Shown piece by piece: positions 1 through 64,000 of a stretch of 64,000 nt of DNA (its first letter is position 1; every line of letters starts with the position of its first letter). The notes beneath the pieces were generated by a model. The model was not told where the DNA came from, searched no databases, and saw only the letters and a program-made list of their open reading frames with translations. This DNA is from Tupaia tana (Eukaryota; Chordata; Mammalia; Scandentia; Tupaiidae): NCBI GenBank assembly GCA_026018925.1, contig JAKSZU010000050.1, positions 992,001 through 1,056,000 on the forward strand, read 5' to 3'. The translations under genes and the position numbers were made by a program.

Positions 1-336
1 GTTGGAGTTAGCGTCAGGGCCAGGATAGGGTTGCGGTTGAGATTCAGGTGTCCGCCTAGTGTTAGGGTTAGGTGTATGGTTTGATTTAGGATTCAGGTTA
101 GGTTAGGTTTGAAGTTAGTTTGAGGGAGTAAGTTTAGGGCTACTGTTAGTTTTCTGTTAACTGTTACAGTTGGAGTAAGCGTCAGGGTCAGGGTAGGGTG
201 GGGGTTAAGCATAAGGTGTCCGCCTATCGTTAGGGTTAGGTCTATGATTTGATTTAGGCTTCAGGTTAGGTTAGGTTTGAACTTAGTTTGAGGGAGTCAG
301 TTTAGGGCTACTGTTAGTTTTCGGGTAACTGTTACT

Positions 337-504
337 GTTGGAGTAAGCGTCAGGGTCTGGTTAGGTTTGGGGTTGAGCTTAAGGTGTCCGCCTAGGGTTA
401 GGGTTAGGTGTATGGTTTGATTTAGGCTTCAGGTTATGTTAGGTTTGCACTTAGTTTGAGGGAGTAAGTTTAGGGCTACTGTTAGTTTTCGTTTAACTGT
501 TACG
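337..504 (+). repeat. Representative satellite monomer (168 bp)
   Basis: This is one monomer, taken with its start at GTTGGAG. In order it has: a G-rich left part (GTTGGAG, then CAGGGTC, then a GGTTAGG/TTGGGG stretch); the landmark CTTAAGGTGTCCGCC; a telomere-like block; a linker of type GTGTATGG or GTCTATGG with TTTGA; a well-conserved core of type GGCTTCAGGTTAGG followed by TTTGAACTTAGTTTGAGGGA; and a right part AGTTTAGGGCTACTGTTAG with TTTTCGG and a variable end. Monomer classes differ mostly from the variable right end into the left part: CGGTTCAGTGTTACGG with GAGATAGCG; CGTTTAACTG with GAGTAAGCG; CGGGAAACTG; CAGTATTATGG (167 bp); CAGTGATATGG with CCTGGAGG; and TTGTATTTTTC with GGATTTAGCC. 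The start chosen is arbitrary, as in any tandem array. Confidence 0.93.
391..408 (+). repeat. Interstitial telomere-like motif (one example per monomer)
   Basis: The 18-base motif CCTAGGGTTAGGGTTAGG contains nearly three units of the TTAGGG telomere repeat. Exact or one-mismatch versions occur just after the GTGTCCG landmark in most monomers across the window. Common variants are CCTAGTG, CCTATTG and GGTTTAGG. No monomer has a long pure TTAGGG run, so this is an internal motif and not a chromosome end. Confidence 0.9.
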
Positions 505-928
505 GTTGGAGTAAGCGTCAGGGTCAGGTTAGGGTGGGGGTTAAGCATAAGTTGTCCGCCTAGGGTTAGGGTTAGGTCTATGGTTTCATTTTGGCTTCAG
601 GTTAGGTTAGGATTGAACTTAGTTTGAGGGAGTAAGTTTAGGGCTACTGTTAGTTTTCGGTTCAGTGTTACGTTTGGAGTTAGCGTGAGGGTCCTTTTAG
701 GGTTGGTGTTGAGCTTAAGGTGTCCGCCTAGGGTTAGGGTTAGGTCTGTGGTTTGAGTTAGGCTTCAGGTTAGGTTAGGTTTGAACTTAGTTTGAGGGAG
801 TAAGTTTAGGGCTACTGTTAGTTTTCGGCTCAGTGTTACGGTGGGAGTTAGCGTGAGGGTCAGGTTAGGGTTGGGTTTGAACTTCCGGTGTCCGCCTAGG
901 GTTAGGGTTAGGTGTATGGTTTGATTTA

Positions 929-964
929 GGCTTCAGGTTAGGTTAGGTTTGAACTTAGTTTGAG
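929..964 (+). repeat. Most conserved core of the monomer (example)
   Basis: These 36 bases begin GGCTTCAGGTTAGG and end AACTTAGTTTGAG. The same segment is close to invariant between monomer classes that differ strongly elsewhere, for example the classes with CGTTTAACTG, CAGTATTATGG or CGGGAAACTG. Changes seen here are mostly single bases, such as GGATTGAAC for GGTTTGAAC, or AAGTTAG for AACTTAG. A bound protein or a nucleosome-position constraint could explain it, but so could frequent gene-conversion tracts. No known binding site is recognised. Confidence 0.65.
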
Positions 965-3900
965 GCAGTAAGTTTAGGGCTACTGTTAGTTTTCGGTTAA
1001 GTGTTACGGTTGGAGTAAGCGTCAGGGTCAGGTTAGGTTTGGGGTTGAGCTTAAGGTGTCCGCCTAGGGTTAGGGTTAGGTGTACGGTTTGATTTAGGCT
1101 TCAGGTTAGGTTAGGTTTGAACTTAGTTTGAGGGAGCAAGTTTAGGGCTACTGTTAGTTTTCGGTTCAGTGTTACGGTTGGAGATAGCGTCAGGGTCAGG
1201 TTAGGGTTGGGTTTGAGCTTCAGGTGTCCGCCTAGTGTTAGGGTTAGGTGTATGGTTTGATTTAGGCTTCAGGTTAGGTTAGGTTTGAAGTTAGTTTGAG
1301 GGAGTAAGTTTAGGGCTACTGTTAGTTTTCGGTTCAGTATTATGGTTTGAGTTAGCGTCAGGGTCAGGTTAGGGTTGGGGTTAGCTTGAGGTGTCCGCCT
1401 AGGGTTAGGGTTAGGTCCATGGTTTGATTTAGGCTCCTGGTTAGGTTTGGTTTGAACTTAGTTTGAGTGAGTAAGTTTAGGGCTACTGTTAGTTTTCGGT
1501 TCAGTGTTACGGTTGGAGATAGCGTCAGGGTCAGGTTAGCGTTGGAGTGTAGCTTAAGGTGTCCGCCTAGGGTTAGGGTTAGGTCCGTGGTTTGATTTAG
1601 GCTCCAGGTTAGGTTACGTTTGAACTTAGTTTGAGTGAGTAAGTTTAGGACTATTGTTAGTTTTCGGTTCAGTGTTACGGTTGGAGATAGCGTCAGGGTC
1701 AGGTTAGGGTTGGGGTTGAGCTTCAGGTGTCCGCCTAGGGTTAGGGTTAGGTCTATGGTTTCATTTAGGCTTCAGGTTAGGTTACGTTTGAACTTAGTTT
1801 GAGTGAGTAAGTTTAGGGCTACTGTTAGTTTTCGGTTTAGAGTTACGGTTGGAGATAGCGTCAGGGTCAGGTTAGGGTTGGGTTTGAACTTCAGGTGTCC
1901 GCCTAGTTTTAGGGTTAGGTGTATGGTTTGTTTTAGGCTTCAGGTTAGGTTAGGTTTGAACTTAGTTTGAGGGAGTAAGTTTAGGGCTACTGTTAATTTT
2001 CGTTTAACTGTTACGGTTGGAGTAAGCGTCAGGGTTAGGTTATGGTGGGGTTTAAGCATAAGGTGTCCGCCTAGGTTTAGGGTTAGGACTATGGTTTCAT
2101 TTAGGCTTCAGGTTAGGTTAGGATTGAACTTAGTTTGAGGGAGTAAGTTTAGGGCTACTGTTAGTTTTCGGTTCAGTGTTATGGTTGGATTTAACCTCAG
2201 GGTCAGGTTAGGTTTGGGGTTAAGCTTAAGGTGTCCTCCTAGGGTTAGGGTTAGGTCTATTGTTTGATTTAGGCTTCAGGTTAGGTTAGGTTTGAACTTA
2301 GTTTGAGGGAGTAAGTTTAGGGCTACTGTTAGTTTTTGGTTCAGTGTTACATTTGGAGTTAGCGTGAGTGTCCGGTTAGGGTTGGGGTTGAGCTGAAGGT
2401 GTCCGCCTAGGGTTAGGGTTAGGTCTGTGGTTTGAGATAGGCTTCAGGTTAGGTTAGGTTTGAACTTAGTTTGAGTGAGTAAGTTTATGGCTACTGTTAG
2501 TTTTCGGTTTAGTGTTACGGTTGGAGATTGCGTCAGGGTCAGGTTAGGGTTGGGGTTGAGCTTCAGGTGTCCGCCTATTGTTAGTGTTAGGTCTATGATT
2601 TGAGTTAGGCTTCAGGTTAGGTTAGGTTTGAACTTAGTATGAGCGAGTAGGTTTAGGGCTACTCTTAGTTTTCGGTTCAGTGATATGGTTGGAGTTAGCC
2701 TGGAGGTCAGGTTAGGGTTGGGGTTGAGCTTAAGGTGTCCGCCTAGGGTTAGGGTTAGGTCTATGGTTTCATTTAGGCTTCAGGTTAGGTTAGGATTGAA
2801 CCTAGTTTGAGGGACTAAGTTTAGGGCTACTGTTAGTTTTCGGTTCAGTGTTATGGTTGGAGATAGCGTCAGGGTCAAGTTAGGGTTGGGGTTGAGATTC
2901 AGGTGTCCGCCTATGGCTAGGGTTAGGTCTATGGTTTGAGTTAGGCTTCAGGTTAGGTTAGGTTTGAACTTAGTTTGACGGAGTAAGTTTAGGCCTATTG
3001 TATTTTTCGGTTCAGTGTTACGGTTGGATTTAGCCTCAGGGTTGGTTAGGGTTGGGGTTAAGCTTAAGGTGTCCGCCTAGGGTTAGGGTTAGGTGTATGG
3101 TTTGATTTAGGCTTCAGGTTAGGTTCGGTTTGAACTTAGTTTGAGGGAGTAAGTTTAGGGCTACTGTTATTTTTCGTTTAAGTGTTACGGTTGGAGTAAG
3201 CGTCAGGGTTAGGTTAGGGTGGGGGTTAAGCATAAGGTGTCCGCCTAGGGTTAGGGTTAGGTCTATGGTTTGAGTTAGGCTTCAGGTTAGGTTAGGTTTG
3301 AACTTAGTCTGAGGGAGTAAAATTAGGGCTACGGTTAGTTTTCGGTTCAGTGTTACGGTTGGAGTTAGCGTGAGGGTCTGGTTAGGGTTGGGGTTGAGCT
3401 TAAGGTGTCCGCCTAGGGTTAGGGTTAAGGGTATGGTTTGATTTTGGCTTCTGGTTAGGTTAGGTTTGAACTTAGTTTGAGTGAGTAAGTTTAGGGCTAC
3501 TGTTAGTTTTCCGTTCAGTATTATGGTTGGAGTTAGCGTCAGGGTCAGGTTAGGGTTGGGGTTAGCTTGAGGTGTCCGCCTCTGGTTAGGGTTAGGTCCA
3601 TGGTTTGATTTAGGCTCCAGGTTAGGTTACGTTTGAACTTAGTTTGAGTGAGTAAGTTTAGGACTACTGTTAGTTTTCGGTTCAGTGTTACGGTTGGAGA
3701 TAGCGTCAGGGTCAGGTTAGGGTTGGAGTGGAGCTTAAGGTGTCCGCCTAGGGTTAGGGTTAGGTCTGTGGTTTGATTTAGGCTTCAGGTTAGGTTACGT
3801 TTGAGCTTAGTTTGAGTGAGTAAGTTTAGGGCTACTGTTAGTTTTCGGTTTAGTGTTACGGATGGAGATAGCGTCAGGGTCAGGTTAGGTTTGGGGTTGA

Positions 3901-5059
3901 GCTTCAGGTGTCCGACTATTGTTAGGGTTAGGTCTATGATTTGAGTTAGGCTTCAGGTTAGGTTAGGTTTGAACTTAGTTTGAGCGAGTAAGTTTAGGGC
4001 TACTCTTAGTTTTCGGTTCAGTGATATGGTTGGAGTTAGCCTGGAGGTCAGGTTAGGGTTGGGATTGAGCTTATGGTGTCCGCCTAGGGTTAGGGTGAGG
4101 TGTATGGTTTGATTTAGGCTTCAGGTTAGTTTAGGTTTGAACTTAGTTTGAGGGAGTAAGTTTAAGGCTACTGTTAGTTTTCGGGAAACTGTTACGGTTG
4201 GAGTTAGCGTCAGGGCCAGGTTTGGGTTGGGGTTAAGCATAAGGTGTCCGCCTAGGGTTAGGGTTAGGTCTATGATTTGATTTAGGCTTCAGGTTAGGTT
4301 AGGTTTGAAATTAGTTTGAGGGAGTCAGTTTAGGGCTACTGTTATTTTTCGGTTAACTGTTACGGTTGGATTAAGCGTCAGGGTCAGGTTAGGTTTGGGG
4401 TTGAGCTTAAGGTGTCCGCCTAGGGTTAGAGTTAGGTGTATGGTTTGATTTAGGCTTCAGGTTAGGTTAGGTTTGAACTTAGTTTGAGGGAGTAAGTTTA
4501 GGGCTACTGTTAGTTTTCGGTTCAGTGTTACGGTTGGATTTAACCTAAGGGTCAGGTTAGGGTTGGGGTTAAGCTTAAGGTGTCCGCCTAGGGTTAGGGT
4601 TAGGTCTATTGTTTGATATAGGCTTCAGGTTAGGTTAGGTTTGAAATTAGTTTGAGGGAGTAAGTTTAGGGCTACTGTTAGTTTTTGGTTCAGTGTTACA
4701 TTTGGAGTTAGCGTGAGTGTCCGGTTAGTGTTGGGGTTGAGCTTAAGGTGTCCGCCTAGGGTTAGGGTTAGGTCTGTGGTTTGAGATAGGCTTCAGGTTA
4801 GCTTAGGTTTGAACTTAGTTTGAGTGAGTAAGTTTATGGCTACTCTTAGTTTTTGGTTCAGTGATATGGTTGGAGTTAGCCTGGAGGTCAGGTTAGGGTT
4901 GGGGTTGAGCTTAAGGTGTCCGCCTAGGGTTAGGGTTAGGTGTATGGTTTGATTTAGGCTTCAGGTTAGGTTAGGTTTGAAGTTAGTTTCAGGAAGTTTA
5001 GGGCTACTGTTAGTTTTCGGTTAACTGTTACAGTTGGAGTAAGCGTCAGGGTCAGGTTA

Positions 5060-5068
5060 GGGGGGGGG
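5060..5068 (+). repeat. G9 tract in a 164-bp marker monomer (copy A)
   Basis: Nine consecutive G residues replace the usual TTAGGGTGGGGG or TTAGGGTTGGGG. The landmark spacing here is 164 bp (4,915 to 5,079) because a 4-bp loss turns the usual GAGGGAGTAAG into CAGGAAG upstream of the G tract. The pair of changes marks one lineage of monomer. Confidence 0.9.
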
Positions 5069-8000
5069 TTAAGCATAAGGTGTCCGCCTATGGTTAGGAT
5101 TAGGTCTATGGTTTCATTTAGGCTTCAGGTTAGGTTAGGATTGAACTTAGTTTGAGGGACTAAGTTTAGGGCTACTGTTAGTTTTCGGTTCAGTGTTACG
5201 GTTGGAGATAGCGTCAGGGTCAAGTTAGGGTTGGGGTTGAGATTCAGGTGTCCTCCTAGGGCTAGGGTTAGGTCTATGGTTTGAGTTAGGCTTCAGGTTA
5301 GGTTAGGTTTGAACTTAGTTTGAGGGAGTAAGTTTAGGCCTATTGTATTTTTCGCTTCAGTGTTACGGTTGGATTTAGCCTCAGGGTCAGGTTAGGGTTG
5401 GGGTTAAGCTTAAGGTGTCTGCCTAGGGTTAGGGTTAGGTGTATGGTTTGATTTAGGCTTCAGGTTATGTTAGGTTTGAACTTAGTCTGAGGGAGTAAAA
5501 TTAGGGCAACTGTTAGTTTTCGGTTCAGTGTTACAGTGGGAGTTAGCGTGAGGGTCAGGTTAGGGTTGGGGTTGAGCTTAAGGTTTCCGCCTAGGGTTAG
5601 GTTTAGGTGTATGGTTTGATTTTGGCTTCTGGTTAGGTTAGGTTTGAACTTAGTTTGAGGGAGTAAGTTTAGGGCTACTGTTAGTTTTCTGGTAACTGTT
5701 ACGGTTGGAGTTAGCATCAGGGTCAGGTTAGGGTTGGGGTTGAGCTTAAGGTTTCCGCCTAGTGTTAGGGTTAGGTGTATGGTTTGATTTAGGCTTCAGG
5801 TTAGGTTAGGTTTGAACTTAGTTTGACGGAGTAAGTTTAGGGCTACTGTTAGTTTTCGGTTCAGTATTATGGTTGGAGTTAGCGTCAGGGTCAGGTTAGG
5901 GTTGGGGTTAGCTTGAGGTGTCCGCCTAGGGTTAGGGTTAGGTCCATGGTTTGATTTAGGCTCCAGGTTAGGTTACGTTTGAACTTAGTTTGAGTGAGTA
6001 AGTTTAGGACTACTCTTAGTTTTTGGTTCAGTGTTACGGTTGGAGATAGCGTCAGGGTCAGGTTAGGGTTGGAGTTGAGCTTAAGGTGTTCGCCTAGGGT
6101 TAGGGTTAGGTCTATGATTTGAGTTAGGCTTCAGGTTAGGTTACATTTGAACTTAGTTTGAGCGAGTAAGTTTAGGGCTACTCTTAGTTTTCGGTTCAGT
6201 GATATGGTTGGAGTTAGCCTGGAGGTCAGGTTAGGGTTGGGGTTGAGCTTCAGGTGTCCGCCTAGGGTTAGGGTTAGGTGTATGGTTTGATTTAGGCTTC
6301 AGGTTAGGTTAGGTTTGAACTTAGTTTGAGGGAGTAAGTTTAGGGCTACTGTTAGTTTTCGGTTAACTGTTACGGTTGGAGTTAGCGTAAGGGCCAGGTT
6401 AGGGTTGGGGTTGAGATTAAGGTGTCCGCCTTGGGTTAGGGTTAGGTGTATGGTTTGATTTAGGCTTCAGGTTAGGTTAGGTTTGAAGTTAGTTTGAGGG
6501 AGTAAGTTTAGGGCTACTGTTAGTTTTCGGTTAACTGTTACAGTTGGAGTAAGCGTCAGGGCCAGGTTAGGGTTGGGGTTGAGATTAAGGTGTCCGCCTA
6601 GTGTTAGGGTTAGGTGTATGGTTTGATTTAGGCTTCAGGTTAGGTTAGGTTTGAAGTTAGTTTGAGGGAGTAAGTTTAGGACTACTGTTAGTTTTCGGTT
6701 AACTGTTACAGTTGGAGTAAGCGTCAGGGTCATGGTAGGGTGGGGGTTAAGCATAAGGTGTCCGCCTAGGGTTAGGGTTAGGTCTATGGTTTCATTTAGG
6801 CTTCAGGTTAGGTTAGGATTGAACTTAGTTTGAGGGAGTAAGTTTAGGGCTACTGTTAGTTTTCGGTTCAGTGTTACGTTTGGACTTAGCGTGAATGTCC
6901 GGTTAGGGTTGGTGTTGAGCTTAAGGTGTCCGCCTAGGGTTAGGTTTAGGTCTGTGGATTGAGTTAGGCTTCAGGTTAGGTTAGGTTTGAACTTAGTTTG
7001 AGGAAGTCAGGTTAGGGCTACACTTAGTTTTCGGTTCAGTGTTACAGTGGGAGTTAGCGTGAGGGTCAGGTTATGGTTGGGTTTGAACTTCAGGTGTCCG
7101 CCTAGGGTTAGGGTTAGGTGTATGGTTTGAGTTAGGCTTCAGGTTAGGTTAGGTTTGAACTTAGTTTGAGGGAGTAAGTTTAGGGCTACTGTTAGTTTTC
7201 GGTTAAGTGTTACGGTTGGAGTAAGCGTCAGGGTCAGGTTAGGTTTGGGGTTGAGCTTAAGGTGTCCGCCTAGGGTTAGGTTTAGGTGTATGGTTTGATT
7301 AAGGCTTCAGGTTCGGTTAGGTTTGAACTTAGTTTGAGGGAGTAAGTTTAGGGCTACTGTTAGTTTTCGGATCAGTGTTACGGTTGGATTTAGCCTCAGG
7401 GTCAGGTTAGGGTTGGGTTTAAGCTTAAGGTGTCCGCCTAGGGTTAGGGTTAGTTCTATTGTTTGAGTTAGGCTTCAGGTTAGGTTAGGTTTGAACTTAG
7501 TTTGAGGGAGACAGTTTAGTGCTACTGTTAGTTTTCGTTTAACTGTTACGGTTGGAGTAAGCGTCAGGGTCAGGTTAAGGTGGAGGTTAAGCATAAGTTG
7601 TCCGCCTATGGTTAGGGTTATTTCTATGGTTTCATTTAGGCTTCAGGTTAGGTTAGGATTGAACTTAGTTTGACGAGTAAGTTTAGGGCTACTGTTAGTT
7701 TTCGGTTCAATGTTACGTTTGGAGTTAGTGTGAGGGTCCGGTTAGGGTTGGGGTTGAGCTTAAGGTGTCGGCCTAGGGTTCGGTTTAGGTCTGTGGTTTG
7801 AGATAGGCTTCAGATTAGGTTAAGTTTGAACTTAGTTTGAGGGAGTAAATTTAGTGCTACTGTTAATTTTCGGTTCAGTGTTACGGTTGGAGATAGCGTC
7901 AGGGTCAGGTTAGGGTTGGGGTTGAGCTTCAGGTGTCCGCCTAGGGTTAGGGTTAGGTCTATGGTTTGAGTTAGGCTTCAGGTTAGGTTAGGTTTGAACT

Positions 8001-10905
8001 TAGTCTGAGGGAGTAAAATTAGGCCTACTGTTATTTTTCGGTTCAGTGTTACGGTTGGAGTTAGCGTGAGGGTCAGGTTAGGGTTGGGGTTGGGCTTAAG
8101 GTGTCCGCCTAGGGTTAGGTTTAGGTGTATGGTTTGATTTAGGCTTCAGGTTAGGTTAGGTTTGAACTTAGTTTGAGGGAGTAAGTTTAGGGCTACTGTT
8201 AGTTTTCGGGAAACTGTTACGGTTGGAGTTAGCCTCAGGGCCAGGTTAGGGTTGGGGTTGAGCTTCAGGTGTCCGCCTAGGGTAAGGGTTAGGTCTATGT
8301 TTGAGTTAGGCTTCAGGTTAGGTTAGGTTTGAAGTTAGTTTGTGGGAGTAAGTTTAGGGCTACTGTTAGTTTTCGGTTAACTGTTACAGTTGGACTAAGC
8401 GTCAGGGTCAGGTTAGGGTGTGGGTTAAGCATAAGGTTTCCGCCTAGGGTTAGGGTTAGGTCTATGATTTCATTTAGGCTTCAGGTTAGGTTAGGATTGA
8501 ACTTAGTTTGAGGGAGTAAGTTTAGGGCTACTGTTAGTTTTCGGTTCAGTGTTCCGGTTGGATTTAGCCTCATGGTCAGGTTAGGGTTGGGGTTAAGCTT
8601 AAGGTGTCCGCCTAGTGTTAGGGTTAGGTGTATGGTTTCATTTAGGCTTCAGGTTAGGTTAGGATTGAACTTAGTTTGAGGGAGTAAGTTTAGGGCTACT
8701 GTTAGTTTTCGGTTCAGTGTTACGGTTGGAGATAGCGTCAGGGTCAAGTTAGGGTTGGGGTTGAGATTCAGGTGTCCGCCTAGGGCTAGGGTTAGGTCTA
8801 TATTTGAGTTAGGCTTCAGGTTAGGTTAGGTTTGAACTTAGTTTGAGGGAGTAAGTTTAGGCCTATTGTATTTTTCTGTTCAGTGTTACCGTTGGATTTA
8901 GCCTCACGGTCAGGTTAGGGTTGGGGTTAAGCTTAAGGTGTCCGCCTAGGGTTATGTTTAGGTGTATGGTTTGATTTAGGCTTCAGGTTAGGTTAGGTTT
9001 AAACTTAGTTTGAGGGAGTAAGTTTAGGGCTACTGTTAGTTTTCGTTTAAGTGTTACGGTTGGAGTAAGCGTCAGGGTTAGGTTAGGGTGGGGGTTAAGC
9101 ATAAGGTGTCCGCCTAGGGTTAGGGTTAGGTCTATGGTTTCATTTAGGCTTTAGGTTAGGTTAGGATTGAACTTAGTTTGAGGGAGTAAGTTTAGGGCTA
9201 CTGTTAGTTTTCGGTTCAGTGTTACGGTTGGAGTTAGCGTGAGGGTTAGGTTAGTGTTGGGTTTGAACTTCAGGTGTCCGCCTAGGGATAGGGTTAGGTC
9301 TATGGTTTGAGTTAGGCTTCAGGTTAGGTTAGGTTTGAACTTAGTCTGAGGGAGTAAGTTTAGGGCTACTGTTAGTTTTCGGTTCAGTGTTACGGTTGGA
9401 GTTAGCGTGAGGGTCAGGTTAGTGTTGGGTTTGAACTTCAGGTGTCCGCCTAGTTTTAGGGTTAGGTGTATGGTTTGATTTAGGCTTCAGGTTAGGTTAG
9501 GTTTGAACTTAGTTTGAGGGAGTAAGTTTAGGGCTACTGTTAATTTTCGTTTAACTGTTACGGTTGGAGTAAGCGTCAGGGTTAGGTTATGGTGGGGTTT
9601 AAGAATAAGGTGTCCGCCTAGGTTTAGTGTTAGGACTATGGTTTCATTTAGGCTTCAGGTTAGGTTAGGATTGAACTTAGTTTGAGGGAGTAAGTTTAGG
9701 GCTACTGTTAGTTTTCGGTTCAGTGTTATGGTTGGATTTAACCTCAGGGTCAGGTTAGGGTTGGGGTTAAGCTTAAGGTGTCCGCCTAGGGTTAGGGTTA
9801 GGTCTATTGTTTGATTTAGGCTTCAGGTTAGGTTAGGTTTGAACTTAGTTTGAGGGAGTAAGTTTAGGGCTACTGTTAGTTTTTGGTTCAGTGTTACATT
9901 TGGAGTTAGCGTGAGTGTCCGGTTAGGGTTGGGGTTGAGCTGAAGGGGTCCGCCTAGGGTTAGGGTTAGGTCTGTGGTTTGAGATAGGCTTCAGGTTAGG
10001 TTAGGTTTGAACTTAGTTTGAGGAAGTAAGTTTAGGGCTACTGTTAGTTTTCTGGTAACTATTACGGTTGGAGTTAGCGTCAGGTACAGGTTAGGGTTTG
10101 GGTTGAGCTTAAGGTTTCCGCCTAGTGTTAGTGTTAGGTGTATGGTTTGATTTAGGCTTCAGGTTAGGTTAGGTATGAACTTAGTTTGAGGGAGTAAGTT
10201 TAGGGCTACTGTTATTTTTCGGTTCAGTATTATGGTTGGAGTTAGCGTCAGGGTCAGGTTAGGGTTGGGGTTAGCTTGAGGTGTCCGCCTAGGGTTAGGG
10301 TTAGGTCCATGGTTTGATTTAGGCTCCAGGTTAGGTTACGTTTGAACTTAGTTTGAGTGAGTAAGTTTAGGACTACTGTTAGTTTTCGGTTCAGTGTTAC
10401 GGTTGGAGATAGCGTCAGGGTAAGGTTAGGGTTGGGGTTGTGCTTCAGGTGTCCACCTAGGGTTAGGGTTAGGTCTCTGGTTTGATTTAGGCTTCAGGTT
10501 AGGTTACGTTTGAACTTAGTTTGAGTGAGTAAGTTTAGGGCTACTGTTAGTTTTCGGTTTAGTGTTACGGTTGGAGATAGCGTCAGGGTCAGGTTAGGTT
10601 TGGGGTTGAGCTTCAGGTGTCCGACTATTGTTAGGGTTAGGTCTATGATTTGAGTTAGGCTTCAGGTTAGGTTAGGTTTGAACTCAGTTTGAGCGAGTAA
10701 GTTTAGGGCTACTCTTAGTTTTCGGTTCAGTGATATGGTTGGAGTTAGCCTGGAGGTCAGGTTAGGGTTGGGGTTGAGCTTAAGGTGTCCGCCTAGGGTT
10801 AGGGTTAGGTGTATGGTTTGATTTAGGCTTCAGGTTAGGTTAGGTTTGAACTTAGTTTGAGGGAGTAAGTTTAGGGCTACTCTTAGTTTTCGGGAAACTG
10901 TTACG

Positions 10906-13900
10906 GTTGGAGTTAGCGTCAGGGCCAGGAGAGGGTTGCGGTTGAGATTCAGGTGTCCGCCTAGTGTTAGGGTTAGGTGTATGGTTTGATTTAGGCTTCA
11001 GGTTAGGTTAGGTTTGAAGTTAGTTTGAGTGAGTAAGTTTAGGGCTACTGTTAGTTTTCTGTTAACTGTTACAGTTGGAGTAAGCGTCAGGGTCAGGGTA
11101 GGGTGGGGGTTAAGCATAAGGTGTCCGCCTATCGTTAGGGTTAGGTCTATGATTTGATTTAGGCTTTAGGTTAGGTTAGGTTTGAACTTAGTTTGAGGGA
11201 GTCAGTTTAGGGCTACTGTTAGTTTTCGGGTAACTGTTACTGTTGGAGTAAGCGTCAGGGTCTGGTTAGGTTTGGGGTTGAGCTTAAGGTGTCCGCCTAG
11301 GGTTAGGTTTAGGTGTATGGTTTGATTTAGGCTTCAGGTTATGTTAGGTTTGCACTTAGTTTGAGGGAGTAAGTTTAGGGCTACTGTTAGTTTTCGTTTA
11401 ACTGTTACGGTTGGAGTAAGCGTCAGGGTCAGGTTAGGGTGGGGGTTAAGCATAAGGTGTCCGCCTAGGGTTAGGGTTAGGTCTATGGTTTCATTTTGGC
11501 TTCAGGTTAGGTTAGGATTGAACTTAGTTTGAGGGAGTAAGTTTAGGGCTACTGTTAGTTTTCGGTTCAGTGTTACGTTTGGAGTTAGCGTGAGGGTCAT
11601 TTTAGGGTTGGTGTTGAGCTTAAGGTGTCCGCCTAGGGTTAGGGTTAGGTCTGTGGTTTGAGTTAGGCTTCAGGTTAGGTTAGGTTTGAACTTAGTTTGA
11701 GGGAGTAAGTTTAGGGCTACTGTTAGTTTTCGGCTCAGTGTTACGGTGGGAGTTAGCGTCAGGTTCAGGTTAGGGTTGGGTTTGAGCTTCAGGTGTCCGC
11801 CTAGTGTTAGGGTTAGGTGTATGGTTTGATTTAGGCTTCAGGTTAGGTTAGGTTTGAAGTTAGTTTGAGGGAGTAAGTTTAGGGCTACTGTTAGTTTTCG
11901 GTTCAGTATTATGGTTTGAGTTAGCGTCAGGGTCAGGTTAGGGTTGGGGTTAGCTTGAGGTGTCCGCCTAGGGTTAGGGTTAGGTCCATGGTTTGATTTA
12001 GGCTCCTGGTTAGGTTTGGTTTGAACTTAGTTTGAGTGAGTAAGTTTAGGGCTACTGTTAGTTTTCGGTTTAGTGTTACGGTTGGAGATAGCGTCAGGGT
12101 CAGGTTAGGGTTGGGTTTGAACTTCAGGTGTCCGCCTAGTTTTAGGGTTAGGTGTATGGTTTGTTTTAGGCTTCAGGTTAGGTTAGGTTTGAACTTAGTT
12201 TGAGGGAGTAAGTTTAGGGCTACTGTTAATTTTCGTTTAACTGTTACGGTTGGAGTAAGCGTCAGGGTTAGGTTATGGTGGGGTTTAAGCATAAGGTGTC
12301 CGCCTAGGTTTAGGGTTAGGACTATGGTTTCATTTAGGCTTCAGGTTAGGTTAGGATTGAACTTAGTTTGAGGGAGTAAGTTTAGGGCTACTGTTAGTTT
12401 TCGGTTCAGTGTTATGGTTGGATTTAACCTCAGGGTCAGGTTAGGGTTGGGGTTAAGCTTAAGGTGTCCGCCTAGGGTTAGGGTTAGGTCTATTGTTTGA
12501 TTTAGGCTTCAGGTTAGGTTAGGTTTGAACTTAGTTTGAGGGAGTAAGTTTAGGGCTACTGTTAGTTTTTGGTTCAGTGTTACATTTGGAGTTAGCGTGA
12601 GTGTCCGGTTAGGGTTGGGGTTGAGCTGAAGGTGTCCGCCTAGGGTTAGGGTTAGGTCTGTGGTTTGAGATAGGCTTCAGGTTAGGTTAGGTTTGAACTT
12701 AGTTTGAGTGAGTAAGTTTATGGCTACTGTTAGTTTTCGGTTTAGTGTTACAGTTGGAGATTGCGTCAGGGTCAGGATAGGGTTGGGGTTGAGCTTCAGG
12801 TGTCCGCCTATTGTTAGTGTTAGGTCTATGATTTGAGTTAGGCTTCAGGTTAGGTTAGGTTTGAACTTAGTATGAGCGAGTAGGTTTAGGGCTACTCTTA
12901 GTTTTCGGTTCAGTGATATGGTTGGAGTTAGCCTGGAGGTCAGGTTAGGGTTGGGGTTGAGCTTAAGGTGTCCGCCTAGGGTTAGGGTTAGGTCTATGGT
13001 TTCATTTAGGCTTCAGGTTAGGTTATGATTGAACCTAGTTTGAGGGACTAAGTTTAGGGCTACTGTTAGTTTTCGGTTCAGTGTTATGGTTGGAGATAGC
13101 GTCAGGGTCAAGTTAGGGTTGGGGTTGAGATTCAGGTGTCCGCCTATGGCTAGGGTTAGGTCTATGGTTTGAGTTAGGCTTCAGGTTAGGTTAGGTTTGA
13201 ACTTAGTTTGACGGAGTAAGTTTAGGCCTATTGTATTTTTCGGTTCAGTGTTATGGTTGGATTTAGCCTCAGGGTTGGTTAGGGTTGGGGTTAAGCTTAA
13301 GGTGTCCGCCTAGGGTTAGGGTTAGGTGTATGGTTTGATTTAGGCTTCAGGTTAGGTTCGGTTTGAACTTAGTTTGAGGGAGTAAGTTTAGGGCTACTGT
13401 TAGTTTTCGTTTAAGTGTTACGGTTGGAGTAAGCGTCAGGGTTAGGTTAGGGTGGGGGTTAAGCATAAGGTGTCCGCCTAGGGTTAGGGTTAGGTCTATG
13501 GTTTGAGTTAGGCTTCAGGTTAGGTTAGGTTTGAACTTAGTCTGAGGGAGTAAAATTAGGGCTACGGTTAGTTTTCGGTTCAGTGTTACGGTTGGAGTTA
13601 GCGTGAGGGTCTGGTTAGGGTTGGGGTTGAGCTTAAGGTGTCCGCCTAGGGTTAGGGTTAAGGGTATGGTTTGATTTTGGCTTCTGGTTAGGTTAGGTTT
13701 GAACTTAGTTTGAGGGAGTAAGTTTAGGGCTACTGTTAGTTTTCTGGTAACTGTTACAGTTGGAGTTAGCGTCAGGGTCAGGTTAGGGTTGGGGTTGAGC
13801 TTAAGGTTTCCACCTAGTGTTAGGGTTAGGTGTATGGTTTGATTTAGGCTTCAGGTTAGGTTAGGTTTGAACTTAGTTTGAGGGAGTAAGTTTAGGGCTA

Positions 13901-16900
13901 CTGTTAGTTTTCCGTTCAGTATTATGGTTGGAGTTAGCGTCAGGGTCAGGTTAGGGTTGGGGTTAGCTTGAGGTGTCCGCCTCTGGTTAGGGTTAGGTCC
14001 ATGGTTTGATTTAGGCTCCAGGTTAGGTTACGTTTGAACTTAGTTTGAGTGAGTAAGTTTAGGACTACTGTTAGTTTTCGGTTCAGTGTTACGGTTGGAG
14101 ATAGCGTCAGGGTCAGGTTAGGGTTGGAGTGGAGCTTAAGGTGTCCGCCTAGGGTTAGGGTTAGGTCTGTGGTTTGATTTAGGCTTCAGGATAGGTTACG
14201 TTTGAGCTTAGTTTGAGTGAGTAAGTTTAGGGCTACTGTTAGTTTTCGGTTTAGTGTTACGGATGGAGATAGCGTCAGGGTCAGGTTAGGTTTGGGGTTG
14301 AGCTTCAGGTGTCCGACTATTGTTAGGGTTAGGTCTATGATTTGAGTTAGGCTTCAGGTTAGGTTAGGTTTGAACTTAGTTTGAGCGAGTAAGTTTAGGG
14401 CTACTCTTAGTTTTCGGTTCAGTGATATGGTTGGAGTTAGCCTGGAGGTCAGGTTAGGGTTGGGATTGAGCTTATGGTGTCCGCCTAGGGTTAGGGTGAG
14501 GTGTATGGTTTGATTTAGGCTTCAGGTTAGGTTAGGTTTGAACTTAGTTTGAGGGAGTAAGTTTAAGGCTACTGTTAGTTTTCGGGAAACTGTTACGGTT
14601 GGAGTTAGCGTCAGGGCCAGGTTTGGGTTGGGGTTAAGCATAAGGTGTCCGCCTAGGGTTAGGGTTAGGTCTATGATTTGATTTAGGCTTCAGGTTAGGT
14701 TAGGTTTGAAATTAGTTTGAGGGAGTCAGTTTAGGGCTACTGTTATTTTTCGGTTAACTGTTACGGTTGGATTAAGCGTCAGGGTCAGGTTAGGTTTGGG
14801 GTTGAGCTTAAGGTGTCCGCCTAGGGTTAGAGTTTGGTGTATGGTTTGATTTAGGCTTCAGGTTAGGTTAGGTTTGAACTTAGTTTGAGGGAGTAAGTTT
14901 AGGGCTACTGTTATTTTTCGTTTAACTGTTACGGTTGGAGTAAGCGTCAGTGTCAGGTTAGGGTGGGGGTTAAGCATAAGGTGTCCGCCTAGGGTTAGGG
15001 TTAGGTCTATGGTTTCATTTAGGCTTCAGGATAGGTTAGGTTTGAACTTAGTTTGAGGCAGTAAGTTTAGGGCTACTGTTAGTTTTCGGTTAAGTGTTAC
15101 GGTTATAGTAAGCGTCAGGGTCAGGTTAGGTTTGGGGTTGAGCTTAAGGTGTCTGCCTAGGGTTAGTGTTAGGTGTATGGTTTGATTTAGGCTTCAGGTT
15201 AGATTAGGTTTGAACTTAGTTTGAGGGTGTAAGTTTAGGGCTACTGTTAGTTTTCGTTTAAGTGTTACGGTTGGAGTAAGCGTCAGGGTTAGGTTAGGGT
15301 GGGGGCTAAGCGTAAGGTGTCCGCCTAGGGTTAGGGTTAGGTTTATGGTTTGATTTAGGCTTCAGGTTAGGTTATGTTTGAACTTAGTTTGAGGGAGTAA
15401 GTTTAGGGTTACTCTTAGTTTTCGTTTAACTGTTACGGTTGGAGAAAGCGTAAGGGTTAGGTTAGGGTGGGGGTTAAGCATAAGGTGTCCGCCTAGGGTT
15501 AGGGTTACGACTATGGTTTCATTTAGGCTTCAGGTTAGGTTAGGATTGAACTTAGTTTGAGGGAGTAAGTTTAGGGCTACTGTTAGTTTTCGGTTCAGTG
15601 TTACGTTTGGATTTAACCTAAGGGTCAGGTTAGGGTTGGGGTTAAGCTTAAGGTGTCCGCCTAGGGTTAGGGTTAGGTCTATTGTTTGATATAGGCTTCA
15701 GGTTAGGTTAGGTTTGAAATTAGTTTGAGGGAGTAAGTTTAGGGCTACTGTTAGTTTTTGGTTCAGTGTTACATTTGGAGTTAGCGTGAGTGTCCGGTTA
15801 GTGTTGGGGTTGAGCTTAAGGTGTCCGCCTAGGGTTAGGGTTAGGTCTGTGGTTTGAGATAGGCTTCAGGTTAGGTTAGGTTTGAACTTAGTTTGAGTGA
15901 GTAAGTTTATGGCTACTCTTAGTTTTTGGTTCAGTGATATGGTTGGAGTTAGCCTGGAGGTCAGGTTAGGGTTGGGGTTGAGCTTAAGGTGTCCGCCTAG
16001 GGTTAGGGTTAGGTGTATGGTTTGATTTAGGCTTCAGGTTAGGTTAGGTTTGAAGTTAGTTTCAGGAAGTTTAGGGCTACTGTTAGTTTTCGGTTAACTG
16101 TTACAGTTGGAGTAAGCGTCAGGGTCAGGTTAGGGGGGGGGTTAAGCATAAGGTGTCCGCCTATGGTTAGGATTAGGTCTATGGTTTCATTTAGGCTTCA
16201 GGTTAGGTTAGGATTGAACTTAGTTTGAGGGACTAAGTTTAGGGCTACTGTTAGTTTTCGGTTCAGTGTTACGGTTGGAGGTAGTGTCAGGGTCAAGTTA
16301 GGGTTGGGGTTGAGATTCAGGTGTCCTCCTAGGGCTAGGGTTAGGTCTATGGTTTGAGTTAGGCTTCAGGTTAGGTTAGGTTTGAACTTAGTTTGAGGGA
16401 GTAAGTTTAGGCCTATTGTATTTTTCGCTTCAGTGTTACGGTTGGATTTAGCCTCAGGGTCAGGTTAGGGTTGGGGTTAAGCTTAAGGTGTCTGCCTAGG
16501 GTTAGGGTTAGGTGTATGGTTTGATTTAGGCTTCAGGTTATGTTAGGTTTGAACTTAGTCTGAGGGAGTAAAATTAGGGCAACTGTTAGTTTTCGGTTCA
16601 GTGTTACAGTGGGAGTTAGCGTGAGGGTCAGGTTAGGGTTGGGGTTGAGCTTAAGGTTTCCGCCTAGGGTTAGGTTTAGGTGTATGGTTTGATTTTGGCT
16701 TCTGGTTAGGTTAGGTTTGAACTTAGTTTGAGGGAGTAAGTTTAGGGCTACTGTTAGTTTTCTGGTAACTGTTACGGTTGGAGTTAGCATCAGGGTCAGG
16801 TTAGGGTTGTGGTTGAGCTTAAGGTTTCCGCCTAGTGTTAGGGTTAGGTGTATGGTTTGATTTAGGCTTCAGGTTAGGTTAGGTTTGAACTTAGTTTGAC

Positions 16901-19900
16901 GGAGTAAGTTTAGGGCTACTGTTAGTTTTCGGTTCAGTATTATGGTTGGAGTTAGCGTCAGGGTCAGGTTAGGGTTGGGGTTAGCTTGAGGTGTCCGCCT
17001 AGGGTTAGGGTTAGGTCCATGGTTTGATTTAGGCTCCAGGTTAGGTTACATTTGAACTTAGTTTGAGTGAGTAAGTTTAGGACTACTCTTAGTTTTCGGT
17101 TCAGTGTTACGGTTGGAGATAGCGTCAGGGTCAGGTTAGGGTTGGAGTTGAGCTTAAGGTGTCCGCCTAGGGTTAGGGTTAGGTCTATGATTTGAGTTAG
17201 GCTTCAGGTTAGGTTACATTTGAACTTAGTTTGAGCGAGTAAGTTTAGGGCTACTCTTAGTTTTCGGTTCAGTGATATGGTTGGAGTTAGCCTGGAGGTC
17301 AGGTTAGGGTTGGGGTTGAGCTTCAGGTGTCCGCCTAGGGTTAGGGTTAGGTGTATGGTTTGATTTAGGCTTCAGGTTAGGTTAGGTTTGAAGTTAGTTT
17401 GAGGGAGTAAGTTTAGGGCTACTGTTAGTTTTCGGTTAACTGTTACAGTTGGAGTAAGCGTCAGGGCCAGGTTAGGGTTGGGGTTGAGATTAAGGTGTCC
17501 GCCTAGTGTTAGGGTTAGGTGTATGGTTTGATTTAGGCTTCAGGTTAGGTTAGGTTTGAAGTTAGTTTGAGGGAGTAAGTTTAGGACTACTGTTAGTTTT
17601 CGGTTAAGTGTTACAGTTGGAGTAAGCGTCAGGGTCATGGTAGGGTGGGGGTTAAGCATAAGGTGTCCGCCTAGGGTTAGAGTTAGGTCTATGGTTTCAT
17701 TTAGGCTTCAGGTTAGGTTAGGATTGAACTTAGTTTGAGGGAGTAAGTTTAGGGCTACTGTTAGTTTTCGGTTCAGTGTTACGTTTGGACTTAGCGTGAA
17801 TGTCCGGTTAGGGTTGGTGTTGAGCTTAAGGTGTCCGCCTAGGGTTAGGTTTAGGTCTGTGGATTGAGTTAGGCTTCAGGTTAGGTTAGGTTTGAACTTA
17901 GTTTGAGGGAGTCAGGTTAGGGCTACACTTAGTTTTCGGTTCAGTGTTACAGTGGGAGTTAGCGTGAGGGTCAGGTTATGGTTGGGTTTGAACTTCAGGT
18001 GTCCGCCTAGGGTTAGGGTTAGGTGTATGGTTTGAGTTAGGCTTCAGGTTAGGTTAGGTTTGAACTTAGTTTGAGGGAGTAAGTTTAGGGCTACTGTTAG
18101 TTTTCGGTTAAGTGTTACGGTTGGAGTAAGCGTCAGGGTTAGGTTAGGGTTGGAGTGGAGCTTAAGGTGTCCGCCTAGGGTTGGGGTTAGGTCTGTGGTT
18201 TGATTTAGGCTTCAGGTTAGGTTACGTTTGAACTTAGTTTGAGTGAGTAAGTTTAGGGCTACTGTAAGTTTTCGGTTCAGGGTTACGGTTGGAGATAGCT
18301 TCAGGGTCAGGTTAGGGTTGGGGTTGAGCTTCAGGTGTCCGCCTATTGTTAGGGTTAGGTCTATGATTTGAGTTAGGCTTCAGGTTAGGTTAGGTTTGAA
18401 CTTAGTCTGAGCGAGTAAGTTTAGGGATACTCTTAGTTTTCGTTTCAGTGATATGGTTGGAGTTAGCCTGGAAGTCAGGTTAGGGTTGGGGTTGAGCTTA
18501 AGGTGTTCGCATTGGGTTAGGGTTAGGTGTATGGTTTGACTTAGGCTTCAGGTTAGGTTAGGTTTGAACTTAGTTTGAGGGAGTAAGTTTAGGTCTACTG
18601 TTAGTTTTCGGGAAACTGTTACGGTTGGAGTTAGCGTGAGGGCCAGGTTAGGGTTGGGGTTGAGATTAAGGTGTCCGCCTAGGGTTAGGGTTAGGTGTAT
18701 GGTTTGATTTAGGCTTCAGGTTAGGTTAGGTTTAAAGTTAGTTTGAGGGAGTAAGTTTAGGGCTACTGTTAGTTTTCGGTTAACTGTTACAGTTGGAGTA
18801 AGCGTCAGGGTCAGGGTAGGGTGGGGGTTAAGCATAAGGTGTCCGCCTAGGGTTAGAGTTAGGTCTATGATTTGATTTAGGCTTCAGGTTAGGTTAGGTT
18901 TGAACTTAGTTTTAATGAGTAAGTTTAGGGCTACTGTTAGTTTTCGGATCAGTGTTACGTTTGGATTTAGCCTCAGGGTCAGGTTAGGGTTGGGTTTAAG
19001 CTTAAGGTGTCCGCCTAGGGTTAGGGTTAGTTCTATTGTTTGAGTTAGGCTTCAGGTTAGGTTAGGTTTGAACTTAGTTTGAGGGAGACAGTTTAGTGCT
19101 ACTGTTAGTTTTCGTTTAACTGTTACGGTTGGAGTAAGCGTCAGGGTCAGGTTAGGGTGGAGGTTAAGCATAAGTTGTCCGCCTAGGGTTAGGGTTATTT
19201 CTATGGTTTCATTTAGGCTTCAGGTTAGGTTAGGATTGAACTTAGTTTGACGAGTAAGTTTAGGGCTACTGTTAGTTTTCGGTTCAATGTTACGTTTGGA
19301 GTTAGTGTGAGGGTCCGGTTAGGGTTGGGGTTGAGCTTAAGGTGTCGGCCTAGGGTTCGGTTTAGGTCTGTGGTTTGAGATAGGCTTCAGATTAGGTTAA
19401 GTTTGAACTTAGATTGAGGGAGTAAATTTAGTGCTACTGTTAATTTTCGGTTCAGTGTTACGGTTGGAGATAGCGTCAGGGTCAGGTTAGGGTTGGGGTT
19501 GAGCTTCAGGTGTCCGCCTAGGGTTAGGGTTAGGTCTATGGTTTGAGTTAGGCTTCAGGTTAGGTTAGGTTTGAACTTAGTCTGAGGGAGTAAAATTAGG
19601 CCTACTGTTATTTTTCGGTTCAGTGTTACGGTTGGAGTTAGCGTGAGGGTCAGGTTAGGGTTGGGGTTGGGCTTAAGGTGTCTGCCTAGGGTTAGGGTTA
19701 GGTGTATGGTTTGATTTAGGCTTCAGGTTAGGTTAGGTTTGAACTTAGTTTGAGGGAGTAAGTTTAGGGCTACTGTTAGTTTTCGGGAAACTGTTACGGT
19801 TGGAGTTAGCCTCAGGGCCAGGTTAGGGTTGGGGTTGAGCTTCAGGTGTCCGCCTAGGGTAAGGGTTAGGTCTATGTTTGAGTTAGGCTTCAGGTTAGGT

Positions 19901-22482
19901 TAGGTTTGAAGTTAGTTTGTGGGAGTAAGTTTAGGGCTACTGTTAGTTTTCGGTTAACTGTTACAGTTGGACTAAGCGTCAGGGTCAGGTTAGGGTGGGG
20001 GTTAAGCATAAGGTTTCCGCCTAGGGTTAGGGTTAGGTCTATGGTTTCATTTAGGCTTCAGGTTAGGTTAGGATTGAACTTAGTTTGAGGGAGTAAGTTT
20101 AGGGCTACTGTTAGTTTTCGGTTCAGTGTTCCGGTTGGATTTAGCCTCATGGTCAGGTTAGGGTTGGGGTTAAGCTTAAGGTGTCCGCCTAGTGTTAGGG
20201 TTAGGTGTATGGTTTCATTTAGGCTTCAGGTTAGGTTAGGATTGAACTTAGTTTGAGGGAGTAAGTTTAGGGCTACTGTTAGTTTTCGGTTCAGTTTTAC
20301 GGTTGGAGATAGCGTCAGGGTCAAGTTAGGGTTGGGGTTGAGATTCAGGTGTCCGCCTAGGGCTAGGGTTAGGTCTATATTTGAGTTAGGCTTCAGGTTA
20401 GGTTAGGTTTGAACTTAGTTTGAGGGAGTAAGTTTAGGCCTATTGTATTTTTCTGTTCAGTGTTACCGTTGGATTTAGCCTCACGGTCAGGTTAGGGTTG
20501 GGGTTAAGCTTAAGGTGTCCGCCTAGGGTTAGGTTTAGGTGTATGGTTTGATTTAGGCTTCAGGTTAGGTTAGGTTTAAACTTAGTTTGAGGGAGTAAGT
20601 TTAGGGCTACTGTTAGTTTTCGTTTAAGTGTTACGGTTGGAGTAAGCGTCAGGGTTAGGTTAGGGTGGGGGTTAAGCATAAGGTGTCCGCCTAGGGTTAG
20701 GGTTAGGTCTATGGTTTCATTTAGGCTTTAGGTTAGGTTAGGATTGAACTTAGTTTGAGGGAGTAAGTTTAGGGCTACTGTTAGTTTTCGGTTCAGTGTT
20801 ACGGTTGGAGTTAGCGTGAGGGTTAGGTTAGTGTTGGGTTTGAACTTCAGGTGTCCGCCTAGGGATAGGGTTAGGTCTATGGTTTGAGTTAGGCTTCAGG
20901 TTAGGTTAGGTTTGAACTTAGTCTGAGGGAGTAAGTTTAGGGCTACTGTTAGTTTTCGGTTCAGTGTTACGGTTGGAGTTAGCGTGAGGGTCAGGTTAGT
21001 GTTGGGTTTGAACTTCAGGTGTCCGCCTAGTTTTAGGTTTAGGTGTATGGTTTGATTTAGGCTTCAGGTTAGGTTAGGTTTGAACTTAGTTTGAGGGAGT
21101 AAGTTTAGGGCTACTGTTAATTTTCATTTAACTGTTACGGTTGGAGTAAGCGTCAGGGTTAGGTTATGGTGGGGTTTAAGCATAAGGTGTCCGCCTAGGT
21201 TTAGTGTTAGGACTATGGTTTCATTTAGGCTTCAGGTTAGGTTAGGATTGAACTTAGTTTGAGGGAGTAAGTTTAGGGCTACTGTTAGTTTTCGGTTCAG
21301 TGTTATGGTTGGATTTAACCTCAGGGTCAGGTTAGGGTTGGGGTTAAGCTTAAGGTGTCCGCCTAGGGTTAGGGTTAGGTCTATTGTTTGATTTAGGCTT
21401 CAGGTTAGGTTAGGTTTGAACTTAGTTTGAGGGAGTAAGTTTAGGGCTACTGTTAGTTTTTGGTTCAGTGTTACATTTGGAGTTAGCGTGAGTGTCCGGT
21501 TAGGGTTGGGGTTGAGCTGAAGGGGTCCGCCTAGGGTTAGGGTTAGGTCTGTGGTTTGAGATAGGCTTCAGGTTAGGTTAGGTTTGAACTTAGTTTGAGG
21601 AAGTAAGTTTAGGGCTACTGTTAGTTTTCTGGTAACTATTACGGTTGGAGTTAGCGTCAGGGACAGGTTAGGGTTTGGGTTGAGCTTAAGGTTTCCGCCT
21701 AGTGTTAGTGTTAGGTGTATGGTTTGATTTAGGCTTCAGGTTAGGTTAGGTATGAACTTAGTTTGAGGGAGTAAGTTTAGGGCTACTGTTATTTTTCGGT
21801 TCAGTATTATGGTTGGAGTTAGCGTCAGGGTCAGGTTAGGGTTGGGGTTAGCTTGAGGTGTCCGCCTAGGGTTAGGGTTAGGTCCATGGTTTGATTTAGG
21901 CTCCAGGTTAGGTTACGTTTGAACTTAGTTTGAGTGAGTAAGTTTAGGACTACTGTTAGTTTTCGGTTCAGTGTTACGGTTGGAGATAGCGTCAGGGTAA
22001 GGTTAGGGTTGGGGTTGTGCTTCAGGTGTCCACCTAGGGTTAGGGTTAGGTCTCTGGTTTGATTTAGGCTTCAGGTTAGGTTACGTTTGAACTTAGTTTG
22101 AGTGAGTAAGTTTAGGGCTACTGTTAGTTTTCGGTTTAGTGTTACGGTTGGAGATAGCGTCAGGGTCAGGTTAGGTTTGGGGTTGAGCTTCAGGTGTCCG
22201 ACTATTGTTAGGGTTAGGTCTATGATTTGAGTTAGGCTTCAGGTTAGGTTAGGTTTGAACTCAGTTTGAGCGAGTAAGTTTAGGGCTACTCTTAGTTTTC
22301 GGTTCAGTGATATGGTTGGAGTTAGCCTGGAGGTCAGGTTAGGGTTGGGGTTGAGCTTAAGGTGTCCGCCTAGGGTTAGGGTTAGGTGTATGGTTTGATT
22401 TAGGCTTCAGGTTAGGTTAGGTTTGAACTTAGTTTGAGGGAGTAAGTTTAGGGCTACTCTTAGTTTTCGGGAAACTGTTACG
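10906..22482 (+). repeat. Super-repeat copy B (11,577 bp, about 69 monomers)
   Basis: B repeats A with whole-monomer differences. The A-to-B offset is 10,905 at the start, 10,233 near A 1,901 (four monomers missing in B), 10,401 near A 3,511 (one regained), 11,073 near A 5,460 (four more in B, around 14,890-15,590) and 11,577 from A 8,329 onward (three more). Every step is a multiple of 168. Sequence between the steps is nearly identical; a 258-bp stretch at 5,460 and at 16,533 translates identically. Confidence 0.85.
16133..16141 (+). repeat. G9 tract in a 164-bp marker monomer (copy B)
   Basis: Same nine-G run and same upstream CAGGAAG short form as in copy A. It is unchanged in length despite being a slippage-prone homopolymer. 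Confidence 0.9.
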
Positions 22483-25400
22483 GTTGGAGTAAGCGTCAGG
22501 GCCAGGAGAGGGTTGCGGTTGATATTCAGGTGTCCGCCTAGTGTTAGGGTTAGGTGTATGGTTTGATTTAGGCTTCAGGTTAGGTTAGGTTTGAAGTTAG
22601 TTTGAGGGAGTAAGTTTAGGGCTACTGTTAGTTTTCTGTTAACTGTTACAGTTGGAGTAAGCGTCAGGGTCAGGGTAGGGTGGGGGTTAAGCATAAGGTG
22701 TCCGCCTATCGTTAGGGTTAGGTCTATGATTTGATTTAGGCTTCAGGTTAGGTTAGGTTTGAACTTAGTTTGAGGGAGTCAGTTTAGGGCTACTGTTAGT
22801 TTTCGGGTAACTGTTACTGTTGGAGTAAGCGTCAGGGTCTGGTTAGGTTTGGTGTTGAGCTTAAGGTGTCCGCCTAGGGTTAGGGTTAGGTCTGTGGTTT
22901 GAGTTAGGCTTCAGGTTAGGTTAGGTTTGAACTTAGTTTGAGGGAGTAAGTTTAGGGCTACTGTTAGTTTTCGGCTCAGTGTTACGGTGGGAGTTAGCGT
23001 GAGGGTCAGGTTAGGGTTGGGTTTGAACTTCCGGTGTCCGCCTAGGGTTAGGGTTAGGTGTATGATTTGATTTAGGCTTCAGGTTAGGTTAGGTTTGAAC
23101 TTAGTTTGAGGCAGTAAGTTTAGGCCTACTGTTAGTTTTCGGTTAAGTGTTACGGTTGGAGTAAGCGTCAGGGTCAGGTTAGGTTTGGGGTTGAGCTTAA
23201 GGTGTCCGCCTAGGGTTAGGGTTAGGTGTACGGTTTGATTTAGGCTTCAGGTTAGGTTAGGTTTGAACTTAGTTTGAGGGAGCAAGTTTAGGGCTACTGT
23301 TAGTTTTCGGTTCAGTGTTACGGTTGGAGATAGCGTCAGGGTCAGGTTAGGGTTGGGTTTGAGCTTCAGGTGTCCGCCTAGTGTTAGGGTTAGGTGTATG
23401 GTTTGATTTAGGCTTCAGGTTAGGTTAGGTTTGAAGTTAGTTTGAGGGAGTAAGTTTAGGGCTACTGTTAGTTTTCGGTTCAGTATTATGGTTTGAGTTA
23501 GCGTCAGGGTCAGGTTAGGGTTGGGGTTAGCTTGAGGTGTCCGCCTAGGGTTAGGGTTAGGTCCATGGTTTGATTTAGGCTCCTGGTTAGGTTTGGTTTG
23601 AACTTAGATTGAGTGAGTAAGTTTAGGGCTACTGTTAGTTTTCGGTTCAGTGTTACGGTTGGAGATAGCGTCAGGGTCAGGTTAGCGTTGGAGTGTAGCT
23701 TAAGGTGTCCGCCTAGGGTTAGGGTTAGGTCCGTGGTTTGATTTAGGCTCCAGGTTAGGTTACGTTTGAACTTAGTTTGAGTGAGTAAGTTTAGGACTAT
23801 TGTTAGTTTTCGGTTCAGTGTTACGGTTGGAGATAGCGTCAGGGTCAGGTTAGGGTTGGGGTTGAGCTTCAGGTGTCCGCCTAGGGTTAGGGTTAGGTGT
23901 ATGGTTTGATTTAGGCTTCAGGTTAGGTTAGGTTTGAAGTTAGTTTCAGGAAGTTTAGGGCTACTGTTAGTTTTCGGTTAACTGTTACAGTTGGAGTAAG
24001 CGTCAGGGTCAGGTTAGGGGGGGGGTTAAGCATAAGGTGTCCGCCTATGGTTAGGATTAGGTCTATGGTTTCATTTAGGCTTCAGGTTAGGTTAGGATTG
24101 AACTTAGTTTGAGGGACTAAGTTTAGGGCTACTGTTAGTTTTCGGTTCAGTGTTACGGTTGGAGATAGCGTCAGGGTCAAGTTAGGGTTGGGGTTGAGAT
24201 TCAGGTGTCCTCCTAGGGCTAGGGTTAGGTCTATGGTTTGAGTTAGGCTTCAGGTTAGGTTAGGTTTGAACTTAGTTTGAGGGAGTAAGTTTAGGCCTAT
24301 TGTATTTTTCGCTTCAGTGTTACGGTTGGATTTAGCCTCAGGGTCAGGTTAGGGTTGGGGTTAAGCTTAAGGTGTCTGCCTAGGGTTAGGGTTAGGTGTA
24401 TGGTTTGATTTAGGCTTCAGGTTATGTTAGGTTTGAACTTAGTCTGAGGGAGTAAAATTAGGGCAACTGTTAGTTTTCGGTTCAGTGTTACAGTGGGAGT
24501 TAGCGTGAGGGTCAGGTTAGGGTTGGGGTTGAGCTTAAGGTTTCCGCCTAGGGTTAGGTTTAGGTGTATGGTTTGATTTTGGCTTCTGGTTAGGTTAGGT
24601 TTGAACTTAGTTTGAGGGAGTAAGTTTAGGGCTACTGTTAGTTTTCTGGTAACTGTTACGGTTGGAGTTAGCATCAGGGTCAGGTTAGGGTTGGGGTTGA
24701 GCTTAAGGTTTCCGCCTAGTGTTAGGGTTAGGTGTATGGTTTGATTTAGGCTTCAGGTTAGGTTAGGTTTGAACTTAGTTTGACGGAGTAAGTTTAGGGC
24801 TACTGTTAGTTTTCGGTTCAGTATTATGGTTGGAGTTAGCGTCAGGGTCAGGTTAGGGTTGGGGTTAGCTTGAGGTGTCCGCCTAGGGTTAGGGTTAGGT
24901 CCATGGTTTGATTTAGGCTCCAGGTTAGGTTACGTTTGAACTTAGTTTGAGTGAGTAAGTTTAGGACTACTCTTAGTTTTCGGTTCAGTGTTACGGTTGG
25001 AGATAGCGTCAGGGTCAGGTTAGGGTTGGAGTTGAGCTTAAGGTGTCCGCCTAGGGTTAGGGTTAGGTCTATGATTTGAGTTAGGCTTCAGGTTAGGTTA
25101 CATTTGAACTTAGTTTGAGCGAGTAAGTTTAGGGCTACTCTTAGTTTTCGGTTCAGTGATATGGTTGGAGTTAGCCTGGAGGTCAGGTTAGGGTTGGGGT
25201 TGAGCTTCAGGTGTCCGCCTAGGGTTAGGGTTAGGTGTATGGTTTGATTTAGGCTTCAGGTTAGGTTAGGTTTGAACTTAGTTTGAGGGAGTAAGTTTAG
25301 GGCTACTGTTAGTTTTCGGTTAACTGTTACGGTTGGAGTTAGCGTAAGGGCCAGGTTAGGGTTGGGGTTGAGATTAAGGTGTCCGCCTTGGGTTAGGGTT

Positions 25401-28400
25401 AGGTGTATGGTTTGATTTAGGCTTCAGGTTAGGTTAGGTTTGAAGTTAGTTTGAGGGAGTAAGTTTAGGGCTACTGTTAGTTTTCGGTTAACTGTTACAG
25501 TTGGAGTAAGCGTCAGGGCCAGGTTAGGGTTGGGGTTGAGATTAAGGTGTCCGCCTAGTGTTAGGGTTAGGTGTATGGTTTGATTTAGGCTTCAGGTTAG
25601 GTTAGGTTTGAAGTTAGTTTGAGGGAGTAAGTTTAGGACTACTGTTAGTTTTCGGTTAACTGTTACAGTTGGAGTAAGCGTCAGGGTCATGGTAGGGTGG
25701 GGGTTAAGCATAAGGTGTCCGCCTAGGGTTAGGGTTAGGTCTATGGTTTCATTTAGGCTTCAGGTTAGGTTAGGATTGAACTTAGTTTGAGGGAGTAAGT
25801 TTAGGGCTACTGTTAGTTTTCGGTTCAGTGTTACGTTTGGACTTAGCGTGAATGTCCGGTTAGGGTTGGTGTTGAGCTTAAGGTGTCCGCCTAGGGTTAG
25901 GTTTAGGTCTGTGGTTTGAGTTAGGCTTCAGGTTAGGTTAGGTTTGAACTTAGTTTGAGGGAGTCAGGTTAGGGCTACACTTAGTTTTCGGTTCAGTGTT
26001 ACAGTGGGAGTTAGCGTGAGGGTCAGGTTATGGTTGGGTTTGAACTTCAGGTGTCCGCCTAGGGTTAGGGTTAGGTGTATGGTTTGAGTTAGGCTTCAGG
26101 TTAGGTTAGGTTTGAACTTAGTTTGAGGGAGTAAGTTTAGGGCTACTGTTAGTTTTCGGTTAAGTGTTACGGTTGGAGTAAGCGTCAGGGTCAGGTTAGG
26201 TTTGGGGTTGAGCTTAAGGTGTCCGCCTAGGGTTAGGTTTAGGTGTATGGTTTGATTAAGGCTTCAGGTTAGGTTAGGTTTGAACTTAGTTTGAGGGAGT
26301 AAGTTTAGGGCTACTGTTAGTTTTCGTTTAAGTGTTACGGTTGGAGTAAGCGTCAGGGTTAGGTTAGGGTGGGGGTTAAGCATAAGGTGTCCGCCTAGGG
26401 TTATTGTTAGGTCTATGGTTTCATTTAGGCTTTAGGTTAGGTTAGGATTGAACTTAGTTTGAGGGAGTAAGTTTAGGGCTACTGTTAGTTTTCGTTTAAG
26501 TGTTACGGTTGGAGTAAGCGTCAGGGTTAGGTTAGGGTTGGAGTGGAGCTTAAGGTGTCCGCCTAGGGTTGGGGTTAGGTCTGTGGTTTGATTTAGGCTT
26601 CAGGTTAGGTTACGTTTGAACTTAGTTTGAGTGAGTAAGTTTAGGGCTACTGTTAGTTTTCGGTTCAGGGTTACGGTTGGAGATAGCTTCAGGGTCAGGT
26701 TAGGGTTGGGGTTGAGCTTCAGGTGTCCGCCTATTGTTAGGGTTAGGTCTATGATTTGAGTTAGGCTTCAGGTTAGGTTAGGTTTGAACTTAGTCTGAGC
26801 GAGTAAGTTTAGGGATACTCTTAGTTTTCGTTTCAGTGATATGGTTGGAGTTAGCCTGGAAGTCAGGTTAGGGTTGGGGTTGAGCTTAAGGTGTTCGCAT
26901 TGGGTTAGGGTTAGGTGTATGGTTTGACTTAGGCTTCAGGTTAGGTTAGGTTTGAACTTAGTTTGAGGGAGTAAGTTTAGGTCTACTGTTAGTTTTCGGG
27001 AAACTGTTACGGTTGGAGTTAGCGTGAGGGCCAGGTTAGGGTTGGGGTTGAGATTAAGGTGTCCGCCTAGGGTTAGGGTTAGGTGTATGGTTTGATTTAG
27101 GCTTCAGGTTAGGTTAGGTTTAAAGTTAGTTTGAGGGAGTAAGTTTAGGGCTACTGTTAGTTTTCGGTTAACTGTTACAGTTGGAGTAAGCGTCAGGGTC
27201 AGGGTAGGGTGGGGGTTAAGCATAAGGTGTCCGCCTAGGGTTAGAGTTAGGTCTATGATTTGATTTAGGCTTCAGGTTAGGTTAGGTTTGAACTTAGTTT
27301 TAATGAGTAAGTTTAGGGCTACTGTTAGTTTTCGGATCAGTGTTACGGTTGGATTTAGCCTCAGGGTCAGGTTAGGGTTGGGTTTAAGCTTAAGGTGTCC
27401 GCCTAGGGTTAGGGTTAGTTCTATTGTTTGAGTTAGGCTTCAGGTTAGGTTAGGTTTGAACTTAGTTTGAGGGAGACAGTTTAGTGCTACTGTTAGTTTT
27501 CGTTTAACTGTTACGGTTGGAGTAAGCGTCAGGGTCAGGTTAGGGTGGAGGTTAAGCATAAGTTGTCCGCCTAGGGTTAGGGTTATTTCTATGGTTTCAT
27601 TTAGGCTTCAGGTTAGGTTAGGATTGAACTTAGTTTGACGAGTAAGTTTAGGGCTACTGTTAGTTTTCGGTTCAATGTTACGTTTGGAGTTAGTGTGAGG
27701 GTCCGGTTAGGGTTGGGGTTGAGCTTAAGGTGTCGGCCTAGGGTTCGGTTTAGGTCTGTGGTTTGAGATAGGCTTCAGATTAGGTTAAGTTTGAACTTAG
27801 TTTGAGGGAGTAAATTTAGTGCTACTGTTAATTTTCGGTTCAGTGTTACGGTTGGAGATAGCGTCAGGGTCAGGTTAGGGTTGGGGTTGAGCTTCAGGTG
27901 TCCGCCTAGGGTTAGGGTTAGGTCTATGGTTTGAGTTAGGCTTCAGGTTAGGTTAGGTTTGAACTTAGTCTGAGGGAGTAAAATTAGGCCTACTGTTATT
28001 TTTCGGTTCAGTGTTACGGTTGGAGTTAGCGTGAGGGTCAGGTTAGGGTTGGGGTTGGGCTTAAGGTGTCCGCCTAGGGTTAGGGTTAGGTGTATGGTTT
28101 GATTTAGGCTTCAGGTTAGGTTAGGTTTGAACTTAGTTTGAGGGAGTAAGTTTAGGGCTACTGTTAGTTTTCGGGAAACTGTTACGGTTGGAGTTAGCCT
28201 CAGGGCCAGGTTAGGGTTGGGGTTGAGCTTCAGGTGTCCGCCTAGGGTAAGGGTTAGGTCTATGTTTGAGTTAGGCTTCAGGTTAGGTTAGGTTTGAAGT
28301 TAGTTTGTGGGAGTAAGTTTAGGGCTACTGTTAGTTTTCGGTTAACTGTTACAGTTGGACTAAGAGTCAGGGTCAGGTTAGGGTGGTGGTTAAGCATAAG

Positions 28401-30535
28401 GTTTCCGCCAAGGGTTAGGGTTAGGTCTATGGTTTCATTTAGGCTTCAGGTTAGGTTAGGATTGAACTTAGTTTGAGGGAGTAAGTTTAGGGCTACTGTT
28501 AGTTTTCGGTTCAGTGTTCCGGTTGGATTTAGCCTCATGGTCAGGTTAGGGTTGGGGTTAAGCTTAAGGTGTCCGCCTAGTGTTAGGGTTAGGTGTATGG
28601 TTTCATTTAGGCTTCAGGTTAGGTTAGGATTGAACTTAGTTTGAGGGAGTAAGTTTAGGGCTACTGTTAGTTTTCGGTTCAGTGTTACGGTTGGAGATAG
28701 CGTCAGGGTCAAGTTAGGGTTGGGGTTGAGATTCAGGTGTCCGCCTAGGGCTAGGGTTAGGTCTATATTTGAGTTAGGCTTCAGGTTAGGTTAGGTTTGA
28801 ACTTAATTTGAGGGAGTAAGTTTAGGCCTATTGTATTTTTCTGTTCAGTGTTACCGTTGGATTTAGCCTCACGGTCAGGTTAGGGTTGGGGTTAAGCTTA
28901 AGGTGTCCGCCTAGGGTTAGGTTTAGGTGTATGGTTTGATTTAGGCTTCAGGTTAGGTTAGGTTTAAACTTAGTTTGAGGGAGTAAGTTTAGGGCTACTG
29001 TTAGTTTTCGTTTAAGTGTTACGGTTGGAGTAAGCGTCAGGGTTAGGTTAGGGTGGGGGTTAAGCATAAGGTGTCCGCCTAGGGTTAGGGTTAGGTCTAT
29101 GGTTTCATTTAGGCTTTAGGTTAGGTTAGGATTGAACTTAGTTTGAGGGAGTAAGTTTAGGGCTACTGTTAGTTTTCGGTTCAGTGTTACGGTTGGAGTT
29201 AGCGTGAGGGTTAGGTTAGTGTTGGGTTTGAACTTCAGGTGTCCGCCTAGGGATAGGGTTAGGTCTATGGTTTGAGTTAGGCTTCAGGTTAGGTTAGGTT
29301 TGAACTTAGTCTGAGGGAGTAAGTTTAGGGCTACTGTTAGTTTTCGGTTCAGTGTTACGGTTGGAGTTAGCGTGAGGGTCAGGTTAGTGTTGGGTTTGAA
29401 CTTCAGGTGTCCGCCTAGTTTTAGGGTTAGGTGTATGGTTTGATTTAGGCTTCAGGTTAGGTTAGGTTTGAACTTAGTTTGAGGGAGTAAGTTTAGGGCT
29501 ACTGTTAATTTTCGTTTAACTGTTACGGTTGGAGTAAGCGTCAGGGTTAGGTTATGGTGGGGTTTAAGCATAAGGTGTCCGCCTAGGTTTAGTGTTAGGA
29601 CTATGGTTTCATTTAGGCTTCAGGTTAGGTTAGGATTGAACTTAGTTTGAGGGAGTAAGTTTAGGGCTACTGTTAGTTTTCGGTTCAGTGTTATGGTTGG
29701 ATTTAACCTCAGGGTCAGGTTAGGGTTGGGGTTAAGCTTAAGGTGTCCGCCTAGGGTTAGGGTTAGGTCTATTGTTTGATTTAGGCTTCAGGTTAGGTTA
29801 GGTTTGAACTTAGTTTGAGGGAGTAAGTTTAGGGCTACTGTTAGTTTTTGGTTCAGTGTTACATTTGGAGTTAGCGTGAGTGTCCGGTTAGGGTTGGGGT
29901 TGAGCTGAAGGTGTCCGCCTAGGGTTAGGGTTAGGTCTGTGGTTTGAGATAGGCTTCAGGTTAGGTTAGGTTTGAACTTAGTTTGAGGAAGTAAGTTTAG
30001 GGCTACTGTTAGTTTTCTGGTAACTATTACGGTTGGAGTTAGCGTCAGGGTCAGGTTAGGGTTGGGGTTGGGCTTCAGGTGTCCACCTAGGGTTAGGGTT
30101 AGGTCTCTGGTTTGATTTAGGCTTCAGGTTAGGTTACGTTTGAACTTAGTTTGAGTGAGTAAGTTTAGGGCTACTGTTAGTTTTCGGTTTAGTGTTACGG
30201 TTGGAGATAGCGTCAGGGTCAGGTTATGTTTGGGGTTGAGCTTCAGGTGTCCGACTATTGTTAGGGTTAGGTCTATGATTTGAGTTAGGCTTCAGGTTAG
30301 GTTAGGTTTGAACTCAGTTTGAGCGACTAAGTTTAGGGCTACTCTTAGTTTTCGGTTCAGTGATATGGTTGGAGTTAGCCTGGAGGTCAGGTTAGGGTTG
30401 GGGTTGAGCTTAAGGTGTCCGCCTAGGGTTAGGGTTAGGTGTATGGTTTGATTTAGGCTTCAGGTTAGGTTAGGTTTGAACTTAGTTTGAGGGAGTAAGT
30501 TTAGGGCTACTCTTAGTTTTCGGGAAACTGTTACG
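22483..30535 (+). repeat. Super-repeat copy C (8,053 bp), internally deleted
   Basis: Relative to A, the first part of C carries two losses: 336 bp (2 monomers) at a chimeric monomer near 22,841-22,851, and about 3,189 bp (19 monomers) near 23,880-23,910, where sequence matching A ~1,740 passes directly into sequence matching A ~4,920. The sum, 3,525, equals the observed fall in the A-to-C offset from 22,482 to 18,957. Further on, C gains three monomers relative to B and loses two near 30,050. Shared markers include the G9 tract at 24,017. Confidence 0.85.
24017..24025 (+). repeat. G9 tract in a 164-bp marker monomer (copy C)
   Basis: Same nine-G run and CAGGAAG short form. It lies soon after the 19-monomer deletion junction of copy C. 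Confidence 0.9.
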
Positions 30536-31190
30536 GTTGGAGTTAGCGTCAGGGCCAGGATAGGGTTGCGGTTGAGATTCAGGTGTCCGCCTAGTGTTAG
30601 GGCTAGGTGTATGGTTTGATTTAGGCTTCAGGTTAGGTTAGGTTTGAAGTTAGTTTGAGGGAGTAAGTTTAGGGCTACTGTTATTTTCTGTTAACTGTTA
30701 CAGTTGGAGTAAGCGTCAGGGTCAGGGTAGGGTGGGGGTTAAGCATAAGGTGTCCGCCTATCGTTAGGGTTAGGTCTATGATTTGATTTAGGCTTCAGGT
30801 TAGGTTAGGTTTGAACTTAGTTTGAGGGAGTCAGTTTAGGGCTACTGTTAGTTTTCGGGTAACTGTTACTGTTGGAGTAAGCGTCAGGGTCTGGTTAGGT
30901 TTGGGGTTGAGCTTAAGGTGTCCGCCTAGGGTTAGGGTTAGGTGTATGGTTTGATTTAGGCTTCAGGTTATGTTAGGTTTGCACTTAGTTTGAGGGAGTA
31001 AGTTTAGGGCTACTGTTAGTTTTCGTTTAACTGTTACGGTTGGAGTAAGCGTCAGGGTCAGGTTAGGGTGGGGGTTAAGCATAAGGTGTCCGCCTAGGGT
31101 TAGGGTTAGGTCTATGGTTTCATTTTGGCTTCAGGTTAGGTTAGGATTGAACTTAGTTTGAGGGAGTAAGTTTAGGGCTACTGTTAGTTT

Positions 31191-34100
31191 TTGGTTCAGT
31201 GTTACATTTGTAGTTAGCGTGAGTGTCCGGTTAGGGTTGTGGTTGAGCTGAAGGTGTCCGCCTAGGGTTAGGGTTAGGTCTGTGGTTTGAGATAGGCTTC
31301 AGGTTAGGTTAGGTTTGAACTTAGTTTGAGTGAGTAAGTTTATGGCTACTGTTAGTTTTCGGTTTAGTGTTACGGTTGGAGATTGCGTCAGGGTCAGGTT
31401 AGGGTTGGGGTTGAGCTTCAGGTGTCCGCCTATTGTTAGTGTTAGGTCTATGATTTGAGTTAGGCTTCAGGTTAGGTTAGGTTTGAACTTAGTTTGAGCG
31501 AGTAGGTTTAGGGCCACTCTTAGTTTTCGGTTCAGTGATATGGTTGGAGTTAGCCTGGAGGTCAGGTTAGGGTTGGGGTTGAGCTTAAGGTGTCCGCCTA
31601 GGGTTAGGGTTAGGTCTATGGTTTCATTTAGGCTTCAGGTTAGGTTAGGATTGAACCTAGTTTGAGGGACTAAGTTTAGGGCTACTGTTAGTTTTCGGTT
31701 CAGTGTTATGGTTGGAGATAGCGTCAGGGTCAAGTTAGGGTTGGGGTTGAGATTCAGGTGTCCGCCTATGGCTAGGGTTAGGTCTATGGTTTGAGTTAGG
31801 CTTCAGGTTAGGTTAGGTTTGAACTTAGTTTGACGGAGTAAGTTTAGGCCTATTGTATTTTTCGGTTCAGTGTTACGGTTGGATTTAGCCTCAGGGTCAG
31901 GTTAGGGTTGGGGTTAAGCTTAAGGTGTCCGCCTAGGGTTAGGGTTAGGTGTATGGTTTGATTTAGGCTTCAGGTTAGGTTCGGTTTGAACTTAGTTTGA
32001 GGGAGTAAGTTTAGGGCTACTGTTAGTTTTCGTTTAAGTGTTACGGTTGGAGTAAGCGTCAGGGTTAGGTTAGGGTGGGGGTTAAGCATAAGGTGTTCGC
32101 CTAAGGTTAGGGTTAGGTCTATGGTTTGAGTTAGGCTTCAGGTTAGGTTAGGTTTGAACTTAGTCTGAGGGAGTAAAATTAGGGCTACGGTTAGTTTTCG
32201 GTTCAGTGTTACGGTTGGAGTTAGCGTGAGGGTCTGGTTAGGGTTGGGGTTGAGCTTAAGGTGTCCGCCTAGGGTTAGGGTTAAGGGTATGGTTTGATTT
32301 TGGCTTCTGGTTAGGTTAGGTTTGAACTTAGTTTGAGGCAGTAAGTTTAGGGCTACTGTTAGTTTTCTGGTAACTGTTACAGTTGGAGTTAGCGTCAGGG
32401 TCAGGTTAGGGTTGGGGTTGAGCTTAAGGTTTCCACCTAGTGTTAGGGTTAGGTGTATGGTTTGATTTAGGCTTCAGGTTAGGTTAGGTTTGAACTTAGT
32501 TTGAGGGAGTAAGTTTAGGGCTACTGTTAGTTTTCCGTTCAGTATTATGGTTGGAGTTAGCGTCAGGGTCAGGTTAGGGTTGGGGTTAGCTTGAGGTGTC
32601 CGCCTCTGGTTAGGGTTAGGTCCATGGTTTGATTTAGGCTCCAGGTTAGGTTACGTTTGAACTTAGTTTGAGTGAGTAAGTTTAGGACTACTGTTAGTTT
32701 TCGGTTCAGTGTTACGGTTGGAGATAGCGTCAGGGTCAGGTTAGGGTTGGAGTGGAGCTTAAGGTGTCCGCCTAGGGTTAGGGTTAGGTCTGTGGTTTGA
32801 TTTAGGCTTCAGGTTAGGTTACGTTTGAGCTTAGTTTGAGTGAGTAAGTTTAGGGCTACTGTTAGTTTTCGGTTTAGTGTTACGGATGGAGATAGCGTCA
32901 GGGTCAGGTTAGGGTTGGGGTTGAGCTTCAGGTGTCCGACTATTGTTAGGGTTAGGTCTATGATTTGAGTTAGGCTTCAGGTTAGGTTAGGTTTGAACTT
33001 AGTTTGAGCGAGTAAGTTTAGGGCTACTCTTAGTTTTCGGTTCAGTGATATGGTTGGAGTTAGCCTGGAGGTCAGGTTAGGGTTGGGATTGAGCTTATGG
33101 TGTCCGCCTAGGGTTAGGGTGAGGTGTATGGTTTGATTTAGGCTTCAGGTTAGGTTAGGTTTGAACTTAGTTTGAGGGAGTAAGTTTAAGGCTACTGTTA
33201 GTTTTCGGGAAACTGTTACGGTTGGAGTTAGCGTCAGGGCCAGGTTTGGGTTGGGGTTAAGCATAAGGTGTCCGCCTAGGGTTAGGGTTAGGTCTATGAT
33301 TTGATTTAGGCTTCAGGTTAGGTTAGGTTTGAAATTAGTTTGAGGGAGTCAGTGTAGGGCTACTGTTATTTTTCGGTTAACTGTTACGTTTGGATTAAGC
33401 GTCAGGGTCAGGTTAGGTTTGGGGTTGAGCTTAAGGTGTCCGCCTAGGGTTAGAGTTAGGTGTATGGTTTGATTTAGGCTTCAGGTTAGGTTAGGTTTGA
33501 ACTTAGTTTGAGGGAGTAAGTTTAGGGCTACTGTTAGTTTTCGTTTAACTGTTACGGTTGGAGTAAGCGTCAGTGTCAGGTTAGGGTGGGGGTTAAGCAT
33601 AAGGTGTCCGCCTAGGGTTAGGGTTAGGTCTATGGTTTCATTTAGGCTTCAGGATAGGTTAGGTTTGAACTTAGTTTGAGGCAGTAAGTTTAGGGCTACT
33701 GTTAGTTTTCGGTTAAATGTTACGGTTATAGTAAGCGTCAGGGTCAGGTTAGGTTTGGGGTTGAGCTTAAGGTGTCTGCCTAGGGTTAGTGTTAGGTGTA
33801 TGGTTTGATTTAGGCTTCAGGTTAGATTAGGTTTGAACTTAGTTTGAGGGTGTAAGTTTAGGGCTACTGTTAGTTTTCTTTTAAGTGTTACGGTTGGAGT
33901 AAGCGTCAGGGTTAGGTTAGGGTGGGGGCTAAGCGTAAGGTGTCCGCCTAGGGTTAGGGTTAGGTTTATGGTTTGATTTAGGCTTCAGGTTAGGTTATGT
34001 TTGAACTTAGTTTGAGGGAGTAAGTTTAGGGTTACTCTTAGTTTTCGTTTAACTGTTACGGTTGGAGAAAGCGTAAGGGTTAGGTTAGGGTGGGGGTTAA

Positions 34101-34380
34101 GCATAAGGTGTCCGCCTAGGGTTAGGGTTACGACTATGGTTTCATTTAGGCTTCAGGTTAGGTTAGGATTGAACTTAGTTTGAGGGAGTAAGTTTAGGGC
34201 TACTGTTAGTTTTCGGTTCAGTGTTACGGTTGGATTTAACCTAAGGGTCAGGTTAGGGTTGGGGTTAAGCTTAAGGTGTCCGCCTAGGGTTAGGGTTAGG
34301 TCTATTGTTTGATATAGGCTTCAGGTTAGGTTAGGTTTGAAATTAGTTTGAGGGAGTAAGTTTAGGGCTACTGTTAGTTT
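31191..34380 (+). repeat. 19-monomer segment, first copy (3,190 bp)
   Basis: The segment begins TTGGTTCAGTGTTACATTTG, followed by a CCGGTTAGGGTTGTGG monomer. It matches the following 3,190 bp with only a few substitutions noticed (for example AGTGTAGGG near 33,350 against AGTTTAGGG near 36,540). The equivalent segment in copy B (12,571 to 15,760) has the same length but is present once. Confidence 0.85.
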
Positions 34381-37300
34381 TTGGTTCAGTGTTACATTTG
34401 GAGTTAGCGTGAGTGTCCGGTTAGGGTTGTGGTTGAGCTGAAGGTGTCCGCCTAGGGTTAGGGTTAGGTCTGTGGTTTGAGATAGGCTTCAGGTTAGGTT
34501 AGGTTTGAACTTAGTTTGAGTGAGTAAGTTTATGGCTACTGTTAGTTTTCGGTTTAGTGTTACGGTTGGAGATTGCGTCAGGGTCAGGTTAGGGTTGGGG
34601 TTGAGCTTCAGGTGTCCGCCTATTGTTAGTGTTAGGTCTATGATTTGAGTTAGGCTTCAGGTTAGGTTAGGTTTGAACTTAGTTTGAGCGAGTAGGTTTA
34701 GGGCCACTCTTAGTTTTCGGTTCAGTGATATGGTTGGAGTTAGCCTGGAGGTCAGGTTAGGGTTGGGGTTGAGCTTAAGGTGTCCGCCTAGGGTTAGGGT
34801 TAGGTCTATGGTTTCATTTAGGCTTCAGGTTAGGTTAGGATTGAACCTAGTTTGAGGGACTACGTTTAGGGCTACTGTTAGTTTTCGGTTCAGTGTTATG
34901 GTTGGAGATAGCGTCAGGGTCAAGTTAGGGTTGGGGTTGAGATTCAGGTGTCCGCCTATGGCTAGGGTTAGGTCTATGGTTTGAGTTAGGCTTCAGGTTA
35001 GGTTAGGTTTGAACTTAGTTTGACGGAGTAAGTTTAGGCCTATTGTATTTTTCGGTTCAGTGTTACGGTTGGATTTAGCCTCAGGGTCAGGTTAGGGTTG
35101 GGGTTAAGCTTAAGGTGTCCGCCTAGGGTTAGGGTTAGGTGTATGATTTGATTTAGGCTTCAGGTTAGGTTCGGTTTGAACTTAGTTTGAGGGAGTAAGT
35201 TTAGGGCTACTGTTAGTTTTCGTTTAAGTGTTACGGTTGGAGTAAGCGTCAGGGTTAGGTTAGGGTGGGGGTTAAGCATAAGGTGTCCGCCTAGGGTAAG
35301 GGTTAGGTCTATGGTTTGAGTTAGGCTTCAGGTTAGGTTAGGTTTGAACTTAGTCTGAGGGAGTAAAATTAGGGCTACGGTTAGTTTTCGGTTCAGTGTT
35401 ACGGTTGGAGTTAGCGTGAGGGTCTGGTTAGGGTTGGGGTTGAGCTTAAGGTGTCCGCCTAGGGTTAGGGTTAAGGGTATGGTTTGATTTTGGCTTCTGG
35501 TTAGGTTAGGTTTGAACTTAGTTTGAGGGAGTAAGTTTAGGGCTACTGTTAGTTTTCTGGTAACTGTTACAGTTGGAGTTAGCGTCAGGGTCAGGTTAGG
35601 GTTGGGGTTGAGCTTAAGGTTTCCACCTAGTGTTAGGGTTAGGTGTATGGTTTGATTTAGGCTTCAGGTTAGGTTAGGTTTGAACTTAGTTTGAGGGAGT
35701 AAGTTTAGGGCTACTGTTAGTTTTCGGTTCAGTATTATGGTTGGAGTTAGCGTCAGGGTCAGGTTAGGGTTGGGGTTAGCTTGAGGTGTCCGCCTCTGGT
35801 TAGGGTTAGGTCCATGGTTTGATTTAGGCTCCAGGTTAGGTTACGTTTGAACTTAGTTTGAGTGAGTAAGTTTAGGACTACTGTTAGTTTTCGGTTCAGT
35901 GTTACGGTTGGAGATAGCGTCAGGGTCAGGTTAGGGTTGGAGTGGAGCTTAAGGTGTCCGCCTAGGGTTAGGGTTAGGTCTGTGGTTTGATTTAGGCTTC
36001 AGGTTAGGTTACGTTTGAGCTTAGTTTGAGTGAGTAAGTTTAGGGCTACTGTTAGTTTTCGGTTTAGTGTTACGGATGGAGATAGCGTCAGGGTCAGGTT
36101 AGGGTTGGGGTTGAGCTTCAGGTGTCCGACTATTGTTAGGGTTAGGTCTATGATTTGAGTTAGGCTTCAGGTTAGGTTAGGTTTGAACTTAGTTTGAGCG
36201 AGTAAGTTTAGGGCTACTCTTAGTTTTCGGTTCAGTGATATGGTTGGAGTTAGCCTGGAGGTCAGGTTAGGGTTGGGATTGAGCTTATGGTGTCCGCCTA
36301 GGGTTAGGGTGAGGTGTATGGTTTGATTTAGGCTTCAGGTTAGGTTAGGTTTGAACTTAGTTTGAGGGAGTAAGTTTAAGGCTACTGTTAGTTTTCGGGA
36401 AACTGTTACGGTTGGAGTTAGCGTCAGGGCCAGGTTTGGGTTGGGGTTAAGCATAAGGTGTCCGCCTAGGGTTAGGGTTAGGTCTATGATTTGATTTAGG
36501 CTTCAGGTTAGGTTAGGTTTGAAATTAGTTTGAGGGAGTCAGTTTAGGGCTACTGTTATTTTTCGGTTAACTGTTACGTTTGGATTAAGCGTCAGGGTCA
36601 GGTTAGGTTTGGGGTTGAGCTTAAGGTGTCCGCCTAGGGTTAGAGTTAGGTGTATGGTTTGATTTAGGCTTCAGGTTAGGTTAGGTTTGAACTTAGTTTG
36701 AGGGAGTAAGTTTAGGGCTGCTGTTAGTTTTCGTTTAACTGTTACGGTTGGAGTAAGCGTCAGTGTCAGGTTAGGGTGGGGGTTAAGCATAAGCTGTCCG
36801 CCTAGGGTTAGGGTTAGGTCTATGGTTTCATTTAGGCTTCAGGATAGGTTAGGTTTGAACTTAGTTTGAGGCAGTAAGTTTAGGGCTACTGTTAATTTTC
36901 GGTTAAATGTTACGGTTATAGTAAGCGTCAGGGTCAGGTTAGGTTTGGGGTTGAGCTTAAGGTGTCTGCCTAGGGTTAGTGTTAGGTGTATGGTTTGATT
37001 TAGGCTTCAGGTTAGATTAGGTTTGAACTTAGTTTGAGGGTGTAAGTTTAGGGCTACTGTTAGTTTTCTTTTAAGTGTTACGGTTGGAGTAAGCGTCAGG
37101 GTTAGGTTAGGGTGGGGGCTAAGCGTAAGGTGTCCGCCTAGGGTTAGGGTTAGGTTTATGGTTTGATTTAGGCTTCAGGTTAGGTTATGTTTGAACTTAG
37201 TTTGAGGGAGTAAGTTTAGGGTTACTCTTAGTTTTCGTTTAACTGTTACGGTTGGAGAAAGCGTAAGGGTTAGGTTAGGGTGGGGGTTAAGCATAAGGTG

Positions 37301-37570
37301 TCCGCCTAGGGTTAGGGTTAAGACTATGGTTTCATTTAGGCTTCAGGTTAGGTTAGGATTGAACTTAGTTTGAGGGAGTAAGTTTAGGGCTACTGTTAGT
37401 TTTCGGTTCAGTGTTACGGTTGGATTTAACCTAAGGGTCAGGTTAGGGTTGGGGTTAAGCTTAAGGTGTCCGCCTAGGGTTAGGGTTAGGTCTATTGTTT
37501 GATATAGGCTTCAGGTTAGGTTAGGTTTGAAATTAGTTTGAGGGAGTAAGTTTAGGGCTACTGTTAGTTT
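34381..37570 (+). repeat. 19-monomer segment, second copy (3,190 bp)
   Basis: This is the tandem second copy of the segment starting at 31,191. Beyond 37,571 the next monomer starts with the same TTGGTTCAGTGTTACATTTG but continues TTAGTGTTGGGG, as at B 15,760 onward. The two ends of the segment are therefore similar monomers lying 19 units apart, which is the expected substrate for unequal exchange. Confidence 0.85.
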
Positions 37571-37945
37571 TTGGTTCAGTGTTACATTTGGAGTTAGCGT
37601 GAGTGTCCGGTTAGTGTTGGGGTTGAGCTTAAGGTGTCCGCCTAGGGTTAGGGTTAGGTCTGTGGTTTGAGATAGGCTTCAGGTTAGGTTAGGTTTGAAC
37701 TTAGTTTGAGTGAGTAAGTTTATGGCTACTCTTAGTTTTTGGTTCAGTGATATGGTTGGAGTTAGCCTGGAGGTCAGGTTAGGGTTGGGGTTGAGTTTAA
37801 GGTGTCCGCCTAGGGTTAGGGTTAGGTGTATGGTTTGATTTAGGCTTCAGGTTAGGTTAGGTTTGAAGTTAGTTTCAGGAAGTTTAGGGCTACTGTTAGT
37901 TTTCGGTTAACTGTTACAGTTGGAGTAAGCGTCAGGGTCAGGTTA

Positions 37946-37954
37946 GGGGGGGGG
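37946..37954 (+). repeat. G9 tract in a 164-bp marker monomer (copy D)
   Basis: Same nine-G run, here followed by TTTATGCATAAGG where the other three copies have TTAAGCATAAGG. This confirms that D belongs to the A-C super-repeat family. Confidence 0.9.
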
Positions 37955-38810
37955 TTTATGCATAAGGTGTCCGCCTATGGTTAGGATTAGGTCTATGGTT
38001 TCATTTAGGCTTCAGGTTAGGTTAGGATTGAACTTAGTTTGAGGGACTAAGTTTAGGGCTACTGTTAGTTTTCGGTTCAGTATTATGGTTGGAGTTAGCG
38101 TCAGGGTCAGGTTAGGGTTGGGGTTAGCTTGAGGTGTCCGCCTAGGGTTAGGGTTAGGTCCATGGTTTGATTTAGGCTCCAGGTTAGGTTACGTTTGAAC
38201 TTAGTTTGAGTGAGTAAGTTTAGGACTACTCTTAGTTTTCGGTTCAGTGTTACGGTTGGAGATAGCGTCAGGGTCAGGTTAGGGTTGGAGTTGAGCTTAA
38301 GGTGTCCGCCTAGGGTTAGGGTTAGGTCTATGATTTGAGTTAGGCTTCAGGTTAGGTTACATTTGAACTTAGTTTGAGCGAGTAAGTTTAGGGCTACTCT
38401 TAGTTTTCGGTTCAGTGATATGGTTGGAGTTAGCCTGGAGGTCAGGTTAGGGTTGGGGTTGAGCTTCAGGTGTCCGCCTAGGGTTAGGGTTAGGTGTATG
38501 GTTTGATTTAGGCTTCAGGTTAGGTTAGGTTTGAACTTAGTTTGAGGGAGTAAGTTTAGGGCTACTGTTAGTTTTCGGTTAACTGTTACGGTTGGAGTTA
38601 GCGTAAGGGCCAGGTTAGGGTTGGGGTTGAGATTAAGGTGTCCGCCTTGGGTTAGGGTTAGGTGTATGGTTTGATTTAGGCTTCAGGTTAGGTTAGGTTT
38701 GAAGTTAGTTTGAGGGAGTAAGTTTAGGACTACTGTTAGTTTTCGGTTAACTGTTACATTTGGAGTAAGCGTCAGGGCCAGGTTAGGGTTGGGGTTGAGA
38801 TTAAGGTGTC

Positions 38811-40084
38811 CGCCTAGGGTTAGGTTTAGGTGTATGGTTTGATTTGGGCTTCAGGTTAGGTTAGGTTTGAAGTTAGCTTCAGGGAGTAAGTTTAGGGCTA
38901 CTGTTAGTTTTCGGTTAACTGTTACGGTTGGAGTAAGTGTCAGGGTTAGGTTAGGGTGGGGGTTAAGCATAAGGTGTCCGCCTAGGGTTAGAGTTCGGTC
39001 TATGGTTTCATTTAGGCTTCAGGTTAGGTTACGATTGAACTTAATTTGAGGGAGTAAGTTTAGGGCTACTGTTAGTTTTCGGGAAACTGTTATGGTTGGA
39101 GTTAGCGTCAGGGCAAGGTTAGGGTTGGGGTTGAGATTAAGGTGTCTGCCTAGGGTTAGGGTTAGGTGTATGGTTTCATTTAGGCTTAAGGTTAGGTTAG
39201 GTTTGAAGTTAGTTTGATGGATTAAATTTAGGGCTACTGTTAGTTTTCGGTTAACTGTTACGGTTGGAGTAAGCGTCAGGGTCAGGTTAGGGTGGGGGTT
39301 AAGCATAAGGTGTCCGCCTAGGGTTAGGTTTAGGTCTAAGATTTGATTTAGGCTTCAGGTTAGGTTAGGTTTGAACTTAGTTTGAGAGAGTAAGTTTAGG
39401 GCTACTGTTATTTTTCGGTTAACTGTTACAGTTGGTGTAAGTGTCAGGGTCAGATTAGGTTTGGGGTTGAGCTTAAGGTATCCGCCTAGCTTAGGGTTAG
39501 GTGTATGGTTTGATTTAGGCTTCAGGTTAGCATAGGTTTGAACTTAGTTTGAGGGAGTAAGTTTAGGGCTACTGTTAGTTTTCGTTTAACTGTTAAGGTT
39601 GGAGTAAGCGTCAGGGTCAGGTTATGGTGGAGGTTAACCATAAGGTGTCAGCCTAGGGTTAGGGTTAGGTCTATGGTTTCATTTAGGCTTCAGGTTAGGT
39701 TAGGATTGAACTTAGTTTGAGGGAGTAAGTTTAGTGCTACTCTTAGTTTTCGGTTCAGTGATATGGTTGCAGTTAGGCTGGAGGTCAGGTTAGGGTTGGG
39801 GTTGAGCTTAAGGTGTCCGCCTAGGGTTAGGGTTAGGTCTGTGGTTTGAGTTAGGCTTCAGGTTAGGTTAGGTTTGAACTTAGTTTGAGGGAGTAAATTT
39901 AGACCCATTGTATTTTTCGGTTCAGTGTTACGGTTGAATTTAGCCTCAGGGTCAGGTTAGGGTTGGGGTCAAGCTTAAGGTGTTCGTCTAGGGTTAGGGT
40001 TAGGTCTATTGTTTGAGTTAGGCTTCAGGTTAGGTTAGGTTTGAACTTAGTTTGAGGGAGTAAGTTTAGGGCTACTGTTAGTTT
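38811..40084 (+). repeat. Divergent satellite monomers without clear higher-order copy
   Basis: About 7-8 monomers here are in the usual 168-bp register but carry many private changes, such as GATTTGGGCTTCAGG near 38,840, GGTATCCGCCTAGCTTAGGG near 39,477 and GTTAGCATAGG near 39,527. The TTTAGACCCATTG variant monomer at 39,902 recurs 501 bp later at 40,403 (three monomers minus 3 bp), so the start of the next HOR family is already foreshadowed. I see nothing else in this stretch. Confidence 0.75.
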
Positions 40085-41422
40085 TCGGTTCAGTGTTACG
40101 GTTGGAGTTAGCGTGAGGGTCAGGTTAGGTTTGGGGTGAGCTTAAGGTGTCCGCCTAGGGTTAGGGTTAGATCTGTGGTTTGAGTTAGGCTTCAGGTTAG
40201 GTTAGGTTTAAACTTAAATTGAGGGAGTAAGTTTAGGGCTACTTTAGTTTTCGGTTCAGTGTTACGGTTGGAGATAGCGTCAGGGTCAGGTTAGGGTTGT
40301 GGTTGAGCTTCAGGTGTCCTCCTAGGGTTAGGTTTACGTCTATGGTTTGAGTCAGGCTTCAGGTTAGGTTAGGTTTGAACTTAGTTTGAGGGAGTAAATT
40401 TAGACCCATTGTATTTTTCGGTTCAGTGTTACGGTTGAATTTAGCCTGAGGGTCAGGTTAGGGTTGGGGTCAAGCTTAAGGTGTCCGCCTAGGGTTAGGG
40501 TTAGGTGTATGGTTTGATTTATGCTTCAGGTTAGGTTAGGTTTGAACTTAGTTTGAGGGAGTAAGTTTAGGGCTACTGTTAGTTTTCGGTTCAGTATTAT
40601 GGTTGGAGTTAGCGTCAGGGTCAGGTTAGGGTTGGGTTTAGCTTGAGGTGTCCGCCTAGGGTTAGGGTTAGGTCCATGGTTTGATTTAGGTTCCAGGTTA
40701 GTTTACGTTTGAACTTAGTTTGAGGGAGTAAGTTTAGGGCTACTGTTATTTTTCGGTTCAGTGTTACGGTTGGAGATAGCGTCAGGGTCAGGTTAGGGTT
40801 GGAGTGGAGCTTAAGGTGTCCGCCTAGGGTTCGGGTTAGGTCTGTGGTTTCATTTAGGCTTCAGGTTAGATTAGGATTGACCTTAATTTGAGCGAGTAAG
40901 TTTAGGGCTACTGTTAGTTTTCGGTTCAGTGTTACGTTTGGAGTTAGCGTGAGGGTCCGGTTAGGGTTGGTGTTGAGCTTAAGGTGTCTGCCTAGGGTTA
41001 GGGTTAGGTCTGTTGTTTGAGTTAGGCTTCAGGTTATGTTAGGTTTGAACTTAGTTTGACGGAGTAAGTTTAGCCTACTGTTAGTTTTCTGTTCAGTGTT
41101 ACAGTTGGAGATAGCGTCATTGTCAAGTTAGTGTTGGGGTTGAGATTCACGTGTCCGCCTAGGGCTAGGGTTAGGTCTATGGTTTGAGTTAGGCTTCAGG
41201 TTAGGATAGGTTTGAACTTAGTTTGAGGGAGTAAGTTCAGGCCTATTGTATTTTTCGGTTCAATGTTACGGTTGGATTTAGCCTCAGGGTCAGGTTAGGG
41301 TTGGGGTTAAGCTTAAGGTGTCCGCCTAGGGTTAGGGTTAGGTCTATTGTTTGAGTTAGGCTTCAGGTTAGGTTAGGTTTGAACTTAGTTTGAGGGAGTA
41401 AGTTTAGGGCTACTGTTAGTTT
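40085..41422 (+). repeat. 8-monomer HOR unit III-1a (1,338 bp)
   Basis: Eight monomers total 1,344 minus 6 bp of small deletions. Diagnostic monomers in order are: an AGATCT monomer (40,169); one with CTACTTTAG; a TAGACCCATTG monomer (40,403); a CAGTATTATGG monomer; one with CTGTTATTTTTCGG (40,743); an ATTGACCTTAATTTGAGCG monomer; a TTTAGCCTACTG monomer; and an AAGTTCAGGCCTATTG monomer. The unit phase chosen is arbitrary. Confidence 0.88.
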
Positions 41423-42760
41423 TCGGTTCAGTGTTACGGTTGGAGTTAGCGTGAGGGTCAGGTTAGGTTTGGGGTGAGCTTAAGGTGTCCGCCTAGGGTT
41501 AGGGTTAGATCTGTGGTTTGAGTTAGGCTTCAGGTTAGGTTAGGTTTAAACTTAAATTGAGGGAGTAAGTTTAGGGCTACTTTAGTTTTCGGTTCAGTGT
41601 TACGGTTGGAGATAGCGTCAGGGTCAGGTTAGGGTTGTGGTTGAGCTTCAGGTGTCCTCCTAGGGTTAGGTTTACGTCTATGGTTTGAGTTAGGCTTCAG
41701 GTTAGGTTAGGTTTGAACTTAGTTTGAGGGAGTAAATTTAGACCCATTGTATTTTTCGGTTCAGTGTTACGGTTGAATTTAGCCTGAGGGTCAGGTTAGG
41801 GTTGGGGTCAAGCTTAAGGTGTCCGCCTAGGGTTAGGGTTAGGTGTATGGTTTGATTTATGCTTCAGGTTAGGTTAGGTTTGAACTTAGTTTGAGGGAGT
41901 AAGTTTAGGGCTACTGTTAGTTTTCGGTTCAGTATTATGGTTGGAGTTAGCGTCAGGGTCAGGTTAGGGTTGGGTTTAGCTTGAGGTGTCCGCCTAGGGT
42001 TAGGGTTAGGTCCATGGTTTGATTTAGGTTCCAGGTTAGTTTACGTTTGAACTTAGTTTGAGGGAGTAAGTTTAGGGCTACTGTTTTTTTTCGGTTCAGT
42101 GTTACGGTTGGAGATAGCGTCAGGGTCAGGTTAGGGTTGGAGTGGAGCTTAAGGTGTCCGCCTAGGGTTCGGGTTAGGTCTGTGGTTTCATTTAGGCTTC
42201 AGGTTAGATTAGGATTGACCTTAATTTGAGCGAGTAAGTTTAGGGCTACTGTTAGTTTTCGGTTCAGTGTTACGTTTGGAGTTAGCGTGAGGGTCCGGTT
42301 AGGGTTGGTGTTGAGCTTAAGGTGTCTGCCTAGGGTTAGGGTTAGTTCTGTTGTTTGAGTTAGGCTTCAGGTTATGTTAGGTTTGAACTTAGTTTGACGG
42401 AGTAAGTTTAGCCTACTGTTAGTTTTCTGTTCAGTGTTACAGTTGGAGATAGCGTCATTGTCAAGTTAGTGTTGGGGTTGAGATTCACGTGTCCGCCTAG
42501 GGCTAGGGTTAGGTCTATGGTTTGAGTTAGGCTTCAGGTTAGGATAGGTTTGAACTTAGTTTGAGGGAGTAAGTTCAGGCCTATTGTATTTTTCGGTTCA
42601 ATGTTACGGTTGGATTTAGCCTCAGGGTCAGGTTAGGGTTGGGGTTAAGCTTAAGGTGTCCGCCTAGGGTTAGGGTTAGGTCTATTGTTTGAGTTAGGCT
42701 TCAGGTTAGGTTAGGTTTGAACTTAGTTTGAGGGAGTAAGTTTAGGGCTACTGTTAGTTT
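41423..42760 (+). repeat. 8-monomer HOR unit III-1b (1,338 bp)
   Basis: Tandem second copy of the unit at 40,085, with AGATCT at 41,507 and GACCCATTG at 41,741. Private differences include eight T residues in place of TTATTTTT at 42,084 and GGTTAGTTCTG near 42,341. The match to unit a ends at about 42,761, where the sequence changes to CGTTTAACTG. Confidence 0.88.
42084..42091 (+). repeat. T8 marker, unit III-1b
   Basis: CTG is followed by eight T and CGG, where most monomers have CTGTTAGTTTTCGG and unit a has CTGTTATTTTTCGG. The likely path is a single A-to-T change on top of an earlier G-to-T change. Confidence 0.85.
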
Positions 42761-42776
42761 TCGTTTAACTGTTATG

Positions 42777-42932
42777 GTTAGAGTAAGCGTCAGGGTCAGG
42801 TTAGGGTGGGGGTTAAGCATAAGGGTTAGGGTTAGGACTATGGTTTCATTTACTCTTCAGGTTAGGTTAGTATTGAACTTAGTTTGAGGCAGTAAGTTTA
42901 GGGCTACTGTTAGTTTTCGGTTCAGTGTTACG
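42777..42932 (+). repeat. 156-bp deletion monomer (copy 1)
   Basis: The monomer lacks 12 bp: AAGCATAAG runs straight into GGTTAGGGTTAGG, with no GTGTCCGCCTAG between them at 42,823. It thus loses the landmark but keeps the telomere-like motif. Confidence 0.88.
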
Positions 42933-44931
42933 TTTGGAGTTAGCGTGAGGGTCCGGTTAGGGTTGGTGTTGAGCTTAAGGTGTCCGCCTAGGGTTAGGGT
43001 TAGGTGTATGGTTTGAGTTAGGCTTCAGGTTAGGTTAGGTTAGAACTTAGTTTGAGGGAGTAAGTTTAGGGTTACTGTTAGTTTATCGGTTCAGTGTTAC
43101 GGTTGGAGATAGCGTCAGGGTCAGGTTAGGGTTGGGGTTGAGCTTCAGGTGTCTGCCTAAGGTTAGGGTTAGGTTATGGTTTGAGTTAGGCTTCAGGTTA
43201 GGTTAGGTTTGAACTTAGTTTTAGGGAGTAAGTTTAGGGCTATTGTTAGTTTTCTGTTCAGTGTTACGGTGGGAGTTAGCGTGAGGGTCAGGTTAGGGTT
43301 GGGTTTGAACTTCAGGTGTCCGCCTAGGGTTAGGGTTAGGTGTGTGGTTTGATTTAGGCTTCAGGTTAGGTTAGGTTTGAACTTAGTTTGAGGGAGTAAG
43401 TTTAGGGCTACTGTTAGTTTTCGGTTAAGTGTTACGGTTGGAGATAGCGTCAGGGTCAGGTTAGGGTTTGAGTGGAGCTTAAGGTGTCTGCCTAGGGTTA
43501 GGGTTAGGTCTGTGGTTTGATTTAGGCTTCAGGTTAGGTTACGTTTGAACTTAGTTTGAGTGAGTTAGTTTAGGGGTACTGTTAGTTTTCGGTTCAGTGT
43601 TACGATTGGAGAAAGCGTCAGGGTCAGGTTAGGGTTGGGGTTGAGCTTCAGGTGTCCGCCTATTGTTAGGGTTAGTTCTATTGTTTGAGTTAGGATTCAG
43701 GTTAGGTTAGGTTTGAACTTAGTTTGAGCGAGTAAGTTTAGGGCTACTCTTAGTTTTCGGTTCAGTGATATGGTTGGATTTAGCCTGGAGGTCAGGTTAG
43801 GGTTGGGGTTGAGCTTAAGGTGTCCGCCTAGGGTTAGGGTTAGGTCTATGGTTTGAGTTAGGCTTCAGGTTAGGTTAGGTTTGAACTTAGTTTGAGGGAG
43901 TAAGTTTAGGGCTACTGATAGTTTTCGGGAAACTGTTACGGTTGGAGTTAGCGTCAGGGCCAGGTTAGGGTTGGGGTTGAGATTAAGGTGTTCGCCTAGG
44001 GTTAGGGTTAGGTGTATGGTTTGATTTAGGCTTCAGGTTAGGTTAGGTTTGAAGTTAGTTTGAGGGAGTAAGTTTAGGGCTACTGTTAGTTTTCGGTTAA
44101 CTGTTACAGTTGGAGTAAGCATCAGGGTCAGGGTAGGGTGGGGGTTAAGCCTAAGGTGTCCGCCTAGGGTTAGGGTTAGTTCTATGATTTGATTTAGGCT
44201 TCAGTTTAGGCTAGGTTTGAACTTAGTTTGAGGGAGTCAGTTTAGGGCTACTGTTAGTTTTCGGTTAACTGTTACGGTTAGAGTAAGCGTCAGGGTCAGG
44301 TTAGGTTTGGGGTTGAGCTTAAGGTGTCCGCCTAGGGTTAGGGTTAGGTGAATGGTTGATTTAGGCTTCAGGTTAGGTTAGGTTTGAACTTAGTTTGAGG
44401 GAGTAAGTTTAGGGCTACTGTTAGTTTTCGTTTAACTGTTACGGTTGGAGTAAGCGTCAGGGTCAGGTTAGGGTGGGTTTTAAGCATAAGGTGTCCGCCT
44501 AGGGTTAGGGTTAGGTCTATGGTTTCATTTAGGCTTCAGGTTAGGTTAGGACTGAACTTAGTTTGAGAGTGTAAGTTTAGGGCTACTGTTAGTTTTCGGT
44601 TCAGTGTTACGGTTGGATTTAGCCTCAGGGTCAGGTTAGGGTTGGGGTTAAGCTTAAGGTGTCCGCCTAGGGTTAGGGTTAGGTCTGTGGTATGAGTTAG
44701 ACTTCAGGTTAGGTTAGGTTTGTACTTAGTTTGAAGGAGTAAGTTTAGGGCTACTGTTAGTTTTCGGTTCAGTGTTACGGTTGGAGATAGCGTCAGGGTC
44801 AGGTTAGGGTTGGGGTTGAGATTCAGGTGTCCGCCTAGGGTTAGGGTTAGGTCTATGGTTTGAGTTAGGCTTCAGGTTAGGTTAGGTTTGAACTTAGTTT
44901 GAGGGAGTAAGTTTAGGGCTACTGTTAGTTT

Positions 44932-46269
44932 TCGGTTCAGTGTTACGGTTGGCGTTAGCGTGAGGGTCAGGTTAGGCTTGGGGTGAGCTTAAGGTGTCCG
45001 CCTAGGGTTAGGGTTAGATCTGTGGTTTGAGTTAGGCTTCAGGTTAGGTTAGGTTTAAACTTAAATTGAGGGAGTAAGTTTTAGGCTACTTTAGTTTTCG
45101 GTTCAGTGTTACGGTTGGAGATAGCGTCAGGGTCAGGTTAGGGTTGTGGTTGAGCTTCAGGTGTCCTCCTAGGGTTAGGTTTACGTCTATGGTTTGAGTT
45201 AGGCTTCAGGTTAGGTTAGGTTTGAACTTAGTTTGAGGGAGTAAATTTAGACCCATTGTATTTTTCGGTTCAGTGTTACGGTTGAATTTAGCCTGAGGGT
45301 CAGGTTAGGGTTGGGGTCAAGCTTAAGGTGTCCGCCTAGGGTTAGGGTTAGGTGTATGGTTTGATTTATGCTTCAGGTTAGGTTAGGTTTGAACTTAGTT
45401 TGAGGGAGTAAGTTTAGGGCTACTGTTAGTTTTCGGTTCAGTATTATGGTTGGAGTTAGCGTCAGGGTCAGGTTAGGGTTGGGTTTAGCTTGAGGTGTCC
45501 GCCTAGGGTTAGGGTTAGGTCCATGGTTTGATTTAGGTTCCAGGTTAGTTTACGTTTGAACTTAGTTTGAGGGAGTAAGTTTAGGGCTACTGTTATTTTT
45601 CGGTTCAGTGTTACGGTTGGAGATAGCGTCAGGGTCAGGTTAGGGTTGGAGTGGAGCTTAAGGTGTCCGCCTAGGGTTCGGGTTAGGTCTGTGGTTTCAT
45701 TTAGGCTTCAGGTTAGATTAGGATTGACCTTAATTTGAGCGAGTAAGTTTAGGGCTACTGTTAGTTTTCGGTTCAGTGTTACGTTTGGAGTTAGCGTGAG
45801 GGTCCGGTTAGGGTTGGTGTTGAGCTTAAGGTGTCTGCCTAGGGTTAGGGTTAGGTCTGTTGTTTGAGTTAGGCTTCAGGTTATGTTAGGTTTGAACTTA
45901 GTTTGACGGAGTAAGTTTAGCCTACTGTTAGTTTTCTGTTCAGTGTTACAGTTGGAGATAGCGTCATTGTCAAGTTAGTGTTGGGGTTGAGATTCACGTG
46001 TCCGCCTAGGGCTAGGGTTAGGTCTATGGTTTGAGTTAGGCTTCAGGTTAGGATAGGTTTGAACTTAGTTTGAGGGAGTAAGTTCAGGCCTATTGTATTT
46101 TTCGGTTCAATGTTACGGTTGGATTTAGCCTCAGGGTCAGGTTAGGGTTGGGGTTAAGCTTAAGGTGTCCGCCTAGGGTTAGGGTTAGGTCTATTGTTTG
46201 AGTTAGGCTTCAGGTTAGGTTAGGTTTGAACTTAGTTTGAGGGAGTAAGTTTAGGGCTACTGTTAGTTT
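44932..46269 (+). repeat. 8-monomer HOR unit III-2a (1,338 bp)
   Basis: First unit of the second 4,847-bp block. It matches unit III-1a, including TTATTTTTCGG near 45,590. Private changes include GGCGTTAGCG near 44,952 and AGTTTTAGGC near 45,077. Confidence 0.88.
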
Positions 46270-47607
46270 TCGGTTCAGTGTTACGGTTGGAGTTAGCGTG
46301 AGGGTCAGGTTAGGTTTGGGGTGAGCTTAAGGTGTCCGCCTAGGGTTAGGGTTAGATCTGTGGTTTGAGTTAGGCTTCAGGTTAGGTTAGGTTTAAACTT
46401 AAATTGAGGGAGTAAGTTTAGGGCTACTTTAGTTTTCGGTTCAGTGTTACGGTTGGAGATAGCGTCAGGGTCAGGTTAGGGTTGTGGTTGAGCTTCAGGT
46501 GTCCTCCTAGGGTTAGGTTTACGTCTATGGTTTGAGTTAGGCTTCAGGTTAGGTTAGGTTTGAACTTAGTTTGAGGGAGTAAATTTAGACCCATTGTATT
46601 TTTCGGTTCAGTGTTACGGTTGAATTTAGCCTGAGGGTCAGGTTAGGGTTGGGGTCAAGCTTAAGGTGTCCGCCTAGGGTTAGGGTTAGGTGTATGGTTT
46701 GATTTATGCTTCAGGTTAGGTTAGGTTTGAACTTAGTTTGAGGGAGTAAGTTTAGGGCTACTGTTAGTTTTCGGTTCAGTATTATGGTTGGAGTTAGCGT
46801 CAGGGTCAGGTTAGGGTTGGGTTTAGCTTGAGGTGTCCGCCTAGGGTTAGGGTTAGGTCCATGGTTTGATTTAGGTTCCAGGTTAGTTTACGTTTGAACT
46901 TAGTTTGAGGGAGTAAGTTTAGGGCTACTGTTTTTTTTCGGTTCAGTGTTACGGTTGGAGATAGCGTCAGGGTCAGGTTAGGGTTGGAGTGGAGCTTAAG
47001 GTGTCCGCCTAGGGTTCGGGTTAGGTCTGTGGTTTCATTTAGGCTTCAGGTTAGATTAGGATTGACCTTAATTTGAGCGAGTAAGTTTAGGGCTACTGTT
47101 AGTTTTCGGTTCAGTGTTACGTTTGGAGTTAGCGTGAGGGTCCGGTTAGGGTTGGTGTTGAGCTTAAGGTGTCTGCCTAGGGTTAGGGTTAGGTCTGTTG
47201 TTTGAGTTAGGCTTCAGGTTATGTTAGGTTTGAACTTAGTTTGACGGAGTAAGTTTAGCCTACTGTTAGTTTTCTGTTCAGTGTTACAGTTGGAGATAGC
47301 GTCATTGTCAAGTTAGTGTTGGGGTTGAGATTCACGTGTCCGCCTAGGGCTAGGGTTAGGTCTATGGTTTGAGTTAGGCTTCAGGTTAGGATAGGTTTGA
47401 ACTTAGTTTGAGGGAGTAAGTTCAGGCCTATTGTATTTTTCGGTTCAATGTTACGGTTGGATTTAGCCTCAGGGTCAGGTTAGGGTTGGGGTTAAGCTTA
47501 AGGTGTCCGCCTAGGGTTAGGGTTAGGTCTATTGTTTGAGTTAGGCTTCAGGTTAGGTTAGGTTTGAACTTAGTTTGAGGGAGTAAGTTTAGGGCTACTG
47601 TTAGTTT
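46270..47607 (+). repeat. 8-monomer HOR unit III-2b (1,338 bp)
   Basis: Second unit of the second block. It has the T8 run found in III-1b, so it descends from the b unit and not from the a unit beside it. Confidence 0.88.
46931..46938 (+). repeat. T8 marker, unit III-2b
   Basis: Identical T8 run, exactly 4,847 bp after the one at 42,084. It shows that the 1,338-bp pair already existed when the larger block was duplicated. Confidence 0.85.
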
Positions 47608-47623
47608 TCGTTTAACTGTTATG

Positions 47624-47779
47624 GTTAGAGTAAGCGTCAGGGTCAGGTTAGGGTGGGGGTTAAGCATAAGGGTTAGGGTTAGGACTATGGTTTCATTTAC
47701 TCTTCAGGTTAGGTTAGTATTGAACTTAGTTTGAGGCAGTAAGTTTAGGGCTACTGTTAGTTTTCGGTTCAGTGTTACG
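47624..47779 (+). repeat. 156-bp deletion monomer (copy 2)
   Basis: The same 12-bp loss occurs at 47,670, 4,847 bp downstream of the first. The shared breakpoint marks common descent. Confidence 0.88.
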
Positions 47780-48760
47780 TTTGCAGTTAGCGTGAGGGTC
47801 CGGTTAGGGTTGGTGTTGAGCTTAAGGTGTCCGCCTAGGGTTAGGGTTAGGTGTATGGTTTGAGTTAGGCTTCAGGTTAGGTTAGGTTAGAACTTAGTTT
47901 GAGGGAGTAAGTTTAGGGTTACTGTTAGTTTTCGGTTCAGTGTTACGGTTGGAGATAGCGTCAGGGTCAGGTTAGGGTTGGGGTTGAGCTTCAGGTGTCT
48001 GCCTAGGGTTAGGGTTAGGTTATGGTTTGAGTTAGGCTTCAGGTTAGGTTAGGTTTGAACTTAGTTTTAGGGAGTAAGTTTAGGGCTATTGTTAGTTTTC
48101 TGTTCAGTGTTACGGTGGGAGTTAGCGTGAGGGTCAGGTTAGGGTTGGGTTTGAACTTCAGGTGTCCGCCTAGGGTTAGGGTTAGGTGTGTGGTTTGATT
48201 TAGGCTTCAGGTTAGGTTAGGTTTGAACTTAGTTTGAGGGAGTAAGTTTAGGGCTACTGTTAGTTTTCGGTTAAGTGTTACGGTTGGAGATAGCGTCAGG
48301 GTCAGGTTAGGGTTTGAGTGGAGCTTAAGGTGTCTGCCTAGGGTTAGGGTTAGGTCTGTGGTTTGATTTAGGCTTCAGGTTAGGTTACGTTTGAACTTAG
48401 TTTGAGTGAGTTAGTTTAGGGCTACTGTTAGTTTTCGGTTCAGTGTTACGATTGGAGAAAGCGTCAGGGTCAGGTTAGGGTTGGGGTTGAGCTTCAGGTG
48501 TCCGCCTATTGTTAGGGTTAGTTCTATGGTTTGAGTTAGGATTCAGGTTAGGTTCGGTTTGAACTTAGTTTGAGGGAGTAAGTTTAGGGCTACTGATAGT
48601 TTTCGGGAAACTGTTACGGTTGGAGTTAGCGTCAGGGCCAGGTTAGGGTTGGGGTTGAGATTCAGGTGTTCGTCTAGGGTTAGGGTTAGGTGTATGGTTT
48701 GATTTAGGCTTCAGGTTAGGTTAGGTTTGAAGTTAGTCTGAGGGAGTAAGTTTAGGGCTA

Positions 48761-51700
48761 CTGTTAGTTTTCGTTTAACTGTTACGGTTGGAGTAATCGT
48801 CAGGGTCAGGATAGGGTGGGGGTTAAGCATAAGGTGTCCGCCTAGGGATAGGGTTAGGTCTATGGTTTCATTTAGGCTTCAGGTTAGGTTAGGATTGAAC
48901 TTAGTTTGAGGGAGTAAGTTTAGGGCTACTGTTAGTTTTCGGTTCAGTGTTACGTTTGGAGTAAGCGTCAGGGTACGGTTAGGGTTGGTGTTGAGCTTAA
49001 GGTGTCCGCTTAGGGTTAGGGTTAGGTCTGTGGTTAGAGTTAGGCTTCAGGTTAGGATAGGTTTGAACTTAGTTTGAGGGAGTAAGTTTAGGGCTACTGT
49101 TAGTTTTCGGTTCATTGTTACGGTTGGAGTTAGCGTGAGGGTCAGGTTAGGGTTGGGTTTGAACTTCAGGTTTCCGCCTAGGGTTAGGGTTAGGTGTATG
49201 GTTTGATTTAGGCTTCAGGTTAGGTTAGGTTTGAACTTAGTTTGAGGCCGTAAGTTTAGGGCTACTGTTCGTTTTCGTTTAACTGTTAGGGTTGGAGTAA
49301 GCGTCAGGGTCAGGTTAGGGTGGGGCTTAAGCATAAGGTGTCCGCCTAGGGTTAGGGTTAGGTCTATGGTTTGAGTTAGGCTTCAGGTTAGGTTAGTTTT
49401 GTACTTAGTTTGAGGGAGTAAGTTTAGGCCTATTGAATTTTTCGGTTCAGTGTTACGGTTGAATTTAGCCTCAGGGTCAGGTTAGGGTTGGGGTAAAGCT
49501 TAAGGTGTCCGCCTAGGGTTGGGGTTAGGTCTATTGTTTGAGTTAGGCTTCAGGTAAGGTTAGGTTTGAACTTAGTTTGAGGGAGTAAGTTTAGGGCTAC
49601 TGTTAGTTTTCGGTTCAGTGTTACGGTTGGAGATAGCGTCAGGGTCAGGTTAGGGTTGGGGTTGAGCTTCAGGTGTCCGCCTAGGGTTAGGGTTAGGTCT
49701 ATGGTTTGAGTTAGGCTTCAGGTTAGGTTAGGTATGAACTAAGCTTGAGGCAGTAAGTTTAGGGCCACTGTTAGTTTTCGGTTAAGTGTTACGGTTGGAG
49801 TAAGCGTCAGGGTCAGGTTAGCTTTGGGGTTGAAATTAAGGTGTCCGCCTAGGGTTAGGGTTAGGTGTATGGTTTGATTTTGGCTTCTGGTTAGGTTAGT
49901 TTTGAACTTAGTTTGAGGGAGTAAGTTTAGGGCTACTGTTAGTTTTCGGGTAACTGTTACGGTTGGAGTTAGCGTCAGGGTCAGGTTAGGGTTGGGGTTG
50001 AGCTTAAGGTGTCCGCCTAGTGTTAGTGTTAGGTGTATGGTTTGATTTAGGCTTCAGGTTAGGTTAGGTTTGAAGTTAGTTTGAGGGAGTAAGTTTAGGT
50101 CTACTGTTAGTTTTCGGTTCAGTATTATGGTTGGAGGTAGCGTCAGGGTCACGTTAGGGTTGGGGTTAGCTTGAGGTGTCCGCCTAGTGTTAGGGTTAGG
50201 TACATGGTTTGATTTAGGCTCCAGGTTAGGTTACGTTTGAACTTAGTTTGAGTGAGTAAGTTTAGGGCTACTGTTAGTTTTCGGTTCAGTGTTACGGTTG
50301 GAGATAACGTCAGGGTCAGGTTAGGGTTGGAGTGGAGCTTAAGGTGTCCGCCTAGGGTTAGGGTTAGGTCTGTGGTTTGATTTAGGCTTCAGGTTAGGTT
50401 ACGTTTGAACTTAGTTTGAGTGAGTAAGTTTAGGGCTACTGTTAATTTTCGGTTCAGTGTTACGGTTGGATATAGCGTCAGGGTCAGGTTAGGGTTGGGG
50501 TTGAGCTTCAGGTGTCCGCCTATTGTTAGGGTTAGGTCTATGATTTGAGTTAGGCTTCAGGTTAGGTTAGGTTTGAACTTATTTTGAGTGAGTAAGTTTA
50601 GGGCTACTGTTAGTTTTCGGTTCAGTGATATGGATGGAGTTAGCCTGGAGGTCAGGTTAGGGTTGGGGTTGAGCTTAAGGTGTCCGCCTAGGGTTAGGGT
50701 TAGGTGTATGGTTTGATTTAGGCTTCAGGTTAGGTTAGGATTGAACTTACTTTGAGGGTATAAGTTTAGGGCTACTGTTAGTTTTCGGTTCATTGTTACG
50801 TTTGGAGTAAGCGTCAGGGTCAGGTTAGGATGGGGGTAATCATAAGGTGTACGCCTAGGGTTAGGGTTAGGTCTATGGTTTCATTTAGGCTTCAGGTTAG
50901 GTTAGGATTGAACTTAGTTTGAGGGAGTAAGTTTAGGGCCACTGTTAGTTTTCGGTTCAGTGTTACGTTTGGAGTTAGCGTGAGGGTACGGTTTGGGTTG
51001 GTGTTGAGCTTAAGGTGTCCGCCTAGCGTTAGGGTTAGGTCTGTGGTTTGAGTTAGGCTTCAGGTTAGGTTAGGTTTGAACTTAATTTGAGGGAGTAAGT
51101 TTAGGGCTACTGTTAGTTTTCGGTTCAGTGTTACGGTTGGAGTTAGCGTGAGGGTCAGGTTAGGGTTGGGTTTGAACTTCAGGTGTCCGCCTAGGGTTAG
51201 GGTTAGGTGTATGGTTTGATTTAGGCTTCAGGTTAGGTTAGGTTTGAACTTAGTTTGAGGCAGTAAGTTTAGGGCTACTGTTAGTTTTCATTTAACTGTT
51301 AGGGTTGGAGTAAGCGTCAGGGTCAGGTTAGGGTGGGGCTTAAGCATAAGGTGTCCGCCTAGGGTTAGGGTTAGGTCTATGGTTTCATTTAGGCTTCAGG
51401 TTAGGTTAGGTTTGAACTTAGTTTGAGGGAGTAAGTTTAGGGCTACTGTTAGTTTTCGGTTCAGTGTTCCGGTTGGATTTAGCCTCAGGTTCAGGTTAGG
51501 GCTGGGGTTAAGCTTAAGGTGTCCGCCTAGGGTTAGGGCTAGGTCTTTTGTTTGAGTTAGGCTTCAGGTTAGGTTAGGTTTGAACTTAGTTTGAGGGAGT
51601 AAGTTTAGGGCTACTGTTAGTTTTCGGTTCAGTGTTACGGTTGGAGTTAGCGTGAGGGTCCGGTTAGGGTTGGGGTTGAGCTTAAGGTGTCCGCCTAGGG

Positions 51701-53280
51701 TTAGGGTTAGGTCTGTGGTTTGATATAGGCTCCACGTTAGGATAGGTTTGAACTTAGTTTGAGGGAGTTAGTTTAGGGCTACTGTTAGTTTTCGGTTCAG
51801 TGTTACGGTTGGAGATAGCGTCAGGGTCAGGTTAGGGTTGGGGTTGAGCTTCAGGTGTCCGCCTAGGGTTAGGGTTAGGTCTACGGTTTGAGTTATGCTT
51901 CAGGTTAGGTTAGGTTTGAACTTAGTTTGAGGGAGTATGTTTAGGCCTATTTTATTTTTCGGTTCAGTGTTATGGTTGAATTTAGCCTCAGGGTCAGGTT
52001 AGGGTTGGGGTCAAGCTTAAGGTGTCCGCCTAGGGTTAGGGTTAGGTCTATTGTTTGAGTTAGGCTTCAGGTTAGGTTAGGTTTGAACTTAGTTTGAGGG
52101 AGTAAGTTTAGGGCTACTGTTAGTTTTCGGTTCAGTGTTACTGTTGGAGATAACTTGAGGGTCAGGTTAGGGTTGGGGTTGAGCTTAAGGTGTCCCCCTA
52201 GGGTTAGGGTTAGGTCTGTGATTTGAGTTAGGCTTCAGGTTAGGTTAGGTTTGAACTTAGTTTGAGGGAGTAATTTTATGGGTACTGTCAGTTTTCATTT
52301 AACTGTTAGGGTTGGAGTAAGCGTCAGGGTAAGGTTAGGGTGGGGCTTAAGCATAAGGTGTCCGCCTAGGGTTAGGGTTAGGTCTATGGTTTCATTTAGG
52401 CTTCAGGTTAGGTTAGGTTTGAACTTAGTTTGAGGGAGTAAGTTTAGGGCTACTGTTAGTTTTCGGTTCAGTGTTCCGGTTGGATTTAGCCTCAGGTTCA
52501 GGTTAGGGCTGGGGTTAAGCTTAAGGTGTCCGCCTAGGGTTAGTGCTAGGTCTATTGTTTGAGTTAGGCTTCAGGTTAGGTTAGGTTTGAACTTAGTTTG
52601 AGGGAGTAAGTTTAGGGCTACTGTTAGTTTTCGGTTCAGTGTTACGGTTGGAGTTAGCGTGAGGGTCCGGTTAGGGTTGGGGTTGAGCTTAAGGTGTCCG
52701 CCTAGGGCTAGGGTTAAGTCTGTGGTTTGAGTTAGGCTTCACGTTAGGATAGGTTTGAACTTAGTTTGAGGGAGTAAGTTTAGGGCTACTGTTAGTTTTC
52801 GGTTCAGTGTTACGGTTGGAGATAGCGTCAGGGTCAGGTTAGGGTTGGGGTTGAGCTTCAGGTGTCCGCCTAGGGTTAGGGTTAGGTCTACGGTTTGAGT
52901 TAGGCTTCAGGTTAGGTTAGGTTTGAACTTAGTTTGAGGGAGTATGTTTAGGCCTATTTTATTTTTCGGTTCAGTGTTATGGTTGAATTTAGCCTCAGGG
53001 TCAGGTTAGGGTTGGGGTCAAGCTTAAGGTGTCCGCCTATGGTTAGGGTTAGGTCTATTGTTTGAGTTAGGCTTCAGGTTAGGTTAGCTTTGAACTTAGT
53101 TTGAGGGAGTAAGTTTAGGGCTACTGTTAGTTTTCGGTTCAGTGTTACTGTTGGAGATAGCTTGAGGGTCAGGTTAGTGTTGGGGTTGAGCTTAAGGTGT
53201 CCGCCTGGGGTTAGGGTTAGGTCTGTGATTTGAGTTAGGCTTCAGGTTAGGTTAGGTTTGAACTTAGTTTGAGGGAGTAA
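48761..53280 (+). repeat. Mixed satellite monomers linking two HOR families
   Basis: About 27 monomers in steady 168-bp register, drawn from classes seen on both sides. Apart from the 6-monomer duplication listed separately, I could not find a repeat order. No gene, transposon or unique sequence interrupts it. Confidence 0.8.
51289..52295 (+). repeat. 6-monomer tandem duplication, copy 1 (1,007 bp)
   Basis: The copy starts at CATTTAACTGTTAGGG. Two internal markers give the same offset of 1,007 to the next copy: GGCCTATTTTATTTTTC (51,944 and 52,951) and the ATGGGTACTGTCAG / AGGGGTACTGTCAG pair (52,274 and 53,281). The length is six monomers minus 1 bp. Confidence 0.85.
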
Positions 53281-53302
53281 TTTTAGGGGTACTGTCAGTT
53301 TT
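52296..53302 (+). repeat. 6-monomer tandem duplication, copy 2 (1,007 bp)
   Basis: Second copy, diverging at 53,302 where CGGTTAACCG replaces CATTTAACTG. Its last part is already the GGGGTACTGTCAG monomer that opens the following 4,870-bp HOR, so the two repeat systems overlap here. Confidence 0.83.
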
Positions 53303-56300
53303 CGGTTAACCGTTACGGTTGGAGTAAGCGCCAGGGTCAGGTTAGGTTTGGGGTTGAGCTTAAGGTGTCCACCTAGGGTTAGGGTTAGGTGTATGGTTTG
53401 ATTTAGACTTCAGGTTAGGTTAGGTTTGAACTTAGTTTGAGGGAGTAAGTTTAGGGCTACTGTTAGTTTTCGTTTAACTGTTACGGTTGGAGTAAGCGTC
53501 AGGGTCAGGTTAGGGTGGGGGTTAAGCATAAGGTGTCCGCCTTGGGTTAGGCTTAGGTCTATGGTTTCATTTAGGCTTCAGGTTCGGTTAGGATTGAACT
53601 TAGTTTGAGGGAGTAAGTTTAGAGCTACTGTTAGTTTTCGGTTCAGTGTTACGTTTGGAGTTAGCGTTAGGGTCCGGTTAAGGTTGGGGTTGAGCTTAAG
53701 GTGTCCTCCTAGGTTTAGGGTTAGGTCTGTGATTTGAGTTAGGCTTCAGGTTAGGTTAGGTTTGAACTTAGTTTTAGGGAGAAAGTTTAGGACTACTGTT
53801 AGTTTTCGGTTCAGTGTTACGGTTGGAGATAGCGTCAGGGTCAGTTTAGGGTTGGGGTGGAGCTTCAGGTGTCGGCCTAGGGTTAGGGTTAGGTCTATGG
53901 TTTGAGTTAGGCTTCAGGTTAGGTTAGGTTTTAACTTAGTTTTAGGGAGTAAGTTTAGGGCTACTGTTAGTTTTTGGTTCAGTGTTACGGTTGGAGTTAG
54001 CGTGAGTGTCAGGTTAGGGTTGGGTTTGAGCTTCAGGTGTCCGCCTAGGGTTAGGTTTAGGTGTATGGTGTAATTTAGGCTTCAGGTTAGGTAAGGTTTG
54101 AACTCAGATTTAGGGAGTAAGTTTAGGGCTACTGTTAGTTTTCGGGAAACTGTTACGGTTGGAGTTAGCGTCAGGGTCAGGTCAGGGTTGGGGTTGAGAT
54201 TAAGGTGTCTGTATAGGGTTAGGGTTAGGTGTATGGTTTGATTTAGGCTTCAGGTTAGGTTAGGTTTGAAGTTACTTTGAGGGAGTAAGTTTAGGGCTAC
54301 TGTTAGTTTTCGGTTAACTGTTACACTTGGAGTAAGCGTCAGGGTCAGGTTAGGGTGGGGGTTAAGCATAAGGTGTCCACCTAGGGTTAGGGTTAGGTCT
54401 ATGGTTTGAGTTAGGCTTCAGGTTAGGTTAGGTTTGAACTTAGTTTGAGGGAGTCAGTTTAGGGCTACTGTTAGTTTTCGGTTAACTGTTACATTTGGAG
54501 TAAGCGTCAGGGTCAGGTTAGGTTTGGGGTTGAGCTTAAGGTGTCCGCCTAGGGTTAGGGTTAGGTGTATTGTTTGATTTAGGCTTCAGGTTATGTTAGG
54601 TTTGAACTTAGTTTGAGGGAGTAAGTTTAGGGCTACTGTTAGTTTTCGTTTAACTGTTACGGTTGGAGTAAGCGTCAGGGTCAGGTTAGGGTGGTGGTTA
54701 AGCATAAGGTGTCCGCCTAGGGTTAGGGTTAGGTCTATGGTTTCATTTAGGCTTCAGGTTAGGTTAGGATTGAACTTAGTTTGAGGGAGTAAGTTTAAGG
54801 CTACTGTTAGTTTTCGGTTCAGTGTTACGGTTGGATTTAGCCTCAGGGTCAGGTTAAGGTTGGGGTTAAGCTTAAGGTGTCCGCCTAGGGTTAGCGTTAG
54901 GTCTATTGCTGAAGTTAGGCTTCAGGTTAGGTTAGGTTTGAACTTAGTTTGAGGGAGTAAGTTTAGGGCTACTGTTAGTTTTTGGTTCAGTGTTACGTTT
55001 GGAGTTAGTGTGAGGGTCCGGTTAGGGATGGGGTTGAGCTTAAGGTGTCCGCCTAGGGATAGAGTTAGGTCTGTGGTTTGAGTTAGGCTTCAGGTTAGGT
55101 TAGGTTTGAACTTAGTTTGAGGGAGTAAGTTTAGGGCTACTCTTAGTTTTCGGGTAACTGTTACAGTTGGAGTTAGTTTCAGGGCCAGGTTAGGGTTGGG
55201 GTTGAGCTTAAGGTGTCCGCCTAGGGTTAGGGTTAGGTCTATGGTTTCATTTAGGCTTCAGGTAAGGTTAGGATTGAACTTAGTTTGAGGCAGTAAGTCT
55301 AGGGCTACTGGTAGTTTTCGGTTCAGTGTTACGGTTGGAGATAGCATCAGGGTCAGGTTAGGGTTGGGGTTGAGCTTCAGGTGTCCGCCTAGGGTTAGGG
55401 TTAGGTCTATTGTTTGTGTTAGGCTTCAGGTTAGGATAGGTTTGAACTTAGTTTGAGGGAGTAAGTTTAAGGCTACTGTTAGTTTTCGGTTCAGTGTTAC
55501 GGTTGGACTTAGCGTGAGGGTCAGGTTAGGGTTGTGGTTGAACTTCAGGTGTCCGTCTAGGGATAGGGTTAGGTGTATGGTTTGATTTAGGCTTCAGGTT
55601 AGTTTAGGTTTGAACTTAGTTTGAGGGAGTAAGTTTAGGGCTACTGTTAGTTTTCCGGTAACTGTTACGATTGGAGTTAGCGTCAGGGACAGGTTATGGT
55701 TGGGGTTGAGCTTAAGGTGTCCGCCTAGGGTTACGGTTAGGTGTAAGGTTTGATTTAGGCTTCAGATTAGGTTATGTTTGAACTTAGTTAGAGGGAGTAA
55801 GTTTTGGGCTACTCTTAGTTTTCGGTTAACTGTTACGGTTGGAGTAAGCGTCAGGGTCAGGTTAGGTTTGGGGTTGAGCTTAAGGTGTCCGCCTAGGGTT
55901 AGGGATAGGTGTATGGTTTGATTTAGGCTTCAAGTTAGGTTATGTTTGAACTTAGTTTGAGGGAGTAAGTTTAGGGCTACTGTTAGTTTTCTGTTCAGTA
56001 TTATGGTTGGAGTTAGCGTCAGGGTCAGGTTAGGGTTGGGGTTAGCTTGAGGTGTCCGCGTAGGGTTAGGGTTAGGTCTATGGTTTGAGTTAGGCTTCAG
56101 GTTAGGTTAGGTTTGAACTTAGTTTGAGGGAGTAAGTTTAGGGCTACTGTTAGTTTTCAGTTCAGTGTTACCGTTGGAGTTAGCGTGAGGGTCAGGTTAG
56201 GGTTGGGGTTGAGCTTAAGGTGTCCGCCTAGGGTTAGGGTTAGGTGTATGGTTTGATTAAGGCTTCAGGTTAGGTTAGGTTTGAACTTAGTTTGAGGGAG

Positions 56301-58150
56301 TAAGTTTAGGGCTACTGTTAGTTTTCGTTTAACTGTTACGGTTGGAGTAAGCGTCAGGGTCAGGTTATGGTGGCGGTCAAGCATAAGGTGTCTGCCTAGG
56401 GTTAGGGTTAGGTCTATGGTTTCATTTAGGCTTCAGGTTAGGTTAGGATTGAACTTAGTTTGAGGGAGTAAGTCTAGGGCTACTGGTAGTTTTCTGTTCA
56501 GTGTTACGGTTGGAGATAGCATCAGGGTCAGGTTAGGGTAGGGGTTGAGCTTCAGGTGTCCGCCTAGGGTTAGGGTTAGGTCTATTGTTTGTGTTAGGCT
56601 TCAGGTTAGGTTAGGTTTTAACTTAGTTTGAGGGAGTAAGTTTAGGGCTACTGTTAGTTTTCCGTTCAGTGTTACGGTTGGACTTAGCGTGAGGGTCAGG
56701 TTAGGGTTCGGGTTGAACTTCAGGTGTCCGTCTAGGGTTAGCGTTAGGTGTATGGTTTGATTTAGGCTTCAGGTTAGTTTAGGTTTGAACTTAGTTTGAG
56801 GGAGTAAGTTTAGGGCTACTGTTAGTTTTCGGTTCAGTGTTATTGTTGGAGATAGCTTGATGGTCAGGTTAGTGTTGGGGTTGAGCTTAAGGTGTCCGCC
56901 TAGGGTTAGGGTTAGGTCTGTGATTTGAGTTAGGCTTCAGGTTAGGTTAGGTTTGAACTTAGTTTGAGGGAGTAATTTTAGGGGTACTGTCAGTTTTCGG
57001 TTAACCGTTATGGTTGGAGTAAGCGCCAGGGTCAGGTTAGGTTTGGGGTTGAGCCTAAGGTGTCCACCTAGGGTTAGGGTTAGGTGTATGGTTTGATTTA
57101 GGCTTCAGGTTAGGTTAGGTTTGAACTTAGTTTGAGGTAGTAAGTTTAGGGCTACTCTTAGTTTTCGTTTAACTGTTACGGTTGGAGTAAGCGTCAGGGT
57201 CAGGTTAGGGTGGGGGTTAAGCATAAGGTGTCCGCCTTGGGTTAGGGTTAGGTCTATGGTTTCATTTAGGCTTCAGGTTAGGTTAGGATTGAACTTAGTT
57301 TGAGGGAGTAAGTTTAGAGCTACTGTTAGTTTTCGGTTCAGTGTTACGTTTGGAGTTAGCGTTAGGGTCCGGTTAAGGTTGGGGTTGAGCTTAAGGTGTC
57401 CGCCTAGGTTTAGGGTTAGGTCTGTGATTTGAGTTAGGCTTCAGGTTAGGTTAGGTTTGAACTTAGTTTTAGGGAGAAAGTTTAGGACTACTGTTAGTTT
57501 TCGGTTCAGTGTTACGGTTGGAGATAGCGTCAGGGTCAGGTTAGGGTTGGGGTGGAGCTTCAGGTTCGGCCTAGAGTTAGGGTTAGGTCTATGGTTTGAG
57601 TTAGGCTTCAGGTTAGGTTAGGTTTTAACTTAGTTTTAGGGATTAAGTTTAGGGCTACTGTTAGTTTTAGGTTCAGTGTTACGGTTGGAGTTAGCGTGAG
57701 GGTCAGGTTAGGGTTGGGTTTGAGCTTCAGGTGTCCGCCTAGGGTTAGGTTTAGGTGTATGGTGTAATTTAGGCTTCAGGTTAGGTAAGGTTTGAACTCA
57801 GTTTGAGGGAGTAAGTTTAGGGCTACTGTTAGTTTTCGGGAAACTGTTACGGTTGGAGTTAGCGTCAGGGTCAGGTTAGGGTTGGGGTTGAGATAAAGGT
57901 GTCCGTCTAGGGTTAGGGTTAGGTGTATGGTTTGAGTTAGGCTTCAGGTTAGTTTAGGTTTGAACTTAGTTTGAGGGAGTAAGTTTAGGGCTACTGTTAG
58001 TTTTCGGTTCAGTGTTATTGTTGGAGATAGCTTGATGGTCAGGTTAGTGTTGGGGTTGAGCTTAAGGTGTCCGCCTAGGGTTAGGGTTAGGTCTGTGATT
58101 TGAGTTAGGGTTCAGGTTAGGTTAGGTTTGAACTTAGTTTGAGGGAGTAA
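53281..58150 (+). repeat. 29-monomer HOR, copy V1 (4,870 bp)
   Basis: The unit is 29 x 168 minus 2. Independent markers with offset 4,870 are GGGGTACTGTCAG (53,281 and 58,151; also 56,976 and 61,846) and GTATAGGG (54,211 and 59,081). The detectable match to V2 begins slightly earlier, near 53,090. Only scattered single-base changes were noticed, such as GGTTATGG at 55,693 against GGTTTTGG at 60,563. Confidence 0.88.
56976..58150 (+). repeat. 7-monomer module within the 4,870-bp HOR (1,175 bp)
   Basis: The GGGGTACTGTCAG monomer occurs at 53,281, 56,976, 58,151, 61,846 and 63,021, so intervals alternate 3,695 and 1,175 bp (22 and 7 monomers). The sequence after 56,976 resembles that after 53,281 for about 900 bp, with changes such as CAGGTTCGGCC for CAGGTGTCGGCC. 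The 1,175-bp interval is thus a nested tandem repeat of part of the larger unit. Confidence 0.8.
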
Positions 58151-61100
58151 TTTTAGGGGTACTGTCAGTTTTCGGTTAACCGTTACGGTTGGAGTAAGCG
58201 CCAGGGTCAGGTTAGGTTTGGGGTTGAGCCTAAGGTGTCCACCTAGGGTTAGGGTTAGGTGTATGGTTTGATTTAGGCTTCAGGTTAGGTTAGGTTTGAA
58301 CTTAGTTTGAGGTAGCAAGTTTAGGGCTACTGTTAGTTTTCGTTTAACTGTTACGGTTGGAGTAAGCGTCAGGGTCAGGTTAGGGTGGGGGTTAAGCATA
58401 AGGTGTCCGCCTAGGGTTAGGGTTAGGTCTATGGTTTCATTTAGGCTTCAGGTTAGGTTAGGATTGAACTTAGTTTGAGGGAGTAAGTTTAGAGCTACTG
58501 TTAGTTTTCGGTTCAGTGTTACGTTTGGAGTTAGCGTTAGGGTCCGGTTAAGGTTGGGGTTGAGCTTAAGGTGTCCTCCTAGGTTTAGGGTTAGGTCTGT
58601 GATTTGAGTTAGGCTTCAGGTTAGGTTAGGTTTGAACTTAGTTTTAGGGAGAAAGTTTAGGACTACTGTTAGTTTTCGGTTCAGTGTTACGGTTGGAGAT
58701 AGCGTCAGGGTCAGTTTAGGGTTGGGGTGGAGCTTCAGGTGTCGGCCTAGGGTTAGGGTTAGGTCTATGGTTTGAGTTAGGCTTCAGGTTAGGTTAGGTT
58801 TTAACTTAGTTTTAGGGAGTAAGTTTAGGGCTACTGTTAGTTTTTGGTTCAGTGTTACGGTTGGAGTTAGCGTGAGTGTCAGGTTAGGGTTGGGTTTGAG
58901 CTTCAGGTGTCCGCCTAGGGTTAGGTTTAGGTGTATGGTGTAATTTAGGCTTCAGGTTAGGTAAGGTTTGAACTCAGATTTAGGGAGTAAGTTTAGGGCT
59001 ACTGTTAGTTTTCGGGAAACTGTTACGGTTGGAGTTAGCGTCAGGGTCAGGTCAGGGTTGGGGTTGAGATTAAGGTGTCTGTATAGGGTTAGGGTTAGGT
59101 GTATGGTTTGATTTAGGCTTCAGGTTAGGTTAGGTTTGAAGTTACTTTGAGGGAGTAAGTTTAGGGCTACTGTTAGTTTTCGGTTAACTGTTACACTTGG
59201 AGTAAGCGTCAGGGTCAGGTTAGGGTGGGGGTTAAGCATAAGGTGTCCACCTAGGGTTAGGGTTAGGTCTATGGTTTGAGTTAGGCTTCAGGTTAGGTTA
59301 GGTTTGAACTTAGTTTGAGGGAGTCAGTTTAGGGCTACTGTTAGTTTTCGGTTAACTGTTACATTTGGAGTAAGCGTCAGGGTCAGGTTAGGTTTGGGGT
59401 TGAGCTTAAGGTGTCCGCCTAGGGTTAGGGTTAGGTGTATTGTTTGATTTAGGCTTCAGGTTATGTTAGGTTTGAACTTAGTTTGAGGGAGTAAGTTTAG
59501 GGCTACTGTTAGTTTTCGTTTAACTGTTACGGTTGGAGTAAGCGTCAGGGTCAGGTTAGGGTGGTGGTTAAGCATAAGGTGTCCGCCTAGGGTTAGGGTT
59601 AGGTCTATGGTTTCATTTAGGCTTCAGGTTAGGTTAGGATTGAACTTAGTTTGAGGGAGTAAGTTTAAGGCTACTGTTAGTTTTCGGTTCAGTGTTACGG
59701 TTGGATTTAGCCTCAGGGTCAGGTTAAGGTTGGGGTTAAGCTTAAGGTGTCCGCCTAGGGTTAGCGTTAGGTCTATTGCTGAAGTTAGGCTTCAGGTTAG
59801 GTTAGGTTTGAACTTAGTTTGAGGGAGTAAGTTTAGGGCTACTGTTAGTTTTTGGTTCAGTGTTACGTTTGGAGTTAGTGTGAGGGTCCGGTTAGGGATG
59901 GGGTTGAGCTTAAGGTGTCCGCCTAGGGATAGAGTTAGGTCTGTGGTTTGAGTTAGGCTTCAGGTTAGGTTAGGTTTGAACTTAGTTTGAGGGAGTAAGT
60001 TTAGGGCTACTCTTAGTTTTCGGGTAACTGTTACAGTTGGAGTTAGTTTCAGGGCCAGGTTAGGGTTGGGGTTGAGCTTAAGGTGTCCGCCTAGGGTTAG
60101 GGTTAGGTCTATGGTTTCATTTAGGCTTCAGGTAAGGTTAGGATTGAACTTAGTTTGAGGCAGTAAGTCTAGGGCTACTGGTAGTTTTCGGTTCAGTGTT
60201 ACGGTTGGAGATAGCATCAGGGTCAGGTTAGGGTTGGGGTTGAGCTTCAGGTGTCCGCCTAGGGTTAGGGTTAGGTCTATTGTTTGTGTTAGGCTTCAGG
60301 TTAGGATAGGTTTGAACTTAGTTTGAGGGAGTAAGTTTAAGGCTACTGTTAGTTTTCGGTTCAGTGTTACGGTTGGACTTAGCGTGAGGGTCAGGTTAGG
60401 GTTGTGGTTGAACTTCAGGTGTCCGTCTAGGGATAGGGTTAGGTGTATGGTTTGATTTAGGCTTCAGGTTAGTTTAGGTTTGAACTTAGTTTGAGGGAGT
60501 AAGTTTAGGGCTACTGTTAGTTTTCCGGTAACTGTTACGATTGGAGTTAGCGTCAGGGACAGGTTTTGGTTGGGGTTGAGCTTAAGGTGTCCGCCTAGGG
60601 TTACGGTTAGGTGTAAGGTTTGATTTAGGCTTCAGATTAGGTTATGTTTGAACTTAGTTAGAGGGAGTAAGTTTTGGGCTACTCTTAGTTTTCGGTTAAC
60701 TGTTACGGTTGGAGTAAGCGTCAGGGTCAGGTTAGGTTTGGGGTTGAGCTTAAGGTGTCCGCCTAGGGTTAGGGATAGGTGTATGGTTTGATTTAGGCTT
60801 CAAGTTAGGTTATGTTTGAACTTAGTTTGAGGGAGTAAGTTTAGGGCTACTGTTAGTTTTCTGTTCAGTATTATGGTTGGAGTTAGCGTCAGGGTCAGGT
60901 TAGGGTTGGGGTTAGCTTGAGGTGTCCGCGTAGGGTTAGGGTTAGGTCTATGGTTTGAGTTAGGCTTCAGGTTAGGTTAGGTTTGAACTTAGTTTGAGGG
61001 AGTAAGTTTAGGGCTACTGTTAGTTTTCAGTTCAGTGTTACCGTTGGAGTTAGCGTGAGGGTCAGGTTAGGGTTGGGGTTGAGCTTAAGGTGTCCGCCTA

Positions 61101-63020
61101 GGGTTAGGGTTAGGTGTATGGTTTGATTAAGGCTTCAGGTTAGGTTAGGTTTGAACTTAGTTTGAGGGAGTAAGTTTAGGGCTACTGTTAGTTTTCGTTT
61201 AACTGTTACGGTTGGAGTAAGCGTCAGGGTCAGGTTATGGTGGCGGTCAAGCATAAGGTGTCTGCCTAGGGTTAGGGTTAGGTCTATGGTTTCATTTAGG
61301 CTTCAGGTTAGGTTAGGATTGAACTTAGTTTGAGGGAGTAAGTCTAGGGCTACTGGTAGTTTTCTGTTCAGTGTTACGGTTGGAGATAGCATCAGGGTCA
61401 GGTTAGGGTTGGGGTTGAGCTTCAGGTGTCCGCCTAGGGTTAGGGTTAGGTCTATTGTTTGTGTTAGGCTTCAGGTTAGGTTAGGTTTTAACTTAGTTTG
61501 AGGGAGTAAGTTTAGGGCTACTGTTAGTTTTCCGTTCAGTGTTACGGTTGGACTTAGCGTGAGGGTCAGGTTAGGGTTCGGGTTGAACTTCAGGTGTCCG
61601 TCTAGGGTTAGCGTTAGGTGTATGGTTTGATTTAGGCTTCAGGTTAGTTTAGGTTTGAACTTAGTTTGAGGGAGTAAGTTTAGGGCTACTGTTAGTTTTC
61701 GGTTCAGTGTTATTGTTGGAGATAGCTTGATGGTCAGGTTAGTGTTGGGGTTGAGCTTAAGGTGTCCGCCTAGGGTTAGGGTTAGGTCTGTGATTTGAGT
61801 TAGGCTTCAGGTTAGGTTAGGTTTGAACTTAGTTTGAGGGAGTAATTTTAGGGGTACTGTCAGTTTTCGGTTAACCGTTATGGTTGGAGTAAGCGCCAGG
61901 GTCAGGTTAGGTTTGGGGTTGAGCCTAAGGTGTCCACCTAGGGTTAGGGTTAGGTGTATGGTTTGATTTAGGCTTCAGGTTAGGTTAGGTTTGAACTTAG
62001 TTTGAGGTAGTAAGTTTAGGGCTACTCTTAGTTTTCGTTTAACTGTTACGGTTGGAGTAAGCGTCAGGGTCAGGTTAGGGTGGGGGTTAAGCATAAGGTG
62101 TCCGCCTTGGGTTAGGGTTAGGTCTATGGTTTCATTTAGGCTTCAGGTTAGGTTAGGATTGAACTTAGTTTGAGGGAGTAAGTTTAGAGCTACTGTTAGT
62201 TTTCGGTTCAGTGTTACGTTTGGAGTTAGCGTTAGGGTCCGGTTAAGGTTGGGGTTGAGCTTAAGGTGTCCGCCTAGGTTTAGGGTTAGGTCTGTGATTT
62301 GAGTTAGGCTTCAGGTTAGGTTAGGTTTGAACTTAGTTTTAGGGAGAAAGTTTAGGACTACTGTTAGTTTTCGGTTCAGTGTTACGGTTGGAGATAGCGT
62401 CAGGGTCAGGTTAGGGTTGGGGTGGAGCTTCAGGTTCGGCCTAGAGTTAGGGTTAGGTCTATGGTTTGAGTTAGGCTTCAGGTTAGGTTAGGTTTTAACT
62501 TAGTTTTAGGGATTAAGTTTAGGGCTACTGTTAGTTTTAGGTTCAGTGTTACGGTTGGAGTTAGCGTGAGGGTCAGGTTAGGGTTGGGTTTGAGCTTCAG
62601 GTGTCCGCCTAGGGTTAGGTTTAGGTGTATGGTGTAATTTAGGCTTCAGGTTAGGTAAGGTTTGAACTCAGTTTGAGGGAGTAAGTTTAGGGCTACTGTT
62701 AGTTTTCGGGAAACTGTTACGGTTGGAGTTAGCGTCAGGGTCAGGTTAGGGTTGGGGTTGAGATAAAGGTGTCCGTCTAGGGTTAGGGTTAGGTGTATGG
62801 TTTGAGTTAGGCTTCAGGTTAGTTTAGGTTTGAACTTAGTTTGAGGGAGTAAGTTTAGGGCTACTGTTAGTTTTCGGTTCAGTGTTATTGTTGGAGATAG
62901 CTTGATGGTCAGGTTAGTGTTGGGGTTGAGCTTAAGGTGTCCGCCTAGGGTTAGGGTTAGGTCTGTGATTTGAGTTAGGGTTCAGGTTAGGTTAGGTTTG
63001 AACTTAGTTTGAGGGAGTAA
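58151..63020 (+). repeat. 29-monomer HOR, copy V2 (4,870 bp)
   Basis: Full second copy in the same order as V1, including the CTGAAGTTAGG, GTTTGTGTTAGG and GGTGTAATTTAGG variant monomers. It ends where the GGGGTACTGTCAG monomer restarts at 63,021. Confidence 0.88.
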
Positions 63021-64000
63021 TTTTAGGGGTACTGTCAGTTTTCGGTTAACCGTTACGGTTGGAGTAAGCGCCAGGGTCAGGTTAGGTTTGGGGTTGAGCC
63101 TAAGGTGTCCACCTAGGGTTAGGGTTAGGTGTATGGTTTGATTTAGGCTTCAGGTTAGGTTATGTTTGAACTTAGTTTGAGGTAGCAAGTTTAGGGCTAC
63201 TGTTAGTTTTCGTTTAACTGTTACGGTTGGAGTAAGCGTCAGGGTCAGGTTAGGGTGGGGGTTAAGCATAAGGTGTCCGCCTAGGGTTAGGGTTAGGTCT
63301 ATGGTTTCATTTAGGCTTCAGGTTAGGTTAGGATTGAACTTAGTTTGAGGGAGTAAGTTTAAGGCTACTGTTAGTTTTCGGTTCAGTGTTACGGTTGGAT
63401 TTAGCCTCAGGGTCAGGTTAGGGTTGGGGTTAAGCTTAAGGTGTCCGCCTAGGGTAGGGTTAGGTCTATTGCTGAAGTTAGGCTTCAGGTTAGGTTAGGT
63501 TTGAACTTAGTTTGAGGGAGTAAGTTTAGGGCTACTGTTAGTTTTTGGTTCAGTGTTACGTTTGGAGTTAGTGTGAGGGTCCGGTTAGGGTTGGGGTTGA
63601 GCTTAAGGTGTCCGCCTAGGGATAGAGTTAGGTCTGTGGTTTGAGTTAGGCTTCAGGTTAGGTTAGGTTTGAACTTAGTTTGAGGGAGTAAGTTTAGGGC
63701 TACTCTTAGTTTTCGGGTAACTGTTACTGTTGGAGTTAGTTTCAGGGCCAGGTTAGGGTTCGGGTTGAGCTTAAGGTGTCCGCCTAGGGTTAGGGTTAGG
63801 TCTATGGTTTCATTTAGGCTTCAGGTAAGGTTAGGATTGAACTTAGTTTGAGGGAGTAAGTCTAGTGCTACTGGTAGTTTTCGGTTCAGTGTTACGGTTG
63901 GAGATAGCATCAGGGTCAGGTTAGGGTTGGGGTTGAGCTTCAGGTGTCCGCCTAGGGTTAGGGTTAGGTCTATTGTTTGTGTTAGGCTTCAGGTTAGGTT
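63021..64000 (+). repeat. 29-monomer HOR, copy V3 (partial, 7 monomers missing)
   Basis: Bases 63,021 to about 63,350 match V2 with offset 4,870. From AAGGCTACTG at 63,361 the match is to 59,667, offset 3,694. The difference is 1,176 bp, exactly seven monomers, so V3 has lost the module covering roughly V2 58,490-59,660, or never received it. The copy continues past the window end. Confidence 0.87.

Follow-up and report, generated by a model that had tools for sequence, protein, structure and literature searches.

Satellites derived from telomeric repeats are a documented kind. PaB6 of Prospero autumnale is described as a pericentromeric satellite with a 249-bp monomer that carries seven intact and five imperfect TTAGGG motifs as well as sub-repeats, the motifs being dispersed among other sequence (PMC4273535). 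According to the same account most PaB6 clones are of constant length and 92-100% alike, and a 256-bp variant is attributed to insertion of a TTAGGG unit (PMC4273535). The satellites TcSAT1 and TcSAT3 of Tanacetum cinerariifolium contain one perfect telomeric motif each together with more imperfect telomere-like ones (PMC6532368), and the subtelomeric satellites CL14 and CL34 of potato adjoin the telomeric repeat directly (PMC3276127). The het-ITS, for example those of the Chinese hamster, are large blocks of telomere-like repeats inside chromosomes, and unequal crossing-over, gene conversion, slippage or rolling circle have been proposed as routes of their amplification (PMC6410037). Reviews also describe amplified interstitial telomeric sequence and clustered degenerate telomeric motifs (PMC6410037, PMC9498494, PMC8621592).

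We analysed a stretch of 64,000 nucleotides from Tupaia tana (contig JAKSZU010000050.1, positions 992,001 to 1,056,000; hereafter the window), which is occupied by an array of 168-bp monomers. In our judgement this is likely to be a complex satellite of the ordinary sort, with a monomer that descended from a tract of telomere-type hexamers, and it adds another case to a kind already documented, so that the gain is one of clarity rather than of principle. The likeness to PaB6 lies in a complex satellite monomer that holds both intact and imperfect TTAGGG motifs, as judged from description rather than from sequence comparison; unlike the 249-bp pericentromeric PaB6 unit with its dispersed motifs, the Tupaia tana unit measures 168 bp and keeps a hexamer rhythm throughout. 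TcSAT1 and TcSAT3 are similar in combining perfect and imperfect telomere-like motifs, but their motif is the plant T3AG3, and the passages that describe them do not mention a hexamer rhythm (PMC6532368). In contrast to the het-ITS, which consist of blocks of telomeric repeats, the repeating unit here is 168 bp. We rejected a functional telomere or a het-ITS hexamer array because long perfect TTAGGG runs are absent from the window, where (TTAGGG)3 does not occur and TTAGGGTTAGGG occurs once. Telomere-similar centromeric arrays of potato, reportedly the subject of work by Tek and Jiang in 2004, differ in being built from a plant repeat. Where satellite monomers come from is often difficult to establish; in this unit the six-base rhythm can still be read, which allows an order of events (decay, fixation of a unit of 28 repeats, duplication of blocks) to be put forward for testing in related species. 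The array would offer a clean and long example of a simple telomeric repeat turning into a complex satellite.

Layout of the 168-bp array

Tandem Repeats Finder (TRF) reported a period of 168 bp, 381.6 copies and 88% matches over positions 1-64000, which is the whole window. Wraparound alignment placed 382 units on the forward strand (1..64000), including one 104-bp partial unit at the right end, and gave lengths of 168 bp for 308 full monomers, 167 bp for 60, 166 bp for seven, 164 bp for four and 156 bp for two; the aligner also placed two single-base insertions. The first monomer lies at 1..168 (+) in the register that begins with GTTGGAG, which is also that of the array consensus, and it contains the telomeric core GTTAGGGTTAGG at 61..72 (+). 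GC skew was positive in all 32 bins of 2 kb (+0.51 to +0.56), showing that the array keeps a single orientation, and within the 64-kb window we saw no array edge, foreign insertion, flanking telomere or intermediate. Identity of monomers to the consensus averaged 0.936 (range 86-98%, lowest 0.863) and identity between monomers 89%; the 381 full monomers comprise 254 distinct sequences. Along the array, identity to the consensus was flat, staying between 0.929 and 0.940 over 20 successive bins (19 bins of 20 monomers each and a last bin of one monomer).

A long head-to-tail array with a unit above 100 bp is what defines a complex satellite, and such an array is seen here over 64 kb; it is also non-coding as far as was searched: none of the six frames holds an open reading frame of at least 150 amino acids (open ends included, code table 11), and positions 1-10000, the part searched against Rfam, gave no match. 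When twelve short monomer strings were looked up in the open-access texts covered by the search, a single 13-base string was found, in a paper on another subject (PMC5998014) that we took to be a chance match, and the others were absent. Two exact 25-base patterns matched nothing in viral or genome contig collections described as holding no eukaryote genomes, and blastn with positions 1-1680 of the window (1680 of 64000 bases) at 1e-5 returned no match among phages or plasmids, which likewise include no eukaryote genomes by description; these negatives carry little weight.

The six-base rhythm and the probable hexamer behind it

Having a consensus in the GTTGGAG register, we tabulated its bases by position within the hexamer. 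The commonest bases at the six positions were T (14 of 28, with G at 11), T (22), T (17), A (18), G (20) and G (18), and the value of 22 for T at the second position exactly reproduces a hand count in the preliminary description. That description had also noticed several in-register hexamers identical or close to GTTAGG. In ungapped reading, three of the 28 hexamers are GTTAGG and seven more are one base off, so that 10 lie within one change; 1000 dinucleotide shuffles gave expectations of 0.19 exact and 0.93 one-change hexamers. Fourier analysis of the consensus yielded a power of 13.35 at period 6, with 1.88 at the next highest frequency. The rhythm is expressed in individual copies as well: when periods up to 42 bp were compared, 380 of the 381 full monomers had their strongest peak at period 6, and in the autocorrelation of the raw array at lags below 168 the multiples of 6 averaged a match of 0.43, compared with 0.18 for lags of 3 modulo 6.

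A trivial source of such a signal would be a G/T-rich composition together with the short words that the monomer contains. Not one of 2000 mononucleotide shuffles or 2000 dinucleotide shuffles reached the observed power, and neither did any of 2000 order-2 or 2000 order-3 Markov sequences. The power was attained by 19 of 2000 order-4 Markov sequences, but a model of that order already carries four- and five-base telomeric words, and we regard the compositional explanation as having a negligible chance of being correct. The six-base rhythm of the monomer is real, it exceeds composition-matched expectation as the preliminary description had anticipated, and these data support hexameric ancestry of the monomer far beyond chance.

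We then scored candidate repeat units against the consensus by gapped alignment. TTAGGG gave the highest score (70), followed by TTTAGG (61), TTAGG (50), TTAGGC (49), TTTAGGG (42) and TTGGGG (39); TTAGGG was the best of the six-base classes scored, these being only the classes that had passed a three-base-word filter. In its best alignment 122 of 166 aligned bases match (approximately 73%), and two one-base losses and two one-base gains are required, by which the register is shifted by one base at about positions 23-50 and 101-127 of the consensus. The division into 28 hexamers is therefore a net result. The exact split that had been proposed for the unit stands as a statement of length (168 = 28 x 6) and fails as one of continuous register. 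The consensus holds intact as well as degenerate TTAGGG units, though without gaps TTTAGG fits slightly better (109 of 168 bases, compared with 106 for GTTAGG), and a bootstrap of the ungapped hexamers favoured TTTAGG in 3541 of 5000 replicates and GTTAGG in 1411. A second bootstrap, of the gapped units, favoured GTTAGG in 4888 of 5000 replicates and was discarded as circular, because those units had been aligned to TTAGGG. The alignment to TTAGGG envisaged in the preliminary description thus has the top gapped score in its favour, but it needs gaps to surpass TTTAGG.

The ungapped scores and their bootstrap speak for the view that the monomer came from a non-telomeric hexameric microsatellite, for example a TTTAGG-like one, and merely resembled a telomere. 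To set against this there are the gapped scores and a simulation in which degenerate arrays were derived from TTAGGG and five other motifs, 200 from each. In these simulations the motif of origin always won, including in all 200 TTTAGG-derived arrays, and a TTAGGG lead of at least 9 was seen in 99% of the 200 TTAGGG-derived arrays and in none of the 1000 derived from the five other motifs. In addition, a random hexamer would rarely coincide with a known telomere motif, as the best-fitting motif does here. We consider a microsatellite origin quite improbable, and the ancestral hexamer of the monomer was probably TTAGGG.

The observed lead of TTAGGG over TTTAGG, 9, nevertheless falls at the low end for a pure TTAGGG source, for which the simulations gave a mean of 24; the seed was therefore probably mixed or already degenerate. 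A composite unit, TTAGGTTAGGG, scored 66 in gapped alignment and was second only to TTAGGG among 12 units tried, and the consensus contains GGTTAGGTTAGG. Both observations would fit a telomeric source that was naturally a mixture of TTAGGG, TTTAGG and TTAGG, so that the mixed fit came from the source and not from later decay. This is a variant of the telomeric reading and compatible with it, and we hold it to be a reasonable possibility that falls somewhat short of an even chance. Hexamers that were changed and copied before the 168-bp unit became fixed would leave the same pattern, one that the consensus alone cannot separate from a mixed source; either history would explain the low lead. Given this lead and the ungapped advantage of TTTAGG, the earlier interpretation holds in outline but goes too far in its details, and "piece of telomere repeat" should read "piece of mixed or already degenerate telomere-type repeat".

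Proposed decay, freezing and growth of the array

We propose the following sequence of events for descent from telomere-type hexamers. A tract of TTAGGG and near-variants, either interstitial or at a telomere's inner boundary, would have escaped maintenance by telomerase and decayed through point mutations and a small number of one-base indels to its present match to TTAGGG. A segment of 28 repeats would then have been amplified head to tail, and pairing in hexamer register could yield a unit that is a multiple of 6 without any design. Once the hexamers had diverged sufficiently, exchange would have shifted from the hexamer to the 168-bp unit. Finally, duplication of monomer blocks would have enlarged and homogenised the array, giving monomers that share approximately 94% of their bases with the consensus. 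As a coarse guide, TTAGGG and the consensus are separated by a Jukes-Cantor distance of 0.33, and a monomer lies 0.067 from the consensus; with equal rates, the decay would for the most part have preceded the spread of the present array.

Variation among the monomers was examined for a trace of the ancestral state. The set consisted of the 254 distinct monomers; repeat copies (127 of the 381 full units) and the partial unit did not enter it. At the 44 positions where the consensus disagrees with TTAGGG, 296 of 857 minor alleles were telomeric (34.5%, compared with 33.9% in a permuted null), and the commonest minor allele was telomeric at 11 of 42 sites (26%, compared with 30% in the null). Retained telomeric states, which would have been supportive and are not needed for a telomeric origin, were therefore rejected as a feature of these variants: the minor alleles do not lean to the telomeric base, and the array accordingly holds no visible ancestral states. 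The proposal that the monomer is an amplified degenerate telomere repeat was partly supported in this analysis. Its main line, which draws on hexameric ancestry and on TTAGGG as the best scored class, appears right, while the array variants lend it nothing.

We found 19 distinct deletion patterns, distributed over 73 of the 381 full monomers, and only one of these patterns removes whole hexamers; the other 18 lack one, two or four bases. The exception is a loss of 12 bp in two identical 156-bp monomers, at 42777..42932 (+) and, in the second copy of a duplicated 20-monomer block, at 47624..47779 (+). Both match the consensus lacking positions 49-60 at 144 of 156 bases, which fits an in-register loss of consensus hexamers 9 and 10; the aligner scattered the 12 gaps over positions 49-73, and the exact place of the deletion is our interpretation. 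Length change in hexamer steps has nearly stopped in the present array, as would follow from replacement of the hexamer by the 168-bp unit in exchange, and the earlier characterisation of the hexamer array as "frozen" holds with this one exception.

Growth by duplication of monomer blocks is directly visible. Twenty-five runs of 5-29 consecutive monomers recur elsewhere in the array with at least 98.5% identity per monomer. The 20-monomer block that begins at 40267 recurs at 45114, 4847 bp away, and the longest internal duplication comprises 29 monomers from 53654 with a copy directly after it from 58524 (53654..63393, +; the end was estimated from the 4870-bp spacing), all 29 pairs being at least 98.5% identical. 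Pairs at 99% identity or above were most numerous (48) at an offset of 29 monomers, where two local duplications make up the longest runs. None of the offsets from 1 to 99 monomers exceeded the overall mean identity of 0.890 by more than 0.02, and the array thus has no array-wide higher-order unit. A higher-order-repeat array of the alpha-satellite type, which would show a fixed multi-monomer unit across the array, was rejected.

The 168-bp unit could itself have formed in two steps, from a unit of approximately 78-90 bp that was then duplicated, which would be compatible with telomeric descent. Among lags 1-167 the array matched itself best at 78 and 90 (0.506 and 0.502), each of these lags gives 94 matches of 168 in the consensus, and TRF also reported a 90-bp period with 57% matches. 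However, 94 matches were attained by 5.4% of 5000 hexamer-block shuffles, and the score of the gapped self-alignment was attained in 8% of 300 block shuffles and in 19% of 300 simulated degenerate telomere tracts. Since the lags are suggestive but the similarity between halves is not significant, we did not adopt growth in two steps, and we think it unlikely though far from negligible.

Candidate protein sites and possible role

The consensus contains three copies of YTAGGGTTR, the TRF-type site, starting at positions 25, 56 and 62. The window holds 780 matches on the forward strand and none on the reverse strand, and at least one site is kept in 361 of the 381 full monomers, a count that extended each monomer by 8 bases or slightly more into the following unit. 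Site conservation was assessed, like CpG change, on the 254 distinct monomers only. The three consensus sites were intact in 56, 68 and 72% of these, which placed them at the 44th, 66th and 76th percentiles among all 9-base windows. Since their conservation does not clearly exceed that of other 9-base windows, we did not take these sites as evidence of function or of selection for TRF-type sites; judged by motif match, the candidate sites could still bind TRF-like proteins.

A centromeric satellite carrying a CENP-B box was also considered. The core of that box is TTCGNNNNANNCGGG, and since it had no match on either strand of the window this candidate was rejected. We saw no sign of nucleosome phasing in the consensus, where the power of AA/TT/TA was 0.02 to 0.10 at 9.9, 10.5 and 11.2 bp and 3.74 at 6 bp. 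A role of the array would most likely be structural, in heterochromatin of subtelomeric or pericentromeric type. A more elaborate picture can be drawn, to which we give little credence: a satellite of near-nucleosome length, made of end-to-end hexamers from a mixed-motif telomere, may have been caught after a switch of unit, with hexamer exchange nearly ended and 168-bp exchange dominant, while telomere proteins may continue to be drawn to a non-telomeric block by the roughly two TRF-type sites left in each monomer.

Two further properties of the DNA were recorded. The G-quadruplex pattern is absent from the reverse strand of the window and occurs at seven places on the forward strand. C to T changes amounted to 7.4% at the four CpG sites of the monomer, compared with 1.9% at 13 other C sites; this excess hints at methylation, four sites being few, and it is driven largely by one site, which accounts for 42 of the 75 T alleles.

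Large internal duplications

Two large internal duplications were found in the array of 168-bp monomers, one comprising 29 monomers (53654-63393, end estimated; spacing 4870 bp) and the other 20 monomers (40267-48470, end also estimated; spacing 4847 bp). Both share an offset of 29 monomers and suggest that the array grew block by block.

Substitutions at CpG sites

The consensus contains four CpG sites, at positions 12, 53, 154 and 167. Among distinct monomers, the C of these sites was replaced by T in 7.4% of cases and the G by A in 5.1%; for C and G elsewhere in the consensus, the corresponding figures were 1.9% and 2.1%. These raised frequencies, an excess dominated by one of the four sites, hint that the satellite may be subject to cytosine methylation.

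Conserved stretches of the monomer

Although TGTCCGCC (consensus positions 49-56) is among the least telomere-like stretches of the monomer, its conservation is high, at 0.93 to 1.00. Within GTTAGTTTTCGG, the TTTT at positions 150-153 has a rounded conservation of 1.00, and positions 150 and 151 showed zero variants among the 254 distinct monomers.
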